From: Companilactobacillus heilongjiangensis
GTDB lineage: Bacteria; Bacillota; Bacilli; Lactobacillales; Lactobacillaceae
NCBI RefSeq assembly: GCF_000831645.3
Contig: NZ_CP012559.1
Coordinates: 310,001 to 374,000, forward strand
DNA: 64,000 nt
Reading direction: 5' to 3'
The notes under the pieces: model-generated
Seen by the model: only the letters and a program-made list of their open reading frames with translations
Database searches by the model: none
What the model was told of the DNA's origin: nothing
Program-made: the position numbers and the translations under genes
Part shown: positions 1 through 64,000 of the stretch, in pieces
Layout of the letters: every line of letters begins with the position of its first letter
How positions within the stretch are numbered: the stretch's first letter is position 1

Positions 1-405
1 GAAAATGTTGATCGTAGTAAGGTTCTTACTGCTGGAAATGTTATGATTCGTCCAACTATCGTTAACATTGAAAAAGCTGGTCCACGTTTAGCCTTGAAGA
101 TGATGAAAGATACTGAAGTTTCAACTGCTTATGTTGTTGATGGCCGTCGTAATCTAGTCGGAATCGTTGATGCTAATGATGTTATCAAGCTTGTTCGAGA
201 AAAGAATGGCGATTTAACATCGATCGTTCAAACTAAAGTTCCAACGACTACAGAAGATACACCTATCTCTGACTTGATGGATGATATTTCACAAACAGGG
301 ATTCCATTTGCTGTTATCAATGATAAGAAGCAATTATTGGGAATTATCGTGCGTGGTGCCGTACTTGGCGCTTTAGCCGGAAATGAGGTGAGCGATTTTG
401 AATAG
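1..405 (+). CDS. opuAA: Glycine betaine ABC transporter ATP-binding subunit, C-terminal part
   Basis: The gene enters from the left edge, so only its C-terminal 134 codons are visible, read in frame from base 1. They hold a CBS-domain pair: the first covers roughly visible residues 12-62 (ending in LVGIVDANDVIKLV), the second roughly residues 78-130 (ending LLGIIVRGAVLGALAG). In OpuA-type osmoprotectant transporters this tandem CBS module follows the nucleotide-binding domain and senses ionic strength. The gene overlaps the permease gene by 8 bp and is followed by the binding protein, so it is the first member of an opuAA-AB-AC operon of the Bacillus subtilis type. The Walker motifs lie outside the window. 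Identification rests on the CBS pair and the two downstream genes. Confidence 0.9.
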   Translation, partial: ENVDRSKVLTAGNVMIRPTIVNIEKAGPRLALKMMKDTEVSTAYVVDGRRNLVGIVDANDVIKLVREKNGDLTSIVQTKVPTTTEDTPISDLMDDISQTGIPFAVINDKKQLLGIIVRGAVLGALAGNEVSDFE

Positions 406-1258
406 TTTAATTTTAGAAAGTATTCCACAACTTCCATTAGCTCACTGGATCGACGGTTTTGTCGACTGGTTAGTTCAATTTACAGGATTTTTCAACGCTA
501 TAACTAATTTTATTGGTTCAATCAACAATGCCTTTCAATGGGTATTCGACTTGATTCCAATCTGGTTATTTATCATTTTAGTTTTAGCTCTAACATATTA
601 TGTTAATCGTGATAAACAAAACTGGGGCTTGCTGATATTTGAATTCCTAGGTCTATTGATGATTTGGAACTTAGATTTCTGGCGTGATATGACCCAAACA
701 TTAACGTTAGTTTTAACAGCTAGTTTGATTGCTTTAGTAATCGGGATTCCATTGGGTATCTTGATGGCTAAGAGTCACACAGCTGAAGTTATTTTGAAAC
801 CAATCCTTGATTTCATGCAGACAATGCCAGCTTTTGTTTACTTGATTCCAGCTGTAGCATTGTTTGGTATCGGAATGGTGCCAGGTATCGTCGCATCAGT
901 TATTTTCGCCATGCCTCCAACAGTTAGAATGACTAACATGGGTATTCGTGAAGTGCCTGATGAATTGATTGAAGCTGCTGATTCATTTGGTTCAACTGAA
1001 TGGCAAAAGTTATTCAAGGTTGAACTTCCAATTGCTAAAACAAGTTTGATGGCCGGTGTCAACCAAAGCATGATGCTTTCATTATCAATGGTTGTTATCG
1101 CCTCAATGATTGGTGCCATGGGCTTGGGAACAAAAGTTTACTTTGCCGTTGGTAGAAATGATGCTGGTAATGGATTTGCCGCTGGTTTGGCTATCGTTAT
1201 CTTAGCTATCATTTTGGACCGTTTAACACAATCATTAACGAGATCACACAGAAAATAA
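398..1258 (+). CDS. opuAB: Glycine betaine ABC transporter permease
   Basis: This is a 286-residue membrane permease, close to the length of B. subtilis OpuAB. Several hydrophobic segments are visible, and the EAA loop typical of binding-protein-dependent permeases appears around residues 190-210 (VPDELIEAADSFGSTEWQKL). I take the TTG at 398 as start because GAGGTG lies at 385-390, about 8 bases upstream. The start overlaps the end of the ATPase gene, which suggests translational coupling. It would form the membrane channel for glycine betaine or proline betaine uptake under osmotic stress. Unlike the lactococcal transporter, permease and binding domains are separate genes here. Confidence 0.95.
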   Translation: MNSLILESIPQLPLAHWIDGFVDWLVQFTGFFNAITNFIGSINNAFQWVFDLIPIWLFIILVLALTYYVNRDKQNWGLLIFEFLGLLMIWNLDFWRDMTQTLTLVLTASLIALVIGIPLGILMAKSHTAEVILKPILDFMQTMPAFVYLIPAVALFGIGMVPGIVASVIFAMPPTVRMTNMGIREVPDELIEAADSFGSTEWQKLFKVELPIAKTSLMAGVNQSMMLSLSMVVIASMIGAMGLGTKVYFAVGRNDAGNGFAAGLAIVILAIILDRLTQSLTRSHRK

Positions 1259-1271
1259 TAGGAGGGATTAT

Positions 1272-2177
1272 TTGAAGAAACAAAAGTTTATTAAACTTTT
1301 CTTACTAGCTTTATTGATTATCCCAATTATTTCCGCCTGCAGTTCTCAGACTGCTCCATTCAACAGCAAAGAAAAATTGGGTTCACAGGTCAACTATACA
1401 ATCACTGGTATCGATGCCGGTGCTGGTATTATGTCATCAACTCAAACTGCTTTGAAGTCATATGGTTTGGAAAAGAACAATTGGCAGCTACAGACAAGTT
1501 CAACCGCTGCGATGACTAGTACTTTGGACAAAGCTATTCAAGACAAGCGTCCAATCGTCGTAACAGGTTGGCAACCGCACTGGATGTTTACTAAATATCC
1601 AATCAAATTCTTGAAAGATCCAAAGAACGTCTATGGTAAAGCTGAACATATCAATACCGTTGTTCGTAAAGGTTTGAAGACTGATAAGCCGGAAGCCTAC
1701 ACAATTTTGGACCGTTTCCACTGGAATCCTACTCAGATGTCTAAGGTTATGTTAAAGGTCAATGACGGAATGGACCCTAATAAAGCTGCTAAGCAGTGGA
1801 TTAAGGCCAATCCAAAATTGGTTAATGAATGGACTAAGGGTGTTAAAAAGGTTCATGGTCAATCATTGAAGATGACTTATGTGGCTTGGGATTCTGAAAT
1901 TGCTTCAACTAATGTGATTGCTCAAGTCTTGAGAAATCAGGGTTATAAGGTCACAATTCAAGCAATGGAAATTCAACCCGTTTGGGCTTCAATTGCCACA
2001 GGAGCTGCCGATGCACAAGTTAGTGCTTGGTTGCCTAAGACTTCAGGTCTCTTTTATAAAGATTATAAGGGTAGATTTGAAGATTTAGGACCTAATTTAC
2101 AAGGTGCCAAAGTGGGATTAGCCGTACCAAAATATATGACAAATATTAATTCCATTGAAGATTTAAAAAATAAATAA
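1272..2177 (+). CDS. opuAC: Glycine betaine-binding lipoprotein
   Basis: This is a 301-residue substrate-binding lipoprotein. The N-terminus is a lipoprotein signal peptide with lipobox ISAC, so Cys-23 would be lipidated. The mature part follows the OpuAC pattern, with a GWQPHWMF segment near residues 98-105 and YVAWDSEIASTNVI near 203-216. In the OpuAC/ProX family, tryptophans of such segments help form the aromatic cage for the trimethylammonium group. The TTG start at 1272 is preceded by GGAGGG. It lies 13 bp behind opuAB and ahead of a terminator, so it closes the operon. Confidence 0.95.
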   Translation: MKKQKFIKLFLLALLIIPIISACSSQTAPFNSKEKLGSQVNYTITGIDAGAGIMSSTQTALKSYGLEKNNWQLQTSSTAAMTSTLDKAIQDKRPIVVTGWQPHWMFTKYPIKFLKDPKNVYGKAEHINTVVRKGLKTDKPEAYTILDRFHWNPTQMSKVMLKVNDGMDPNKAAKQWIKANPKLVNEWTKGVKKVHGQSLKMTYVAWDSEIASTNVIAQVLRNQGYKVTIQAMEIQPVWASIATGAADAQVSAWLPKTSGLFYKDYKGRFEDLGPNLQGAKVGLAVPKYMTNINSIEDLKNK

Positions 2178-2189
2178 GAAACTCAAAAA

Positions 2190-2213
2190 TCGGAAGAAAT
2201 TCCGACTTTTTTT
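2190..2213 (+). terminator. Intrinsic terminator after opuAC
   Basis: The hairpin TCGGAA-GAAA-TTCCGA is followed by a seven-T run 12 bases behind the opuAC stop codon. Confidence 0.85.
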
Positions 2214-2400
2214 ATGCCAAAATTATTGTTCTATGTAATATTGGAATAATTATTGAAGATTTTATTCTATATATCATATAAGATGTTATTTATATACAAT
2301 ACGAATTGTTACAAGAATTTATCGAACAATGACATGGCATAAACTAGGGTATATAATTGTATCTAAACAATATATAAAATATTTATATAGGGGCGATGGC

Positions 2401-3264
2401 GTGGATATACAGACGTTTATTGATAAAAGAAAAGAGTTAGGTCTCTCACAGAAGGAACTAAGTAACGGAATCTGCACACAAGCAACTTTGAGTAAGTTTG
2501 AAAATAACGGTAAAATACCATCACTAAAAATTTTAATTCAACTTTGTAATCGTCTAGGTTTATCTCTGGATAGTATCATTGGTGTGACTGATAGTAAGAG
2601 CCAAAAGGTTATCAAACAAATGAATAAAGCAGAGTTTAATCTAATTATTCAGGAGTACGAAGATTCTTGGAATATTATCAAGTCTATCAATGTTGACGAC
2701 CTAGAAAATGATAAAGATGCTTTAATGCAATACTATTACTTAAAAGGTTATTTGAATGTCTTAGATGGCGGAGATCTGTTCGATGCAGTATTTGACTTCA
2801 ATCGAATTTTGTCGGAATTAGATGCTCAAGGTGAGACGATTTTTACCTTCTTGTCATTTGTTGGCATGGGAATGGTTTATGCCAAACAAGGTGATGACGG
2901 TAAGAGTGAGTATTACTTCAGCAAAGTTTTCAATGATATTTATACAATGTCGATCGATGATGTGTCGAAAATTTGGCGTTATATCAATATTATTTTCTAC
3001 TGTGCATTGTATTATTCCGAACGCAGCGATTTAGAGACTGCTAATGCTTTGTTAAATTACGGCGTTAAAATTTGTTCAGAAAATCATGTTACTTATTATA
3101 TTGCGAGAATTTATGCCCAATTGGCTATGAACGAAAGTCGAGTTAACGGCAGCAATAAGAAGGTTCGTGGTTATATGAACAAGGCACTGGTATTTTCTGA
3201 ATTTAATCAGAATGCCAAAGAGATTGAGGTTATAAAACGCTGGGTTGCCAGCAATAAGCTTTAA
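2401..3264 (+). CDS. Rgg/GadR/MutR-family transcriptional regulator
   Basis: This protein has an N-terminal XRE-type helix-turn-helix (residues about 3-60, with LGLSQKELSNGICTQATLSK) followed by an all-helical region of about 220 residues that looks like the TPR-like C-terminal domain of Rgg regulators. I prefer the GTG at 2401 (287 residues, the usual Rgg length) because AGGGGC lies about 7 bases upstream; the reading frame is open back to an ATG at 2329 without a Shine-Dalgarno sequence. Many Rgg proteins bind short hydrophobic peptides, but I found no convincing peptide gene beside this one. It is monocistronic, with a terminator behind it. The targets are unknown. Confidence 0.85.
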   Translation: MDIQTFIDKRKELGLSQKELSNGICTQATLSKFENNGKIPSLKILIQLCNRLGLSLDSIIGVTDSKSQKVIKQMNKAEFNLIIQEYEDSWNIIKSINVDDLENDKDALMQYYYLKGYLNVLDGGDLFDAVFDFNRILSELDAQGETIFTFLSFVGMGMVYAKQGDDGKSEYYFSKVFNDIYTMSIDDVSKIWRYINIIFYCALYYSERSDLETANALLNYGVKICSENHVTYYIARIYAQLAMNESRVNGSNKKVRGYMNKALVFSEFNQNAKEIEVIKRWVASNKL

Positions 3265-3269
3265 ATATT

Positions 3270-3301
3270 GGCTGTCACATTTTTGTGTGATGGTCTTTTT
3301 T
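3270..3301 (+). terminator. Intrinsic terminator after the Rgg gene
   Basis: An imperfect hairpin (GTCACA ... TGTGTGAT with flanking wobble pairs) runs into seven Ts at 3295-3301. The repeat at 3305 starts only 4 bases further on. Confidence 0.75.
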
Positions 3302-3304
3302 TGT

Positions 3305-3497
3305 GTTGAAGGAGGGCCGCCTCCGGTTGCCAGTGAATTTCACCCGCTATGAGGACCGGTCCGAGCCAAAGTGCGGTCTCGGACCTCGCTTTTGAGCCTT
3401 GCAAGTTCGGCAAGTCTCAAAAGTCGCCCTGTGGTGTAATGGCTAAAGCCATAACGCCACCTCCACAGCGGGTGAATTCACTGGCAACCGGAGGCTA
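3305..3497 (+). repeat. Paired cloverleaf repeat, locus 1, L half
   Basis: This copy starts with GTTGAAGG and ends with CCGGAGGCTA. Its outer stem P1 pairs CCTCCGGTTGCCAGTGAATT with its exact complement at the 3' end. Inside are three hairpins: P2 (GGTCCGAG / CTCGGACC), P3 (CTTTTGAG / CTCAAAAG with an inner CTTGC / GCAAG) and P4 (GTGGTGTAATGGC / GCCATAACGCCAC, loop TAAA). The long P2 loop form (CCAAAGTGCGGT) is present. It forms an inverted pair with the copy at 3767, across a 269-bp AT-rich spacer in which I see no gene. Confidence 0.9.
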
Positions 3498-3766
3498 AGT
3501 TATTTTTAATATGAGAGTTATCAGTTATATGACACAATATTTAAATTTATTCTTCTTTTGTGGAGGAAGTACGGGTTAATCTGTTGGATGAATTGTTATA
3601 TTTCCTTTTAAATTATTCGTGAAGATTACAAATTGTATTTATAATTTGTTAAGATAGTTGAATCGATGACCGTTAGTAATTTAATGCTAGAAAATTAGGA
3701 TCTGATAGTTGCAACAGTTTAGTTGTTAAGCAAAGTTATCAGAACCATTCATTTAAAGAAAAAATT

Positions 3767-3957
3767 TAGTTGGAAGAGCTGAGAGTATTCATATGCCGTG
3801 AAAGTGGCGTTATGGCTTTAGCCATTACACCACCGGTCGTGTTGGAGACTTTCCGGTCTGTGGAAAGGCTTCAACCGAGGTTCGAGACCGTACTTTGGCT
3901 CGGACCGTACCGCGCAGCAGATGAATACTCTCAGCTCTGGAAACGGCATACTTCAAC
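3767..3957 (-). repeat. Paired cloverleaf repeat, locus 1, R half
   Basis: This is the inverted partner of the copy at 3305, but with different P1 arms (GAGCTGAGAGTATTCAT / ATGAATACTCTCAGCTC). Read on the minus strand it starts GTTGAAGTATGCCG, the best-preserved outer end in the window. It is nearly identical to the copy at 20799-20988 and differs from it by compensatory changes in P3 and P4. Its hairpins keep a 66-codon frame open, which I regard as spurious. Confidence 0.9.
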
Positions 3958-3994
3958 AAACCTTTATTAGTAAATAAATCTGGGGGACACGCTT

Positions 3995-5119
3995 TTGGAA
4001 ATAAATCGTCGGAATATTATTAGATACGGCATAATCGTTGTACTTGTCTTGGTTGGACTAATTTATCCTGCCCAAATTTACAGTATCTTTTTAAATCTGT
4101 TTGGAATTTTGCTGCCAATAGTTTTAGGTGGCGTTTTGGCATATGTGCTGAATCTTTTGGTTGTTAAATTGGAGAAACATTTTTTCCCTAATAGTAAGTC
4201 GAAATGGATAAATGGTAGTCGCCGTGGCATCGTTATTTTGCTTACTTTGGTGATTGTTATTTTGGTTATGACTGGTGTCTTTCGTTTGGTATTGCCACAG
4301 TTTATTCTGGCTTTGACGAAATTCTTCAAGTCGATTCCAGCGTTGTTCTCTGATATTTCTAATTTGGCAGAGAAGATAAATAGTCACTCGGCTGTGCCTG
4401 ATCAATTGAAGGCTATTGATATTAATTGGACTTCGGTTCAATCTAAGGTTATGAAATTTCTGACTTCTGGTGTCAGTGGTCTGTTTGGTTCAACTTTCAA
4501 AATTGTGACAGGATTTGCCAAAGGTATTTTTAACTTTATTCTGGCTGTCACGTTTGCCGTTTATATCTTGGCAACTAAAGAAAAATTGATTGGTCAAGTT
4601 AATAAGGCTGGTAAAGCATTTATTAAAGAAAATACTCGTAAAAAAATTAAATATGTTTTAGATATTACTAATAATATGTTCAGCAGTTTTATTGTTGGAC
4701 AGGTTACGGAAGCAATTATTCTTGGGACACTTTGTGCCCTAGGGATGCTACTATTCAAGTTTCCATATGCATTATCAGTTGGTGCTTTCGTTGGTATTAC
4801 ATCATTGGTACCAATCCTTGGCGCTTGGGCTGGTGGGGCTGTTGGTTTCTTGTTGATCGTAGTTGATTCACCATTACAAGCTGTGCTATTCGTTGTCTTT
4901 ATTATTGTCTTGCAACAACTAGAAAGTAATTTAATTTATCCACGTGTGGTCGGGACATCAATTGGCCTACCAGGTATTTGGGTTTTGGCATCCATTACAG
5001 TTGGTGGTGGACTTGGTGGTATTGTAGGAATGCTATTAGGTGTTCCTGTTGCCGCAACTATTTATCAATTAGTTAAGAATGAAGCAAATCGTCGTTTAGA
5101 AAATCCAGCTAAGGTATAA
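3995..5119 (+). CDS. AI-2E family transporter (membrane permease)
   Basis: This 374-residue membrane protein has the layout of the AI-2E transporter family (PF01594): paired N-terminal membrane segments, a soluble middle part around residues 95-180, and a C-terminal membrane bundle with a conserved-looking LVPILGAW segment near residue 270. Family members include the AI-2 exporter TqsA but also sodium/proton antiporters and proteins of unknown function, so no substrate is assigned. The TTG start at 3995 follows the Shine-Dalgarno sequence GGGGGA. It lies 30 bp ahead of the protease-like gene at 5149, probably in one transcript. Confidence 0.88.
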   Translation: MEINRRNIIRYGIIVVLVLVGLIYPAQIYSIFLNLFGILLPIVLGGVLAYVLNLLVVKLEKHFFPNSKSKWINGSRRGIVILLTLVIVILVMTGVFRLVLPQFILALTKFFKSIPALFSDISNLAEKINSHSAVPDQLKAIDINWTSVQSKVMKFLTSGVSGLFGSTFKIVTGFAKGIFNFILAVTFAVYILATKEKLIGQVNKAGKAFIKENTRKKIKYVLDITNNMFSSFIVGQVTEAIILGTLCALGMLLFKFPYALSVGAFVGITSLVPILGAWAGGAVGFLLIVVDSPLQAVLFVVFIIVLQQLESNLIYPRVVGTSIGLPGIWVLASITVGGGLGGIVGMLLGVPVAATIYQLVKNEANRRLENPAKV

Positions 5120-5148
5120 TTGACGAAATTACACAAGGAGAGATTAGT

Positions 5149-5937
5149 GTGTGGAATAGCTATTTTGGATTTGTGATAACTTTCGTAGCCATCTTTACTT
5201 TGGTGCCTTACCTGACGTCACTGATAACTTCGTGGTTAGGTCATCTATCAAAAATAATTTTGGTTGATAATTTAGGAAATAATAGTCAATTAGTTGTGGG
5301 TGGACTCGGGGTAATTATTCATGAGTTAGGTCACGCTATTTTTGCCTATTTATTTGGACATAAAGTGACCCACGTCCAGTTATTGAATTTGAATTATCGA
5401 CAGTCTGGTGCTTTAGGTTCAGTTGATCATCGTTGGAATGACCGTAACGTTTATCAGATATTAGGAAACTTTTTCATTGGATTAGCGCCGTATTACATGT
5501 GTTCGTTGGCATTGTTTATATTACAAAAATATTTGTTAAACGCCCAATTCAGTATCAGTTCACTGACACAGAGTTTGAATATCAACACGACTTTGTCGGC
5601 AAGTATGATATTTGACTCGGTGTTGGATAATTTGAAATCCAGTTTTGCCAATGCTTCGTGGGGGATGATTATCCTCTATGTTGTATTGACGATTATGATT
5701 GCTAGCACTGGTTATGACTTGAGCCGCAACGATTTTATGACAGTTAATAAAGGAATTTTGCCTTGGGTCGTGACATTGATTGTGTTTGGTTCAATTTTCT
5801 ATGTTTTCCATATAAGAACAGCAATTATCAGCGGTTCGGTTTATTTCATCGCTTTTTCGGTCTTGTTCATGTTTCATGCCATCATCAGTATTGTTCTGTC
5901 GATGGGTGTGATTAAAGTATTGGGGTTCTTTAATTAA
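5149..5937 (+). CDS. M50-family-like membrane zinc metalloprotease
   Basis: This is a 262-residue membrane protein with the zinc-protease motif HELGH near residue 60 (IIHELGHAIFAYLFGH), lying in or beside a membrane segment as in M50-type site-2-like proteases. A further five or so hydrophobic segments follow. The GTG start at 5149 has AAGGAGAG upstream. Its size and layout suggest the M50B-like group (PF13398) rather than RseP, because no PDZ domain is present. It probably shares a transcript with the AI-2E-like gene and is closed by a terminator. Substrates are unknown. Confidence 0.8.
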   Translation: MWNSYFGFVITFVAIFTLVPYLTSLITSWLGHLSKIILVDNLGNNSQLVVGGLGVIIHELGHAIFAYLFGHKVTHVQLLNLNYRQSGALGSVDHRWNDRNVYQILGNFFIGLAPYYMCSLALFILQKYLLNAQFSISSLTQSLNINTTLSASMIFDSVLDNLKSSFANASWGMIILYVVLTIMIASTGYDLSRNDFMTVNKGILPWVVTLIVFGSIFYVFHIRTAIISGSVYFIAFSVLFMFHAIISIVLSMGVIKVLGFFN

Positions 5938-5950
5938 AAAATATTCGAAA

Positions 5951-5983
5951 AAGCCTTTGAGACTTTGATCTCAAGGGCTTTTA
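5951..5983 (+). terminator. Intrinsic terminator
   Basis: The hairpin AAGCCTTTGAGA / TCTCAAGGGCTT with loop CTTTGA is followed by a short T-rich tract, 13 bases after the protease-like gene. Confidence 0.75.
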
Positions 5984-6072
5984 TTTGAAACTTTTAGTAA
6001 TAACATGTTTAAAATGGATGTATGGGCTACATAACAGAGGAAATTAACATATTAAACTTGAGGTGTTTATTT

Positions 6073-6561
6073 ATGAGTCATAAAAAAGTTCATTTCGCTT
6101 TTGGGGCTTACGGTATTATTTCTGCCAGTAACAAACTTTTGGTTATTAGCAAGAACGGTGGACCCTACATTAAAAGATATGATTTACCTGGTGGTAGTTT
6201 GGATGAAGGCGAGTCGATCAGTGAGGCTGTTGTTCGTGAAGTCAGGGAAGAAACTGGTTTGGAGACTTTACATTTTCAACAGTTGGGGACGATTAGCTTT
6301 ATTTATCCTTGGACGTATCAACACTTTAATTGGAATAATCATGTCTGCACGTTCTATTTGATTGACGACTATTCAGGCACTCCACGTATTAAAAATGAGC
6401 AGTTTATCGGTCAAGACGCTAATGGTTCTGAGTGGGTGGATATTGAAGATTTGAATTTGGAAAATAGTTCACCTTTAGTTTTGAAGGCTAAAGAATACCT
6501 CTTGTTGAAAAAGTTTGTTGCAACTGATACTAAATATACCCACTGGAATGTCTTGCATTAG
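6073..6561 (+). CDS. Nudix hydrolase
   Basis: This 162-residue protein carries a full Nudix box starting at the GGSLDEGE segment near residue 46, with the catalytic-helix signature REVREETGL. Such enzymes hydrolyse nucleoside diphosphates linked to another moiety, with a divalent metal. The ATG at 6073 is preferred because GAGGTG lies at 6060-6065; the frame is open back to 6022 without a comparable site. Its stop overlaps the stop of the convergent GNAT gene by 4 bp. The substrate cannot be deduced. Confidence 0.9.
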   Translation: MSHKKVHFAFGAYGIISASNKLLVISKNGGPYIKRYDLPGGSLDEGESISEAVVREVREETGLETLHFQQLGTISFIYPWTYQHFNWNNHVCTFYLIDDYSGTPRIKNEQFIGQDANGSEWVDIEDLNLENSSPLVLKAKEYLLLKKFVATDTKYTHWNVLH

Positions 6562-6992
6562 ATAGCTGGATGGGTCATTTTGATATGTGGCGTATGGTTG
6601 AATAAAAATGATTTGCCGTGGCTTTCAAAATTAAATTTTTTATAGAAATCCTGAACTTGGACTTGTGCTTCAATTTCAATTTCCTTATGCGGGAAGTTGT
6701 GTTGAATCGCAGTTAGCACGTAATCCATTAATTCTTTGCCTAAGCCTTGTCCACGGTATTTGGAAGCAGTAACGACACGTCCAAAAGTGACATTATTTCC
6801 TTGTGGGAAAACACGTGCATAGGCGGCAACCTTGCCATCAATCATGTCAAAAATATGGATAGCTTCCAAGTCGTGTTCATCAACTTCTTGATAAACTCGT
6901 TCTTGGTCAACAACAAAAGTTTTAGTTCTAAGATAAAGGATTTCATAAAGTTCTTTGGTGGTTAATTCTGAAAAGGTTTTTGTTTCCCACAT
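6558..6992 (-). CDS. GNAT-family N-acetyltransferase (ElaA-like)
   Basis: This 144-residue acetyltransferase has the ElaA-type N-terminus (LYEILYLRTKTFVVDQE) and the acetyl-CoA binding segment RGQGLGKEL near residues 80-88. It lies 8 bp behind the MarR gene on the minus strand, so the two probably form an operon under the operator at 7479-7497. A MarR regulator with an acetyltransferase suggests modification of a small toxic compound, but that is inference. Confidence 0.88.
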   Translation of the reverse strand: MWETKTFSELTTKELYEILYLRTKTFVVDQERVYQEVDEHDLEAIHIFDMIDGKVAAYARVFPQGNNVTFGRVVTASKYRGQGLGKELMDYVLTAIQHNFPHKEIEIEAQVQVQDFYKKFNFESHGKSFLFNHTPHIKMTHPAI

Positions 6993-7000
6993 AGTGATGC

Positions 7001-7435
7001 CTACTTTCTAGTAAAGAGTAATTTGTCTAAAGTTGCCATAGATTGGAAAAATTGTTGTTGCTCAGTTGATGATAGATTGGCTAACAAGTCTTTGATCTGT
7101 TGGTCGGAGCGGTCGTCTAACTCTTTAACCATTTTTTGTCCTTCAGTAGTTAGACTTAGTTCGACTGAACGGGAATCGGTGGCTGAAGGTGATTTGCTGA
7201 TGAGACCTTTTTTTTCGAAGCGGTTGAGAATTCTACTTGTATAACTCTTATCGAGGTCCAAATTTGTGGCGACTTCGATAGGAGTTTTGTCGTTATTAAA
7301 TGAAATTTCTAGTAAGACACGACCCTCAGTCCAACTGAATGGCGTGTTGAGAACTTTTTTATTCATGATTCCGAGTAGTTTGGTGTAATCTCGGTTGAAA
7401 TTTCTGATGGAAGATATCTCAGATTTATTTAACAA
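7001..7435 (-). CDS. MarR-family transcriptional regulator
   Basis: This protein of about 144 residues has the winged helix-turn-helix of MarR regulators (TPIEVATNLDLDKSYTSRIL as recognition region, then a wing with TDSRSVELSLTTEG). The start is a choice: the ATG at 7444 follows AGGAG with no spacing, while the in-frame TTG at 7435 has a 9-base spacing, so I prefer the TTG. The promoter directly upstream carries a perfect palindrome, which suggests autoregulation. The downstream partner is the GNAT gene. Confidence 0.87.
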   Translation of the reverse strand: MLNKSEISSIRNFNRDYTKLLGIMNKKVLNTPFSWTEGRVLLEISFNNDKTPIEVATNLDLDKSYTSRILNRFEKKGLISKSPSATDSRSVELSLTTEGQKMVKELDDRSDQQIKDLLANLSSTEQQQFFQSMATLDKLLFTRK

Positions 7436-7466
7436 ATAATTCATCTCCTATGAGTTAATGAAATTT

Positions 7467-7497
7467 ATTATAGCATTTTAGTGGACAAAGTCCACTA
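7467..7497 (-). promoter_or_regulatory. Promoter and palindromic operator of the MarR-GNAT operon
   Basis: On the minus strand the -10 box TATAAT (7467-7472) is followed upstream by the perfect palindrome TAGTGGACAAAGTCCACTA (7479-7497), which covers the -35 region. That is a typical place for a MarR-type repressor to bind. Confidence 0.7.
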
Positions 7498-7670
7498 CTT
7501 TGTCAAAATAAAAGAACTGCCTCCAATTAAGCAATTCATTGAATGTCTGGATTACGTTTAATCAATTACCCTCGAAAAAATCAATGTACAATATATTTTA
7601 AAATTATTTAGTATTTTATGCTGTTTTTAATTAAATATAAGTAAATGAATAAAATTTTTTAATTATAGTA

Positions 7671-7698
7671 TTGAAATGACGAATTCCTTTAGTAGAAT
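7671..7698 (+). promoter_or_regulatory. Promoter of the GT-C membrane protein gene
   Basis: TTGAAA (7671-7676) and TAGAAT (7693-7698) are separated by 16 bases, 37 bases ahead of the proposed start. The rest of the 7498-7670 gap is AT-rich and shows nothing I can name. Confidence 0.55.
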
Positions 7699-7734
7699 GA
7701 GAAGGTTGATGTTAAAAAACGGGGGTAAAGTATC

Positions 7735-9384
7735 ATTTTTAAAGGGAAACGTTATCATAAAATAATCCAAAAAGGTTTACCAATATTTGTAATAGCAATA
7801 TTGATGATGGTATTTGGATTTTTACTATTTTTCAAATTGGACTATATACCAGGTTTGTATACTGATGAAACTAATTATATGAATGAGGTTATCAGTAAAG
7901 CTCATTTTGGAACGGATATTCATGGACTTAAGAATCCAATATATTTTGCAAGTGTTTGGGGACAAGGACAGTCGATATTATATGCTTGGATTATAACGCC
8001 ATTGATAAAGTTGTTTGGATTTTCTATATTCTTATTTAGGTTTCCTATGGCATTGTTAACTTTAGTAACAATTCTAAGTATTGTATTAGCAATTTATTTT
8101 ACTTCGGACGATAAATGGTTATCTATCTGTATTACGTTAGCAATGGTCACGACACCATGGTTTCTGATTTCAGGACGATGGGTCTTAGACGCTAATATTT
8201 CACCGATCTTTGTAACTTTAGGTTTGGTGACAATGTATTTGGCTATGGTCAATTCTTCAAGTATTGGTAGATATTTGCTCTTGCTAGGGTCAGCAGCACT
8301 ACTATCGCTATCAGCTTATGGTTATGTTGCCTCATGGATATATTTGCCATTTTTGATAATAGGGTTACTTTTTACTGGATTAATAAAAAAATGGTTTTCT
8401 TTGAAGGAAATGTTCGTCTGGGCAATGGCAATATTGATACTAGTTTTGCCATTAATCGTATTTGCATATAGGGTAAATGTTCAACATATTGATAAGTTTT
8501 CAAAATTTATGTTCTTTGATCTACCGTATTTACAAGCAAATAGAGTGAGTTCTTTGATTAGTACCAAGGGTTCAATTTTAAGTAGTATTAAGCAAAATGT
8601 ATTTATGGGAATTAATCAGATTAACTTGGGTAGCGATAATCTACCTCAAAATAGTACGTATCCTTATGGTGTGATTTTTCCATTTATGTTAGCTTTTACA
8701 GCTATCGGACTATTTGGAAAGAATTCATTTCTAAACACTAACGTAAAGAATTTCAGAATTATTATATTAGAATCATTACTGGCCTTCATTCCAGGAGTAA
8801 TGGTTATTAGACCCAATTATAATCACTGGAATTTCTTGTGGTTCCCATTAGCTGTACTGACTGGATATGGGGTATATTTGTCATTTAAAGCTGTTGGTAA
8901 AGTTGGTAAGACTACTTTCATTTTGTTGCCACTAGCGGTGTTCATGCTTTTTGCATATAAAGCATATTTTGGATTCAATAATCAAATAACATCGTTCAAC
9001 AATTCTTCTGGATCAATGGAGGAGACTGCACAAATTAATAAAATGATGACTAAAGATAACAAAGGTCATAAGTTATATATTAAAAATCTCTCAAGCTTCT
9101 TTAACACTTTTAGATTGGTTCAAAAGCCAATAAATTCTTCAGAATACGTAAGTATGGAAAAGGTACCTCGCAAGAATAAAGAAAGTATTGTCCCATCTCC
9201 ACAGAAAGATTATGGATATTTGAGAGATCTTAATGATGTTGGTAGGGCAGAGTCTGGTGATTCAACCATGCTTTTTGATGAAGACATGAGCGAGAATGGT
9301 GGATTTTTATCAGATAAAAGTTGGCATTTTGTAAAGCATTCGTATTTTAATCATCGTAAAGTTGAAATATTTAAAAAAGAGTAA
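7735..9384 (+). CDS. GT-C-fold membrane glycosyltransferase-like protein
   Basis: This is a multi-membrane-segment protein with a DE motif in the first outer loop (GLYTDETNYMNEV), as in PMT/ArnT-type GT-C glycosyltransferases that use lipid-linked sugars. About ten hydrophobic segments precede a C-terminal soluble part of about 140 residues. The start is odd: the first conventional codon (TTG 7801) lies inside the first membrane segment without a Shine-Dalgarno sequence, while the frame is open upstream to 7729. ATT at 7735, 9 bases behind GGGGG, would give a normal basic N-terminus (FKGKRYHKIIQKG) before the membrane segment. I infer a non-standard ATT start or a recently lost ATG. It is monocistronic. 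Confidence 0.7.
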   Translation: MFKGKRYHKIIQKGLPIFVIAILMMVFGFLLFFKLDYIPGLYTDETNYMNEVISKAHFGTDIHGLKNPIYFASVWGQGQSILYAWIITPLIKLFGFSIFLFRFPMALLTLVTILSIVLAIYFTSDDKWLSICITLAMVTTPWFLISGRWVLDANISPIFVTLGLVTMYLAMVNSSSIGRYLLLLGSAALLSLSAYGYVASWIYLPFLIIGLLFTGLIKKWFSLKEMFVWAMAILILVLPLIVFAYRVNVQHIDKFSKFMFFDLPYLQANRVSSLISTKGSILSSIKQNVFMGINQINLGSDNLPQNSTYPYGVIFPFMLAFTAIGLFGKNSFLNTNVKNFRIIILESLLAFIPGVMVIRPNYNHWNFLWFPLAVLTGYGVYLSFKAVGKVGKTTFILLPLAVFMLFAYKAYFGFNNQITSFNNSSGSMEETAQINKMMTKDNKGHKLYIKNLSSFFNTFRLVQKPINSSEYVSMEKVPRKNKESIVPSPQKDYGYLRDLNDVGRAESGDSTMLFDEDMSENGGFLSDKSWHFVKHSYFNHRKVEIFKKE

Positions 9385-9399
9385 TAATTGAATAGCAAA

Positions 9400-9440
9400 T
9401 GGGCGTACTAAAAATCAATTTGATTTTTTAGTACGCTCAT
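9400..9440. terminator. Bidirectional terminator
   Basis: A long hairpin with arms GGGCGTACTAAAAA and TTTTTAGTACGCTC lies between two convergent genes, with A and T runs that serve both directions. Confidence 0.8.
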
Positions 9441-9459
9441 TTATTTTTATAAATATATT

Positions 9460-9909
9460 TTAGTCAGTAAATGCTTGGTTAAGTTTATTCAAATCACCAT
9501 CATTAAACTTAATATCATCAAGTTGTTCTGATTTATCGTGCATAATATTAGTGATTTTTTCAGTAACAGCGTCAACAGTATTTTGATCTGAATCTTCTGG
9601 GAACATGCCTACAATCAAGTAGTCGATAGGAGTCTTGTCATTGCCCCAAACAACGGGGTTCTTGAATGTCAGCATCATTGTGTGAACACGGCTCTTCTTT
9701 TCACTAGTTGCGTACATGAAGACAGCACGGTTTTCAATAATAGTATTGCCAGCGGCAGCACTAGCAAAGATACTGCTTTGAATAGTTTGTTCATCAACAC
9801 CGAACTCGTCGGCGGCTTTCTTAGCAGCTAATTTCAAAGCACTCATTTGATTGTTATCTTGTAATTCGATATTTGCGGTTGTGTGGTTTTTTCTAAAAAT
9901 TTTAAACAT
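9460..9909 (-). CDS. PTS EIIA (fructose/mannitol type)-like protein lacking the usual phospho-His
   Basis: This 149-residue protein resembles EIIA type-2 domains (PF00359): an ALKLAAKKAADEFG helix, a short VHTMMLTFKNPVVWG strand region and a closing helix. In the family the phosphorylated histidine sits in an IPH segment before that strand; the matching place here reads ENRAVFMYA, with no histidine. It stands alone without EIIB or EIIC. If the family call is right it is either a regulatory EIIA-like protein or one that has lost phosphotransfer. The family call itself is only moderately sure. Confidence 0.55.
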   Translation of the reverse strand: MFKIFRKNHTTANIELQDNNQMSALKLAAKKAADEFGVDEQTIQSSIFASAAAGNTIIENRAVFMYATSEKKSRVHTMMLTFKNPVVWGNDKTPIDYLIVGMFPEDSDQNTVDAVTEKITNIMHDKSEQLDDIKFNDGDLNKLNQAFTD

Positions 9910-10032
9910 AATTGATATCTCCCTTGCATTTTTATAAATTCAACGAAGCGGTTCGACATGTCTTAACTTCTCTACACAAAGTATGATATATTATCGAACG
10001 CGTTTCATAGCAAGGGAAAAGTTGAACTTTTT

Positions 10033-10833
10033 TTAAGAAGAATACAAATTATTGCTGGGACGGTTGATCTGTGGGTGTTTGTCATTCAAAAAAAGATACG
10101 TCTGCCGAACTTTTTCGGGAATATCGACGTGACTGATGAAATTTTTACCTTGGGGTCCATAACCGTCAGTATTATCGGTTAGCCGCGGAATTTCTCCCAT
10201 TAATAATTTCATGTAACGCTCAGGTGTCCACATTCCGGGGATGTCCTTGGTAAAAGTTATCTCATGGTTTTTGATAGTCAAATGATTTTGGTATGTAGCA
10301 AAATTAATTATTTTAACATCTGCTGAAACATACTTATCCAAGCAAGCCGACATTCTTTTTTGCATAGTTGCGTCTTGAGCCAGAATAATTGATTGGAAAT
10401 CAATATGTTTTTGTTTGAGAAGGTCTAACAAATAGGTGATGTTATTGCCACAATTAGTTGATTTAGTTTCCAAGTAATCTGCCTGTAAATTGAATCGCTT
10501 TTTCAACAGAGCCGCAAATAAGTCAGCTTCTTGCATATCGCTAGTTTGCAGGTCAGGATATTGATGGGCAACAGTTTGTTGCAAAGTAGCGGTTGTATGA
10601 CCGTAGCCACCAACAATGAGATACTTTTTGGCAACTTTATTTTGAATGGCTTTCACTAAAATGTCGACACCGTAAAGAATACTGCCACCGAACAAAACGA
10701 AAACGTCTGCTTGAGAAATTTTGTATTTTTGTTGTAGGGCGGCTGTGGTTAATTCTGGAATATCACGTTGACCGCAAAACTCTCCCAGTATATTGAAAGC
10801 TTCAAGATCTTTTTGGTTAAGCAAATTGTTCAA
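10033..10833 (-). CDS. YdcF/ElyC-family (DUF218) protein
   Basis: This 266-residue protein fits the DUF218 family: FVLFGGSILYG near residue 46, a YLIVGGYGHTTATL strand-loop, and ETKSTNCGNNITYLL matching the family's E-S-T-N pattern. There is no clear membrane segment, so it would be cytoplasmic, like E. coli YdcF. Its start overlaps the end of the HAD gene by 17 bp, so the two are coupled. The biochemical role of the family is poorly known. Confidence 0.8.
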   Translation of the reverse strand: MNNLLNQKDLEAFNILGEFCGQRDIPELTTAALQQKYKISQADVFVLFGGSILYGVDILVKAIQNKVAKKYLIVGGYGHTTATLQQTVAHQYPDLQTSDMQEADLFAALLKKRFNLQADYLETKSTNCGNNITYLLDLLKQKHIDFQSIILAQDATMQKRMSACLDKYVSADVKIINFATYQNHLTIKNHEITFTKDIPGMWTPERYMKLLMGEIPRLTDNTDGYGPQGKNFISHVDIPEKVRQTYLFLNDKHPQINRPSNNLYSS

Positions 10834-11470
10834 CTCCTGCGGGAATATCGGTTACGTGTTCAACAATGCGTTCAGCACCGGAATCAGCCAATTCTTTTTT
10901 GTCACCAAAGCCATAAAGAACGCCGAGGGTATGGGTATGATTTTCTAAACCACCCTCCATATCAGTCATACGGTCGCCAATCATTAATGTGTCAGTGGCG
11001 GAAACACCAGCATCGTCCATGCCATAACGTAGAATGGCTTTCTTAGTGTTGCGGGTAGTCTCGTCGTCAGATGCACCATAAACGCCTGAGAAGTACTTAT
11101 CCAGCCCGAGATGAGGGACAAGAATTTTAACAAGAGATTCAGGCTTAACTGTAGAAACGAAAAGTTTGTATCCGTCAGTTTGTAATTTGGCAAGAGTTTC
11201 TTCCATTTGATCATAAAGTTTCAGTTGGTAAATACCTTTAGTATTGTAGAAGGCTTGATAAGTTTTGATAGCTTCTTGGTAGCGTGACTTGGGGAAGTCA
11301 GGATAGTATCTAGCCAAGCCTTCTGGTAGGGATGGTCCGATAAATTTTGTATAAATATCTTCACCCAGATTTTCCATCTTCATTTCTTTAGCCATGTAAT
11401 TAAGTGCATTTATGACACCTTCTTGGGTATTGGCAATAGTGCCATCAAAATCAAAAAATAAATTTTTCAT
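10817..11470 (-). CDS. HAD-superfamily hydrolase (phosphoglycolate-phosphatase-like)
   Basis: This 217-residue protein has HAD motif I (DFDGT, residues 7-11, with the nucleophilic Asp), motif II around STVKPESLVK and motif III/IV as MIGDRMTDMEGG. Between them lies the helical cap expected of Gph/PgmB-type enzymes. The substrate could be phosphoglycolate, a sugar phosphate or a nucleotide. It is the first gene of a two-gene operon with the YdcF-like gene. Confidence 0.88.
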   Translation of the reverse strand: MKNLFFDFDGTIANTQEGVINALNYMAKEMKMENLGEDIYTKFIGPSLPEGLARYYPDFPKSRYQEAIKTYQAFYNTKGIYQLKLYDQMEETLAKLQTDGYKLFVSTVKPESLVKILVPHLGLDKYFSGVYGASDDETTRNTKKAILRYGMDDAGVSATDTLMIGDRMTDMEGGLENHTHTLGVLYGFGDKKELADSGAERIVEHVTDIPAGVEQFA

Positions 11471-11713
11471 ATTTGTATTTTTCTCCTGTTAAATGATAAT
11501 AAGACTCTATTTATAATATAGCTTATTTATTCTAAGAATGAATTATAAATTCAAATTGACTAATTAAGATTGGAATTTATTTGAGTATTTTTTCTAAAAA
11601 AATAATTTATTTTGATATTTTAGTTTCAATAAAAAAACATGATTACACGGGCAATTATGTACTAAATTTAGTTACTATTTCATCAGATTATTGAACAAAA
11701 TTTAATCGAAAGC

Positions 11714-11742
11714 TTGACAGCGCTTACATAACGAGCTATATT
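11714..11742 (+). promoter_or_regulatory. Promoter with overlapping cre (CcpA) site
   Basis: TTGACA (11714-11719) and TATATT (11737-11742) are separated by 17 bases. The sequence TGACAGCGCTTACA (11715-11728) fits the catabolite-responsive element apart from one base and covers the -35 box and spacer. CcpA binding there would block transcription when a preferred sugar is present, which suits the catabolic operon behind it. Confidence 0.75.
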
Positions 11743-11778
11743 GTTGTCGTAAACAAAATAAGTAACAACAAAGCAAGA

Positions 11779-11853
11779 AATAAAGAGCGCTTTGGAAAAT
11801 GACCTTTTGGCAGTAATGCTATAGGTAATTTCTGAGGCGCTCTTTATTTTTTT
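11779..11853 (+). promoter_or_regulatory. Leader terminator, candidate GlpP-type antitermination site
   Basis: Between the promoter and the first gene of the operon lies an inverted repeat with perfect 12-bp arms AATAAAGAGCGC (11779-11790) and GCGCTCTTTATT (11837-11848), running into a T tract ending at 11853. It would end transcription about 100 bases after the start, 24 bases before the aldolase ATG. The operon itself encodes a GlpP-family antiterminator, and B. subtilis GlpP acts on leader terminators of this kind. The 46-base loop may hold an alternative structure. Confidence 0.65.
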
Positions 11854-11877
11854 GCACATTTTTAGGAGGAATTTGTT

Positions 11878-12687
11878 ATGGATAAGCAAAAACGTATGTC
11901 AAAACTATTTGGAAAGGATGGCAAAACTATTATTGTCGCCTTGGACGGATTTGGTTTTTCAAAGAATACCGAGGGTGTTGATTTCAGTGTTAAAAATGTC
12001 AAAAACTTATTGAAATATGGTTTAAATGCTGCATTGGTAACTTATGGCCAAGCTCAAATGTTTGAAGAAGATTTGCTTGATGTTCCAACTGTATTACGTG
12101 TCGATGGTTCAGTAAATGTATTTGATCCAACAGTACCAGAAACAGCAGAATTCTTCGATGTAACTGATGCCTTGAAACTGGGTGCCGATGGTGTTGTTTG
12201 TATGACATTCCCAGGTGCAAAGGGACGTGAAGAATTCTCACATAAGATGTTAGCTCACTTGGCAAAACAAGGTGAGGAATGGAACGTGCCTGTTTTGGCT
12301 GAAACATTACCATACAGTTATCCAGTAATCAGTGAAGAATCTGGAGATCCAATGAATGTACGTACAGGTGCACGTTTAGGTGCTGAATATGGTGCAGATG
12401 TAATTAAGACAAGAATGACAGGCGATGTTGAGACAGACAAGAAGATTGTTGAAAATGCCCATCGTCCAGTAGTTGCCTTAGGTGGTCCAAAGACAAGCAA
12501 TGAAGAGTACTTCCAATTTGTACGTAACTTGATGGATGCTGGTGTTAAAGGTATTGCCTGTGGACGTAATATTACTCAAGATCCAAATCCTGTTGGTAAG
12601 GTTGCTGCTTTGGCCGCTATTATTCACGATGATAAGAGCGTGGATGAAGCTATTAAGATTTACAACGAAGTTAAGTCAGAAAAGTAG
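11878..12687 (+). CDS. Class I (DeoC/FbaB/LsrF-type) aldolase
   Basis: This 269-residue TIM-barrel aldolase resembles the DhnA/FbaB/LsrF group. The lysine in GADVIKTRMTGD (about residue 180) fits the Schiff-base lysine, and VVALGGPKTS near 202 fits the phosphate-binding loop. The start follows AGGAGGAA. As first gene of the operon it probably cleaves the phosphorylated intermediate made by the downstream kinase and dehydrogenases, giving triose-phosphate-sized products. Fructose-bisphosphate aldolase, LsrF-like thiolase or a novel specificity are all possible. Confidence 0.8.
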   Translation: MDKQKRMSKLFGKDGKTIIVALDGFGFSKNTEGVDFSVKNVKNLLKYGLNAALVTYGQAQMFEEDLLDVPTVLRVDGSVNVFDPTVPETAEFFDVTDALKLGADGVVCMTFPGAKGREEFSHKMLAHLAKQGEEWNVPVLAETLPYSYPVISEESGDPMNVRTGARLGAEYGADVIKTRMTGDVETDKKIVENAHRPVVALGGPKTSNEEYFQFVRNLMDAGVKGIACGRNITQDPNPVGKVAALAAIIHDDKSVDEAIKIYNEVKSEK

Positions 12688-12769
12688 TCCATATAACCCC
12701 AAATTTAATAAGCTTAAGTAGCTGATAAGTCGTTAGACTCACAGACAAAACTTTGTTGAGGTAAATAAA

Positions 12770-13318
12770 ATGTTATTGAATTCAGTCGTTATACCATCGG
12801 TTAGAGAAATTAAGTATTTAAGAAGAGCCTGTCAGGCTGATTCTCCAATCGTTTTCATCAGTGATACAAATATTGGAAACTTAATGTCACAAGTTGAATT
12901 TGTACATAAGCATGGCAAGAAAGTATTTGCTGATTTGGAATTGATTGGTGGATTTAAGCCGGATAGTACCGGAATGAAACTTTTAAAGAATATGTATCAT
13001 TTGGACGGAATTTTTACAACGAATGTAAACGCAGCTCGGATGGCAAATGCTTTGGGAATAATAGTAGTCTACCGATTGTTCATGATTGATTCTCGATCTT
13101 TGAAAAGATCGGCTAATATTTTAAGAAATAACCACTTTGATGCTATTGAGGTTTTACCAGCCGAGTGTGGTGTACAAGAAATTGAGCAATTAACGCAGAT
13201 GAATGATAAACACAATTATATCGCTGGTGGTTTTGTAAGAGATAAGGAAATGATCAAAGAAATTTTTGGTGTAGGTATTTCTGCGGTCACCACAAGCAAG
13301 GTTGATTTATGGGAATGA
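12770..13318 (+). CDS. GlpP-family RNA-binding antiterminator
   Basis: This 182-residue protein matches the GlpP family (glycerol-3-phosphate-responsive antiterminator, PF04309) over its length, with segments FISDTNIGNLMSQVEFVHKHG, KKVFADLELIGGFKPD and IIVVYRLFMIDSRSLKRS typical of the barrel-like fold. In B. subtilis GlpP with glycerol-3-phosphate prevents termination in glp leaders. Here it is inside a different operon that has a leader terminator, so it probably regulates its own operon and may respond to another phosphorylated intermediate. It starts 82 bp after the aldolase gene. Confidence 0.85.
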   Translation: MLLNSVVIPSVREIKYLRRACQADSPIVFISDTNIGNLMSQVEFVHKHGKKVFADLELIGGFKPDSTGMKLLKNMYHLDGIFTTNVNAARMANALGIIVVYRLFMIDSRSLKRSANILRNNHFDAIEVLPAECGVQEIEQLTQMNDKHNYIAGGFVRDKEMIKEIFGVGISAVTTSKVDLWE

Positions 13319-13339
13319 TCTAGAAGGGAAGATTCAATC

Positions 13340-14902
13340 ATGACAAAGTATTTAATGGGAATAGATAATGGTGGAACATCTAGTAAAGCCGCTATCTATG
13401 ATATTAATGGTAACGAAATTGCTAAGCATACTACGTACACTACCATGTTGACACCGCACCATTATTGGACTGAACGTGATATGAATGAATTAAAAGAAGT
13501 TAACTTTGAAGCTATTCGAGGGGCTCTAAAGAAGTCCGGAATAGATGCTCATGATATTGTCGGTATTTCATGTACAGGTCATGGAAATGGCCTATATCTA
13601 ATGGGAGAAAACGGCAGTGTTGTTCGTAACGGTATCATTTCAACTGATAATCGAGCACATAGAATTGTAGATAAATGGCTTGCAGATCCAAAGTATGAAA
13701 CAGATGTACGCCCCAGAACATATCAAACGGTTTGGGCATCACAACCAGTTTCATTATTGAAATGGTTAGATGAGAATGAACCAGACGTTTATGAGAAAAC
13801 TAAATATGTATTTATGATCACTGATCTAGTTCGTTATTGGTTGACAGGAAAGGCAGGATTTGAGCTTTCAAATGCATCCGGAACATCAATGATTAATCAA
13901 CAAACAGAAGATTATGATGAAAAAGTATTTGATTTCTTTGGAATCAAGAATTGGCTCAAAAAGATGCCTAAATTAGTTAATGCTAATGATGAGTGTGGTC
14001 AAGTTACAGCTGAAACTGCTACTGCCACAGGATTAATTGAGGGAACACCAGTAGCAGGGGGATTGTTTGATATCACTGCAAGTGCACTCTCAACCGGTCT
14101 GGTAGAAGGAAATAATCTATCAATTGTCACTGGTACTTGGAGTATCAATCAGTATATCAGTAAAGAAATTAAGGTTATTAAGGATTTATTTATGACTTCT
14201 GATTATCCAATTCCTGGATATCATCTTATTACAGAAGCTAGTCCCACATCAGGGAGTAATTTAACTTGGTTTATCAACACTTTCATGGGTCCAATTAAAG
14301 CAGAATTGAAAAAAGAAGGAAAAATGTCGATTTATGACTACTGTTCTAGCTTAGTTAACAGCGTTGAACCAGCCGATAGTAAGTTGATCTTCTTCCCATT
14401 CATTTTTGGATCAAATGCTGGTGTCGCTAATGCTACTGCTGGTTTTGTCGGAGCAACCAAATCAACCAGCCTGGGCGAATTCGTAAGAGCAGTTTATGAA
14501 GGTGTTGTCTTTGCACACATGGCACACTGTGAAAAATTGAATTCTATAAATCCTGACATTAGTGGTCCTATTCGAATTGCTGGCGGTATTACCAACAGTA
14601 ATACGTGGCTTCAAATGTTTGCCGATGTTTTCCAATGCCCACTTGAACTAGTTGATGTTTCAGAAAACGGCGCCCTAGGTACTTCGATGGCAGCTGCTGT
14701 TATGTCAGGTGTTTATCCAGACTTTGCAACTGCAGCAGATAAGATGGTGAAGATTTCAAGAACAATTCAGCCAAATCCAGCCAATGCTAGGATCTATCAA
14801 CAAAAATATGCATTGTATAAAAAAGAATTACAAGGCATGCATGGTGCATGGAAGACAATGGAGGATACAGAATTAGAAGAACCTGTTCTAGAAAATAAGT
14901 AA
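13340..14902 (+). CDS. FGGY-family carbohydrate kinase (L-xylulokinase/erythritol kinase-like)
   Basis: This is a 520-residue kinase of the FGGY family. The N-terminus YLMGIDNGGTSSKA is the phosphate-binding loop; GGLFDITASALSTG (about residue 238) and GGITNSNTWLQMFADVF (about residue 415) fit the family signatures. From memory the sequence is closer to LyxK (L-xylulose kinase) than to XylB, GlpK or LsrK, for example in TERDMNELK, QPVSLLKWL and EASPTSGSNLTWF. It would phosphorylate the sugar or polyol brought in by the EIIC-like protein. The substrate is not settled; L-xylulose, erythritol or a related keto-sugar are candidates. Confidence 0.85.
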   Translation: MTKYLMGIDNGGTSSKAAIYDINGNEIAKHTTYTTMLTPHHYWTERDMNELKEVNFEAIRGALKKSGIDAHDIVGISCTGHGNGLYLMGENGSVVRNGIISTDNRAHRIVDKWLADPKYETDVRPRTYQTVWASQPVSLLKWLDENEPDVYEKTKYVFMITDLVRYWLTGKAGFELSNASGTSMINQQTEDYDEKVFDFFGIKNWLKKMPKLVNANDECGQVTAETATATGLIEGTPVAGGLFDITASALSTGLVEGNNLSIVTGTWSINQYISKEIKVIKDLFMTSDYPIPGYHLITEASPTSGSNLTWFINTFMGPIKAELKKEGKMSIYDYCSSLVNSVEPADSKLIFFPFIFGSNAGVANATAGFVGATKSTSLGEFVRAVYEGVVFAHMAHCEKLNSINPDISGPIRIAGGITNSNTWLQMFADVFQCPLELVDVSENGALGTSMAAAVMSGVYPDFATAADKMVKISRTIQPNPANARIYQQKYALYKKELQGMHGAWKTMEDTELEEPVLENK

Positions 14903-14920
14903 TGAAGTGGAGGAAATATT

Positions 14921-15682
14921 ATGGAATTAGGATTAAAAGGTAAAAATGCAATTGTAACCGGTGGAGCAACTGGGTTAGGACAACAATTCGTAATTGCTTT
15001 GGCTAATGAAGGTGTAAACGTTGCTTTTACTTACTACAGTGAAAGTGAGCATCCTGAAAAAACTGAAAAGCTTGTTGCCGAAAAGACAGATGTTAAGGCA
15101 TACGGTATAAAGGCTGATTTATCTCAAGAGTCGGGATGTCGTGAATTTTTCAAACAGGCAAAAGAAAAATTATCGAAGATTGATATATTGGTTAATAACG
15201 CTGGTATCTGGCTAACAGGTCATGTAGATGAAATTTCAGTCAAAGATTGGGATCGTCAACTAGAAACCAATTTACGTGCACCATTTATTTTGAGTCAGGA
15301 GTTCATTCGTGATGCTAACTCAATGAATCACGGTGGTCATATCATTAATATTACAAGTCAAGCAGCATATTATGGATCAACAACGGGTCACTCACACTAT
15401 GCAGCTTCTAAAGCAGGATTGATTGCATTTGCCGCTTCATTAGCTCGTGAACAGGCTAAAAATGGAATTAATGTTATTAATTTGTGTATCGGTATTATGC
15501 ATACACGGATGATTCAAGCAAACTTAGATAAAGATCCAAACTACTATGTAAATCGTATTCCTATGGGGCGTGTTGTAGAACCTGAAGAAGTTGCAAAGAT
15601 GGGTACGTTGTTTGCTTCCGATATTTATTCATATATGACTGGTGCCACAGTCGACTTAACTGGTGGTATGTTAATGCACTAA
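14921..15682 (+). CDS. SDR-family oxidoreductase
   Basis: This 253-residue short-chain dehydrogenase has the cofactor motif TGGATGLG near residue 16, NNAG near residue 92, and the catalytic YAASK near residue 160. It is about the length of KduD/GatD-like sugar or sugar-acid dehydrogenases. It sits between the kinase and the hydroxyacid dehydrogenase genes and should oxidise or reduce an intermediate with NAD(P). Confidence 0.88.
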   Translation: MELGLKGKNAIVTGGATGLGQQFVIALANEGVNVAFTYYSESEHPEKTEKLVAEKTDVKAYGIKADLSQESGCREFFKQAKEKLSKIDILVNNAGIWLTGHVDEISVKDWDRQLETNLRAPFILSQEFIRDANSMNHGGHIINITSQAAYYGSTTGHSHYAASKAGLIAFAASLAREQAKNGINVINLCIGIMHTRMIQANLDKDPNYYVNRIPMGRVVEPEEVAKMGTLFASDIYSYMTGATVDLTGGMLMH

Positions 15683-15708
15683 ATTTTTATAAAAGGGGAT
15701 TTGTTATT

Positions 15709-16710
15709 ATGAAGGTTTTAGCATTTGGTGATAATTTGATTACTCCAAAAATGTTGGAGAATGGTTTGACAGAACTAAAAAATCACGGATTCGAAGTTGA
15801 AATCCGTGACTGGAGTCATGACTCAGTTGAGTCATTACAAAACGATAATATTCTGGTAGAGCAACAAGGGGCTGATGCCGTCGAAATCACCGACCCAAGT
15901 TTGTTAAAGGATATTGATAAATTCGATGTTATTATTACACAATTTACACCAATCGGCAAGAAGCTAATTGATAAAGCTAAGAATTTGAAATATATTGGTG
16001 TTCTCCGTGGTGGAATTGAAAACGTAAATAAAGATTATGCCGAAAGTAAAGGCATTAAAGTTATGAATACTGCTGGTCGTAATGCCAGAGCTGTTGCTGA
16101 ATTTACCGTTGGTTTGATTTTGTCAGAAACACGTAATATTGCAAGAACTTCTGCAGCAATGCATAAAGATATATGGCTAAAAGACTTCCCTAACAAAGAT
16201 AATATTCCCGAAGTTGGCGGAAAGACTATGGGTATTATTGGATTTGGACATATTGGACGTCTAGTAGCTCAATTTATGAAGGGTATGGATGCTAACGTTA
16301 TCTTTTATGATCCATATGTTGACTCAGTAGAAGGCTTTGAAAAAGTAAATAAGTTGGAAGATTTAGTTAAGCAAGCCGATATTATTTCAATTCATATGCG
16401 TGCAACTGAGGAAACACATCACATCATTGACAAGCATATGTTTGATTTGATGGGAGAAGGAACTTACTTCATTAACTCAGCACGTTCCGCACTTGTTGAT
16501 GAAAGTGCTTTGATTGATGCTCTTAAGAATCATAAGATTGCTGGTGCTGCTGTTGATACATTTGATGAAGAGCCATTGCCAAAGGATAGTCCATTCTTAG
16601 CATTAGACAATATCACATTAACATCTCACTTGGCAGGTTCAACGGCCGATGCATTTAAGAATACTCCGAAATTGTTTGCAAGTCGTTTCTTACAAAGTAT
16701 AGAAGAATAG
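15709..16710 (+). CDS. D-2-hydroxyacid dehydrogenase family protein
   Basis: This 333-residue protein belongs to the D-isomer specific 2-hydroxyacid dehydrogenases. The Rossmann motif GFGHIG lies near residue 183, and the catalytic set is present: Arg in NSARSALVD, Glu in FDEEP and His in TSHLAG. An N-terminal substrate domain of about 150 residues comes first. In this operon it may act on a sugar acid or its phosphate rather than on lactate. It is 27 bp behind the SDR gene. Confidence 0.88.
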   Translation: MKVLAFGDNLITPKMLENGLTELKNHGFEVEIRDWSHDSVESLQNDNILVEQQGADAVEITDPSLLKDIDKFDVIITQFTPIGKKLIDKAKNLKYIGVLRGGIENVNKDYAESKGIKVMNTAGRNARAVAEFTVGLILSETRNIARTSAAMHKDIWLKDFPNKDNIPEVGGKTMGIIGFGHIGRLVAQFMKGMDANVIFYDPYVDSVEGFEKVNKLEDLVKQADIISIHMRATEETHHIIDKHMFDLMGEGTYFINSARSALVDESALIDALKNHKIAGAAVDTFDEEPLPKDSPFLALDNITLTSHLAGSTADAFKNTPKLFASRFLQSIEE

Positions 16711-16726
16711 AAGGGAATGGTAACTT

Positions 16727-17998
16727 ATGGCAATAATTAACAGCATTATTTCTTTAGGTGCGAGTGTCATGATGCCCATTATCTTCTTCATTGTAGGTCT
16801 CATTTTTAAGATGAAACCAGCTAAAGCGTTTAAAGCTGGTATGCTTGTAGGTGTTGGTTTTACAGGTGTATCAATGGTTATTAACCTTCTTTTAAATGCT
16901 TTAGGTCCGGCCTCAAAAGCAATGGTCGCACGTTTAGGATTACATTTAACGGTTACAGATGTTGGCTGGGCAACTGCATCCACAATTGGTTGGGGATCTC
17001 CAATCATGCCTGTTGCAGTTGTAGGATTCTTAGTAATCAATGCTATTCTTTTAGTTTTGAATGTTACTAAGACGGTTGATATTGATATTTTCAACTTTTG
17101 GATTTTCCTATTATTGGGAGCTGTAATCTATGCAGGGACTAATAATTTCTGGGTTGCTGTGGTTGCAGATTGGATTATTTATGCAATTACTTTGGTTGTT
17201 GCAGATTTGACACAACCGATAATTCAAAAGCAATTTCCAAATAAGGATCTAAAGGGAATATCGTTTCCACATCTAACCTGTATAGCTTGGATACCATTTG
17301 GTATCGCTGCAGATTGGATTATTGAAAAAATTCCTGGATTAAACAAGATTAACTTGCAGCCAGAAGCAGTTAATAAACGTTTAGGTACTCTAGGAGAACC
17401 AATTTCATTTGGTGCGATTATCGGTGTTATTTTAGGTATTTTAGCAGGGTATGACGTAAGCAAAGTTGTTACTTTAGGTATTAATATTGCTGCAGCTATG
17501 TACTTACTACCAATCATGGTTGATGTTTTGGTTTCAGGTCTTGTCATGGTACGTGACCGTGTTGATGCACAGCTTAAGGAATGGTTCCCAAAAAGAAAGT
17601 TCTTTATTGGTATGGATACTGCACTATTGATTGATGATCCATCTGTTTTAGCAACTGGATTGTTACTACTACCATTTGCAATTATCCTAGCCTTTGTTCT
17701 ACCGGGAAACAAAGTATTACCATTCGCAGATTTAGCATCTCTAATGTTCTTATTTGCTCTAGTTGCTCCATTCTGTAAGAGAAATATGTTTAGAATGTTG
17801 ATAGCAGGTATTTTGATTGTGACGGTTGTATTTTATGCCGGAACATCAATCGCTCCAGAATTTACTAAAGCAGCTGTTATGAGTAATATCGGTTCAGTTA
17901 AGAGCTTTACAGCAATTACTAATATTGTTGGATCAGCGACAACTTGGATAGGTTGGATATTTATCAAATTGGCTGAATTGGTTCAAGGAATGTTTTAA
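16727..17998 (+). CDS. PTS galactitol-family EIIC (GatC-like) permease
   Basis: This 423-residue protein is almost wholly hydrophobic and matches GatC-type EIIC proteins, for example in GWGSPIMPVAVVGFLVIN, TNNFWVAVVADWIIYA and IGMDTALLIDDPSVLATG. No EIIA or EIIB gene is in the operon or elsewhere in the window. The substrate may therefore enter without PTS phosphorylation and be phosphorylated by the FGGY kinase, or EIIA/EIIB may be supplied from elsewhere. It is the last gene before a terminator. Confidence 0.85.
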   Translation: MAIINSIISLGASVMMPIIFFIVGLIFKMKPAKAFKAGMLVGVGFTGVSMVINLLLNALGPASKAMVARLGLHLTVTDVGWATASTIGWGSPIMPVAVVGFLVINAILLVLNVTKTVDIDIFNFWIFLLLGAVIYAGTNNFWVAVVADWIIYAITLVVADLTQPIIQKQFPNKDLKGISFPHLTCIAWIPFGIAADWIIEKIPGLNKINLQPEAVNKRLGTLGEPISFGAIIGVILGILAGYDVSKVVTLGINIAAAMYLLPIMVDVLVSGLVMVRDRVDAQLKEWFPKRKFFIGMDTALLIDDPSVLATGLLLLPFAIILAFVLPGNKVLPFADLASLMFLFALVAPFCKRNMFRMLIAGILIVTVVFYAGTSIAPEFTKAAVMSNIGSVKSFTAITNIVGSATTWIGWIFIKLAELVQGMF

Positions 17999-18000
17999 TT

Positions 18001-18041
18001 AAAAAATCATCGCTTATCTTTTTTGATAAACGATGATTTTT
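18001..18041. terminator. Bidirectional terminator
   Basis: The arms AAAAAATCATCG and CGATGATTTTTT form a strong hairpin between two convergent genes, 5 bases from either stop codon. Confidence 0.85.
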
Positions 18042-19220
18042 TTATTCTGCAATTGGTTTATGACGAGCCACAAGTAACCCTGACAAAGCCAACAATGTTG
18101 ATAATGCAACGAGAATTAAGACAATTACATTCCAAGATCCAACAGAGTTTTCAATAAAACCGAATAACACTGGTCCGATAGCCGCCAGTAAGTAACCAGC
18201 AGACTGAGCCATACCGGAAACTTCTGCGGTTTGATAAGGATTGGTAGTCTTTTCCGTGAAGAAAACGATGGCCATGTTGAAAGCTAAGCCAGAACCGAAT
18301 CCGGTGACAATAGTGATGATTGTCAAAAATACGGCGTTGCTTGTCGAAAATAGATACCCCAGTGGGGCAATGGCATAGCCAACAAATAGCATGATTAGCA
18401 GTGTTCTCATCCCGTGTTTTCTAACGGACAAGAAAGGCACGATGAATGAGCAGGGCAACCCACTTAGTTGTAACAGTGTCAGAAGGTTGCTGGCAAAGAT
18501 AGTGCTAATGCCATGATTTTCCAAAACTGAAGGTAACCAAGTGATGAGTGAGTAGTAGACGATTGATTGTAATCCGAAAAATGCAGTAATCAACCAACCG
18601 AGATTTTGCGTCCAGACACTACGATAATTAGTTTTATGTTGAATAGTAGTAGTTTCACGATGATTGTATTTCAAATTAGGAATCCAGAAAACTAAAGCAA
18701 CAATGGCAACGACTGATAAAATTGCCAAAGTAGTTTGTAGATTGAATTTCGTAATCAAGATACCTGATAAAGCCGTTCCGATGGCACCAATAAGGAGCAT
18801 CGACATCGTGTAAAGACTGGTCCCTAAAGGAATTTGATTAGGCAAGTGATCCTTAATTATTGCAGGAACGAGGACATTACCACTGTCGATACCGACCCCA
18901 GCGAGAAATGTTCCCAGCATCAGAGCCCAAACAGTCGGGATAATTCGCAAGTAACTACCGAGGATTAAGAGAATAAAGAAGACAAAAATCGTCAATTCGT
19001 TACCAAGCTTTTTGGCAACTTTAACAATAATTGGTGAAATAATGGCAAAAGTAATTAGTGGAATAGATGTAATTAAACCGGCCAATGATTTAGGAATACC
19101 GAGATCTTTTTCAATGGTACTCAAGAGTGGCGGAATAATAGTAATAGGAAGTCGCAAGTTGGCTGCAACCAGCATCATGCTGAGCAGGAACCATTTTTTA
19201 TTGATCTTTCCTGATGACAT
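18042..19220 (-). CDS. MFS transporter, CynX/NimT type
   Basis: This 392-residue protein has about twelve membrane segments and the start pattern of the CynX/NimT group (LVAANLRLPITIIPPLL, then GIPKSLAGLITSIPLITFA). Members carry cyanate, 2-nitroimidazole or unknown small molecules. The start follows AAGGAGGT. It is monocistronic with its own promoter, whose -10 box overlaps a 12-bp palindrome. Confidence 0.85.
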   Translation of the reverse strand: MSSGKINKKWFLLSMMLVAANLRLPITIIPPLLSTIEKDLGIPKSLAGLITSIPLITFAIISPIIVKVAKKLGNELTIFVFFILLILGSYLRIIPTVWALMLGTFLAGVGIDSGNVLVPAIIKDHLPNQIPLGTSLYTMSMLLIGAIGTALSGILITKFNLQTTLAILSVVAIVALVFWIPNLKYNHRETTTIQHKTNYRSVWTQNLGWLITAFFGLQSIVYYSLITWLPSVLENHGISTIFASNLLTLLQLSGLPCSFIVPFLSVRKHGMRTLLIMLFVGYAIAPLGYLFSTSNAVFLTIITIVTGFGSGLAFNMAIVFFTEKTTNPYQTAEVSGMAQSAGYLLAAIGPVLFGFIENSVGSWNVIVLILVALSTLLALSGLLVARHKPIAE

Positions 19221-19247
19221 TTTTACCTCCTTGAAATAAACGCAATA

Positions 19248-19281
19248 TTACAATTGTAAACTTATCAGGGAATTGTGACAA
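19248..19281 (-). promoter_or_regulatory. Promoter and palindrome upstream of the CynX-like gene
   Basis: On the minus strand TTGTCA (19276-19281) and TACAAT (19253-19258) are 17 bases apart. The perfect palindrome TTACAATTGTAA (19248-19259) covers the -10 box and could be a repressor site. No regulator gene is adjacent on this side. Confidence 0.55.
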
Positions 19282-19293
19282 ATATGGTTATGT

Positions 19294-19328
19294 GTTGAAG
19301 GATACCGCCTCCGGTTTCGAATTTCCCG
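19294..19328 (+). repeat. Paired cloverleaf repeat, locus 2, L half (truncated)
   Basis: Only the outer end survives: GTTGAAGGATACCGCC, CTCCGG and a few bases of a P1 arm. The rest of the half is missing. An AT-rich spacer to 19522 contains a small hairpin (ATAGACT / AGTCTAT) at 19409-19428. Confidence 0.75.
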
Positions 19329-19522
19329 TAAAATAAGTCAGTAGCTATAGTATGAAGACGGAATGTATATATATAATCTATTTAATGTAAAAAAAGCGTA
19401 AAAAAAATAGACTATTTTTTAAGTCTATGATTTTGTGATATAAGTTATATTTTTGAAAATCCAGAGTTAACTTTAATGATTATTAAGTAAAACTCATATT
19501 ATATAGAAGCACATCAATACAT

Positions 19523-19700
19523 TAGCCGGAGGGTTCGAGGGAGTCGGAATGCCGTGCAGGTGGCGTTAGGTCGTAAGACCTTACCCCACCGACGTATTTT
19601 GAGATTCGCGGTTTATGCGAAGCTCAAAATCGAGGCGCGAGACCGTACTTTGGCTCGCACCGGTCGCATGGCTGTAGACTCCCTCGAACCCTCCGGCGGC
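19523..19700 (-). repeat. Paired cloverleaf repeat, locus 2, R half
   Basis: P1 pairs GGAGGGTTCGAGGGAGTC with GACTCCCTCGAACCCTCC. Inside, P4 (GGCGTTAGGTC / GACCTTACCCC), P3 (TTTTGAGATTCGC / GCGAAGCTCAAAA) and P2 (GGCGCGAG / CTCGCACC, imperfect) follow in reverse order. It ends 12 bases beyond the stop codon of the convergent TetR gene. Confidence 0.88.
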
Positions 19701-19712
19701 CCCCAAAAAAGT

Positions 19713-20264
19713 CTAGTTAGACCATTTCTCAAAGAAGCTAGCAGTAAATTCAATAAATTTATCACGTGAGACGTTGAAGTCGTTATCTTCGAGATACTCG
19801 ACTAAACCAATCAAGCCACCAACAATGAAGCTGATCATCAACTCGGGCGAGTCCGATTTAGTAATCATCTTAATCAGTGGATCATTTTGACTGGCCGGAT
19901 CCTTACTCTTGGTTTTAACAATATCTTGCAAGATACTGCGAAATTCAGGGTAGAGGTTAGCTTTTGTTTGATACTGTGGTGAAATATGGTGAATAAAACT
20001 ACTATTCTTTTCCATAAAGTCAGCTATTTGGTAGACGACTGTTTTGGCATTAGATGTGTTGTTGAGCAAGTCATCCAATAGATATGAAAATACTGCGTGC
20101 AACAAAGCATATTTATCATTGAAATAGCGGTAAAAAGTACTATGGTTGATCAACGCTTCGTCACAAATATCACCGACAGTGATTTTTTCGAACGGTTTTT
20201 TCTGTAGTAGGGAAACCATTGCTGTGATGATGGACTTTTCTGTTCGTTGAGTTACTTGTGACAT
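19713..20264 (-). CDS. TetR-family transcriptional regulator
   Basis: This 183-residue protein has a TetR helix-turn-helix at the N-terminus (ITVGDICDEALINHSTFYRYF, with the usual FYRYF ending) and a variable all-helical C-terminal domain. It is 10 bp behind ndt on the same strand, so the two share a transcript. The ligand is unknown. Confidence 0.9.
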   Translation of the reverse strand: MSQVTQRTEKSIITAMVSLLQKKPFEKITVGDICDEALINHSTFYRYFNDKYALLHAVFSYLLDDLLNNTSNAKTVVYQIADFMEKNSSFIHHISPQYQTKANLYPEFRSILQDIVKTKSKDPASQNDPLIKMITKSDSPELMISFIVGGLIGLVEYLEDNDFNVSRDKFIEFTASFFEKWSN

Positions 20265-20274
20265 GTCGTTCCTC

Positions 20275-20748
20275 CTAAAGTACTTTAACGTTTTCGTAGC
20301 GTGTCATTAATGTGTTAAAATTATAATCTTTAATTTTTTGAATGCTATCGTGACCATTGAAGAAAGCTGTTAAACTACCAGCTAACATCAAATTCAAGGG
20401 TTCATCTGTCATATTTCTGACACCGATAACTGGGACATTATTAGCTATCGCATAGCCACATTCCCACATTGTTCCCGAGTCAGGCTCTAATTCGTTTTCT
20501 TCTATTTTATAGTCTAACATTGCGACCACAACATCTGAAACATTAATATTATTAATATCATGTTTGTAAACGGCAGTTTGCCATTCAAATGATCCAAATT
20601 CAGCATCACTATATTCATCTTTACCAGGGCGGAAAATATCTCCGATAGTTGGGTTAGCTTCTAAAAGCTTTTGAATTTCGTCGAGACGCTTGATTTGATT
20701 TTCACTAAAAAATGGTCCGGCTAAATAAACACGATTCTTTTTTTCCAT
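20275..20748 (-). CDS. ndt: Nucleoside 2-deoxyribosyltransferase
   Basis: This 157-residue enzyme has the family N-terminus VYLAGPFF and the segment DSGTMWECGYA, where the Glu is the catalytic nucleophile of the family. It exchanges the base on 2'-deoxyribonucleosides in purine and pyrimidine salvage, a typical Lactobacillaceae enzyme. The Shine-Dalgarno sequence AAGGAG is about 16 bases from the ATG, longer than usual, but no better in-frame start is present. It is the first gene of the operon with the TetR gene. Confidence 0.92.
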   Translation of the reverse strand: MEKKNRVYLAGPFFSENQIKRLDEIQKLLEANPTIGDIFRPGKDEYSDAEFGSFEWQTAVYKHDINNINVSDVVVAMLDYKIEENELEPDSGTMWECGYAIANNVPVIGVRNMTDEPLNLMLAGSLTAFFNGHDSIQKIKDYNFNTLMTRYENVKVL

Positions 20749-20798
20749 AGGTGTATGTGAGCACTCCTTTATATTTATAACGTGTGTGCCAGTGGATT

Positions 20799-20988
20799 AT
20801 TGAAGGATGTCGTTTCCAGAGCTGAGAGTATTCATCTGCTGCGCGGAACGGTCCGAGCCAAAGTGCGGTCTCGAACCTCGGTTGAAGCCTTACCAAAGAC
20901 CGGTAAGTCTCCAACACGCCCGGTGGTGTAAGAGCTAAAGCTCTAACGCCACTTTCGCTGCATATGAATACTCTCAGCTCTTCCAACT
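20799..20988 (+). repeat. Paired cloverleaf repeat, locus 3, L half
   Basis: P1 pairs GAGCTGAGAGTATTCAT with ATGAATACTCTCAGCTC, the same arms as the R half of locus 1. Compared with that copy, P3 reads CTTACC / GGTAAG instead of CTTTCC / GGAAAG, and P4 reads AAGAGC / GCTCTAA instead of AATGGC / GCCATAA, so both arms changed together. It lies directly upstream of the ndt operon. Confidence 0.9.
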
Positions 20989-21266
20989 GAATTATTGTTT
21001 TAATTAAATGTAACTAACTTCATATTTGTCAGTAAACATTATCAAATTTTGGGCGAGCACTACACGTTAGTTATATCTTAATTATACTGAAATGTTCGGG
21101 AAATGCTCGTATAAATAATTCTATACAAAGGTTTTTATTGTAATCAATCATTTGGACTTATTAATAATTGATAAAGTCATAATAGTATTTTAACTACATT
21201 TAATTATTTTAAGAGAGATGGAAATTTCAAAACGGAAGTAATAGCCTCTAACAAAGTAAACTAAAT

Positions 21267-21450
21267 TAGTCGGAAGAACTGAGAATATACACCCGCTGTG
21301 GGTGTGGCGTTACGGCTTTAGCCGTTACACCACCGGGCGACTTTGGAGACTCGCGGGTTGTGCGAGGCTTCAAATCGAGGTTCGAGACCGCTCTTTGGCT
21401 CGAGCTGGTCCGTATAGTAGGTGTATATTCTCGGTTCTGGAGACGGCATA
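21267..21450 (-). repeat. Paired cloverleaf repeat, locus 3, R half
   Basis: P1 pairs AACTGAGAATATACACC with GGTGTATATTCTCGGTT. The P4 hairpin is GTGGCGTTACGGC / GCCGTTACACCAC. The long P2 loop form is present. The spacer to the L half (20989-21266) is AT-rich with no gene visible. The outer motif after 21450 is degenerate (ATGAAAC instead of CTTCAAC). Confidence 0.88.
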
Positions 21451-21555
21451 ATGAAACAAAATATAATCAAAAAAATAAAATTAAGTTTTTTAAAAAAGCC
21501 TTTTCATTTTTTGCTTTAGATGATATAACACTTGTAGGCACGGAGGCATATGCTT

Positions 21556-21654
21556 ATGAATAAAAATTTGCGGAATGTTCGCGATGATAAGTTGAAGGTT
21601 AGTTTGCTCGCTATGTTGGGCATCTTTTTGGCTTTTGCTTTATTAATTTTTTAG
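21556..21654 (+). CDS. Small putative membrane protein, 32 residues
   Basis: A short reading frame starts with ATG 9 bases behind a strong GGAGG (21542-21546). It encodes a basic N-terminus of about 15 residues followed by one hydrophobic segment (VSLLAMLGIFLAFALLIF). The spacing of its Shine-Dalgarno sequence and the clean charge pattern argue that it is translated. I do not recognise the family. It lies between a repeat and the ADP-ribosylglycohydrolase gene, about 115 bp ahead of the latter. Confidence 0.55.
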   Translation: MNKNLRNVRDDKLKVSLLAMLGIFLAFALLIF

Positions 21655-21770
21655 GATTAAACGTGCTTATAGATGGGAAAAGTTTTATAGTATTCTTAAA
21701 ATAGAAGACTGAAATGAAGCTGAGACTAAATGAATAATTTGGTCCCAGTTTTTTAAACGGGAGATGAGAA

Positions 21771-22724
21771 TTGTTGCATAAGCGTCAGATAGAAAATATT
21801 TTGTACGCCGGTGTAGTTGGGGATGCATTGGGAGTTCCAGTCGAATTTTCCAAGCGTGATTCTTATTATGTTGATTCAATGACTGCGGGCGGAACGTGGG
21901 AACAGACCAAAGGGAGTTGGTCGGACGATACATCATTCACTTTGCCATTAATGGAAAGTTTAACCGAAAATGGCAGTTATGATGAATTGATGCAAAAGTT
22001 CGAGAATTATATGTTTCACAACGAATATACACCTGACAATTTAGCATTTGGTATTGGGAGTGCTTGTGCTAAAGCAGTTAGAAATTGGTCAGTTAATCAC
22101 TATCCAGCTTTGGAATGTGGAGATCCAAGTGTGGAAGCTAATGGAAATGGTGCTTTGATGCGCCTTGCTCCTTTGGCAATTCATTTGGTTGATGAGTCGG
22201 ATTTGAACAAAAGACTTCAATTAACTTATGAGTACACTTGTTTAACACACCGCCATCCACGAGCAATCGTCGGCAGTTATATTTATTTAGAAATTTTACA
22301 TGGATTATTGAATGGCCGCGCTTTGAGAGCCATCTTGAATTATTTACCCGAACAGTTGAATCAGGCCTTACGAAATCGACCAGACGAGTTGGCTGAATTA
22401 CCTCAATATGATGAAATGTTCAAAAATAATTTTGGTATGACCTTGCGCAAAGATATTAAGTCCTCAGGTTATGTAGTCGACACATTGTTGGCTAGCACGT
22501 GGAGCGTCTTGGCCAGTACTAGTATTGATAAAGCTATTATTCTTGCTGTCAATTTGGGTGATGATACCGATACAATTGCCAGCATTGCTGCAACGATTAG
22601 CAGTTGTGAAAATTTAAATTATCATGTCAGTGATGAGTGGAAAAGTCAGTTGAGAAATCCTGAACTTCTAAGCAAGATCATTGATCGATTCGCTGAAAAG
22701 GAAGCCTCTAGAGCACTTGTCTAG
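21771..22724 (+). CDS. ADP-ribosylglycohydrolase-family protein
   Basis: This 317-residue protein has the family hallmarks: GDALGVPVEF near residue 18, the metal-binding SDDTSFTLPL near residue 47, and the C-terminal GDDTDTIASI near residue 263, which supply aspartates for the two-metal site. It would remove ADP-ribose from a protein or small molecule. The TTG start at 21771 follows GGGAGATGA. No ADP-ribosyltransferase gene is adjacent, but a sirtuin lies at 57763. A terminator overlaps its stop codon. Confidence 0.88.
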   Translation: MLHKRQIENILYAGVVGDALGVPVEFSKRDSYYVDSMTAGGTWEQTKGSWSDDTSFTLPLMESLTENGSYDELMQKFENYMFHNEYTPDNLAFGIGSACAKAVRNWSVNHYPALECGDPSVEANGNGALMRLAPLAIHLVDESDLNKRLQLTYEYTCLTHRHPRAIVGSYIYLEILHGLLNGRALRAILNYLPEQLNQALRNRPDELAELPQYDEMFKNNFGMTLRKDIKSSGYVVDTLLASTWSVLASTSIDKAIILAVNLGDDTDTIASIAATISSCENLNYHVSDEWKSQLRNPELLSKIIDRFAEKEASRALV

Positions 22725-22733
22725 AAGCTTCTT
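22701..22733 (+). terminator. Intrinsic terminator overlapping the stop codon
   Basis: GAAGCCTCTAGA pairs with TCTAGAAGCTTC (one mismatch), followed by a T tract. The stop codon TAG at 22722-22724 is inside the 3' arm. Confidence 0.85.
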
Positions 22734-22747
22734 TTTTATTTTTTGTT

Positions 22748-22940
22748 GTTGAAGTATGGCCGCCTCCGGTCGTGCGTGATTGTAGTCCGCTATGGGGACC
22801 GGTCCGAGCCAAAATGCGGTCTCGAACCTCGCTTTGAATCCTTGCAAGTTCGGCAAGTATCCAAAGTCGCCCCGTGGTGTAACGGCTGAAGCCGTAACGC
22901 CACCTTCACAGCGTACTCAATCACGCACGACCGGAGGCTA
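22748..22940 (+). repeat. Paired cloverleaf repeat, locus 4, L half
   Basis: It starts GTTGAAGTATGGCCGCC right behind the preceding gene's terminator. P1 pairs CCTCCGGTCGTGCGTGATTG with its exact complement. P3 is CTTTGAAT / GTATCCAAAG with an inner CTTGC / GCAAG, and P4 is GTGGTGTAACGGC / GCCGTAACGCCAC. Confidence 0.92.
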
Positions 22941-23056
22941 GGTTTTCTGTCGATAAAGTTGGCCTGGATAATTGCTCTGGAGTTTCCGTCATGATTTTAC
23001 GTATTTTGAAGTTTTAATAATTAAGCTCTATATTATATAATTCCAAACTAAAAAAA

Positions 23057-23112
23057 TAAGCCCCAAGTTCATCCGACATATTATTAAATATGAAGATGAA
23101 CTTGAGGCTTAT
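23057..23112. repeat. Inverted repeat in the spacer of locus 4
   Basis: ATAAGCCCCAAGTTCATC (23057-23074) pairs with GATGAACTTGAGGCTTAT (23095-23112) with one mismatch, around a 20-base AT-rich loop. There is no proper T run on the plus strand; the minus strand has an A/T-rich flank that could make it a weak terminator. It is not part of the cloverleaf family and I do not recognise it. Confidence 0.6.
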
Positions 23113-23149
23113 ATTGATATATCATCAAAAAATTATATATAGCTGGAGG

Positions 23150-23322
23150 TTTCGAGGGAGTCGAAATGCCGTGCAGGTGATGTTAGAGCAGTGATTTTCT
23201 GCTCTTACAACACCGACGTATTTTGAGATTCGCGTACTTTGCGAAGCTCAAAATCGAGGCGCGAGACACAAGGCTTTCACCGGTCGCGTGGCATGCGAGA
23301 CTCCCTCGAAACCTCCAGCGGC
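23150..23322 (-). repeat. Paired cloverleaf repeat, locus 4, R half
   Basis: P1 pairs GGAGGTTTCGAGGGAGTC with GACTCCCTCGAAACCTCC. P4 is TTAGAGCAG / CTGCTCTTA and P3 is TTTTGAGATTCGC / GCGAAGCTCAAAA. P2 is weaker, because the loop side reads ACACAAGGCTTTC instead of the usual form. It is about 20 bases beyond the end of the convergent binding-protein gene. Confidence 0.88.
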
Positions 23323-23344
23323 AGTGAACGGCAAACACAAAACT

Positions 23345-24199
23345 CTACTTTTCAGGTTGAATCAGTGTGTTGTCGGAATTTCCGAACCACTTCTTGTTGA
23401 TTTTTTGAAGTTCGCCAGTATTAGCTAGTTCTTGTAATCCTTTATCAATCTTGGACTTCAATGTCTTGTCGCCTTTTCTCATTCCGACGGCGAAGTCTTC
23501 ACCATCAAAACCGCCACGTGTTACACGATATGATGATGGATCTTTTTCCTTACTGATGTAATAGCCAGCGTAGACACTGTCGATCAGTAGTCCTTGGATT
23601 CGGTTGGCATCAAGATCCATCAATGCATTATTGAATGAATCATAAAGAACCGGTGTCTTGCCTTTGATGTAATCTTTCAACATGGTTGGCTTCTCGTCTA
23701 GGAGACTGGCACCGGAGGAACTTGTTTGAGCTCCTAGAGTTTTGCCTTGCATACCTTTGAATGTCGTAATATTCTCGGCTGTTTTCGTTACTAAAACTTG
23801 GCGGTTGGCCATGTAAGGTCTGGAGAATAGGAGCTGCTTTTTACGAGCAGGTGTAATGGTATAACCGTTCCAAATTAGGTCGATTGTCCGATTACGAAGT
23901 TCAGTTTCCTTCATATTCCAGTCGATTGGTTGGAAATCTGCCTTGATGCCATATTGCTTGAATACGGCTTTGGCTAGGTCAATATCGTAACCAACTAATT
24001 TGCCGTTTTTTTCACGAAAGCCCATGGGAACAAAGGTATCGTCAAGTCCAATAATGACACGACCTCTTTTTTTGATGTGTGACCAAGTGTCGGTCGTGTT
24101 GGCTTCTTGTGCTACTGATTTTTGACTATTGCCACAACCAGCCAAACTCAGACTGAAGAAGGCTAATAAACTCAAGAATATAAATATCTTTTTCTTCAT
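23345..24199 (-). CDS. Amino-acid ABC transporter substrate-binding lipoprotein
   Basis: This 284-residue lipoprotein has a signal peptide with lipobox LAGC and a family 3 solute-binding domain (for example KLVGYDIDLAKAVFKQYG near residue 70 and the segment ELRNRTIDLIWNGYTIT near 108). It is the last gene of a permease-ATPase-binding protein operon. The T-box in front of the operon gives the best clue to the amino acid; histidine or threonine are the candidates (see the T-box entry). Confidence 0.9.
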   Translation of the reverse strand: MKKKIFIFLSLLAFFSLSLAGCGNSQKSVAQEANTTDTWSHIKKRGRVIIGLDDTFVPMGFREKNGKLVGYDIDLAKAVFKQYGIKADFQPIDWNMKETELRNRTIDLIWNGYTITPARKKQLLFSRPYMANRQVLVTKTAENITTFKGMQGKTLGAQTSSSGASLLDEKPTMLKDYIKGKTPVLYDSFNNALMDLDANRIQGLLIDSVYAGYYISKEKDPSSYRVTRGGFDGEDFAVGMRKGDKTLKSKIDKGLQELANTGELQKINKKWFGNSDNTLIQPEK

Positions 24200-24218
24200 A
24201 TTATTAATCCCCCTATGA

Positions 24219-24857
24219 TTAATCGTTTAATGGTTTAACTTCAAGTAGTTGATCAGCAATCTTTTGGGCAAAGTCGGGATCATGGGTAATGACGATTTGA
24301 GTAATGCCAGTGTTTTTCAAATCAAGGATCACTTGTGCAACGGTATCACGCAAACTTGGATCCAATGCTGATGTTGGTTCATCGTAACATAGAATTTCTG
24401 GTTTCATTGCTAAAGCTCGGGCGATGGCAACACGTTGCTTTTGACCACCGGATAATTCGAATGGATATTGATTCTTGAGACTAGTCAAACCTAATTGAGC
24501 CAATATATCAGAGACATTTTTTTCGGCAGTTTTCTTGTCTTGTTTGAGTACCATTTCGGGTGCTAAAGCAACGTTTTCCATTACAGATAGATGAGGGAAG
24601 AGGTTGAAATCTTGGAAAACAACGCCGACAACACGTTCCTTGACTGATTCGTCGAAGGGGTCGAATGTTTTGCCGTTTAAAGTGAATGTTCCGGAATCAA
24701 CGCGTTCAAGACCAGCGATACAGCGTAAGAGTGTAGTTTTACCGGCACCACTAGGGCCAACGATACTGAGGATTGAATTATCCTTAACTTCAAGATTTAA
24801 ATTATCTAAGATGGTTTTGCCATCAAAACTTTTTGTAATATTCTCTAATTTCAACAT
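24219..24857 (-). CDS. Amino-acid ABC transporter ATP-binding protein
   Basis: This 212-residue ATPase is of the GlnQ type. Walker A is GPSGAGKT near residue 34, the signature motif is LSGGQKQR near 134 and Walker B is ILCYDEPTSALD near 154. It is somewhat shorter than the usual 240 residues because the C-terminal end is trimmed. It energises uptake by the permease at 24870. Confidence 0.93.
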   Translation of the reverse strand: MLKLENITKSFDGKTILDNLNLEVKDNSILSIVGPSGAGKTTLLRCIAGLERVDSGTFTLNGKTFDPFDESVKERVVGVVFQDFNLFPHLSVMENVALAPEMVLKQDKKTAEKNVSDILAQLGLTSLKNQYPFELSGGQKQRVAIARALAMKPEILCYDEPTSALDPSLRDTVAQVILDLKNTGITQIVITHDPDFAQKIADQLLEVKPLND

Positions 24858-24869
24858 ATTTTCTCTCTC

Positions 24870-25523
24870 CTAACGGTAATAGCTGAAGCGTTTTTCTAAG
24901 ACTTTCAATGCCCATGTACAGATCAAAGTTAGTAGTAAATAAATGACACCGACCAAGACTAATGGAAGTAAAGTTACGTCACGTGAACTGGCAATGTTTC
25001 CGGCTCGCAACAAGTCGCCCAATCCAATTACGTAAACTAAAGATGAATCCTTGACCAAGTTGATGACTTCGTTACCAATTGAAGGAAGCACGATTTTGAC
25101 AACTTGAGGAATAATAATTTTTCTAATTGTTTGCCAGTAATTCAATCCAAGCACCTTAGCACCTTCGAATTGACCCTTGCTGATAGTTCCAAAACCACCA
25201 CGGAAGATTTCGGCAAAGTAAGCTGTATAGTTCAGGATGAAAGCGAAGAGTGCGGCGTCATATCTCTCGAAAACGATATGTGCGAATGGCATGTTTGGCA
25301 ATCCGTAGAATACGAAAATTAATTGCAAAAGTAATGGAGTTCCACGCATGACCCAAATATAAAATGATAACAACCAGCTGAGTGGTTTAAATTTGGAGCT
25401 GCGTCCGAGTGATACCAAGACCCCTAATGGCAATGAACAAATGATTGTCCAAAAGAAAACTTTTAATGTCATTGCTGTACCGCTTAATAATGACGGTAAA
25501 ATCTCAAAGATATAATTCATCAT
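24870..25523 (-). CDS. Amino-acid ABC transporter permease
   Basis: This is a 217-residue polar amino-acid permease of the HisM/GlnP type, with an EAA loop (IFRGGFGTISKGQFEGAKVLGL spans about residues 92-113). It has about five membrane segments. It is the first gene of the operon, with AGGGGAG ahead of the ATG and the T-box leader upstream. Confidence 0.92.
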   Translation of the reverse strand: MMNYIFEILPSLLSGTAMTLKVFFWTIICSLPLGVLVSLGRSSKFKPLSWLLSFYIWVMRGTPLLLQLIFVFYGLPNMPFAHIVFERYDAALFAFILNYTAYFAEIFRGGFGTISKGQFEGAKVLGLNYWQTIRKIIIPQVVKIVLPSIGNEVINLVKDSSLVYVIGLGDLLRAGNIASSRDVTLLPLVLVGVIYLLLTLICTWALKVLEKRFSYYR

Positions 25524-25550
25524 AATTTTTTCTCCCCTTTGTTAAATATA

Positions 25551-25918
25551 AAAAAAAGACGCCCGCTAGCAAATATGCTAGAGGACGTCTTGACGTGGTT
25601 CCACCTCGAGTTTGCCAATATCTCACGATACTGACCTCAGGAAGTTATTGTAAAAAGGTTCGCAAATAAACAAAAAACCCTCTTAGTCAAAAGACTAAGA
25701 GGGCGAATATTCGCGGTACCACCTCTGGTTACTAATATCTCACGATACTAGACTTATGAAGTTACAATAACTTCAGCTGTAACGGGGCTACCGAAATGAC
25801 CTACTTGTTTCAATCACTCAACTTACAGATGTGTTTCATCAAGGATCAGGTCAACTCACACCAACGTTGACTCTCTGGACTGATTTACTCGATTACTCTT
25901 CTGTCGTCGCTTTTTATA
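25551..25918 (-). promoter_or_regulatory. T-box leader with duplicated antiterminator/terminator module
   Basis: Read on the minus strand, a full T-box Stem I is followed by T-box sequence 1 (TGGTACCGCG, 25712-25721) and terminator 1 (CCCTCTTAGTC / GACTAAGAGGG plus Ts, 25672-25703). A second, shorter unit then repeats only the lower part: ATCGTGAGATATT, T-box sequence 2 (TGGAACCACG, 25594-25603) and terminator 2 (25551-25591). Stem I shows AGTA opposite GAAACACA (25830-25837), the usual specifier-loop partners. With the same spacing as in the trpS leader (GAA-A-TGG) the specifier is CAC (His, 25831-25833); one base earlier it would be ACA (Thr). The second unit has no Stem I of its own. Confidence 0.85.
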
Positions 25919-25940
25919 TTTGTTTTAAAATGTTGAAGTT

Positions 25941-25969
25941 ATCTTAATGCGGATTAAAACCAAAGTCAA
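25941..25969 (-). promoter_or_regulatory. Promoter of the T-box/ABC operon
   Basis: On the minus strand TTGACT (25964-25969) and TAAGAT (25941-25946) are separated by 17 bases, about 25 bases ahead of the T-box. The repeat of locus 5 starts 14 bases upstream of the -35 box. Confidence 0.75.
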
Positions 25970-25982
25970 GTTTTTTTTATTT

Positions 25983-26159
25983 TGCCGCCGGAGGCTGGCA
26001 GTAATTTAACTCGCTATGGGGACCGGCGTGAGCCAAGGTCTCACGCCTCGACTTTGAACTTTGCAAAGACCGCAAATTTCAAAGCTCGCCCCGTGGTGTA
26101 ACGGCTAAAGCCGTAACGCCACCTCCACAGCGTGTTAAATTACTGCCAGCCTCCGGCTA
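25983..26159 (+). repeat. Paired cloverleaf repeat, locus 5, L half
   Basis: P1 pairs GCCGGAGGCTGGCAGTAATT with AATTACTGCCAGCCTCCGGC. P2 is GGCGTGAG / CTCACGCC with the short CCAAGGT loop, P3 is CTTTGAA / TTCAAAG, and P4 is GTGGTGTAACGGC / GCCGTAACGCCAC. The outer GTTGAAG motif is missing here. Confidence 0.9.
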
Positions 26160-26408
26160 TTTTATTGGCGTTCTGCAATGTTAATGATATTTGTTTACGT
26201 ATCGGTAGGTAAATTGATATTATATCAGTGAATTTTTTTCTAATTGTTATTAAATATTTAGAATTATTTTATTTTTAAACGACAGGATCTGAAATTTGTA
26301 ATCAATAGTTTAGTTCAATTAAGTTTCTCCTCGTGAAACTCAATAGATTTGAGTTATTTATATGTTTAATAATTGCAGAATATCAAATATCTGAATCAAA
26401 AAATACAC

Positions 26409-26590
26409 GAGCCGGAGGGTGAGAGGGAGTCCAAATGCCATGAAAGTGTTGTTAGAACAGTGCTTTTCTGTTCTTACAACACTGACGTATTTTGAGATTC
26501 GCGAACCTTGCGAAGCTCAAAATCGAGGCGCGAGACCTTGGCTCGCACCGGTCGCATGGCTTGTAGACTCCCTCACCCCCTCCGGCGGCA
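26409..26590 (-). repeat. Paired cloverleaf repeat, locus 5, R half
   Basis: P1 pairs GGAGGGTGAGAGGGAGTC with GACTCCCTCACCCCCTCC (one mismatch). P4 is a perfect GTGTTGTTAGAACAG / CTGTTCTTACAACAC hairpin. P3 is TTTTGAGATTCGC / GCGAAGCTCAAAA. It ends 3 bases before the -35 box of the padR-like promoter. The spacer from 26160 is AT-rich and shows no gene. Confidence 0.9.
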
Positions 26591-26593
26591 AAC

Positions 26594-26655
26594 TTGACAT
26601 AGCATATACTTTATAATATATTGTTAATGAAAACATATTATACGACGTATAATAT
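26594..26655 (+). promoter_or_regulatory. Promoter and PadR-type operator
   Basis: TTGACA (26594-26599) and TATATT (26617-26622) are 17 bases apart. Just downstream lies an inverted repeat with perfect 10-bp arms ATATTATACG and CGTATAATAT around a single A (26635-26655). It sits between the promoter and the PadR gene, as expected for autorepression. Confidence 0.75.
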
Positions 26656-26674
26656 TGAGAAACGAGGAGATAAT

Positions 26675-26992
26675 ATGGCAATTCAAGTTTCGACTGAGAT
26701 TCTTGAGGGTTCAGTTTTAGCTCTGTTGACCAAAGAGGATTACTACGGTTATGCGATTACTAGGGAAATCAAGAAAGTTTTTCCCATATCAGAATCAACT
26801 ATGTATCCCATCTTGCGTCGCCTGAAAAAAGAGGATTGGTTGAGTACCTACGATGAGGCCTATGAAGGTCGGAATCGTCGCTACTATAAGATTACCGATC
26901 AGGGTCTAAGACGTTTGGATGAAATCAGAGGCAATTGGCAAGAATTAAAGGCAGCTACGGATGCTATCTTGGAGGGGAATAATGAAGAATAA
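26675..26992 (+). CDS. PadR-family transcriptional regulator
   Basis: This 105-residue winged-helix protein fits the small PadR-s2 type: ILEGSVLALLTKEDYYGYAI, then SESTMYPILRRLKKEDWL as recognition helix and GRNRRYYKITDQG as wing. The ATG at 26675 follows CGAGGAG; the frame runs further upstream without a Shine-Dalgarno site. It overlaps the DUF1700-like gene by 11 bp. PadR proteins next to DUF1700/DUF4097 genes often respond to envelope stress or membrane-active compounds, so an envelope role is likely. Confidence 0.92.
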   Translation: MAIQVSTEILEGSVLALLTKEDYYGYAITREIKKVFPISESTMYPILRRLKKEDWLSTYDEAYEGRNRRYYKITDQGLRRLDEIRGNWQELKAATDAILEGNNEE

Positions 26993-27644
26993 AGCGATTG
27001 ATACTTATATTGATGAATTTGAAATATATTTACATCAATTAAGTGATAAAGAAAAACAAGATGTGCTTGAATTTTATCGAGAATATATCATTGATGCTAA
27101 TTTACAATCATCAGATGCCATTATTAATGAGTTGGGAACACCAAAACATTTGGCACGTAAGGTTTTGGCAGACTATTCGATTAAGATGTCAGAGGAAAAT
27201 TATCAAAGTGTCGATAATGGACAGATGACAGGCAATCAACGTTTTTCCAAAAATTTGAAAATGATTGGCTTAGTTATCTTGGCGTTAATGGCATCACCAG
27301 TGGCAATTATGATTGCTGTTATATTGATTCCATTAATTGTCTTGTTCTTAGGTTTAGGAGTTTTGTTCATTCTTCTATTCCTATTCATGGTCGCCATGTC
27401 AGTAGTCGGCGGAATTGGAGCTATCTTTATCGGATTATCGGTTATGTTCCAATCATTTGCGACAACAGTTTTCTATGTTGGTGTCGGACTATTGATTCTA
27501 GGTGTCGACTTCTTCATCATTCCAATCATCATTGCATTACTCAAATGGTTCTTCAGTGTCATCGTGATTTTCTTCCGTTGGTTAGGTAAAAAGATGTTAC
27601 GTGGAAGAAAAACTCCAATGAAGGGGGAAAAAGAAAATGCGTAA
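26982..27644 (+). CDS. DUF1700 (HAAS) domain membrane protein
   Basis: This 220-residue protein starts with the helical HAAS module (YLHQLSDKEKQDVLEFYREY) and continues into several membrane segments from about residue 88 on. The ATG at 26982 follows GGAGGGG. HAAS proteins usually pair with PadR regulators and a DUF4097 protein, exactly the order seen here. The molecular role is unknown. Confidence 0.88.
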   Translation: MKNKAIDTYIDEFEIYLHQLSDKEKQDVLEFYREYIIDANLQSSDAIINELGTPKHLARKVLADYSIKMSEENYQSVDNGQMTGNQRFSKNLKMIGLVILALMASPVAIMIAVILIPLIVLFLGLGVLFILLFLFMVAMSVVGGIGAIFIGLSVMFQSFATTVFYVGVGLLILGVDFFIIPIIIALLKWFFSVIVIFFRWLGKKMLRGRKTPMKGEKENA

Positions 27645-28569
27645 GTATTTCGTGACGGGATTTTATTTATTGATTGCCGGTGGCTTATTATTACTAGGTG
27701 GAATCCTAATGGGCGCCAATCGTTCAGTTGTTTGGGATCACGGTTTCAAGGTGGCTCAAGTTAAAAATGAGACTTATCCGTTATCTGACTTTGACAATAT
27801 TTACGTTGAAGGCCGAGATACTGATATCAATATTAAGTTTGGTGACCGTTATAAGATTCATATCGATGGTGATAAGTCTCAAGCCCCAACTTATAGTGTT
27901 AAAGATGGTACTTTGACAGTGAATGGCAGCGACAAAAAGGGACGTGTAGGTGTTGACGTTTTAGGACGTGAAAAAGTAACCATCACCATTCCAATGAATA
28001 AAACTTTAGATAACGTTGATTTAAGAACTGCTAATAGCAAAATTCGTATCAGTGATGTAACGATAAATAATTTGATTAAAACCGCTAAAGATATGGATTA
28101 TGATGCCGATATGTCGCTGAATGATGTAACGATACATAACGCCAAAAAGATTGATTTATATAACGCTGACTTTGAATTGAAAAATTCTAATATTACAAAT
28201 CTTTCATTGACTGCCAGCGCACATTCAGAAATTGAAGCAGAAAATGCAACACTAAAAAATCCTAGTATTAATTTGGATCAATCCAGTTTGGACGTTGATG
28301 AATCAAATATTGATTCAATGAAGGTTTTTGTTAATCATGGAAAAGTTGAAATAGAAAAATCTGTCTTTATGAACAATAATCAAGTTAGACTGTTGAATAC
28401 TAGCCGTTTTGAAGGTGAGAAGTTGACTGTTGACGGATTAAAACTCAATACGGATAAAGGTGTTGTTCGTTATTTCGATAAGAGTTATGGAACTAGTTTT
28501 GAAAATAAAACTGATGCCACTAACTTGCTTGACGTAAAAGCTACTAAAGGAACGATTACAGTTAAGTAG
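27637..28569 (+). CDS. DUF4097-family beta-helix-like protein
   Basis: This 310-residue protein has one N-terminal membrane segment (residues about 5-25) and a long part rich in short beta-strand repeats (for example DNVDLRTANSKIRISDVTI), the DUF4097/adhesin-like pattern. It is likely anchored in the membrane with the repeats outside. It overlaps the DUF1700-like gene by 8 bp and closes the padR operon. Confidence 0.85.
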   Translation: MRKYFVTGFYLLIAGGLLLLGGILMGANRSVVWDHGFKVAQVKNETYPLSDFDNIYVEGRDTDINIKFGDRYKIHIDGDKSQAPTYSVKDGTLTVNGSDKKGRVGVDVLGREKVTITIPMNKTLDNVDLRTANSKIRISDVTINNLIKTAKDMDYDADMSLNDVTIHNAKKIDLYNADFELKNSNITNLSLTASAHSEIEAENATLKNPSINLDQSSLDVDESNIDSMKVFVNHGKVEIEKSVFMNNNQVRLLNTSRFEGEKLTVDGLKLNTDKGVVRYFDKSYGTSFENKTDATNLLDVKATKGTITVK

Positions 28570-28626
28570 ATTAGGTTGTTGTAGTCATCTTTGTTATAAT
28601 GGCGTTATCTATTGTGAGGGATATTG

Positions 28627-29421
28627 ATGAATACTAACTTTAATCGAATATCTGCCATAGAAATTCGTCGTGAGGCTCACAGAGCTTTTCGAAAAGATAT
28701 TAAAGGAAATATTTCTTTAAATGTAATTCCAATCTTATTGAGATTCTTGGCAGTGTTTTTTGGAACAAAACTTTATACTTCTTGGATGGCTAATCTGAAC
28801 GTTAATTTGGCCGATCCAAATCAGACAAGTCAACGCTTAGCCGAAATTTCGTCTAACATGGCGAATGATCCAAGTTCAGTTGATAAATATATGTTAACTT
28901 TAACGCCACAGACAAGTGTTATTGTCTACGCTTTTATGTTCTTCTTTATCATGGCTTGTGTTGGAGTTTCCTATACAGTACTTGATAAATTACGAAATCC
29001 AGATTATCAAATCAATGCTTTACGTGACAGTTTGCAGGCTTTCTCGGGACGTTATTTCTTCCCAATGATTTTCATTACAGCACTGTTTGGACTATTTCTG
29101 GAAGCAGGGTTTATGTTGTATTTCATTCCAGGTGTCTGGTTCCTGTTGATTTTTTCACAAGTATTCTTAGTATTTAAGGATGATGTTGAGAGTCAACAAG
29201 GTAAGTGGTCATTACGAATGGCATTTTCAACTTTTAGTCGTAGTTCAATTTTGATGCGAGGTTATAAGTGGACGTACTTTTCATTGTGCTTAGAATTTTT
29301 CTTCTGGGAAATTTTGAACGCTATGACGCATGAATTATTGTCCGTTTGGTTACAGCCTTACGAGCAATTAACAATGACAGTCTTTTATCAAAAAGTTTTA
29401 GAGAATAATCAACAAAAATAA
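28627..29421 (+). CDS. DUF975-family integral membrane protein
   Basis: This 264-residue membrane protein begins with a soluble stretch (IEIRREAHRAFRKDIKGN) that fits DUF975, then four to six membrane segments. The ATG at 28627 has GAGGG 6 bases upstream; TTG at 28624 is too close. A TATAAT at 28601-28606 suggests its own promoter although the -35 box is weak. The role is unknown. Confidence 0.82.
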   Translation: MNTNFNRISAIEIRREAHRAFRKDIKGNISLNVIPILLRFLAVFFGTKLYTSWMANLNVNLADPNQTSQRLAEISSNMANDPSSVDKYMLTLTPQTSVIVYAFMFFFIMACVGVSYTVLDKLRNPDYQINALRDSLQAFSGRYFFPMIFITALFGLFLEAGFMLYFIPGVWFLLIFSQVFLVFKDDVESQQGKWSLRMAFSTFSRSSILMRGYKWTYFSLCLEFFFWEILNAMTHELLSVWLQPYEQLTMTVFYQKVLENNQQK

Positions 29422-29426
29422 TATCT

Positions 29427-29467
29427 TAGTTCTGATGAATATATTTTTATTCATTGGGACTTTTTTT
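29427..29467 (+). terminator. Intrinsic terminator
   Basis: AGTTCTGATGAATA pairs with TATTCATTGGGACT (two mismatches or wobbles), followed by seven Ts. The repeat at 29476 starts just behind. Confidence 0.8.
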
Positions 29468-29475
29468 GTTTGTGT

Positions 29476-29666
29476 ATTGAAGTATGCCGCCACCGGGTGC
29501 AAGTGATTTGGGCTGGCTGTGGGGACCGGTTCGAGCCAAAGAGCGGTCTCGAACCTCGCTTTTGAGCCTTGCAAAACCGGCAAGTCTCAAAAGTCGTCCC
29601 GTAGTATGAGTGCTTACGCACTTATACTACCTTCACGGCTAGCCCAATCACTTGCACCCGGTGGCT
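29476..29666 (+). repeat. Paired cloverleaf repeat, locus 6, L half
   Basis: It starts ATTGAAGTATGCCGCC. P1 pairs CACCGGGTGCAAGTGATT with AATCACTTGCACCCGGTG. P2 is GGTTCGAG / CTCGAACC and P4 is GTAGTATGAGTGC / GCACTTATACTAC, which is paired although nearly every base differs from other copies. Confidence 0.92.
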
Positions 29667-29869
29667 GGGTTTGTTTATAGACTTGAATGGTTAGTTATCT
29701 TCAAAAAAACTTGAGTTAATGGTTGATTGGAATTTTGTAAATGATTGTTTTTTGTTCGTTATAACGGTGGTATAAATTTTCAATTGTTGATTATGTTAGA
29801 TTCATTAGTATGTAAATCATGAATGAGTATTTTAAATTGTGTCTGGGTAATTCATCAGATAAAAAAATC

Positions 29870-29904
29870 TAGCGGAACTACATTACTGCCCACCGGAAGC
29901 GGCA
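29870..29904 (-). repeat. Paired cloverleaf repeat, locus 6, R half (remnant)
   Basis: Only the two ends remain: TAGCGG at the inner side and CCACCGGAAGCGGCA at the outer side, with the whole cloverleaf deleted in between. The spacer from 29667 is AT-rich without a gene. Confidence 0.6.
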
Positions 29905-29911
29905 ACAAAAA

Positions 29912-29944
29912 AAAAGAAGCTCAGCTTTTTGCCGAACTTCTTTA
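29912..29944 (-). terminator. Intrinsic terminator of the DtxR-type gene
   Basis: On the minus strand AAGAAGTTCGGC pairs with GCTGAGCTTCTT, followed by a long T run, just behind the regulator gene. Confidence 0.8.
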
Positions 29945-29946
29945 AT

Positions 29947-30597
29947 TTATCTATTTTCAACGAAGATATAATCGATAGCTTTTGCACCGATTGTAATGTT
30001 GGTACCATCAGCTTTGCGAACTACTAATGAATTATCAAACTTCTCATGTTTAATAATTTCTATGGTATCGTCAATTTCCAAATTTAGACTTCCAAAATAT
30101 TGTAGGAAGTCATAATTATCGGATACTCTGACGATTTGAACTTTGGCACCATCTGGCACCATACTTAGTAGTTTATCATCGGCATCAGTTTCACCTTGGC
30201 CGTTTCCGGGGATAATTCCACCATGTGGGCAACGTTGTGGATGATCTAGAAAATCATTCAGGTGATCAACTAGGTCGTCATCTGATGAATGTTCTAGGGC
30301 ATCGGCGTTATGGTGTACGTTATCAACGGGATATTTAAGCTTCTCATGCAAAAAGACTTCCCATAATCTATGCGTGCGGACTAGTTTTTCGGAAACTTTA
30401 TTCCCTTTAGGAGTCAACACGATTTTGTTATATGGTGAGTGTGTTAAATAGCCTTCACTAGCCAACGCATTCAACATTTCTGTTACTGATGGGGCGGAAA
30501 CATTCATGATTTCGGAGATGCGTTTGTTAGTTATTTTGGTAAAGTCATAATTTAGTTCATATATAGTTTTTAAATAATTTTCTTTGTTAGGGGACAA
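29947..30597 (-). CDS. DtxR/MntR-family metal-dependent regulator
   Basis: This 216-residue protein has an N-terminal winged helix (TNKRISEIMNVSAPSVTEMLNAL), a dimerisation and metal-binding domain with HHNADALEHSSDD and RCPHGG, and a C-terminal FeoA/SH3-like domain from about residue 145. The layout is that of IdeR/SloR/MntR-type repressors that use manganese or iron. The TTG at 30597 has only a weak AAAGG upstream. A direct repeat GGCTAAG ... GGTTAAG (30612-30637 on the plus strand, read as complement) lies between -10 box and start and could be its own operator. No metal transporter is adjacent. Confidence 0.88.
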   Translation of the reverse strand: MSPNKENYLKTIYELNYDFTKITNKRISEIMNVSAPSVTEMLNALASEGYLTHSPYNKIVLTPKGNKVSEKLVRTHRLWEVFLHEKLKYPVDNVHHNADALEHSSDDDLVDHLNDFLDHPQRCPHGGIIPGNGQGETDADDKLLSMVPDGAKVQIVRVSDNYDFLQYFGSLNLEIDDTIEIIKHEKFDNSLVVRKADGTNITIGAKAIDYIFVENR

Positions 30598-30713
30598 TTT
30601 TACAACCTTTCGCTTAACCTAATAATATTCTTAGCCTTTCTATTATAGCGCATATCATTCAACTTTGATAATGGATAATGTTAAAATATTTTTGAGGAGA
30701 GGAGGGGATATTT

Positions 30714-31235
30714 ATGAGTGAACCAAAGCGTCGTTTTGACTGGTTCGGTTTTATTATTGGGCTGATTTCTTTATACGCCGGATATTTAGTTATTTGGTAT
30801 CCATTGAAGAGTTTATCGACTCTGGCCGTAATTTTTGGGGTCTTCGTTATTTTGCGTGGAGTTTATCAATTGTGGTTTGGATCACAGATGACAAGATTTC
30901 TAGGCGTTCGCAGTGGTTGGACGATTTTTGGAGCCGTTGTTAATATTATTATTGGTATTATTTTTATTTCTCACCTGAATGTGGGAGTCGCAGTAATCGT
31001 CTATATGTTTGCCATCTGGTTCTTGATAGATGCTATTTTCCAAATTTTAACATCACGTTTCTACCACTTCTTTGGGAAAAAGTATTACATCTTGATTGTG
31101 ATTTTAGCTTGCTTGAACTTGCTATTCGCTATCATTTTGTTATTCAATCCAGTTTTGGCCGGTAGTTTCATCGTCTTCATGTTGGCATTTTTCTTCTTTG
31201 CCACCGGAATTTCCGAAATTATCGAAGCATTTTAA
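30714..31235 (+). CDS. HdeD-family (DUF308) membrane protein
   Basis: This 173-residue protein has six hydrophobic segments in three pairs, the HdeD/DUF308 pattern, with conserved-looking glycine pairs (GVFVILRGVYQLWFG). The ATG follows a long GGAGAGGAGGGG. Acid-resistance functions are known for E. coli HdeD but are not established for Gram-positive members. Confidence 0.85.
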   Translation: MSEPKRRFDWFGFIIGLISLYAGYLVIWYPLKSLSTLAVIFGVFVILRGVYQLWFGSQMTRFLGVRSGWTIFGAVVNIIIGIIFISHLNVGVAVIVYMFAIWFLIDAIFQILTSRFYHFFGKKYYILIVILACLNLLFAIILLFNPVLAGSFIVFMLAFFFFATGISEIIEAF

Positions 31236-31288
31236 TTAAAAGCATTTTCTACGTTTAGGAAATTTGCTAAAATGTAGAAAGTGTTTAC

Positions 31289-31362
31289 GCCGTCTTAGCT
31301 CAGATAGGTAGAGCATCACCATGGTAAGGTGGGGGTCGTCGGTTCAAATCCGATAGACGGCT
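31289..31362 (+). tRNA. tRNA-Thr (GGT anticodon)
   Basis: A full cloverleaf is visible: acceptor GCCGTCT / AGACGGC, D arm with GCTCAGAT-GGTAGAGC, anticodon stem TCACC / GGTGG with loop ATGGTAA (anticodon GGT), and T arm GTCGG-TTCAAAT-CCGAT. The discriminator base is T (U73). CCA is not encoded. It stands alone with its own terminator. Confidence 0.95.
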
Positions 31363-31388
31363 TAATGAATGATGTATATAGTGCAGTT

Positions 31389-31430
31389 AATAGATGTGGG
31401 CTGGCAATGGTACCCATCTATTTTTTTACG
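31389..31430 (+). terminator. Terminator after tRNA-Thr
   Basis: ATAGATGTGGG pairs with CCCATCTAT (two bases bulged), followed by seven Ts. Confidence 0.7.
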
Positions 31431-31462
31431 CAAAAAAACGGTCTGCGTTAGTTAGACCGTCA
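31431..31462 (-). terminator. Terminator of the DUF1828-like operon
   Basis: On the minus strand ACGGTCT / AGACCGT forms a hairpin followed by seven Ts, 10 bases behind the stop codon. Confidence 0.8.
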
Positions 31463-31471
31463 AATTGTGCG

Positions 31472-32242
31472 TCAATTTCTCAGCTTTAAAATCGTTTCTT
31501 TATTACTCCATGGAATTATATCCAAGCCACGTATTTGCGCAATGTTTTTAGTTTTGTCTGAAATACTATTGTCGATATCGTTAAAAACAACTGAATAATT
31601 CATATTATTTTTTTTGTAATCGATATTTCCCCTTAAATCTTCAAACGTAACAATCTCTGCAGAGATTCTTTGGAAATCTGCATTATTCAGTATTTGAATT
31701 AATTGTAAGGGCCTGCTTTTTGATTTTCCGATTGCATATGAAATTTTATAAGTATTTCCACTGCCTCCAGTTACAGGGTAATTAGGTAATCCTTTGAATT
31801 CTTTATCGTCAAAGTAACTCATAACATCTTCAAAGAATAAATTTTTAACATTACTTTTACGAGTCATTAATAAATCATCAATTCTCAGAATGGTTTGAAT
31901 TAATGACTGTTTCATTATTGGAAAGTCTTCTTTTTTACCATTGATCTTTAAGACTTGATCAGAAGTTAATTGGACTTTAAAGGATTGAAGAATATCTTTT
32001 ATAATTCTTAATCGTACATTACTATTGATATCGATACCCAGCAAAACTAAATCATTAAGGGTATTCCCATCATCAGATAGTTGAATTTCATTATCATCGA
32101 TTTGAGAAACATATATCGCTATTCGATCCCCGATAATATTTGTAAAAGGAGTCATTATTTCATCGCCATCGTCAAATGATTTAATTGAATATTTAGTTTT
32201 CATCCATTGTATATAATCGTTTATCCATTTGTCAGTGTTCAT
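31472..32242 (-). CDS. DUF1828/DUF1829-like protein
   Basis: This 256-residue soluble protein appears to have the DUF1828 module first (residues about 25-120, with DGDEIMTPFTN and IQLSDDGNTLNDLVLLGI) and a DUF1829-like module after it. I recall such proteins from lactobacilli, phages and plasmids, often beside small hypothetical genes. It lies 28 bp behind the DUF6978-like gene, forming a two-gene operon next to tRNA-Thr. Function is unknown; the genomic style fits an accessory defence or toxin-antitoxin-like pair, which is inference. Its lysine- and asparagine-rich make-up differs from the surrounding genes. Confidence 0.7.
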   Translation of the reverse strand: MNTDKWINDYIQWMKTKYSIKSFDDGDEIMTPFTNIIGDRIAIYVSQIDDNEIQLSDDGNTLNDLVLLGIDINSNVRLRIIKDILQSFKVQLTSDQVLKINGKKEDFPIMKQSLIQTILRIDDLLMTRKSNVKNLFFEDVMSYFDDKEFKGLPNYPVTGGSGNTYKISYAIGKSKSRPLQLIQILNNADFQRISAEIVTFEDLRGNIDYKKNNMNYSVVFNDIDNSISDKTKNIAQIRGLDIIPWSNKETILKLRN

Positions 32243-32270
32243 GATTAATTCCTCCTTTCAAGTAAGTATA

Positions 32271-32717
32271 TTATACAAAATCAGCAGTGATTTGTACGTC
32301 AGATAGGTCTACATTAATAAATTTTAGAAATAAGGTAAAATCTTCTACAACATTGTCTAAATTATTTATGCAATCTTTCAATTGATCAGGTAGTTCGTCC
32401 TTAGACAAAACCGTTTGATTAATTATAGAATCTCCGCCATTAAAGATATGGAGGTGGGGTGTAGGAATATCGTCATGATCCGTTCCGATTATATCAAATC
32501 TCATCATCGGCCCATGTGACTTAGAATTAAGTATTATTGTTAGCTTGTTTTTATTTACATGCCCTGTCCGTGCAACTATACTATCAAATTTTTCTTTTGA
32601 GGTGAATTTTCCCTTTACTTTAAAATATTTTTGTAATCCTTTGGCGGGAACAGCTAGTAAATTAAGTTCAGAATCTTTCTCAAGATTCTTTAATTTTGAA
32701 AAATCATTTTTTTCCAT
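32271..32717 (-). CDS. DUF6978-like hypothetical protein
   Basis: This 148-residue soluble protein has a central segment MMRFDIIGTDHDDIPTPHLH, which looks like a conserved histidine/aspartate-rich core. I associate it with the DUF6978 family, from memory only. The ATG follows GAGGAG. It is the first gene of an operon with the DUF1828/1829-like gene. No function is known to me. Confidence 0.6.
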   Translation of the reverse strand: MEKNDFSKLKNLEKDSELNLLAVPAKGLQKYFKVKGKFTSKEKFDSIVARTGHVNKNKLTIILNSKSHGPMMRFDIIGTDHDDIPTPHLHIFNGGDSIINQTVLSKDELPDQLKDCINNLDNVVEDFTLFLKFINVDLSDVQITADFV

Positions 32718-33022
32718 GATTAGTTCTCCTCAAAAATATAATTTGCATATTCATTATATATTGAACATACGAGGAATACATCTTTATAACGGGAAAATAC
32801 TTGTATTGTGGGAATTAAATGGTTCATTATCCACTAATGCTGTCTTTAATAGATAGTTAAGTGATTAAAGATTTGAAAGCAGGAGATAGAACATACCTCT
32901 TGAGTAACTTGATATATGGTAAATAAAGTAGTCTTTATAAATGTGAAGTATTACCGAAGAGCATAATAAGACTACCAGATAATGCTTCCATACTTTTTTG
33001 TTTTTTAATACATTATTTATTA
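32718..33022. other. Intergenic stretch without recognisable gene
   Basis: This 305-bp AT-rich gap must hold the promoter of the DUF6978-like operon. I see no repeat of the cloverleaf family, no strong hairpin and no supported gene in it. Confidence 0.5.
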
Positions 33023-33988
33023 TTACAAACCTAGTATTTGCTTTTTCTTAATATCGTAGTCTTCTTGTGTTATCACGCCGTCATCAAGCAGTGATTTTAA
33101 TTTGACTAAGTCATCTAGATCCATGTGCTTGTTATCTAAATTATTTCTATTAGAAGCTGATTTTAGTTCATCATCGTTGTTTAAATCTTTGGGGTATAGG
33201 AAAGCTGTTTTTAATAGACTAGCATCAGCAGTTTCACCAACGGCTTTTATAATGTGCTTCTCGCTATTATTTAAATTTATGAGGGTTAATAAAATATCTG
33301 ATGTTTGTTCATTCGTAGTTGTGTGCGATGTGAATCTAGGTGTGAAATTAACATTGGTTAAAGCATATCTAACATTACTTGTTACTTCTGGAAATCTGAC
33401 ACTACCATCATCCATCCTCATTATAAAGTGAATAACATGCTTAGGAGTCTCACCAATATCTTTTCTAGAATTGTTATCCAAGCTGATGAAAACATATTTA
33501 TTAGGGTCGTCAGGGAGTATCAGTTTAAGATTCCATATTAATAGGGATTTGCGGCACATATTGAATGCAAAGATTATTGCTATTACAGTTAAAAGTGTAC
33601 TGAAAAATTGATAACCTGTTGGTCCAATCCAGTTGAATAAAAACATGGTTATTAATGCGACCGCAATTGAATAGAAACTAATCGTTTTATACGGTGAAAT
33701 ATTGAAATTTGAGTATAATTTGTTTTTGATTGCGAACCAATAAATTGTATTTAATACCAAAACATATAAACTACTAATCATGGCAAATAAAAATAGTGGG
33801 GTAGTTTCATCTGGCAACCCAGTGTTACCCGTAGTTATGTGAAGGTACAGTGACCAGAGAAACATGGTTATTGAAAATCCACCGAAGAATAGGAACTTTA
33901 TTCGTTTTTTCCATTCAGTTCCTTGTAGTCCCAAGTGAATGAACAGAATGCCTAAAATTATGAACAATACTTCTGCAAAATAAAACAT
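33023..33988 (-). CDS. Membrane protein with C-terminal SHOCT-like domain
   Basis: This 321-residue protein has about six membrane segments in its first 150 residues, a soluble part with beta-strand character (residues about 155-270), and a C-terminal SHOCT-like helix pair (LVKLKSLLDDGVITQEDYDI). SHOCT modules are thought to mediate oligomerisation. I do not recognise the membrane part. It is monocistronic and lies in the AT-rich accessory stretch after tRNA-Thr. Confidence 0.7.
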   Translation of the reverse strand: MFYFAEVLFIILGILFIHLGLQGTEWKKRIKFLFFGGFSITMFLWSLYLHITTGNTGLPDETTPLFLFAMISSLYVLVLNTIYWFAIKNKLYSNFNISPYKTISFYSIAVALITMFLFNWIGPTGYQFFSTLLTVIAIIFAFNMCRKSLLIWNLKLILPDDPNKYVFISLDNNSRKDIGETPKHVIHFIMRMDDGSVRFPEVTSNVRYALTNVNFTPRFTSHTTTNEQTSDILLTLINLNNSEKHIIKAVGETADASLLKTAFLYPKDLNNDDELKSASNRNNLDNKHMDLDDLVKLKSLLDDGVITQEDYDIKKKQILGL

Positions 33989-34322
33989 AATAACCCTCCA
34001 TTAGAGTAATTATATTATACGAAATCAACTATCCGGTAACTATATGAATAAAATTCATAATATGAAAAACAGTTGATATGATTTATAAATGTTAGAATAA
34101 GGTAGTTCCATTGTTGAATAGAGGGAATTCATTACTTTTATTTGAATACAAAAGTGTTAATTATGATCCATAACTAAATCGAGTGTATTTTATTTGGGAA
34201 ATACACCTAGTTTTAAAAACTAGATAACATAGTTTACAAAACCAAAATAAATGGTATTATTATTCAGTGGCTTAAATACGAACTGTAATTAACTCACTAA
34301 TCCAACCATAGGGGGCGGGAGA
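33989..34322 (+). promoter_or_regulatory. Intergenic region with the DegV-gene promoter
   Basis: The best promoter is TTTACA (34233-34238) and TATTAT (34255-34260) with a 16-base spacer. Just upstream is an inverted repeat CTAGTTTT / AAAACTAG (34207-34223). The rest is AT-rich with nothing recognisable. Confidence 0.5.
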
Positions 34323-35192
34323 ATGTATCAAATACTGACTGATTCAGAATGCGATTTACCGCTAGCTACTTTAGAGGCAAGTAACGTTGCCGCTATCAGT
34401 TTTCATACGAAGATTGGTGATCAAGATTTAATCAATGATTTTGGAAAAAGTTATGATATCAATGACTTCTACAAAAAAATTCAAGCTGGCATTATGCCCA
34501 CTACGACACAGGTCAACGTTGGCGAATACTTAGAATTCTTTAAACCATATGTTGAAAGTAAAACACCAATTGTTTACGTCGGATTTTCCGGCGGACTAAG
34601 TGGTTCATTGTCGAGTGCTAATCAAGCTAGAGAGATATTGTTAGAAACTTATCCTGACGCCGATATTCGTATTGTTGATACGCTCGCTGCCAGTGGTGGT
34701 GAAGGTTTAATGGTTCTTAAAGCTATCAGGTTACAAAAATCTGGAGCTACTTTAGATGAATTCGTAAAATGGTTTGACGAAAATAAAATGTTATTACAAT
34801 CATGGTTTACAGTTGATAATTTAAATTATCTTTATCATGGTGGCCGTATTTCCAGAACCTCAGCCGCTCTAGGGACAATATTGCAGGTGAAACCTATCTT
34901 AGATGTTGATCCCGATGGTAAATTACGAATGGTTTCTAAAACGAGAACGCGCAAGAAATCATTGTTTGAACTAGCTGACAAAACGCTAGAAGCAATGAAG
35001 AGTGACCCAACACAACCAGTGATTGTTACGACAAGTGGCGATTATGAAGCTGCGGAGGTTGTCAAAGCACGGATTATTGAACATATTAGTACAGCTGACG
35101 TTCAAATTTATCCGATTGGTATGACGATTTCCAGTCACACAGGATTTGGTTGCGTGGCAGTCTTTGCTATGGGTGATGAACCAAGAAATTAA
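34323..35192 (+). CDS. DegV-family fatty-acid-binding protein
   Basis: This 289-residue protein matches the DegV/FakB family: the N-terminal ILTDSECDLP, the FSGGLSGSLSSA segment near residue 82 and HGGRISRTSAALG near 168, which in FakB bind the fatty-acid carboxylate. It could present fatty acids to a FakA kinase for incorporation into phospholipid. The ATG follows GGGGGCGGGAG. A terminator follows. Confidence 0.92.
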   Translation: MYQILTDSECDLPLATLEASNVAAISFHTKIGDQDLINDFGKSYDINDFYKKIQAGIMPTTTQVNVGEYLEFFKPYVESKTPIVYVGFSGGLSGSLSSANQAREILLETYPDADIRIVDTLAASGGEGLMVLKAIRLQKSGATLDEFVKWFDENKMLLQSWFTVDNLNYLYHGGRISRTSAALGTILQVKPILDVDPDGKLRMVSKTRTRKKSLFELADKTLEAMKSDPTQPVIVTTSGDYEAAEVVKARIIEHISTADVQIYPIGMTISSHTGFGCVAVFAMGDEPRN

Positions 35193-35240
35193 TGTTAAAT
35201 TCCTCCCCGATTTAACGACTAAGAAATAAAAAAAGAAATG

Positions 35241-35269
35241 AACGTCTAACAAATTGTTAGGCGTTTTTT
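35241..35269 (+). terminator. Intrinsic terminator
   Basis: AACGTCTAACAA pairs with TTGTTAGGCGTT (one wobble or mismatch), followed by Ts. The repeat of locus 7 follows at once. Confidence 0.85.
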
Positions 35270-35270
35270 A

Positions 35271-35453
35271 GTTGGCCGTCTTCAGAACTGAGAATATTTA
35301 CCTGCTATGCGGATCGGGCCGAGCCAAGGTCTCGTCCCTCGGTTTGAAGCCTTACCAAAGACCGGTAAGTCTCCAAACACGCCCAGTGGTGTAATGGCTA
35401 AAGCCATAACGCCACACCCACAGCGGGTAAATATTCTCAGTTCTTCCGACTAG
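35271..35453 (+). repeat. Paired cloverleaf repeat, locus 7, L half only
   Basis: P1 pairs AACTGAGAATATTTACC with GGTAAATATTCTCAGTT. P2 has the short loop, P3 pairs GTTTGAAG with CTCCAAAC around CTTACC / GGTAAG, and P4 is the common GTGGTGTAATGGC hairpin. There is no R partner before the adhesin gene; 35454-35666 is AT-rich and holds a promoter (TTGACA at 35563). Confidence 0.88.
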
Positions 35454-35666
35454 TTTGTTTGCTTATATTAGAAGGTTAATTCAAATTTATCGGATATTTT
35501 ACGTCTCTTATTTTTAGATTGTATAGACCATTAAATGCATTAATAGTGATATAAATCCTGATTTGACAATATTTTAGAGTAGCGTAATAATTTTCATAAA
35601 TAATTTATTACCATATTTATAACAGATAATAATTATTCTAAATTAATGAGGGTGGTTTAGTTAATT

Positions 35667-37436
35667 ATGTTAAATAAAAAGGGAAAAGAATGGGCTTTAT
35701 CATGTGTCGCACTTAGTGCAGCTGTACTTATGGGAATCAGTACTACTGTTCAAGCTGATACAACTGGTAATGCTAATTCAACAAATACAAGTATTGCTAA
35801 AAATGGAATTAATAGTGTGGCTACTACACAATCTGCAAGTAATGGCACAGCAGTAACTCAAGCTGCTAATGATTCTGTTCAAGATGGTGGACATGTTAGT
35901 GATGACTTCTCTAATGAAGACTCAAATCAACTTGGTTATGCATCTAACTTCCATATTTTTGCTAACGAAGCACATTTGAATGCACATACAAATGGTAACG
36001 TGGCCGTCGGGGATTTTTATGGCAATGTTAACTTTGGGACTAACATTATAGATGGTACGCTTGAAAAGGAAGTTTCTTATATTCAAACACCACACAATAT
36101 TTCAAGTAGCTCATTCGTAAATAGCAATGAAAATCGTGCCAATAAAGTTGTCTTTGGTGAAAACAATGACATTGATGTTTCGAATAAAAATCGTCCAAGT
36201 ATCAATGGAACTTATTTGGACCATATAAAAAATGGCAGTGATGATGCCAATTCCATTGATGAAGATGAAATTTATCAAGATAAAAATGGAAATAAGTATA
36301 TTAATATCGAAAATTATCTTGACCAATTTTTGAGCAATAAATCAACGTCATTAGCCACTATGACACCACAGATTAAAGTAACAAATGATGATTTTCCTGA
36401 TCAAAATCAACGTGTTATTAATTTGCAAGATTATGAAGTTACCGACTGAAACCGTATTGTGATCGATTTTGATCCAAGTGTACTTACTTCTGGTACACCA
36501 ATTTATATTTATGGACTATCACAAGATGCCGGTGGAACCAACATTATAATTAATGTTGATACAAAGGGAGCAGATCCTTACGTAGTTAACTCACAAATCA
36601 AATTGATTTATAATCATGGAACAGCAAATGGTGACGTTGACCGTCCTAACCAAGAAACTGAATTCTTTGATGATAACCACTTGCTTTGGAATTTTTATGA
36701 TGGTACAAAAGATAATAAACTATATGATGGTGAAGTAATTCTTGACCGTCCATTCCAAGGCAGTATTTTGGCACCTAAAGCCACGGTTACAGCTAATCAA
36801 AACTTTGATGGTAACGTCGCTGCTAATAAAGTAAACATTAATGCGGAATCACACAGATGGGATTTGCAGAATGACTCTAAAACAGAAACTGAATTTGAGA
36901 AACCTATAGTAATCCCTGGTGAATTACCCCAAGAATGGCTTGATAAGCCTAATATTGAAAACCCCGATATTCCAGAAGAGGAAAAAGATATTGACCCTGA
37001 TACTGGTGGTCTGATTGATCCAGATGAGAATGAAGGCAATGAAGGTGAGGAAACTGGCAACACAACTGACCCTGAAAAGCCAAGTACTGAGAAACCAAAT
37101 ACCGAAAAACCCGGTACTGATACTGATGATAAAGATGGAAACGGCAATGAAGAGGGCAGCAGCACTGATGAAAATACCGACGGTGAAGGAAATCTAATCA
37201 CTAACGGTGGTTCTGAAGGAACTGATCCTGGCACTTCTGGTAATTTGAATAACGGTCTATTACCAAATGTTGTTGGTAAGAACAGCGATGTATCTCAAAC
37301 ACCAAATAGCACATCAAACTCTGGCTTATTGCCACAAACCGGTGCAACCACAGGTATTTTCGCAACAATTAGTGGTGTGATCTTGTTAGCATTTGGTTTG
37401 ATTTTAAAAGCAACACACATTAAGAAAGAAAACTAA
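35667..37436 (+). pseudogene. LPXTG adhesin with choice-of-anchor A domain, interrupted by one in-frame TGA
   Basis: Two frames, 35667-36449 and from 36450 on, are in the same reading frame and separated only by a TGA at 36447-36449. Together they code for about 589 residues. A signal peptide with a KxxKxGKxW-like start (NKKGKEWALSCVALSAAVLM) comes first, then a choice-of-anchor A-type domain (FHIFANEAHLNAH and VAVGDFYGNVNFGTN), an acidic linker rich in Glu, Asp, Pro and Thr, and a sorting signal LPQTG with hydrophobic tail and positive end. Without readthrough the product stops at residue 260 and is not wall-anchored. It may be a recent nonsense mutation, phase variation, or a sequencing error. 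Confidence 0.8.
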
Positions 37437-37450
37437 ATTTCATAGAAATC

Positions 37451-37493
37451 AAAAAATCGTAACAACCAATTAATGGCTGTTACGATTTTTTTT
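37451..37493. terminator. Bidirectional terminator
   Basis: AAAAAATCGTAACA pairs with TGTTACGATTTTTT between convergent genes. Confidence 0.85.
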
Positions 37494-37498
37494 CGTAA

Positions 37499-38572
37499 TT
37501 ATTTTTTCTTCTTAGAAGTTCCGTTTAACAAATATCTAACACCGGGAATCAAATTAAAGATCCAGATGATCAAGACTGACAAAATACTGACAACGATGTA
37601 ACGCATGAATGTGGCTGCTAATCCGTGTACTGCCAAGTGATTAGTAAACCAAGGTTCCACGTATAGAATCAAGAGATTATGAATTAGATAAACTCCGAAG
37701 ACTAATGGTGATAAGAATTCAAAAGTTTTAATCGTTGTAGGTGATTTAATACGGCTGCCCCATTTTTGCAAAAGAATGAACGCTGCAACTGACATAATAG
37801 GGATGAAAATTGAAGTGACATAGTAGCCATTATTAACGTCATAAATTTGAGGAACGGCAGTGGAAACGTAATTTCCAGCAATTCCAGAAATTAAAAAGAT
37901 TAAAACTAGTACGATGTTGTTAGTATTTTCGACTTTTACCTTGGTTAATAAATATCCAAGAATGAAGTAACCAGTGAAGCCACCAACCAAGAAGAAGTTA
38001 GCGACTGGCGAAAGCTCTAAGATAGTTTGAATATCTTTAGGTAGAAGTACTGCTAACGATGGTAAAAGTGAACAGGTGACAAGCCAGATGCCTGTGACAT
38101 AGACTAACATCTCAGTTGTAGCATTTTGCACGAAAGTTTTAATAACCGGTGACAAAATGTAAATTCCAATTAAGGGATACATGAACCAAAGTGTTGGTGA
38201 TGTGGGATGATAAAGAATTGTTTTTACAACGCTGAAGACATTGTGAAAAGACAATGAATGGGCGTAAATTCCAACTACAATCGGCGAAATGACCGACCAC
38301 ATGATAAAAGGAACCGTGACCCGCGGGATTCGTTGTTTCCACGTATAACTAAGCGAAGTAGTTTTTTTACTGTTTAATAGTAACGAGCCAGAGATCATGA
38401 AGAAAACTGGCACACTGATATGGGCAAAATAATTAAGGATTTTGGTTATCTGCCATTGTCCCGTACCGATATTTTTGATGGTATCGATTGCGGAAACATG
38501 AATGAAAATGACCAAAAAAATAGCGATAACACGAATAAAATCGAGGTAAAAAATTCGGTGATTTTTGTTCAT
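37499..38572 (-). CDS. Acyltransferase 3 family membrane protein
   Basis: This 357-residue protein belongs to the acyltransferase-3 family (PF01757): YLDFIRVIAIFLVIFIHVSA at the N-terminus carries the family's conserved Arg and His, and about ten membrane segments follow. Family members acetylate peptidoglycan (OatA), teichoic acids or polysaccharides; the C-terminal SGNH domain of OatA is absent. The ATG at 38572 follows GGAGGAA. A decayed repeat (locus 8, L half) lies in its 5' region. Confidence 0.87.
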   Translation of the reverse strand: MNKNHRIFYLDFIRVIAIFLVIFIHVSAIDTIKNIGTGQWQITKILNYFAHISVPVFFMISGSLLLNSKKTTSLSYTWKQRIPRVTVPFIMWSVISPIVVGIYAHSLSFHNVFSVVKTILYHPTSPTLWFMYPLIGIYILSPVIKTFVQNATTEMLVYVTGIWLVTCSLLPSLAVLLPKDIQTILELSPVANFFLVGGFTGYFILGYLLTKVKVENTNNIVLVLIFLISGIAGNYVSTAVPQIYDVNNGYYVTSIFIPIMSVAAFILLQKWGSRIKSPTTIKTFEFLSPLVFGVYLIHNLLILYVEPWFTNHLAVHGLAATFMRYIVVSILSVLIIWIFNLIPGVRYLLNGTSKKKK

Positions 38573-38589
38573 TAAAAAGTTCCTCCAAA

Positions 38590-38649
38590 TGCTTCCGCCA
38601 TCGGATGTAAGTAACAAATGCAGATTTTTTCACTTACATCCGATGGCTA
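38590..38649 (+). repeat. Paired cloverleaf repeat, locus 8, L half (only the outer stem left)
   Basis: The arms GCCATCGGATGTAAGT and ACTTACATCCGATGGC still pair perfectly, but the P2-P4 hairpins are replaced by a 19-base loop. It now forms a simple strong hairpin upstream of the acyltransferase gene. Confidence 0.75.
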
Positions 38650-38775
38650 GGGTATTAAATATTGCAATATATATGTTTTCTGGAAACATAAGATGATAAA
38701 AGTTTAAGAATTGAATAAATTTTTAAAATTTGTTCAATCTTTAATTCAGCATAACCAAATTATAAACAGTTAAAT

Positions 38776-38964
38776 TAGTCGGAGGAACTGAGGTTAGTCC
38801 ACTGCAGTGGAAGTGGCGTTAGGACGGCGGTCCTTGCCGTTCTTACACCACCGGGCGTGTTTGGAGACTTGCGGTTTTTGCAAGGCTTCAAACCGAGGGA
38901 CGAGACCTTGGCTCGGCCCGGTCCGCACAGCAGGGTGACTAACCTCAGTTCCGGAGACGGCACC
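38776..38964 (-). repeat. Paired cloverleaf repeat, locus 8, R half
   Basis: P1 pairs AACTGAGGTTAGTC with GACTAACCTCAGTT (a GTCC/GGTGAC edge is imperfect). P4 is enlarged (GTGGCGTTAGGACGGC against GCCGTTCTTACACCAC), P3 is GTTTGGAG / CTTCAAAC around CTTGC / GCAAG, and P2 has the short loop. The spacer from 38650 is AT-rich. Confidence 0.88.
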
Positions 38965-39052
38965 CTTTAATAATAGTTGAAAACCGACTGAAAATGAAGT
39001 ATTAGCGTATGATATAATGACAAAGTAAAATTATTGATTGGAAGAAGTTATT

Positions 39053-39718
39053 ATGCGCGTAGGAGAATCCCCAGGAACTGATTTTGTTAGATATTTAATT
39101 TGGATTGCATTTTCAATTGGAACATTGATGTTGAAGAATAATGCTGCCAACCAAAAAGGTCTCGATACACCCGTGGTCATTGCATTCTTTGTTGTCGGTT
39201 TGGTCACATTATTCTTGATGATTAGAAAATATGTCCGTGAAGAGAAGTCATTTTCAGATACAGCTGATGGATTTGTTTATTCATTAGTTTCAAATATCGG
39301 ACTGGTCAGTTTAATGATTATCATGGTTTGTTTGTTAAGAATCATGGTGAGTTATTTGCAAGTTACTGGTAAATTGCCTAGCTTTGCTAACGATGATGTT
39401 TTGAGTTCTGACCAAAACGTTTTTCTGTTTAATATGATTGCTAACGTCTTTATCGTGGCGGTTCAACAACAGCTAGTTCAGACAGGATTTTTCTTTAATT
39501 ACTTCTTTAGAAAGACTTCTGCATATAGTGCCGTTATGGGAATTATCCTCAGTGGTGTTGTTGGTGGATTGATCAGTTTACCTGGTTCACTTTTCCAATT
39601 CATGATGATGATGGCCTTGGGCTGGTGCTATGCTTTAACATACCTATATACAAAAGATGAAAAAATGGCTATCTTCGTTGCGATGGTCAGTGCCGCTGTT
39701 GGTACAATTATTATTTAA
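39053..39718 (+). CDS. CPBP-like (CAAX protease/bacteriocin-immunity type) membrane protein
   Basis: This 221-residue protein has about seven membrane segments. The segment VAVQQQLVQTGFFFNYFF (about residue 140) looks like a CPBP motif-1 helix in which the catalytic EE pair has become QQ, so a protease would be inactive. The ATG at 39053 follows GGAAGAAG. Family assignment is tentative. Confidence 0.6.
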   Translation: MRVGESPGTDFVRYLIWIAFSIGTLMLKNNAANQKGLDTPVVIAFFVVGLVTLFLMIRKYVREEKSFSDTADGFVYSLVSNIGLVSLMIIMVCLLRIMVSYLQVTGKLPSFANDDVLSSDQNVFLFNMIANVFIVAVQQQLVQTGFFFNYFFRKTSAYSAVMGIILSGVVGGLISLPGSLFQFMMMMALGWCYALTYLYTKDEKMAIFVAMVSAAVGTIII

Positions 39719-39721
39719 AGA

Positions 39722-39833
39722 GTGCAACAAAACATGTTCAGCTTTCGAGTATTAAGGCAAATAAGAGTAGTAATCCGATTTTGGATTGCTGCTCTTATTT
39801 GTTTTAAGTGGAAAAAGTTATGTTTTGTTGCAC
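39722..39833. repeat. Nested inverted repeat, MITE-like
   Basis: An outer perfect 14-bp repeat (GTGCAACAAAACAT at 39722-39735, ATGTTTTGTTGCAC at 39820-39833) encloses an inner hairpin (AAATAAGAGTAGTAATCC at 39759-39776 against GGATTGCTGCTCTTATTT at 39783-39800, two wobbles). It does not belong to the cloverleaf family. It may be a small non-autonomous element, or a compound terminator between convergent genes. Confidence 0.65.
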
Positions 39834-39841
39834 GTTTCGGT

Positions 39842-39876
39842 AACAAAAAAAGAGTTCCCAATTGGGAGCTCTTTTT
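39842..39876. terminator. Terminator of helD
   Basis: AAAAAGAGTTCCC pairs with GGGAGCTCTTTTT, and T runs exist on both sides. Confidence 0.8.
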
Positions 39877-42150
39877 TTATGGTTCTGAAATCAAATTAGC
39901 TGGTTCATGACTTAACAATGGTGAGAGTTCCTTATCAACACATAACGTCAAACTATGCATGGCACGCGTACAAATCGTATACAACACATCAGTGCTACGT
40001 TCATCTGGATAGTTTGTTGCTGAGACATCATGTCCGATAACGGCGTCAAACTCCAAGCCTTTAGCCAAATAAATTGGTAAGACGAGAATACCCTTAGGAA
40101 TGGAACGATAATCAGCGTCGATCAAAGTAATAATTGATTCGTCACTGAAATGGGTATAAATCTGTTCAGCTTGAGCTTGATTACGTGTCAAAATCGCCAC
40201 GGTATCATATTTTTTATTCAATTCACGAGCAGTATCTTTCAAACCTTGATAGTAATCGTCGTTGTCGAAGACTTTGATAACTGGGTCTTCACCTTGACGT
40301 GAAAAGGCTTTGACCTCATCGCCATTTGGCAATAATCTTGTTGCAAAGTTAGTAATTTCGGCAGTTGAACGATAGCTCTGGTTGAGTGTGATAGTCGTGA
40401 TTTTTTTCTTACTAAATAATTCGTTAACTTCAGTTACTAAATCTTTTTTACGATAAGAACTCGTCAAGACATCTTGAGCACGGTCGCCCAATAAGGTCAT
40501 TTTGGCATTTGGAAAAGCGTGGGAGATGTATTTCAACTGAGCCATCGTATAGTCTTGAACTTCATCAATAAAAATATGTTGAATGGCATGGTTGATGCCG
40601 CTGTCAGTAACTAGGTCACGCAGGTAAAGTACAGCAACTGAATCACTGAGGTTAAGATTGTGAGTTTCAATATGGTCATCGATTGATTCAACCATTGTTT
40701 GCCAAACGTTGTCAGGAACAAGGTCCTGATCCATTTCATTCAATAGGAAAGAGTATTCCTTATAAGGATTGAAGAAGTAGTTGTTGACCAAGGCGTTATA
40801 AATTGGAGCGTAACGTTCACGCAAGAATTCTTCAGCGATGATGTCACGTTGGTCGGCTGATTCTTCAATATTGTGGTCGGTGATAATTTGTTGAAAATCT
40901 TCGTCAGACAAGTTATCAATTTCAGCTTGAACCCAATCTTTATTGCGGTCGTTGTGAATTCGTTTTTGAAGTCGTTTGATCAAGACATTTTTCGTCTTTA
41001 AGAAACGGTCAGGAATGTGATAAGCATGGTTGACGCGGTCGTAAATTTCTGAGATTTCATCTTTAGTAAAGAAAGGTTTTCCATCAAAAATCACATCTTC
41101 AAAGTGGAGAATGTGTTCGGGATGGGATTCTTCGAGTTCTGACAATTGATCGAGGAATTCGCCGCTTTCTTTTAATAGACGAATTTTGATAGTCGTCTCT
41201 GGTAAATTACGTTCATCTTTTTCATAACGTTCGAAAAGTGTTTCCACATGCACACCAGTTAGTCGTAAAGAAATGAATTCATTCAATGTAACTTGACGCA
41301 TATTTCTTTCACCCAAACTTGGCAAAACTTCGGAAATATAGTTACTGAAGAGTTTATTAGGTGAGAAGAGGACGATATTGTCCGCATTCATCGTTGAACG
41401 GCTGTGGTAGAGCAAGTAAGCAACCCGTTGAAGAATGGCAGATGTTTTACCAGAACCGGCCACACCTTGAACTAGTAAGACGTCGGAGTGAGTGTCACGG
41501 ATGATGGTATTTTGTTCACGCTGAATGGTCGAAACAATATTTCTCAGATATTCATCGCTGTATTCACTCAGAACTGATTGGAGGATTTCATCGCCAACTG
41601 TTTCATTGGTATCAAACATCGTTCGAATATGATTGTGGACAATTTGAAATTGACGTTTCTTCTTCAAGTCGACTGTTGTGGGACCGTTTGGAGTTTGGTA
41701 ATGGACGTCGCCTAAGACACCGTTATAATAAATTCCAGAAATTGGAGCCCGCCAGTCATAAATTAGAAAGTTTCCATCATCATCTTGAAGTGTTGACGTT
41801 CCGATATAGAGTGTATCTTCTTCGCCATCTTCAACGATATCGATTCTTCCAAAGTATGGTGAACCTTGAAGGTTCTCGAGTTTTAATTTGTTATTATTTA
41901 AAATATTTTCATTTTCGACAGCCAATTCAACCAATTGTTTCTGTTGTTGAACGGAAGCGTTAGTTTCCATTTGGTCATCGATTTCAGTTGTATTAACTTT
42001 TGTATTTTCACCGTAATTACGTTCAATTCGGTGAGTTTCTTGATGAGCTTGAGCGATACTTTCGTCGACACGTTCAATTTTTTTGTCAATCTTTTCGGCG
42101 ACTGCATTGACACGTTCTTGTTCTTCTTTTTTAGATTGATTGATCGTCAT
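39877..42150 (-). CDS. helD: HelD-type RNA polymerase recycling ATPase (UvrD-like helicase)
   Basis: This 757-residue protein has a long N-terminal coiled-coil arm (residues about 1-90, many Glu, Lys and Gln), then a UvrD-like motor: Walker A GVAGSGKTSA near residue 230, Walker B VFIDEVQDYT, LNQSYRSTAE and a C-terminal motif VLPIYLAKGLEFDAVIGHD. HelD enters RNA polymerase channels and releases stalled polymerase from nucleic acid. The ATG at 42150 follows GAGAGG by about 7 bases; an upstream start at 42171 is less likely. It is divergent from trpS. Confidence 0.92.
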   Translation of the reverse strand: MTINQSKKEEQERVNAVAEKIDKKIERVDESIAQAHQETHRIERNYGENTKVNTTEIDDQMETNASVQQQKQLVELAVENENILNNNKLKLENLQGSPYFGRIDIVEDGEEDTLYIGTSTLQDDDGNFLIYDWRAPISGIYYNGVLGDVHYQTPNGPTTVDLKKKRQFQIVHNHIRTMFDTNETVGDEILQSVLSEYSDEYLRNIVSTIQREQNTIIRDTHSDVLLVQGVAGSGKTSAILQRVAYLLYHSRSTMNADNIVLFSPNKLFSNYISEVLPSLGERNMRQVTLNEFISLRLTGVHVETLFERYEKDERNLPETTIKIRLLKESGEFLDQLSELEESHPEHILHFEDVIFDGKPFFTKDEISEIYDRVNHAYHIPDRFLKTKNVLIKRLQKRIHNDRNKDWVQAEIDNLSDEDFQQIITDHNIEESADQRDIIAEEFLRERYAPIYNALVNNYFFNPYKEYSFLLNEMDQDLVPDNVWQTMVESIDDHIETHNLNLSDSVAVLYLRDLVTDSGINHAIQHIFIDEVQDYTMAQLKYISHAFPNAKMTLLGDRAQDVLTSSYRKKDLVTEVNELFSKKKITTITLNQSYRSTAEITNFATRLLPNGDEVKAFSRQGEDPVIKVFDNDDYYQGLKDTARELNKKYDTVAILTRNQAQAEQIYTHFSDESIITLIDADYRSIPKGILVLPIYLAKGLEFDAVIGHDVSATNYPDERSTDVLYTICTRAMHSLTLCVDKELSPLLSHEPANLISEP

Positions 42151-42174
42151 TAAAATACCTCTCGTTGACAATTT

Positions 42175-42203
42175 GTCGATTTTTAATTATGCTAATAGCA
42201 ATT
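42175..42203 (+). promoter_or_regulatory. Promoter of the trpS T-box transcript
   Basis: TTGACA (42175-42180) and TATGCT (42198-42203) are 17 bases apart, about 40 bases ahead of the T-box. Confidence 0.7.
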
Positions 42204-42239
42204 AGAGTACATTAAAGCATAGACATTTTTAAGTACTAA

Positions 42240-42417
42240 TTCAAGTAAGTTGGCCCAGAGAATAACTTCCTGTCTGAAAAAGTTATCAACCTTGTTTTAG
42301 GAAATGGTATGGGTAGTCACCTTATAGCTTTGAGCGGTAGAGTAAAATCTACAAAACAGGTGGCACCACGCTAAAGCGTCCTATTATATTTTCACATATA
42401 ATAGGGCGCTTTTTTTA
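42240..42417 (+). promoter_or_regulatory. T-box riboswitch (Trp) of trpS
   Basis: Stem I includes the hairpin ATAACTT / AAGTTAT (from 42261) and the specifier region GGAAATGG, in which GAA-A is followed by TGG (42304-42306), the tryptophan codon. The T-box sequence TGGCACCACG lies from 42360; its TGGC fits a G73 discriminator, as expected for tRNA-Trp. The terminator is AAGCGTCCTATTATAT / ATATAATAGGGCGCTT plus Ts (42374-42417). Uncharged tRNA-Trp would favour the antiterminator. Confidence 0.92.
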
Positions 42418-42482
42418 TGGCAAGGGAGCTATTATACCACCTTAAAAACATCTTTGCATTTAATGAATCCAGGAGGAAAAAC

Positions 42483-43499
42483 ATGAAAACAAATACAATT
42501 TTAACTGGGGATCGTCCCACAGGTAAGTTACATATTGGACATTATTTAGGCTCATTGAAGAACCGTGTTAAGCTTCAAAATGAAGGTAAATACAAGATGT
42601 TTATCATGATTGCTGATATGCAAGCTTTGACAGATAACGCACGTGACCCTGAAAAAGTTCGTAACAGTCTAATTCAAGTTGCACTCGACTATCTTTCAGT
42701 TGGAATCGATCCAGCTAAAACTAATATTTTAGTTCAATCACAAATTCCCGCTTTGAATGAATTGACAATGTACTACCTTGACCTTGTAAGTGTTTCACGT
42801 TTGGAAAGAAACCCAACTGTTAAGACTGAAATTAAGCAAAAGAGTTTCGGTCAAAGTATTCCTGCTGGATTCTTAACATATCCCGTCAGCCAAACAGCTG
42901 ATATCACAGCATTCAAGGCTGATACAGTTCCAGTCGGAGATGACCAAGAACCAATGATGGAACAAGCTCGTGAAATCGTTCGTACATTCAATAACACTTA
43001 TAACGTTGATACATTAGTGGAACCAGAAGGATACTTCCCACCAAAGGGCCAAGGTAGACTTCCTGGTATCGATGGCAATGCGAAGATGAGTAAGTCACTA
43101 GGCAACTGTATCTACCTATCAGATCCTGCAGACGTTGTCACAAAGAAAGTTATGTCAATGTATACTGACCCAGATCACGTTCACGTTGAAGATCCCGGTA
43201 AAATTGAAGGCAACACAGTCTTCACATACTTAGATGCCTTTGGTACAGATACAGAAAAGATTGCTGAATTAAAGGAACAATATCAAGCTGGCGGTCTAGG
43301 GGATGTTAAAGTTAAACGTTATCTAAACGACGTATTGCAAGAAATTCTTGAACCAATCCGTAACAGACGTGCTGAATATGAAAAAGATATTCCTGGCGTT
43401 TACGACATTCTTAAAAAAGGCAGCGATAACGCTAATATCGTAGCTAACCAAACATTGTCAGAAGTTAGAAAAGCAATTGGTGTTAACTATTTCGATTAA
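42483..43499 (+). CDS. trpS: Tryptophanyl-tRNA synthetase
   Basis: This 338-residue class I synthetase has the HIGH motif as HIGHY near residue 18 and the KMSKS loop as AKMSKSLGN near 200. The ATG at 42483 follows AGGAGGA; upstream in-frame codons belong to the T-box terminator. It charges tRNA-Trp, and the T-box in front fits exactly. Confidence 0.97.
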   Translation: MKTNTILTGDRPTGKLHIGHYLGSLKNRVKLQNEGKYKMFIMIADMQALTDNARDPEKVRNSLIQVALDYLSVGIDPAKTNILVQSQIPALNELTMYYLDLVSVSRLERNPTVKTEIKQKSFGQSIPAGFLTYPVSQTADITAFKADTVPVGDDQEPMMEQAREIVRTFNNTYNVDTLVEPEGYFPPKGQGRLPGIDGNAKMSKSLGNCIYLSDPADVVTKKVMSMYTDPDHVHVEDPGKIEGNTVFTYLDAFGTDTEKIAELKEQYQAGGLGDVKVKRYLNDVLQEILEPIRNRRAEYEKDIPGVYDILKKGSDNANIVANQTLSEVRKAIGVNYFD

Positions 43500-43510
43500 T
43501 TGTTTAGGGA

Positions 43511-43680
43511 GCCGCCGGAGGTGGTGAAAAAATTCTACCTGCGGTGGGGACCAGCGCGAGCCAAGGTCTCGCCCCTCGCTTTTGAGCCGAAGACCGGTCT
43601 CAAAAGACGTCCCGTGGTAAAAGGTCTAACGACCTTCCACCACAATCACTGCGGGTAGATTTTTTCACCACCTCCGGCTA
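43511..43680 (+). repeat. Paired cloverleaf repeat, locus 9, L half
   Basis: P1 pairs GCCGGAGGTGGTGAAAAAAT with the complementary arm ATTTTTTCACCACCTCCGGC (5' arm one A shorter or bulged). P4 differs (AAAGGTC / GACCTT), P3 lacks its inner hairpin (CTTTTGAG / CTCAAAAG), and P2 has the short loop. It starts about a dozen bases behind trpS; no separate terminator was found. Confidence 0.9.
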
Positions 43681-43849
43681 GTGTATTTGATACTACGGTT
43701 TGTATTTTTAATGGATTTTATAATAATAGAAGAATAATTAATAGTTCGATATGTATAACTTTAGTTATATTATACCGGGCTATTTTTTTTGAATTTTTTT
43801 GAATTATGCAAAGCATTGAAGAAAAGAATTGAACAATATCCAGGATAAC

Positions 43850-44024
43850 TAACGGAGGTTGCCAGTGATTTTTGTCAGCTATGAAGGTGTTGTTAGAGCT
43901 TTAGCTCTTACAACACAGGACGTTTTTGAGACGTGGTTTTCGGCTCAAAAACGAGGGTCGAGACCGCACTTTGGCTCGAGCCGGTCCCATAGCAGACAAA
44001 AAATCACTGGCAACCGGAGTGGCA
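43850..44024 (-). repeat. Paired cloverleaf repeat, locus 9, R half
   Basis: P1 pairs CGGAGGTTGCCAGTGATTTT with the imperfect complement AAATCACTGGCAACCGGAG. P4 is TGTTGTTAGAGC / GCTCTTACAACA, P3 is TTTTTGAG / CTCAAAAA without inner hairpin, and the long P2 loop is present. The spacer from 43681 is AT-rich. Confidence 0.88.
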
Positions 44025-44081
44025 AGCCCAAACAGCTTTCTGAAAATAAATATCAAATTTTATGAAAATAAATTAATCATA

Positions 44082-44114
44082 ACTCTTGATATTGTCAAGA
44101 GTCGGGTGTAAGAT
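44082..44114 (+). promoter_or_regulatory. Promoter and operator of the MarR-MFS operon
   Basis: TTGATA (44086-44091) and TAAGAT (44109-44114) are 17 bases apart. An inverted repeat with 8-bp arms ACTCTTGA / TCAAGAGT (44082-44102) covers the -35 box, as expected for repression by the MarR protein encoded next. Confidence 0.75.
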
Positions 44115-44167
44115 GTCATTTGTTCTTAAAAAAGAAAAAGTTTTTTTAAATAAAATGAGGTGAATTT

Positions 44168-44605
44168 ATGGATGATTATAATTTAATTGGTTTTGTGATG
44201 AAATATACGTCAATCAAACGACGAATCGCATCTGGTTATTTGAAGGATAAGGGATTAAATGCTTTTGAAAGTATCCTCCTATCAATCGTTTATAAAAACA
44301 AATCTTGCACTCAGGATAAGATTGTTGAAATCACTGTATCCGATGGTGCGATTGTTGCCCGTTCATTGAAAAAACTTGAGAATTATGGATATGTTTTGCG
44401 CAAACCTGATCCCGATAATGGTCGACGAAAAATCGTTACTATTACCGAGAAGGGTGAAGAGCTTTATGACAAAGTTCGGCGTGATTTTCATGCAAGCAAT
44501 GAAGTGATGTTTAAGGGTATTACTTCAGAGGAACAAGCACAACTGGAGCGTATATTAGAAAAGGTTTATAAGAATTTAGACAGCATCGAGATACCTTCTA
44601 AATAA
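44168..44605 (+). CDS. MarR-family transcriptional regulator
   Basis: This 145-residue winged-helix protein has CTQDKIVEITVSDGAIVARS as DNA-reading region and DPDNGRRKIVTITEKG as wing, typical MarR. The ATG follows GAGGTG. It is first in an operon with an EmrB/QacA-type exporter and a DUF4811-like gene, so it should be the local repressor that responds to an exported compound. Confidence 0.92.
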   Translation: MDDYNLIGFVMKYTSIKRRIASGYLKDKGLNAFESILLSIVYKNKSCTQDKIVEITVSDGAIVARSLKKLENYGYVLRKPDPDNGRRKIVTITEKGEELYDKVRRDFHASNEVMFKGITSEEQAQLERILEKVYKNLDSIEIPSK

Positions 44606-44631
44606 TTTTTTGGAGAAGAGGATTTACAATT

Positions 44632-46134
44632 ATGCCTAGTAATAAAGCAATTGTGGATGCACACGGCAAGCCATTTAACCGTAACTTATTGGTTTTGGTA
44701 TTACTTGTTGGTACATTCTGTACAGTTTTAAACGGTACAATTTTGACAACCGCATTCCCAACATTGATGAAAGAATTCAGTGTTACAACTTCAGATGTTC
44801 AGTGGTTAACAACTGGATTTTTGATGGTTAACGGTATTATGATTCCAGTTACTGCTTGGTTGAGCAATAACTTCAGTACAAAGATTTTATATATTATCGC
44901 TATGTCGACTTTCTTGGTCGGTACAATTATGTGTTTCACAGCTCCAACTTTCGGAGTTATTCTTGCAGGTCGTTTGATTCAAGCGGTTGGTGTTGGTATC
45001 ACAATGCCACTTATGCAAGTTGTTATGTTATCAATTTTCCCGGCTAACCAACGTGGTGCTGCCATGGGACTTGGTGGTTTGGTTATTGGACTTGCTCCTG
45101 CTATCGGACCTACACTTTCAGGATTCATCATCGATAACTGGTCATGGAGAGATCTTTTCGGAATGATCATTCCTATCGTTATCCTAGTTTTGATTCTAGC
45201 TTTCATTTTTATGAGACCCGTTATTCAGACTCGTCGTTCAAAGCTAGATATTCTTTCATTGATTGAATCAACCGTTGGTTTTGGTGCCATTCTTTATGGA
45301 TTCTCATCAGTTGGTGATGACGGTTGGGGTTCAATGACTGTTTTAGGTTCAATCGCAGTCGGTATTATTTTCATTCTATTATTTGGTTACCGCCAATTAC
45401 ACATGAAGACACCATTCTTGGAATTACGTGTTTTCACAGAAAAGAAATTCGCCATTGCTGCCGCTTTGTCATCTGTTACTAACATGGCAATGATTGGTGT
45501 TGAAATGGTTCTACCACTATACCTACAAATCGTTAAAGGCATGTCAGCTTTCCATTCAGGTTTAACATTGCTACCTGGTGCTTTGATGATTGGTATCATG
45601 AGTCCAATTACTGGTAATGCATTTGATAAATTTGGACCTAAAGACTTGGCACGTATGGGTATGTTCTTATTGACTGCCGGTACAATTCCATTCTTATTCT
45701 TGACAAAATCAACACCAGTTCTTGATATCGTAGTACTTTATATGGTTCGTATGTTTGGTATTTCCATGGTCATGATGCCTGTTACAACTGACGGTATGAA
45801 CGCTTTGCCATTCAGTTTGATGAGTCATGGTACAGCCGTAAATAACACTGTTCGTCAGGTATTCAGTTCAATGGGTACAGCTATTTTGGTCAGTGTCTTG
45901 ACTAATGTTACAAACAATTTGAAGCCAGGTAAGGCAATCCTTACACAAGCACCACTTCAATATAAGAATGACTTTTTCAACGCCACTTTGAGTGGTTATC
46001 ACGCTGCCTTTGCCGTAGCCATTCTATTCTGTGTCGCCGGTTATTTGATCAGTTTGTTAGTTACAAACAGCTCTAAATCAAAGACTATCGATACTGATAC
46101 ATTAAAGAAAACAAGATTGGCGGGTGAAGAATAA
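44632..46134 (+). CDS. DHA2-family (EmrB/QacA) multidrug MFS exporter
   Basis: This 500-residue protein has about 14 membrane segments. Motif A-like and antiporter regions are visible, for example DVQWLTTGFLMVNGIMIP and GPTLSGFIIDNWSWRDLF (motif C region). It exports drugs or metabolites in exchange for protons. It starts 26 bp behind the MarR gene and its stop overlaps the next start by one base. Confidence 0.92.
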   Translation: MPSNKAIVDAHGKPFNRNLLVLVLLVGTFCTVLNGTILTTAFPTLMKEFSVTTSDVQWLTTGFLMVNGIMIPVTAWLSNNFSTKILYIIAMSTFLVGTIMCFTAPTFGVILAGRLIQAVGVGITMPLMQVVMLSIFPANQRGAAMGLGGLVIGLAPAIGPTLSGFIIDNWSWRDLFGMIIPIVILVLILAFIFMRPVIQTRRSKLDILSLIESTVGFGAILYGFSSVGDDGWGSMTVLGSIAVGIIFILLFGYRQLHMKTPFLELRVFTEKKFAIAAALSSVTNMAMIGVEMVLPLYLQIVKGMSAFHSGLTLLPGALMIGIMSPITGNAFDKFGPKDLARMGMFLLTAGTIPFLFLTKSTPVLDIVVLYMVRMFGISMVMMPVTTDGMNALPFSLMSHGTAVNNTVRQVFSSMGTAILVSVLTNVTNNLKPGKAILTQAPLQYKNDFFNATLSGYHAAFAVAILFCVAGYLISLLVTNSSKSKTIDTDTLKKTRLAGEE

Positions 46135-46865
46135 TGGTTCTTATTTCTATACTGGTTTTTGCGATTTTAGCTTATTACTTCGCTGTTTTCTTGAACAATA
46201 AGAAAGTCGGTTACACATTATCATTCACCTTCATCGCTTTCTTTATACTAGGATTGGTACTATTAGTTTCCAACGAATACGGTCACTTTGGTATGCAAAA
46301 AGTGGTCAGTGAAAAGACTTATCAGATTCAATCAGTTCAAAAAGGTTCAAACCTTCTGTTGAAGAAAGAATTGGGTACTAAGGGTAAAGAAGATGTTTAC
46401 ATTTACCGCACACCTGAGACTTCTAATAAGAAGAAACCTACAACAACTAAAGTTGATGTTAATGTTACAAACAAAGTTAAGACTGGAAACTATTCAGCTG
46501 CAACTTTGGAAAGAAAGACAACACGTTGGGAATATAAGAACGGATTTTATTCATTCTTGTTCGGAATTTCTGACAACAACAAAGAATTCGTTAAGCAGAC
46601 AAATACTTTTAAAGTTGGCAATGATTGGTTAGTTCTAACAACTACACAAGCAAGTCAATTACAAAAGAAAATGAAGAGCAAAGCTTTCCAAGCACAAATG
46701 AAGCAAGAAGGCGCAACTTACGTTAAAGAAGCTGTTATGAAGGCCATGAAGGCTAATCCTAAGATGACAGCGGATGAACAAAAGCAAGTTACCCAACAAG
46801 CTGAAAAGGCATTTAAGGCTGAAGCTCAAGCAAAACTTATTCAAGAGATTAAAGCTCAAAAATAG
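46134..46865 (+). CDS. DUF4811-like membrane-anchored protein
   Basis: This 243-residue protein has two N-terminal membrane segments (about residues 2-20 and 30-48) and a lysine/glutamine-rich soluble part ending in a long helix. Its place behind a MarR/EmrB pair is the usual context of DUF4811 in lactobacilli, from memory. It may be an accessory part of the exporter. A terminator follows. Confidence 0.75.
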   Translation: MVLISILVFAILAYYFAVFLNNKKVGYTLSFTFIAFFILGLVLLVSNEYGHFGMQKVVSEKTYQIQSVQKGSNLLLKKELGTKGKEDVYIYRTPETSNKKKPTTTKVDVNVTNKVKTGNYSAATLERKTTRWEYKNGFYSFLFGISDNNKEFVKQTNTFKVGNDWLVLTTTQASQLQKKMKSKAFQAQMKQEGATYVKEAVMKAMKANPKMTADEQKQVTQQAEKAFKAEAQAKLIQEIKAQK

Positions 46866-46871
46866 TTAAAT

Positions 46872-46910
46872 AAGGTTCAGAATTCCCAAGATATGGGAGT
46901 TCTGAACCTT
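46872..46910 (+). terminator. Intrinsic terminator
   Basis: AAGGTTCAGAATTCCC pairs with GGGAGTTCTGAACCTT (one mismatch), followed by Ts. Confidence 0.85.
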
Positions 46911-46928
46911 ATTTTTGTATTATGGAAT

Positions 46929-47109
46929 GACGCCGGAGACTGACAATAATATAGTCCGATATGGGGACCGGTCCGAGCCAGAGTGCGGTCTCGTACCTCG
47001 CTTTGAATCCTTGCAAGCCCGGCAAGTATCCAAAGTCGCCCCGTGGTGTAATGGCTAAAGCCATAACGCCACCTCCACAGCGTACTATATTATTGCCAGT
47101 CTCCGGCTA
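46929..47109 (+). repeat. Paired cloverleaf repeat, locus 10, L half
   Basis: P1 pairs GCCGGAGACTGACAATAATA with TATTATTGCCAGTCTCCGGC (one mismatch). P2 has the long loop, P3 is CTTTGAAT / GTATCCAAAG around CTTGC / GCAAG, and P4 is GTGGTGTAATGGC / GCCATAACGCCAC. It lies 18 bases behind a terminator. Confidence 0.9.
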
Positions 47110-47231
47110 GTGTTTTAGTTGATTTTAATTTAACTAATCTTTGGTATTAAGCGTATTGAATTTTGATATTAATATTTTGGATGATTATTTGGTATTTATG
47201 TTTGAAAAATTAATTTAGTCAAGCAATCCGT

Positions 47232-47413
47232 TAGCCGTAGTTTTTCAGTAATATAGACAGCTGTGAGAGTGGCGTTAGAAAGGCGATTTTCCTTTCTTAC
47301 ACCACTGACGTATTTTGAGATTTGCGGTTTATGCAAAGCTCAAAATCGAGGCACGAGACCTTGGCTCGCGCCGGTCACATAGCAGGCTATATTACTGAAA
47401 ACCGGAGGCGGCC
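47232..47413 (-). repeat. Paired cloverleaf repeat, locus 10, R half
   Basis: P1 pairs TTTTTCAGTAATATAG with CTATATTACTGAAAA, and the ends read TAGCCG and CCGGAGGCGGC. P4 is TTAGAAAGG / CCTTTCTTA, P3 is TTTTGAGATTTGC / GCAAAGCTCAAAA. It ends 2 bases before the stop codon of the convergent permease gene. The spacer (47110-47231) is the shortest seen, 122 bp. Confidence 0.88.
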
Positions 47414-47414
47414 C

Positions 47415-48131
47415 TTAAAAAATCTGCTCTGGTGCCTTCAATATTTTCTTGATCTGAACTCGATAACAAATAACTCCACATATTAACCAAATCATATCAA
47501 CAATCAAATCCCAGTAGATTAATCCATGACCGGTGACAACATAGCGGATAGTCTGTGAAAAGGGAAAGAAATAACTGACTATTCGTAGCCACTGTGGATA
47601 TTTTTCAACTAAAACCAATGTCCCAGCAACGATGGTTGTCAAAGCGCCAATCAGGTTCATGTAAAAGTAAGGATTGTTCATCTTCCAAGCGGCGATGGCA
47701 GCCAAAAAGCCAACAATGATACCTGAAATGATGATGAGCGGAGCCATTGCAATTGATCTAAATAGTAGGTTAATTGGAGCCTGTAAAAGTCCTAAGATGA
47801 TTAAGTTAGTAATTATTAAAACCAGTCCAGCTAGAGCAGATGTGAGGACTTTATCACCCCAATATCTGACTGAGAATGGACGATTAACTACCAGCTCGCG
47901 GTCGATTTTTAAAGTTCGGTCCATGACAAAAAGCTGGGAAATACTGGACATTGCTAAGGAACCACCGGATAAAGTTGTTGTGGCGATTGCGACTGACCAA
48001 TTAAAAGTATTTGTATACTGAGCATTAATTAGGACTAGTAGGCACAGATTAATCATCGGAATCAAGATGAAATACACGAAACGTGTCTTCCAGTTTTGCA
48101 AATATGATAATGACGAAAATTGAACTTTCAT
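47415..48131 (-). CDS. ABC-2 type transporter permease
   Basis: This protein of about 238 residues has six hydrophobic segments typical of ABC-2 exporters. I take the ATG at 48131, just behind the stop of the upstream permease gene; the frame continues further up but inside that gene. It is the third gene of an ATPase-permease-permease operon. The exported substrate is unknown. Confidence 0.85.
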   Translation of the reverse strand: MKVQFSSLSYLQNWKTRFVYFILIPMINLCLLVLINAQYTNTFNWSVAIATTTLSGGSLAMSSISQLFVMDRTLKIDRELVVNRPFSVRYWGDKVLTSALAGLVLIITNLIILGLLQAPINLLFRSIAMAPLIIISGIIVGFLAAIAAWKMNNPYFYMNLIGALTTIVAGTLVLVEKYPQWLRIVSYFFPFSQTIRYVVTGHGLIYWDLIVDMIWLICGVICYRVQIKKILKAPEQIF

Positions 48132-48133
48132 AA

Positions 48134-48868
48134 TTACATCAACCCCACATTCCCAGTTCGTTTTGCGATAAGTATTACACGATTGGCAACGAACCAAGTC
48201 ACAACAATCCACAAAAGACAGCTAGTTAAGAAAGCTAAGAAATTAAAATTTGCGGACTGATTTAGCAGGGCATGAACCGGTGCCGAGATAGGAACCAACC
48301 ACTGAAATGGAGCTAAGATTGGCTTTAAAATTGGTGCGGTCGAAAATAGTCCAGATACTAGTAATAGAGGAATCGTCACTAGCTCTTCATAAACGATAGC
48401 ATTGGTTGTTAGTAGGAAAAAGGCAGCGATTAGAAAGTCCATCAATGATGCCGAGATCCATAGAGCTAGGACTAAAAAGACAATTGACCATGATAAATTG
48501 GCATGATTGACGCCGAGAATAATTGCTAGAAGATATGAGATTGGAAAAGCCAATAATCCAAAACTGGAAGCAGGCAATAGTAATGCCATTAGAGAAACGC
48601 GACTGTCAATTCTGGTATTGGTTATGTATGGTAAAGTTCCTTGAAAACGTTGGAAGCCAATGCATCCCGCAGAAGTTGTTGCTGATGACCATAATCCAAA
48701 CACGCCACTTCGTAACCATAGACTAGGATCGTTGAGATTATGCGTTGAGTACGCCATTACAAATTGCAGCAAGAAGATTGAAACAGTACTGGAGATTGTC
48801 AGCCAAATAAAATATTGGTTAGTTGCGTAAATTTTTAAATGAAACCAAAAAAGTCTGATAAATCTCAT
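48134..48868 (-). CDS. ABC-2 type transporter permease
   Basis: This 244-residue membrane protein has six hydrophobic segments. It lies between the ATPase gene (2 bp away) and the other permease gene, so the two would form a heterodimeric exporter core with the ATPase. I cannot assign a substrate. Confidence 0.85.
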   Translation of the reverse strand: MRFIRLFWFHLKIYATNQYFIWLTISSTVSIFLLQFVMAYSTHNLNDPSLWLRSGVFGLWSSATTSAGCIGFQRFQGTLPYITNTRIDSRVSLMALLLPASSFGLLAFPISYLLAIILGVNHANLSWSIVFLVLALWISASLMDFLIAAFFLLTTNAIVYEELVTIPLLLVSGLFSTAPILKPILAPFQWLVPISAPVHALLNQSANFNFLAFLTSCLLWIVVTWFVANRVILIAKRTGNVGLM

Positions 48869-48870
48869 AA

Positions 48871-49644
48871 TTAAGGCCTCCGCAATTTTGGCGCAATGGC
48901 CAAATATGATTCTTCCAAAGTTGCAGGTCGGTCGATGTGATGAACGTCAGATTGCTTGATTAAGTCGGCAACTGTACCAGAAGAAAAGATTTTTCCAGCA
49001 CCAATTAATAAAACTTGGTCGGCCAAGGATTCGATTTCACTCATGGTGTGGCTAGTTAATAAGATTGCGACACCTTTTGATGCCAATTGCTTGATGATCC
49101 GATGGATTTCAGCTGAAATTTCAACGTCTAATCCAGATGTAGGTTCATCTAATAGTAAAAGCGGTGGATTGCCTAATAATGCCCGAGCAATGTGTAATCT
49201 TTGTTTCATACCACGAGAGAAGAATTGAACTTTTTTATTGGCAACATTTGTTAATTCGACTAGGTCTAATACACGGGCAACTTCAGCACGTTGTTCTTTG
49301 CGTGGAACTCGGGCTAAATCTGAAAAAAACATCAAATTGTCAGCCGCACTAGCACGACCGTAAAATCCTAGTTCGCCACCAAGGACAATCCCAACTTTTG
49401 AATCGAATTTATCTTGGTAACGATTGATGCCGTTGATGATAACTTGACCGCTAGTAGGGATTAAGTAGCCACCGACCATTGAGACCGTGGTAGTTTTGCC
49501 GGCACCATTTGGTCCCAGTAGAGAAACAATTTCACCAGCGTGAATATCAAAACTAATACCATCAACAGCTTTAAAGTCGTCCCCGTGCGATGGAAAAGTT
49601 TTGCATAAATTTTGAACAGAAAGAACAGATGTGATAATAAACAA
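48871..49644 (-). CDS. ABC exporter ATP-binding protein
   Basis: This ATPase of about 257 residues has Walker A GPNGAGKTT near residue 43, the signature region FFSRGMKQRLH near 143 and Walker B LLLLDEPTSGLD near 165, the CcmA/NatA-like exporter type. The start is uncertain: TTG at 49644 touches the AAAGGGG Shine-Dalgarno sequence, and the next possible codons at better spacing are ATT or ATC. It is the first gene of the exporter operon. Confidence 0.9.
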   Translation of the reverse strand: MFIITSVLSVQNLCKTFPSHGDDFKAVDGISFDIHAGEIVSLLGPNGAGKTTTVSMVGGYLIPTSGQVIINGINRYQDKFDSKVGIVLGGELGFYGRASAADNLMFFSDLARVPRKEQRAEVARVLDLVELTNVANKKVQFFSRGMKQRLHIARALLGNPPLLLLDEPTSGLDVEISAEIHRIIKQLASKGVAILLTSHTMSEIESLADQVLLIGAGKIFSSGTVADLIKQSDVHHIDRPATLEESYLAIAPKLRRP

Positions 49645-49658
49645 CCCCTTTAATAAGT

Positions 49659-49714
49659 AGCTGGGAAAGACCAGCTTGTTGTGTTAAGTATAAGGTTTGA
49701 AAGTGATAATTCAA
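49659..49714 (-). promoter_or_regulatory. Promoter and hairpin of the ABC exporter operon
   Basis: On the minus strand TTGAAT (49709-49714) and TATACT (49687-49692) are 16 bases apart. A perfect AGCTGG / CCAGCT inverted repeat (49659-49676) lies at the expected transcript start and could be an operator or a 5' stabilising hairpin. Confidence 0.6.
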
Positions 49715-49757
49715 CGAAAAAATTAAAATTAGACTAATTTAATTACAAATAATCACA

Positions 49758-49800
49758 TAAAAAGGAACCGATAATCTTGTTTCGATTACCGATTCCTTTG
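49758..49800 (-). terminator. Terminator of the surface-protein gene
   Basis: AAAGGAATCGGTAATC pairs with GATTATCGGTTCCTTT (one mismatch), followed by Ts on the minus strand. Confidence 0.85.
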
Positions 49801-49809
49801 TTGATTAGA

Positions 49810-52635
49810 TTATGCAGGAACATATTCGTTGGTAGCGACACGATACATCTTGACGCCATCGACCATAATACAACCATCGGTTCTCCAAGTACTGCCAGCT
49901 GGTAGAGTTAATCTGAGCTTTTTACCTTGAGAATCATAAACAGCAGTTTTAGCACTTAGGTGAACTTTAGCTTTAGCGGGAGCAGGGGTAAAGGCAGTGG
50001 CTGAGTCGACTGCCAAGTATTCGTCGCTAGCTAAGCGATAATATGCTTCGCCGCCAATAGCAACTAGTCTGTCATATTTCCATTTAGTGCTTGGATAAAG
50101 TTTTTCACTGACAGGTTTGCCTTCGCTGTCCACAAGTTTGAGTGGAACATTGTGAGTGATAAGGACACCTGTTTTAGTTGAAGCAACGGCATCGTAATCG
50201 TTAGCTTCGACAAATTCACCGTCAGTTAGGAGATAGAATGGTTTGCCGTTGATAACTGTTGTTCCGTGAACGCCGATTTCAGTTAAATCTGGATCGTTGG
50301 TCAAAGTATGGATAACGACTTCTTCACGAGCTGGAGCAGGGTGCTTTGTCTTTGAAACTGGTTTCTTAGCTGGTTTTACGGCAGGTTTTACAGATGGAGT
50401 TGTAGATTCAGCAACTGGTTTTGTGTGAGGTTTTGCAACTTTTCTGTATTTCAAAGTAATTGTCTGTGGGTCTTGAGTATAGGCACCCTTTAGTAGTTTA
50501 GCTGGACTAGTTAACTTGTAGCCATCAAGTCTACTGTCAGCTGCTAAATCAAAGGCTGAACCAATCTTGGTACCACTAAGAGTCTTAGTTAATGGAACAC
50601 CCTTCTTTTTCATAATTGGAGCTCCAGTGGAGCTGACATATTTAATAGTTACGGTTGGGTGAGCTTGCCAAATGAGTGGTTGGTTAACTGTTGTGGCCGA
50701 TTCAAAGTAGGTATTACCGACATTTTCTTGAATCATAGAGCCTTTAGTAAACCCGTTGTGAAAGCCATAGTTACCATAACTCAAGGTTTTTGCGGTAGGG
50801 TCAGCGTTAGTTAAAGTAAATTTGTCACCGCCATCGCTTGTTAGGTTACCGTTCTTCAAGTCAGCGCTAGTAGTTGAACCGGAATAAGTGTATTGCGGTG
50901 CTAGATCCACGCCACTAGGGTCGAGAAACTTTGGAGCAGTAAAGCTAATTGGTTCACCATCGACAGCGTAAACTGGAGTTTTGTCAGTAATAGTGTTGCT
51001 GACGGCATCAATCATGACACTCTTGCCAGTTTCAGTACCTTTCAAAGGTGAAAAATCGCTGATAGAAGAGTTGTCGAATTCAATCATATTGAAACCTTGA
51101 CCATTGTTGGCAAACTTGTTGATTGTTGGGGCCACTTCATCCAATTCTGCTTGAGTAATACCGTTAGTATCGGTGTTACCTTCCAAATCTAGAGTACCGG
51201 CCACGGATAAATCGAGATTGCTGATTTGGCTGACGTCAATTTCTTTGGCAGTTGAATCACTGAAGTTACCAGCTAAGTCCAAACTAGCTAATTTGATGCC
51301 TTCCAATGGAGTTAAATCAGGGTTGGCTTTTGGATCAGAAGCTAGGTTAACTTGAACCCCAACTGTTGATTTGGCAGGTAAGAGTGTTAGATATTGCATA
51401 CCATCGAGACTTTCAATTGGAGTACTGTCTTCATCAGAAATATAAGCACCAGGTACAGGAGATGATGTTGGACCATTTGGATGAGCTAATTCGTAAGAAT
51501 TCATTGATACGAGCAAATAGCCGCCTGTGTATGATCTAATATCCCCAACGGTTAAGTTAGAAGTATAAGGAACTTTCAAAGCAAACTTTACCGCACTTTC
51601 CAAATTAGGATCAGTAAATGTGATAACCGTATCATTAGTTACATCACTAGGGATGGCATATGGAGATGTGGCTGAACCTGTGGTTGCCGTGGTAGTTGTT
51701 GTCGTAGCTGGAGGTGTGGTTGCAGTTCCGGTTTTGGCGGGAGTAGTTGTAGTTCCAGTAGGGGTAGTCGTTGATGCAGGCTTTGTTGACGTAGATGAGC
51801 TAGTTGTGGATCCGCTAGTAGTTGATGCTGTCGTAGTAGAACTTGTTGTGGCAGGAGTTGAACTAGTTGTTGCTGGTGTCGTGGTTGTAGAAGCAGTAGC
51901 TGTTTTTCCAGAGGTTGAGGCAGTTGTGCTAGTAGTAGCTGGTGCTGTAGTTGTAGATGAGCTTGTTGCGCTCGTACCTGTAGAAGTAGGTGTTGTTGCA
52001 GTAGAAGAAGTTGTTGTACTTGAACTAGCTGTCGCAGGTGCAGAACTAGTAGAGGTTGGCGTTGTGGCTGTTGTAGTTCCGGTAGCTACGGGTGTTGGAC
52101 TGGTAGTAGCTGGTTTTGTAGTTGTGGAAGAACTGGTTGTGGTACCAGAAGTTGCAGGTGCAGAACTAGTAGTCGTTGATGCTGTAGTTGTAGGAGAACT
52201 TGTTGTTGCACTCATTGTTGTAGAAGTGGAGCTAGTAGCAGGAGTAGTAGATGTTGCCGTACTTGCTGGAGGAGTTTCAGCGGCTGTAGATGTTGGTGCA
52301 GTTGTAGTAGAGGAGCTTGTTGTAGTACCTGTAGCCGCAGGAGTAGGACTTGTTGTAGTCGCAGTTGGCTTGGTTGTAGCACTAGTGGCTGTTGTTGTAG
52401 TTGAACTAGATGTAGTTGGTGTCACTGTGCTGGTAGAAGATGGCGCCGCTGTTGTTCCTGTACTCATTGTGGTTGTGGTGCTCATAGTTGAGCTAGTTGG
52501 TGCTGAAGTTGTAGGCGTGCTTGTCGTCGAAGCGGACGTCGTGTCAGCTTTAGCGGTTTGTAAAGTCGTGGTTCCAAGAATCATGGCAGAAAATAACGAA
52601 ACACCTAAATATACACATTTTTTATTTAATAACAT
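49810..52635 (-). CDS. Large surface protein with Ser/Thr-rich, LRR-like, MucBP-like and SLAP-like domains
   Basis: This protein has 941 residues if started at the ATG at 52635 (9 bases behind AGAAGG; the ATG at 52644 is too close). A signal peptide ends near residue 30 (TAKADTTSAS). About residues 33-322 are almost only Ser, Thr, Ala and Pro, probably an O-glycosylated stalk. Then come an LRR/internalin-like part (about 330-600; IESLDGMQYL, LASLDLAGN, ISDFSPLKG), a MucBP-like domain (about 655-730; VTIKYVSSTGAPI, PQTITLKYRKV) and SLAP-like wall-binding repeats at the C-terminus (about 775-941; YRLASDEYLA, YRVATNEYVPA). It has no LPXTG motif, so attachment should be non-covalent. A role in adhesion is likely. 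Confidence 0.85.
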   Translation of the reverse strand: MLLNKKCVYLGVSLFSAMILGTTTLQTAKADTTSASTTSTPTTSAPTSSTMSTTTTMSTGTTAAPSSTSTVTPTTSSSTTTTATSATTKPTATTTSPTPAATGTTTSSSTTTAPTSTAAETPPASTATSTTPATSSTSTTMSATTSSPTTTASTTTSSAPATSGTTTSSSTTTKPATTSPTPVATGTTTATTPTSTSSAPATASSSTTTSSTATTPTSTGTSATSSSTTTAPATTSTTASTSGKTATASTTTTPATTSSTPATTSSTTTASTTSGSTTSSSTSTKPASTTTPTGTTTTPAKTGTATTPPATTTTTTATTGSATSPYAIPSDVTNDTVITFTDPNLESAVKFALKVPYTSNLTVGDIRSYTGGYLLVSMNSYELAHPNGPTSSPVPGAYISDEDSTPIESLDGMQYLTLLPAKSTVGVQVNLASDPKANPDLTPLEGIKLASLDLAGNFSDSTAKEIDVSQISNLDLSVAGTLDLEGNTDTNGITQAELDEVAPTINKFANNGQGFNMIEFDNSSISDFSPLKGTETGKSVMIDAVSNTITDKTPVYAVDGEPISFTAPKFLDPSGVDLAPQYTYSGSTTSADLKNGNLTSDGGDKFTLTNADPTAKTLSYGNYGFHNGFTKGSMIQENVGNTYFESATTVNQPLIWQAHPTVTIKYVSSTGAPIMKKKGVPLTKTLSGTKIGSAFDLAADSRLDGYKLTSPAKLLKGAYTQDPQTITLKYRKVAKPHTKPVAESTTPSVKPAVKPAKKPVSKTKHPAPAREEVVIHTLTNDPDLTEIGVHGTTVINGKPFYLLTDGEFVEANDYDAVASTKTGVLITHNVPLKLVDSEGKPVSEKLYPSTKWKYDRLVAIGGEAYYRLASDEYLAVDSATAFTPAPAKAKVHLSAKTAVYDSQGKKLRLTLPAGSTWRTDGCIMVDGVKMYRVATNEYVPA

Positions 52636-52792
52636 TTTATTCATCCTTCTTTGTTTTAAATTTGCCCCTATATTAGTTTCGAATTGATCAAAACTGATAA
52701 TAGAAGCGCTAGACAAAGTGGACGACAAAAAAATATGAGTAAAAAAGCTATTCTAATTGGCTTTATATGAATAGTTTTGTAAGCTAACTAAG

Positions 52793-52888
52793 TAGGCCGT
52801 CAAAATAGCTGAGAGTATTCACCGCTCTTTGGCTCGGGCCGTTCCGCACAGCTTGAGAATATTTCCCAGCTCTGTAGACGGCATACTT
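52793..52888. repeat. Paired cloverleaf repeat, locus 11, fused remnant
   Basis: The left end has an L-type start (GGCCGTC), but the right part is R-type (CTCTTTGGCTCGGGCC ... GTAGACGGCATACTT). A deletion has joined the beginning of an L half to the end of an R half, leaving the arm GCTGAGAGTATTC opposite GAGAATATTTCCCAGC. P3, P4 and the spacer are gone. Confidence 0.75.
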
Positions 52889-52953
52889 AATTACTACCCA
52901 CTTACAATAACTACAAAAAAATATATCAATGCAATTCAAGAAGAGGTGTGCTT

Positions 52954-53598
52954 GTGGAAAAAATATTTGAAGTTAAAAACTTGTCATATCAAGTTGGGGA
53001 AACCAAAATTTTAAAGGATATTAATTTAGAAATAGAACAAGGAAAATATTTAACGGTTGTCGGTCCTTCCGGAAGTGGGAAGAGTACTTTTATGCGAATT
53101 TTGGCATCAATGATCAGTGCCACGACTGGCGAAGTATTGTTTCATGGCAAAGATATTGCCACATTTGAACCAACTGAATATCGTCAAAAGGTTTCATATG
53201 CTTTTCAACAGCCAACGCTTTTTGGAAAGACTGTTCGCGATAATCTAGCTTTCCCATTTGAAGTTCGTAAACAAGAATTCGATGAAGCCAAGGTTATTAA
53301 ATATTTGGAAATGGTCAATCTCAATCAGGATTATATCGATAAGAGTGTTAATGACGTTTCCGGTGGGGAAAAGCAACGGATTGCATTGTTACGGAATTTA
53401 CTTTTTCAACCAGAGGTGTTGATAACTGACGAGGTTACTGCTGGCTTGGATACTGAGAATAAGGCAATTGTGCATAAAATGTTGAATGAATTTAACGAAC
53501 GTGGCTTAACAATTTTACGTGTGACTCACGATGAATCAGAAATTGAAGCGTCGACGGATAAAATTACGATTAAAAATGGGGTGTTGCAAAATGTCTAA
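52954..53598 (+). CDS. ABC transporter ATP-binding protein (FetA/YbbL-like)
   Basis: This 214-residue ATPase has Walker A GPSGSGKST near residue 37, the signature motif VSGGEKQR near 133 and Walker B VLITDEVTAGLD near 155. I prefer GTG at 52954 because GAGG lies 7 bases upstream; GTG at 52948 is too close. With the next gene it resembles the FetAB (YbbLM) pair, which in E. coli exports iron and protects against peroxide. Confidence 0.88.
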   Translation: MEKIFEVKNLSYQVGETKILKDINLEIEQGKYLTVVGPSGSGKSTFMRILASMISATTGEVLFHGKDIATFEPTEYRQKVSYAFQQPTLFGKTVRDNLAFPFEVRKQEFDEAKVIKYLEMVNLNQDYIDKSVNDVSGGEKQRIALLRNLLFQPEVLITDEVTAGLDTENKAIVHKMLNEFNERGLTILRVTHDESEIEASTDKITIKNGVLQNV

Positions 53599-54355
53599 CT
53601 TAACAGTTTCCAATTCCACCTTAATGTTAGGATTCAGTTTGGTAGTCGTGGCTTTAATCATTGGCTACGTTGAAAAATTACGGATAGATAAAGATATTAT
53701 AATCGGCGTTATTCGCGCCATTGTTCAACTTTCAATTGTTGGATATATTTTGAAATTTGTTATCAAAGCGGATGATATTTGGTTAACGTTGGCCTGCTTT
53801 GTCATTATCGTCATCAATGCATCATGGAACGCAGGCAAACGAGGCAACGGAATTCCCAAGGCATTTCAATCGTCATTGCTAGCAATTTTTGTGGGAACAA
53901 CAGTCACATTAGGAACATTAGTTTTGACCGGTTCAATCAAATTTGTCCCTGAGCAAATCGTGCCAGTGACAGGGATGATTGCCAGCAATATAATGGTCGC
54001 CATCGGACTTTGTTATCGCAATATGAAGCAGACTTATACAGATAGACATCAACAAGTTTTGGAAAAGTTAGCTTTAGGAGCAGACATTAAATTAGCGTCA
54101 CTAGATATTTTGCGAGACTCAATCAAGAGCGGCATGCAGCCAACAATCGATTCCATCAAAACATTGGGGTTAGTCAGTTTACCAGGTATGATGTCAGGCT
54201 TGATTTTCGCAGGGGTCGATCCAGTCAAAGCTATCAAGTATCAAATTATGGTAACGTTCATGTTATTGGCATCAACAAGTATTGGTTCAATTATTTCCTG
54301 TTATTTGGGATATAAGCAATTCTTCAACGATAGAAAACAGTTGCGGGATGAGTAA
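53591..54355 (+). CDS. ABC transporter permease (FetB/YbbM-like)
   Basis: This 254-residue permease has about seven membrane segments and the UPF0014/FetB pattern (VIRAIVQLSIVGYILKF, VPVTGMIASNIMVAIGL, SLPGMMSGLIFAGVDPV). Its ATG overlaps the ATPase gene by 8 bp. Together they probably export a metal, most likely iron, by analogy. Confidence 0.88.
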   Translation: MSNLTVSNSTLMLGFSLVVVALIIGYVEKLRIDKDIIIGVIRAIVQLSIVGYILKFVIKADDIWLTLACFVIIVINASWNAGKRGNGIPKAFQSSLLAIFVGTTVTLGTLVLTGSIKFVPEQIVPVTGMIASNIMVAIGLCYRNMKQTYTDRHQQVLEKLALGADIKLASLDILRDSIKSGMQPTIDSIKTLGLVSLPGMMSGLIFAGVDPVKAIKYQIMVTFMLLASTSIGSIISCYLGYKQFFNDRKQLRDE

Positions 54356-54374
54356 TTGATTATCTACAGAAATG

Positions 54375-54402
54375 AAAATATTCTCATCTATTCCGAACTA
54401 AT
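54375..54402 (+). repeat. Paired cloverleaf repeat, locus 12, L half (3' end only)
   Basis: AAAATATTCTCAT followed by TTCCGAACTAAT resembles the last part of the L half at 35441-35453. No other part of that half is left. Confidence 0.45.
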
Positions 54403-54518
54403 GTAATTTTTTTAAGATTTATTATGTAATTGTTGGAATTAGTCAATTAACCATAATTAGACATCTGTTGTTAATTGTTATATGAAATTTAGATTATTAC
54501 TAGATTATGAAATTAACT

Positions 54519-54696
54519 TAGCCGAGGGTGGACAGATTTTTTACCCGTAGTGGAGGTAATGTAAGGTCGAAAGACCTTACATTACAGGACGTCTTTTGAG
54601 ACACGGTTTTCGGCTCAAAAGCGAGGCTCGAGACCGTACCTCAGGCTCGTGCCGGTCCTCACATCGGGTAAAAAAATCTGTCCACCCTCGGCGGCA
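54519..54696 (-). repeat. Paired cloverleaf repeat, locus 12, R half
   Basis: P1 pairs GCCGAGGGTGGACAGATTTT with its complement (one extra A). P4 is a perfect GTAATGTAAGGTC / GACCTTACATTAC hairpin with a GAAA loop, unlike other copies. P3 is TTTTGAG / CTCAAAA without inner hairpin. Confidence 0.9.
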
Positions 54697-54733
54697 CTGT
54701 AAAGTTATTTCGCCCATTATTTAGGAATATTAA

Positions 54734-54763
54734 AATAGACCTACTATGTAGGTCTATTTTTTT
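54734..54763 (+). terminator. Intrinsic terminator just upstream of ppx
   Basis: AATAGACCTAC pairs perfectly with GTAGGTCTATT, followed by a T run ending at 54763. It would stop transcripts coming from the FetAB-like operon and locus 12. Confidence 0.85.
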
Positions 54764-54777
54764 ATATAATTGATACA

Positions 54778-55719
54778 ATGGGATGTGATGTAGATTTGAA
54801 GTTAGCAGTTATAGAAATTGGATCTAACTCCATTAGAACATCAGTGTATAGATCTTCAAAAAAGAATCGTTTTAAGACTTTGGATCGTTGGCGTGAGCCT
54901 GTTAGACTAGGAAAATCAATTACTCAGAGTCGACTTTTGACCAATGATCAAATTGAAGAAACAATTGATGTTTTAAAAAAATTTCAAACTCGAATTGAAA
55001 GATATCAAGTTGACCGAACGAGTTTAATCGCTACGGCCGCGGTACGAATGGCTAAGAACCAAGACCAATTGATCTTCGCTGTTCTTAAAGAAACTGGCTT
55101 ACGGCTAGAAATCATCAATGAAAAAGAAGAAGCATATTACGATTACGTTGCCGTTAGAAGTACGATGCGTATCAAGGATGCTTTAATTGTCGACGTTGGT
55201 GGCGGTAGCAGTGAAATCAGTTTGGCTAATAAAGGTCGTTTAAAGCACGGCTTGAGTATACCGATTGGTGCTATTTCAATCTCGGATTTATATTTGGCGA
55301 GTGATCCAATCAAAGAAAACCAATTACAAGCAGCAAGAAAAGATATCAGTCAACGTTTAGAAAGTCTCAATTGGATGAAAGCCCCAGCAACATTTGTTGG
55401 CTTAGGTGGGACATTACGGGCTGTGACAAGCATTTTGAATCGTGAAGGTAAAAATAAAAAGACCTTACACAATTCTGTTATTTCGCGTGACCAAATTGAT
55501 GAATTATTTGATCAATTGATTCACACCTCTTTGGAAGAAAGAAGTCAGATCAAAGAGTTGAGCGATGGCAGATATGAAGTCATTTTAGGTGGAATTTTGA
55601 TAATATCGGAAATTATTAAAAAAACCCCCTCTAAGGAAATTCGTTTTTCGAACTTCGGCGTTAGAGAAGGTTATGTGTTTAACTATTTCCACAAAATGAA
55701 TCTTCAGGATAAACAGTAA
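54778..55719 (+). CDS. ppx: Ppx/GppA-family exopolyphosphatase
   Basis: This 313-residue protein has the ASKHA phosphate loops: VIEIGSNSIRTSVYRS at the N-terminus and VDVGGGSSEISLA near residue 138, plus VGLGGTLRA near 206. The family hydrolyses polyphosphate or pppGpp. The start is unclear. ATG at 54778 lies only 8 bases after a TATAAT (54765-54770), which would make a leaderless mRNA, and TTG at 54796 has a weak GGGATG upstream. Confidence 0.85.
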   Translation: MGCDVDLKLAVIEIGSNSIRTSVYRSSKKNRFKTLDRWREPVRLGKSITQSRLLTNDQIEETIDVLKKFQTRIERYQVDRTSLIATAAVRMAKNQDQLIFAVLKETGLRLEIINEKEEAYYDYVAVRSTMRIKDALIVDVGGGSSEISLANKGRLKHGLSIPIGAISISDLYLASDPIKENQLQAARKDISQRLESLNWMKAPATFVGLGGTLRAVTSILNREGKNKKTLHNSVISRDQIDELFDQLIHTSLEERSQIKELSDGRYEVILGGILIISEIIKKTPSKEIRFSNFGVREGYVFNYFHKMNLQDKQ

Positions 55720-56226
55720 TTATGCACGACTGGGGATAGTCTTTTGCGCAGTAGCGACAATATGACCATCCATCTTGTGTAGCAATTCATTCATCCAAAA
55801 ACCATTTTCCAAATCAAGATTGTCATCTAGAGCAAATACCTTGAGTACATAATCATGGGTTTGGTCGGGTGGATAAGGTCCATTGTAACCAGTGGCCACA
55901 TCTCTAGGACCATCGAGTAATGGGCTGGCAGAACTATTCTTACCTTGAACGATTGGAAGAGTTGCCGTTTGACTGAAATTCTCGGGTAATTCAACTTGAG
56001 AACTAGGAATATTTGCGGCTGTCCAATGAATCCATTCAAAACCACAAACAGGGATTGAATCAGGATCAGTGAAAGTTAAGGCAATAGTTTTTGCGTCTGC
56101 CGGAATATCTGATAATTTAATTGGGAAACTGATAATAGGTTTCCCATTTTTTATATCGTCAGATGAAGCGTATTTGCCATATTTATCGGGCAACAGGTTA
56201 TTGGGTAAAGATACTGTTATTTCCAT
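55720..56226 (-). CDS. YbhB/YbcL-family PEBP (Raf-kinase-inhibitor-like) protein
   Basis: This 168-residue protein has the PEBP motifs FTDPDSIP and GFEWIHWTAANIP, and the later GYNGPYPPDQTHDYVLKVFALD, which line the phosphate-binding pocket of the family. Its role in bacteria is unclear. It is convergent with ppx (stop codons adjacent) and divergent from the next gene with only 30 bp between. Confidence 0.9.
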   Translation of the reverse strand: MEITVSLPNNLLPDKYGKYASSDDIKNGKPIISFPIKLSDIPADAKTIALTFTDPDSIPVCGFEWIHWTAANIPSSQVELPENFSQTATLPIVQGKNSSASPLLDGPRDVATGYNGPYPPDQTHDYVLKVFALDDNLDLENGFWMNELLHKMDGHIVATAQKTIPSRA

Positions 56227-56256
56227 ATAAAAATCTCCTTATATTGAGGTATAAAA

Positions 56257-57213
56257 ATGAAACGATTAGAAATTAATGAATTACCTGAACTTATTGTAAA
56301 GCAGGTCGAAAGTATTGAACAACAATATAATAAGAAAATAGAAATCTTTGCGAACTACTTACAACAAGATGTTTTAACGCTAGATCAAGCTGACCACAGC
56401 ATGGCTGGTGATAAAATCAAAGTTACGATTACTAATGAAAAATACTTAGAATTTGTTTTAAGTCATGAATTACATCATATTGAACTAGAACTTTCTGACG
56501 AACCAAGCATTTCATCAGCTCTAACAACTGGACAACCAGATCGTGATGGCCGAGTTTTAGCATTCGCTAATTCAATATTTGAAACGCTTGAACATGTGAC
56601 AGTAGTAAAACGCCAAAAAGAAGACGGTACCTATACTGATGAAATTAAAGCTGAATATTTAAAAGGCATTGAAGCTGCTCTGCATCCAAAGGTTGAGTTA
56701 GACCGTGCCAACATGCGCTTTTATCGCACATTGATCATGTTAGATGGAATCATTTTTGGTGAACACAGCCGTGATACTGAGTGGCAACAAGATTTTGCAA
56801 TGTCATTCAAGTACGCTGATAAATTGGCCAAGATTGCGGAAGATAATGACTTGTCAGTTCCATTCCAATTCCGTCGTGCTTTAGTTAATATGCTAGATGC
56901 TTACAACGAAATCATTATTTCCAACGGCTATCAAGGATTGCACTTTCATACATTCTTGAATATCACACCAGTATTGTCAGCACGTCAATTACGTTTGAGC
57001 TTAAATCAAGTTTATCAAATCAAGCATTCCGAATATAAGAACCGTGCCACAGGTCGTGATGGTTTTGCTTTGATAGGACTTAACGACGGCCAAAGTGTCA
57101 CAACTTTGAATTTGGATCCTGAAAAAGTAACTCCTGAATTTTATAAGACATTTTATCAATATACAGTTGAAGAAGTGTTTAAGGAACAGGGCACAAAATA
57201 TTTGATAAGGTAG
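56257..57213 (+). CDS. HELHH-motif hypothetical protein (IpaB/EvcA-like)
   Basis: This 318-residue soluble protein has a zinc-protease-like HELHH motif near residue 70 (FVLSHELHHIELEL) with further acidic residues downstream, so it could be a metallopeptidase. I recall similar lactobacillar proteins annotated as 'IpaB/EvcA family', a name without a proven function. The start follows GAGGT. The stop codon is at 57211-57213 and the repeat of locus 13 starts at once. Confidence 0.65.
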   Translation: MKRLEINELPELIVKQVESIEQQYNKKIEIFANYLQQDVLTLDQADHSMAGDKIKVTITNEKYLEFVLSHELHHIELELSDEPSISSALTTGQPDRDGRVLAFANSIFETLEHVTVVKRQKEDGTYTDEIKAEYLKGIEAALHPKVELDRANMRFYRTLIMLDGIIFGEHSRDTEWQQDFAMSFKYADKLAKIAEDNDLSVPFQFRRALVNMLDAYNEIIISNGYQGLHFHTFLNITPVLSARQLRLSLNQVYQIKHSEYKNRATGRDGFALIGLNDGQSVTTLNLDPEKVTPEFYKTFYQYTVEEVFKEQGTKYLIR

Positions 57214-57396
57214 GATGCCGCCTCCGGTTGTCAGTAATGCAGTCTGCGGTGAGACCGGTGCGAGCCAAGGTCTCGCACCTCGATTTTGAGCTTCGCAAGG
57301 TGCGCGAAGCTCAAAATACGTCCGTGGTGTAAGGCCGGAAAATTACCGACCTAACGCCACAACCACTGCGGTCTTCATCACGCACAATCGAATGCT
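57214..57396 (+). repeat. Paired cloverleaf repeat, locus 13, L half
   Basis: It starts right at the stop codon of the preceding gene. P2 (GGTGCGAG / CTCGCACC) and P3 (ATTTTGAGCTTCGC / GCGAAGCTCAAAAT) are perfect, and P4 has a bulge. P1 is unusual: the outer arms (CTCCGGTTGTCAGTAATGCA against CATCACGCACAATCGAATG) no longer match well, so this copy has a broken outer stem. Confidence 0.85.
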
Positions 57397-57564
57397 AGTT
57401 TTTGAGATTTGATGATGGGCGTTGGGCAATAACATCTTGCCTGCTTCCAGTTTATTGAATATCTTTTGCGTTCAGGTTCTTCAATAATGAACGTTGGAAG
57501 TAAAGTGATTATCAACTAATAACGGTTATATTCAATATTTAAACGAATGAAGAATCCAATACAC

Positions 57565-57741
57565 TAGCCGGAGTGAGCGAGAAATTATACCAGCAGTGCA
57601 GGTGGCGTTATGGCTTCAGCCATTACACCACAGGACGACTTTTGAGACGTGATTTTCGGTTCAAAATCGAGGCTCGAGACCATACTGTGGCTCGAACCGG
57701 TCCGCACAGCAGGTATAATTTTCTCGCTCACTCCGGCGGCA
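57565..57741 (-). repeat. Paired cloverleaf repeat, locus 13, R half
   Basis: P1 pairs GCCGGAGTGAGCGAGAAA with the complementary TTTCTCGCTCACTCCGGC (plus one base). P4 is GTGGCGTTATGGC / GCCATTACACCAC and P3 is TTTTGAG / TCAAAA without inner hairpin. It ends a few bases before the Shine-Dalgarno sequence of the sirtuin gene. Confidence 0.9.
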
Positions 57742-57762
57742 GATATGTAGGAGGAAGAACCG

Positions 57763-58476
57763 ATGTCCGATAAGATTGAAGAGTTTAAAGAATTGCTAGC
57801 GCAAGCTGAGTTTGTAACTTTTCTAACTGGTGCTGGTGTATCTGTACCATCAGGGATTCCTGATTATCGTTCAAAGAATGGATTGTACAAGCGGGAGAAA
57901 TATGATTTTCCGCCTGAATACATGTTGAGTCATGACAATTTGGTCAAACACCCAGATATTTTTCATGACTTTGTTATTCATAATATGTACTTTCCAGAGG
58001 TTCAACCGAATATTATCCATACGAAAATGGCCGAGATCAGCAATCAAAAAGGTGCAATTGTCACGCAGAATGTTGATAAATTGCATACCAAAGCTGGAGC
58101 CAAAAATGTCGTGGAATTTCACGGAAATTTATATGATAATATTCACTGCTTAACCTGTGGCAAAGAATTTGATTATAAAGATTATTTAAAAGATTATCGG
58201 CACCATGAAGACAACGGAATCATTCGCCCCGGGACAACAGTCTTATACGGCGAGAATATCAATCCAGTAAACTTTCAAAATGCGGCACTAGCAGTTCAAA
58301 AAGCTGATTTATTAGTAGTCGTGGGTACAAGCTTCAAAGTTTATCCATTTGCGGGCTTATTGGAATACAGTTCACCGAAAGCTAAATTGGTCGTCATTAA
58401 TAAAGAAGATTTAAACTTAGATTCATCAATCCTGGCAATCTCAGACGATGCCACGAATGTTTTTTCACAGATATAA
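57763..58476 (+). CDS. SIR2-family NAD-dependent deacylase (sirtuin) with one zinc cysteine pair
   Basis: This 237-residue protein has the sirtuin motifs GAGVSVPSGIPDYRS (residues about 23-37), TQNVDKLH (about 105), the catalytic His in EFHGN, and VVGTSFKVYPFAGL (about 187). Of the usual four zinc cysteines only one CxxC (CLTC) is present; where the second pair is expected there is RHHEDNGIIRPG. So zinc may be bound by histidines or not at all. The ATG follows GGAGGAAG. Macro-domain-linked partners are not adjacent. Confidence 0.9.
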   Translation: MSDKIEEFKELLAQAEFVTFLTGAGVSVPSGIPDYRSKNGLYKREKYDFPPEYMLSHDNLVKHPDIFHDFVIHNMYFPEVQPNIIHTKMAEISNQKGAIVTQNVDKLHTKAGAKNVVEFHGNLYDNIHCLTCGKEFDYKDYLKDYRHHEDNGIIRPGTTVLYGENINPVNFQNAALAVQKADLLVVVGTSFKVYPFAGLLEYSSPKAKLVVINKEDLNLDSSILAISDDATNVFSQI

Positions 58477-58523
58477 AAGTAAATTAGGCAGTTTTCTATT
58501 TTTATTTAATGTATGTGATGCTA

Positions 58524-58727
58524 GTTAAATATGCCGTCTCCAGAGCTGGAAAATATTCTCAAGCTGTGCGGAACGGCCCGAGCCAAAGTGCGGTCTCGAA
58601 CCTCGGTTTGAAGCCTTGACACAGTTCGTCAAGTCTCCAAACACGTCCGGTGGTATAAGTACGGGAGAGTTCTCCCGTACTTATACCACTACCACGGCAC
58701 ACAAATATTTCCCAGCTCTTCCGACTG
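58524..58727 (+). repeat. Paired cloverleaf repeat, locus 14, L half
   Basis: P1 pairs GAGCTGGAAAATATT with AATATTTCCCAGCTC (near-perfect). P4 is enlarged to a long perfect arm pair GTGGTATAAGTACGGGA / TCCCGTACTTATACCAC. P3 pairs GTTTGAAG with CTCCAAAC around CTTGAC / GTCAAG. Confidence 0.9.
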
Positions 58728-58874
58728 GTTAATCAGTAATAATTGAATATAAAATTATTTAAATGTATTTATATTCAAGCAATTAATAGATTATGAGATA
58801 TTTGTAATAAGCTATCAACTAGCACCAAGAGTTATTTAGTACGTTCAATTAATCTGAATATATAGAAAACAAAT

Positions 58875-59068
58875 TAGTCGGAAGGACTGAGAATATTCAT
58901 CCGCTGTGGGTGTGGCGTTATGGCTTTAGCCATTACACCACCGGGCGAGTTTGGAGACTTGCCGGTTTGTGGCAAGGCTTCAAACCGAGGTTCGAGACCG
59001 CTCTTTGGCTCGGACCGGTCCGCATAGCAGGTGAATGTTCTCAGTCCTGGAGACGTCTTATTTTCAAC
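58875..59068 (-). repeat. Paired cloverleaf repeat, locus 14, R half
   Basis: P1 pairs GACTGAGAATATTCATC with its near-complement GGTGAATGTTCTCAGTC. P4 is GTGGCGTTATGGC / GCCATTACACCAC, P3 includes CTTGCC / GGCAAG, and the P2 loop is long. The outer end is altered (GTCTTATTTTCAAC). The metG promoter lies just behind. Confidence 0.88.
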
Positions 59069-59087
59069 CATAAAGTAACGAATATAA

Positions 59088-61153
<2,066 letters not shown>

Positions 61154-61154
<1 letters not shown>

Positions 61155-61915
61155 TGAAAATTTTTGATACACATACACATTTAAATGACGAGGCTTTTGC
61201 CGGGAAAACTCAACAATACATTGATAATGCTAAAGAGTTGAATGTTGTCGAAATGGCAATCATCGGTTCGAACGAAGAATTCAATATTGAAGCCATTCGT
61301 TTAGCTCAAAACTATCAACCTTTACATGCCGTAATTGGTTGGCATCCTGAGTTTGCTAAGGAATATAACGAAGAGCAATTGGTTAATCAAATCAAGTTGC
61401 CCGAAGTAGTTGGAATTGGTGAAATTGGACTCGATTATCATTGGGAAGAGGATCCAGACCCTAAGATTCAACAAAAGGTTCTGATCCAACAATTGGATGT
61501 GGCACAACAATACAACATGCCCGTTTCAATCCATTGTCGAGATGCTTTTGATGATATGTATCGAATTTTGAAAGATCATGATATGTCAAAATCTGGTATT
61601 ATCATGCACAGCTTCAATGGAAATCTCGATTGGCTCAATAAGTTCTTGGATTTAGGTTTATGGATTTCATACAGTGGAGTGGTTTCTTTCAAAAATGCTC
61701 CCGAGGTTCAAGAATCAGCTAAGAATACGCCATTGGACCGTTTGCTCGTTGAAACTGATGCACCATATTTAACACCAGAACCATATCGTGGTCGTCCAAA
61801 TCAACCAGCGTACACACGTTACGTTGTTGATGCTATTGCCAAATACAAAGGCATTACACCAAATGAAGTTGCTGAACATACATTTAACAATGCTCACAAA
61901 GTGTATAATCTATAA
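61154..61915 (+). CDS. tatD: TatD-family metal-dependent hydrolase (DNase)
   Basis: This 253-residue protein has the family motifs FDTHTHLND at the N-terminus, GIGEIGLDYH near residue 92, SIHCRDAF near 128 and LVETDAPYL near 198, which supply the metal ligands. It is translationally coupled to metG, a common Firmicutes arrangement. Confidence 0.95.
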
Positions 61916-61917
61916 TT

Positions 61918-62499
61918 ATGAAAAAAATAAAAGAAATTATTGTAGTTGAAGGTAAGTCTGATACGAATCGTTTGAAAGATTGTTTTGGCGACGAGGGTGT
62001 TGATACGTTGGAAACAACTGGCTCAGCTCTCAGTGAAGAAACGGTTAAACGAATCAAGATTGCTCAAGCAAAACGGGGCGTGATTATCTTTACTGATCCC
62101 GATTTTAATGGCAATCGTCTGCGGACTATCATTCAAAAAGCTGTTCCTGATGCTAAACAAGCTTTTTTACCTCGTAACAAGGCTGTTCCTAAGCACAGCG
62201 ACGGCAGTTTGGGCATTGAACACGCTAAAGATGCTGATATTAAAGCCGCTTTGGCTGCTGTTTATACCCATACCGATGAAAAATTTGCGGAATATAATCA
62301 CGCTGATATGGTAAATTTAGGTTTGATTGGTGAACCAGATTCTCATCAACGTCGATTAGCAGTCGGATCCGAATTAAAAATCGGGTATACGAATGCTAAA
62401 CAATTTTTGAATCGATTAAATATGTTCCAAGTTGCTCCAGCCGATTTACTAGCTGCGGTTAAAAATTTTGATAAGGGAAGTACTCATGACACAAAATAG
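61918..62499 (+). CDS. rnmV: Ribonuclease M5
   Basis: This 193-residue protein starts with a Toprim domain (IIVVEGKSDTNRLKD, then IIFTDPDFNGNRLR with the DxD pair) as in RNase M5, which matures 5S rRNA. It lies between tatD and rsmA, its usual place, and overlaps rsmA by 14 bp. Confidence 0.95.
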   Translation: MKKIKEIIVVEGKSDTNRLKDCFGDEGVDTLETTGSALSEETVKRIKIAQAKRGVIIFTDPDFNGNRLRTIIQKAVPDAKQAFLPRNKAVPKHSDGSLGIEHAKDADIKAALAAVYTHTDEKFAEYNHADMVNLGLIGEPDSHQRRLAVGSELKIGYTNAKQFLNRLNMFQVAPADLLAAVKNFDKGSTHDTK

Positions 62500-63367
62500 A
62501 TTAAGTATTGCTGATCCTATTCGCACAAATGACATTTTGCGTAAATATAAATTACGCGCCAAGAAGAGTTTAGGACAAAATTTCTTAACCAATGAAAAAG
62601 TTTTGGACGCAATCGTTGATGCCAGTGGTTTAAAGTCCGATGAAATTGCCATCGAAATTGGACCTGGTATCGGAGCTTTGACAGAAAAGTTAGCTCAAGT
62701 TTCTGAACACGTCTATGCTTTTGAAATCGATGATAAGTTGATACCAGTTTTGGCCGATACATTGCAATATTACGATAATATCGATGTAATCAACCAAGAT
62801 ATTTTGAAAGTTGACCTCGACGAGTTTGTTAAGGAAAACGATTTGGAAGGTAAGACTATCAAAGTTGTTGCCAACTTGCCTTACTACATCACCACACCAA
62901 TCATGTTGAACTTGATTGAAAGCGACTATCCTTTCCAAACATTAGTTTTGATGATGCAAAAGGAAGTCGCCGAACGAATCACTGCCAATCCGGGGCACCG
63001 TGAGTACGGTTCACTATCAATCGCCGTGCAAACACAGATGAATGCAAGAATTGATCGTATCGTCGGTAGTAAGTCATTTATTCCTAGACCAAAAGTCGAT
63101 TCAGCGGTAGCTGTTTTGGACAGATTGCCTAAAGAACAAATTGATATCGAAGATCCTGAATTCTTCAACAAGTTAGTTCGTTCAGCTTTTATGCAAAAAC
63201 GTAAGAGTTTGATGAACAATATGCTAAATTGGTTAGGCCGTACCGATGAAAATCGTGAAAAAATTAAAAAAGTTTTTGAAAAATGTGGAATCGCGGAAAA
63301 TGCCCGTGGTGAGCAGGTTTCAATCGAACAATTTAAGCAAATGGCCATCGAATTTAGCAAAAAATAG
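62486..63367 (+). CDS. rsmA: 16S rRNA dimethyladenosine transferase
   Basis: This 293-residue KsgA-type methyltransferase has KKSLGQNFLTN, the SAM motif EIGPGIGALT near residue 56, and the catalytic NLPYYIT near 128. It dimethylates the two adjacent adenosines near the 3' end of 16S rRNA. The ATG at 62486 follows AAGGGAAG, inside the end of rnmV. Confidence 0.97.
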   Translation: MTQNRLSIADPIRTNDILRKYKLRAKKSLGQNFLTNEKVLDAIVDASGLKSDEIAIEIGPGIGALTEKLAQVSEHVYAFEIDDKLIPVLADTLQYYDNIDVINQDILKVDLDEFVKENDLEGKTIKVVANLPYYITTPIMLNLIESDYPFQTLVLMMQKEVAERITANPGHREYGSLSIAVQTQMNARIDRIVGSKSFIPRPKVDSAVAVLDRLPKEQIDIEDPEFFNKLVRSAFMQKRKSLMNNMLNWLGRTDENREKIKKVFEKCGIAENARGEQVSIEQFKQMAIEFSKK

Positions 63368-63442
63368 ATTACAAATATATTATTTTATTGAAATTTTCAG
63401 TGATACGTGGTAGAATTTCACTCCTAAGGAGTGATTATTATA

Positions 63443-63736
63443 ATGCCAACATCATTGAAGACAATTAAGAGTCGTTTGGATTCACACTTAGGTGAGAATT
63501 TGACCATTGTCGCACAAGCAGGTCGTAAAAAGGTTGTCCGCCGTCGCGGAACTTTATCAGAAACATTCCATTCAGTTTTTGTCGTAGATTTAGATCAAAA
63601 TGAAAACTCATTTGAAAGAGTTTCATACAGCTATGCCGATTTATTAACAAAATCTATCGATATTCAATTTGATAGCGATGAACCTGCTGAAGCAGATTCA
63701 GAATCAGATTCAGACGTTGAAGCTGAAGCTGAATAA
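63443..63736 (+). CDS. veg: Veg-family protein
   Basis: This 97-residue protein matches Veg (LKTIKSRLDSHLGENLTIVA, then GRKKVVRRRGTL) with an added acidic, Ser-rich C-terminal tail. Veg stimulates biofilm formation in B. subtilis and follows rsmA there too. The ATG follows AAGGAGTG. Confidence 0.95.
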   Translation: MPTSLKTIKSRLDSHLGENLTIVAQAGRKKVVRRRGTLSETFHSVFVVDLDQNENSFERVSYSYADLLTKSIDIQFDSDEPAEADSESDSDVEAEAE

Positions 63737-63758
63737 ATATAATAAGCGTTCATTAGAT

Positions 63759-63791
63759 GGGTTTGAACATTTTTGTTCAGGCCCTTTTTTT
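63759..63791 (+). terminator. Intrinsic terminator after veg
   Basis: GGGTTTGAACA pairs with TGTTCAGGCCC (one mismatch), followed by eight Ts. Confidence 0.85.
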
Positions 63792-63796
63792 GTTGT

Positions 63797-63979
63797 GTTG
63801 AAATATGCCGCCCCCGGTTGCCAGAAATGTAGATACCCGCTTGTGGGACCGGTGCGAGCCAAGGTCTCGCGCCTCGCTTTTGAGCCGAAGACCGCGTCTC
63901 AAAAGACGTCCGTGGTGTAATGGCTAAAGCCATAACGCCACTTTCACAGCGGTACTACATTTCTGGCAACCGGAGGCTA
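63797..63979 (+). repeat. Paired cloverleaf repeat, locus 15, L half
   Basis: It starts GTTGAAATATGCCGCC a few bases behind the veg terminator. P1 pairs CCGGTTGCCAGAAATGTAG with the imperfect arm CTACATTTCTGGCAACCGG. P2 has the short loop, P3 lacks its inner hairpin, and P4 is GTGGTGTAATGGC / GCCATAACGCCAC. Its R partner would lie beyond the window. Confidence 0.9.
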
Positions 63980-64000
63980 GGGTTTTAAAAAAATTCAATT

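Follow-up and report, generated by a model that had tools for sequence, protein, structure and literature searches.

The window analysed here, a stretch of 64,000 nucleotides from Companilactobacillus heilongjiangensis, harbors a family of cloverleaf-shaped repeats whose copies are probably the inverted ends of MITE-like non-autonomous transposons, with the cloverleaf working as folded DNA. Iterated nhmmer searches recovered 22 full copies in the window (weakest E 1.1e-32), whereas the preliminary description had counted 19 full copies and seven remnants; three remnants were located (Table 1), and the fifteen loci reported at that time correspond to 14 units plus one remnant locus. In the source genome (G000), 128 copies were counted in 464 kb, and the whole genome is estimated to carry about 400. 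The covariance model, which had been expected to find more copies, matched at least 150 places in this genome as well as others in relatives. With 22 full copies, a cloverleaf backed by covariation and no counterpart in Rfam, the family can be considered real. No match to it was obtained by comparing the whole window with Rfam at the gathering threshold, or positions 3260-4000 at E values up to 1. Searches of the open PMC literature likewise provided no account of this family, which constitutes weak evidence because most subscription papers fall outside that search, and passages of PMC2267715, PMC3733652 and PMC7923331 contain no description of it; the earlier impression that this is no known family has thus held against Rfam and the open literature. 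The family is present in several genera of Lactobacillaceae and on plasmids, and weaker sequence matches suggest that it probably occurs in Streptococcus too. Neither two exact patterns searched in viral contigs nor one unit searched in phages produced a match. A variant form without P2, one of the three internal hairpins, also exists. As had been proposed for the window, copies lie between genes, since 114 of the 128 in the source genome overlap any ORF of at least 80 aa by no more than 40 bp (crude ORF calls).

The unit is not the single repeat of 180-190 bp initially envisaged, but an inverted pair with a plus-strand copy on the left and a minus-strand copy on the right of a spacer. In fact, neighbors less than 450 bp apart in the source genome are arranged as plus followed by minus in 38 of 41 cases, and paired units in the window measure 488-643 bp. 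Parvovirus termini undergo flip-flop of whole ends; such a behavior was discarded here because orientation is kept (38 plus-minus versus 1 minus-plus arrangements). Within a unit, the two ends resemble each other no more closely than copies drawn at random do (0.663 vs 0.684, p 0.18). Spacers are AT-rich and nearly all unrelated in the source genome, so that a simple MITE family whose members all share a spacer was rejected. Mutual matches were nonetheless detected among the spacers of the window unit at 58731 and of loci L007 and L024, and an L. reuteri plasmid copy carries, by eye, a similar one, an indication that a spacer can move together with its flanking ends. No common gene was seen in the spacers read, the shorter of which were examined for genes by reading their sequence. 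In the five plus-minus pairs with 400-4000 bp between copies, reading of the ORF lists revealed a nested IS30-like gene as the sole transposase and no autonomous element. This gene, which reads like an IS30 transposase, occupies the spacer of the unit at contig positions 373805-375628, whose right half (G000:C1 375439-375628, minus strand) falls outside the window; its ends are found, by reading, within the spacer, so that it looks nested and was rejected as the driver.

Table 1. Cloverleaf copies, remnants and associated features in the window
Feature	Position	Strand	Score or support
Cloverleaf copy, unit 0 left half	3314..3502	+	R1 207.4 bits
AT-rich spacer, unit 0	3503..3761	.	no match to 31 other spacers at E 0.01
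Cloverleaf copy, unit 0 right half	3762..3949	-	R1 164.4 bits
Left-arm remnant, likely what is left of the partner of the 19518 copy	19292..19327	+	
Cloverleaf copy, unit 1	19518..19702	-	R1 173.8 bits
Cloverleaf copy, unit 2 left half	20807..20994	+	R1 169.7 bits
Cloverleaf copy, unit 2 right half	21262..21449	-	R1 171.4 bits
Cloverleaf copy, unit 3 left half; G002 site empty	22757..22945	+	R1 197.2 bits
Cloverleaf copy, unit 3 right half	23135..23324	-	R1 140.1 bits
Cloverleaf copy, unit 4 left half	25982..26164	+	R1 188.4 bits
Cloverleaf copy, unit 4 right half	26404..26591	-	R1 155.9 bits
Cloverleaf copy, unit 5	29484..29672	+	R1 189.8 bits
Arm remnant, likely all that is left of the partner of unit 5	29870..29906	-	
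Cloverleaf copy, unit 6, single	35273..35457	+	R1 180.1 bits
Cloverleaf copy, unit 7, single	38771..38963	-	R1 164.2 bits
Cloverleaf copy, unit 8 left half	43509..43685	+	R1 155.3 bits
Cloverleaf copy, unit 8 right half; G015 site empty	43845..44025	-	R1 160.8 bits
Cloverleaf copy, unit 9 left half	46927..47114	+	R1 185 bits
Cloverleaf copy, unit 9 right half	47227..47414	-	R1 153.4 bits
Remnant: P2 and outer arm	52821..52868	-	nhmmer E 3.4e-8
Cloverleaf copy, unit 10, single; G010 site empty	54514..54697	-	R1 167 bits
Cloverleaf copy, unit 11 left half	57215..57402	+	R1 140.7 bits
Cloverleaf copy, unit 11 right half; G015, G027 sites empty	57560..57742	-	R1 173.6 bits
ATATAAAA, candidate left target duplication, unit 12	58471..58478	.	
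Cloverleaf copy, unit 12 left half	58531..58732	+	R1 148.9 bits
Cloverleaf copy, unit 12 right half	58870..59059	-	R1 188 bits
ATATAAAA, candidate right target duplication, unit 12	59082..59089	.	
Cloverleaf copy, unit extending past the window, left half	63805..63984	+	R1 151.5 bits

Units are present or absent as a whole among related genomes. Thirty-two units were examined against five relatives, and 13 of the 27 that were comparable face a near-empty site, with a gap of at most 12 bp, in at least one relative. The gap that holds unit 7 measures 379 bp in the source genome and 11 bp in G015, while that of unit 1 goes, from flank to flank, from 428 bp to 21 bp in G002; unit 12 is missing at its junction in five relatives (C. 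formosensis, C. pullicola, C. halodurans, G027 and G015), and unit 23 in all three relatives compared there. Direct repeats of nearly 8 bp were recognized by eye at units 11, 12, 16 and 22, that is, at 4 of the 13 empty-site units, being absent or ambiguous at the other nine (units 3, 7, 8, 10, 17, 23, 24, 25 and 29); AT-rich DNA yields chance matches of this kind. The empty sites, together with a recent burst of units with terminal repeats (see below), point to a mobile DNA element, an answer to the question of DNA, RNA or selfish element that the preliminary description had left open.

These comparisons also bear on whether the copies might be chromosomal elements adopted by the host, such as topology or domain markers, and selected at each site after insertion. 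This is regarded as unlikely, even if it would fit the observation that copies are more alike than spacers in 7 of the 10 units common to the source genome and G010 (in unit 24 both are equally alike, and in units 19 and 29 the spacers are more so), and that some shared copies differ mainly by compensatory changes, as unit 22 does with 9 double, 2 single-sided and 1 other change. However, presence and absence vary widely between species, several close relatives hold few or zero matches, and many copies are decaying. The six copy pairs compared with G010 add up to 20 double, 24 breaking and 8 G-U changes, and the left half of unit 11 has a left arm unlike that of G010 and has lost its pairing with the right arm. 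A point against the transposon reading is that copies at sites shared with G002 are often only 55-69% alike, little different from random copies, which average 68%.

The proposed layout, an outer stem P1 enclosing hairpins P2, P3 and P4, holds in a MAFFT alignment of 22 rows made independently of structure (A1). In this alignment 92.3% of 1312 cells pair compared with 75.9% after shuffling, the covariation score reaches 0.452 (0.155 when shuffled, no higher than 0.097 in slid controls), and changes on both sides are observed at 39 of 60 pairs. The folds are very stable, with energies 8-13 SD under those of mononucleotide shuffles on both strands of the three copies tested. The outer part of P1 accumulates 107 double changes versus a single one-sided standard change, and 28 of its 38 unpaired cells (out of 352) fall within three loop columns; the remaining helices account for 37 one-sided standard changes. 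A second alignment fitted to the model (A2), from which loop and mismatch counts were taken, gives 10 G-U versus 29 A-C cells in outer P1 (loop columns excluded), 177 G-U versus 33 A-C cells in inner P1, and a P4 column dominated by U-G (74). The three-base loop is complementary at 0, 1, 2 and 3 positions in 86, 3, 4 and 34 copies, respectively, with 1 gap. The fact that the arms of the outer stem change together with almost no G-U intermediates points to DNA, whereas the wealth of G-U pairs in the inner stem, the mostly U-G column of P4 and the one-sided changes in the other helices speak against the DNA reading, as do the unpaired cells of outer P1.

That same wealth of G-U pairs, in inner P1 and in the P4 column, would be expected of a structured RNA (a cis-regulator, terminator or small RNA) scattered between genes and under selection as RNA wherever it lies, and so would the deep structural covariation, the very stable folds and the start of several insertions, by reading, directly after a stop codon. 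We nevertheless hold this to be quite improbable, given the near lack of G-U intermediates in outer P1, the equal folding of antisense and sense in the three copies, the absence of an Rfam match and the inverted pairs, which place both strands in one locus. In addition, units fill 24% of tandem, 31% of convergent and 29% of divergent gaps, a similar occupancy that reveals no preference for gene ends.

Evidence on the possible mobilizing enzyme comes from a sister species (G031), where the family has 18 matches. Six plus-strand copies were taken, the other five being 92-94% identical to the first; spacers are alike in several units by reading, outer repeats were found on the left side of 5 of 6 units and on the right side of all 5 in which that side was found, and 8-bp direct repeats flank 2 of 4 units. 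By eye, a TnpB-like stretch adjoins one unit of this species (L268). A profile built from nine of these outer repeats was run over ISL3-type loci, and the 20 best matches listed, several of which represent one place twice, all fall in loci of a 608/609-aa transposase, its remnants or fragments. The ends of ordinary ISL3 elements are missing among those 20, and these elements were rejected as the partner. Outside its training set, the profile matched the outer side of L048 in G012 (E 4.3e-5) and a class I copy of G002 (E 1.6e-4), and marginally L049 (0.075). The outer terminal repeats of the sister species therefore match, in sequence, those of a ~609-aa ISL3-like IS. Against this partner in the source genome, ISL3 transposase searches gave no hit in it or in G010, the profile found no match among its copies (128, or 126 in another run; E > 3), and its outer flanks score only slightly higher than its inner ones (11.32 vs 11.05, p 0.046) and do not exceed shuffles (p 0.15). 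Across 36 genomes of the genus, copy number has, by inspection, no relation to the presence of ISL3.

A REP-associated tyrosine transposase (Y1, HUH) driving a giant REP/BIME-like system is a very unlikely alternative: BIMEs are also inverted pairs of imperfect palindromes between genes, and folds of P2 contain an extra T opposite GAGCC, but a DDE enzyme is indicated by the direct repeats of nearly 8 bp together with the terminal repeats of IS type, and the copy-rich genomes G002, G006, G009, G011, G016, G021 and G024 have no Y1_Tnp match. Y1/RAYT was rejected as the driver, Y1_Tnp being present in 18 of the 36 genus genomes with no relation, by inspection, to copy number.

Folded copies are also associated with group II introns. 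The source genome carries six group II introns of nearly identical sequence, and every one of them is inserted at the same nucleotide inside a cloverleaf, a position that, read on the antisense strand, directly follows the P2 hairpin; an intron of G006 is found after P4; the target reads CCGCG^CARCAG. Eight intron loci, which include L234 and L235 of the six, all match Rfam group II models, and the introns entering cloverleafs are provisionally assigned to the IIC type from the type of their target. Regarding introns in other genera of Lactobacillaceae, a terminator-like hairpin precedes, by eye, each of the 17 insertion points whose 5' exon could be read, and seven further loci have no readable 5' junction; an R1 search of these 24 loci gave no hit, the loci offering only a short 5' exon and some being cut by contig ends. 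One G431 intron, whose 5' end was not found, has a 3' exon similar to the P2-less variant. It is very unlikely that the cloverleafs are integron-like recombination sites, analogous to attC, which gather variable spacers as cassettes: like attC sites, they are long, imperfect hairpins into which IIC-type introns insert, and the ends are kept while spacers vary, but the sites form inverted pairs instead of direct-repeat arrays, no common gene was seen in the spacers, and whole units are gained.

In the transposon reading favored here, each unit would consist of an outer terminal repeat, a cloverleaf, an AT-rich spacer, an inverted cloverleaf and another outer terminal repeat. We infer that whole units are inserted in small intergenic gaps, with duplication of about 8 bp, by a transposase supplied in trans that most likely belongs to the ~609-aa ISL3-like IS family, that the same system moves the units of the source genome, and that the cloverleaf takes part in transposition as folded DNA, either as a single-stranded hairpin or as a cruciform. 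The outer stem would stay paired despite the turnover of arm sequence, probably through occasional rewriting of one arm to match its counterpart, and folded copies would serve as landing sites for IIC-type group II introns. A further-reaching proposal, in which the cloverleaf is a DNA fold under selection whose arms are actively re-copied from one another inside the cell, the ends being free in sequence and fixed in fold, and in which one lineage of group IIC introns has specialised on it just as other lineages have on attC, is put forward only tentatively. If true, cloverleafs would add a third class to the natural targets of IIC introns and would report, across the genome, on the DNA hairpins that form in living lactobacilli. 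Under the transposon reading, around 2.7% of the chromosome (an estimate from ~400 copies of ~188 bp) would be made of folded-DNA transposon ends, offering hundreds of natural replicates for hairpin formation in living cells, inverted-arm correction and target choice by group IIC introns.

Among known systems, the units share with ISL3-family MITEs the lack of a detected transposase gene inside them, terminal repeats resembling those of an ISL3-like IS (seen in G031, in G012 and in a single copy of G002), direct repeats of nearly 8 bp in some units and a location in gaps between genes. Unlike these MITEs, each end is here a self-covarying cloverleaf of ~180 bp, the ends of a unit are no closer than random copies, and spacers of the source genome are mostly unrelated. 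BOX, RUP and ERIC are short intergenic repeats with secondary structure, from which the family differs in layout and sequence, the Rfam search giving no match. With REP/BIME and RAYT, as described in PMC3733652, the family has in common high-copy inverted palindromic pairs between genes, but it is far longer, no GTAG tag was noticed and the pattern of Y1 genes does not fit. According to PMC7923331, attC is the target of group IIC-attC introns, which recognize a folded imperfect hairpin at TTGT/T. Cloverleafs are similarly folded imperfect hairpins entered by IIC-type introns at a fixed place, but they differ from the attC sites presented there in their three hairpins, their arrangement in inverted pairs outside any cassette array and their CCGCG^CARCAG target in place of TTGT/T.

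The cloverleaf repeats constitute a real family with a common structure. An iterated nucleotide profile recovered 22 full copies and one remnant in the window, and the fold of a 22-row MAFFT alignment of copies (A1) encloses the hairpins P2, P3 and P4 within the outer stem P1, thereby bearing out the layout claimed in the preliminary description. At least one double change is found in 36 of the 57 predicted pairs; with P1 completed, 92.3% of the cells are paired and double changes affect 39 of 60 pairs. The covariation score of A1 is 0.452, as compared with 0.155 after shuffling and at most 0.097 with a slid partner. A variant lacking P2 and carrying a GCTGGAAC segment is present in several genomes. 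The same description recognised no known family, and the repeat indeed matched no Rfam model, either at the gathering threshold across the window or at E <=1 over positions 3260-4000; the covariance search that it proposed revealed further copies in the host genome and in its relatives. In 464 kb of the host genome, a sample composed of the window and 400 kb of chosen, non-random stretches, 128 matches reached E <= 1e-10, including a few partial ones. Over the whole 2,790,548-base single contig, of which the window is 310001-374000, there are at least 150 matches (the best 150 of 1773 candidates were scored), and scaling by the 48 of these 150 that lie inside the sampled part leads to an estimate of about 400 copies. 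The stretch 1400001-1500000 is sparser, with 1.1 copies per 10 kb, about a third of the 2.8-3.7 seen in the other four sampled parts. Among 60 near genomes, matches are present in 27 (26 of 36 within the genus, the host included, and 1 of 24 outside it), and in a wider draw they were obtained in 35 of 395 genomes and 11 of 80 genera. Matches lie near metG in Companilactobacillus kedongensis, C. mishanensis and Candidatus C. pullicola, and also in Levilactobacillus angrenensis, Lacticaseibacillus mingshuiensis and Schleiferilactobacillus shenzhenensis; MetG of the window genome shares 93% identity with its counterpart in Companilactobacillus formosensis. Of the 35 genomes in the wider draw, 16 belong to other families than the host (E 2e-4 to 1.7e-13). 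Nine genomes of one genus in another family carry a cloverleaf-like match, one of them two, and in the only one whose genes were read (L180) the neighbours look like infB and rbfA (gene names by reading), which suggests that this genus is Streptococcus.

Cloverleafs are paired as units. Copies less than 450 bp apart follow the plus-then-minus order in 38 cases, and each of the three other orders occurs once. Their spacers are AT-rich and mostly unrelated; among 32 compared, the clear family comprises those at window 58731, L007 and L024, partly in opposite orientation, and the L. reuteri plasmid NZ_CP030091.1 bears a shortened cloverleaf copy with a spacer similar to them by eye. The two ends of a unit resemble each other no more than random pairs do (0.663, n=38, vs 0.684). 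According to crude ORF calls, units are found in 50 of 212 gaps between tandem genes, 16 of 51 between convergent genes and 16 of 55 between divergent ones, and therefore no preference for a regulatory place is visible. A T-box leader adjoins unit 4, and another feature of the window is a long ORF rich in degenerate repeats (family D1), which may encode a repetitive surface protein. The pairs insert as whole units. Of 32 units in 164 kb of the host genome, 27 were comparable with one or more of five relatives; for 13 of these 27, one or more of the relatives has a near-empty site, the gap there being 12 bp at most. Units 11 and 12 are both missing in the relatives G015 and G027, in C. formosensis and in C. 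halodurans, with gaps of 15 bp or less for unit 11; unit 12 is also missing in C. pullicola. Reading the AT-rich junctions by eye gave direct repeats of about 8 bp at unit 12 (ATATAAAA left and right), unit 22 (TGAAATTA/TGAAACTA), unit 16 (TCTAATAA/TTTAATAA) and unit 11 (AGGTAGGA/ATGTAGGA); they are absent or ambiguous at the other nine empty-site units. Unit 23, lacking in all three relatives compared at its site, has at most TTAA as a direct repeat. The case for MITE-like mobility of the units is strong.

Coordinates of individual features (introns are loci L234-L239)
Feature	Location	Strand
Unit 11	window 57215-57742	
Unit 12	window 58531-59059	
T-box leader	window 25696-25916	-
Long ORF, family D1	window 49810-52728	-
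Intron inside cloverleaf	G000:C1 near 270394	
Intron inside cloverleaf	G000:C1 near 857271	
Intron inside cloverleaf	G000:C1 near 987497	
Intron inside cloverleaf	G000:C1 near 1332325	
Intron inside cloverleaf	G000:C1 near 1616680	
Intron inside cloverleaf	G000:C1 near 1966505	
Cloverleaf-like match, infB-rbfA	L180 1501-1672	
Cloverleaf arm abutting group II intron end, pLME300 (NC_004566.1)	L216 2501-2615	

A recent burst of the variant without P2 has taken place in the sister species G031: six of its 18 or more matches were fetched, and five of these share 92-94% identity with the first. On the left side of five of the six, and on every right side located, an outer repeat of the type GGTTCTTTCTTAAGTTGGRTTAGTG is present about 30 bp beyond the cloverleaf. 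Direct repeats of 8 bp accompany L270 and L266 (TTATTTTT; TTAATTTT), L271 retains 6 of 8 bp and L267 has none clear. When a profile built from nine of these outer repeats was run over fetched ISL3-type loci, the 20 matches listed (E 0.012 to 0.16, several being one place present in two loci) all fell in loci of a 608/609-aa ISL3-like transposase (G006, G009) or in its remnants (G019, G024). This insertion sequence (L297/L306 and L296/L307) has a 608-609 aa transposase whose Pfam match is split in two, and the intact G009 element, with GTTTTGCC on both flanks, has a cloverleaf pair as its neighbour, the outer edge of which is about 43 bp away. Among sequences not used for training, the profile matches the outer side of L048 in G012 (E 4.3e-5) and that of a G002 copy of class I (E 1.6e-4), in which repeat and cloverleaf are immediately adjacent; L049 gives a marginal match (E 0.075). 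On the inner side the sole clear match concerns the L268 unit of G031, whose right outer repeat, a member of the training set, falls there. A TnpB-like reading frame (by eye) adjoins that unit. There is a good case that the ISL3-like transposase drives the G031 units. No match to the ISL3 transposase was obtained in the host genome or its relative G010, the G031-type outer repeat is not beyond chance in the host's outer flanks, and by inspection ISL3 presence does not track cloverleaf copy number. The host units would be older relatives whose ends have decayed or changed.

The outer P1 stem looks like a DNA fold, since a structured RNA is expected to evolve via G-U pairs and these are scarce there: with loop columns excluded, A2, a larger alignment fitted to the covariance model, contains 10 G-U vs 29 A-C cells. 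In A1, 107 outer P1 cells changed on both sides and one shows a one-sided standard change, and 28 of the 38 unpaired cells (out of 352) belong to three loop columns. The DNA reading is less clear for inner P1, with 177 G-U vs 33 A-C cells in A2; one P4 column there is U-G in 74 copies, and the helices of A1 other than outer P1 display 37 one-sided changes. The three-base loop near the outer end opposes TCC to TCC in 69 of 128 copies; complementary positions number zero in 86 copies, one in 3, two in 4 and three in 34 (1 gap), and complementary loops occur in both directions (GGA/TCC 13, TCC/GGA 9). This scarcity of halfway states suggests that one arm may be rewritten from the other in one step; alternatively, the loop states could have been inherited from few events. 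Arm rewriting and a role of the cloverleaf as folded DNA are both proposed here on reasoned grounds. Maintenance and decay are both visible at loci shared with G010: in 7 of 10 units the copies are better conserved than the spacers, and 20 double, 24 breaking and 8 G-U changes are counted over six shared copy pairs more than 75% alike.

Group II introns have also made use of the repeat. The host genome contains seven group II intron ORFs with a maturase domain, and six of these introns lie inside cloverleafs. Rfam group II models match all eight loci given, which include two of the six cloverleaf introns; for L245 the match is to the domain V model only. The six share 98.3-98.9% identity over their aligned stretch, which takes in the cloverleaf part, and all of them occupy the antisense strand of the cloverleaf at one junction, CCGCG^CAGCAG (CAACAG in one); joining their exon flanks restores a nearly full cloverleaf in 6 of 6. 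Terminator-like hairpins precede the seventh intron as well as those of G022, G003 and G009, and a G006 intron lies on the cloverleaf sense strand, after P4. A further 24 intron loci, from other genera of the family, gave no match to the cloverleaf within the short 5' exon stretch covered; in all 17 readable 5' exons the intron is preceded by a hairpin, as judged by eye, with a T-rich tail in nearly every case. Plasmid pLME300 carries a 46-base cloverleaf arm immediately next to a group II domain V match; genes for streptogramin and macrolide resistance are also annotated on it, and the arm is common to 13 enterococcal and Ligilactobacillus plasmids. From these placements after hairpins and in cloverleafs, the cloverleaf appears to be recognised by introns as a folded target. 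According to PMC7923331, IIC introns insert downstream of stem-loops, for instance terminators or attC sites. Assigned from target type rather than from a tree, the cloverleaf introns would be of the IIC type, and their insertion at one nucleotide within cloverleafs represents a possible new IIC target specificity.
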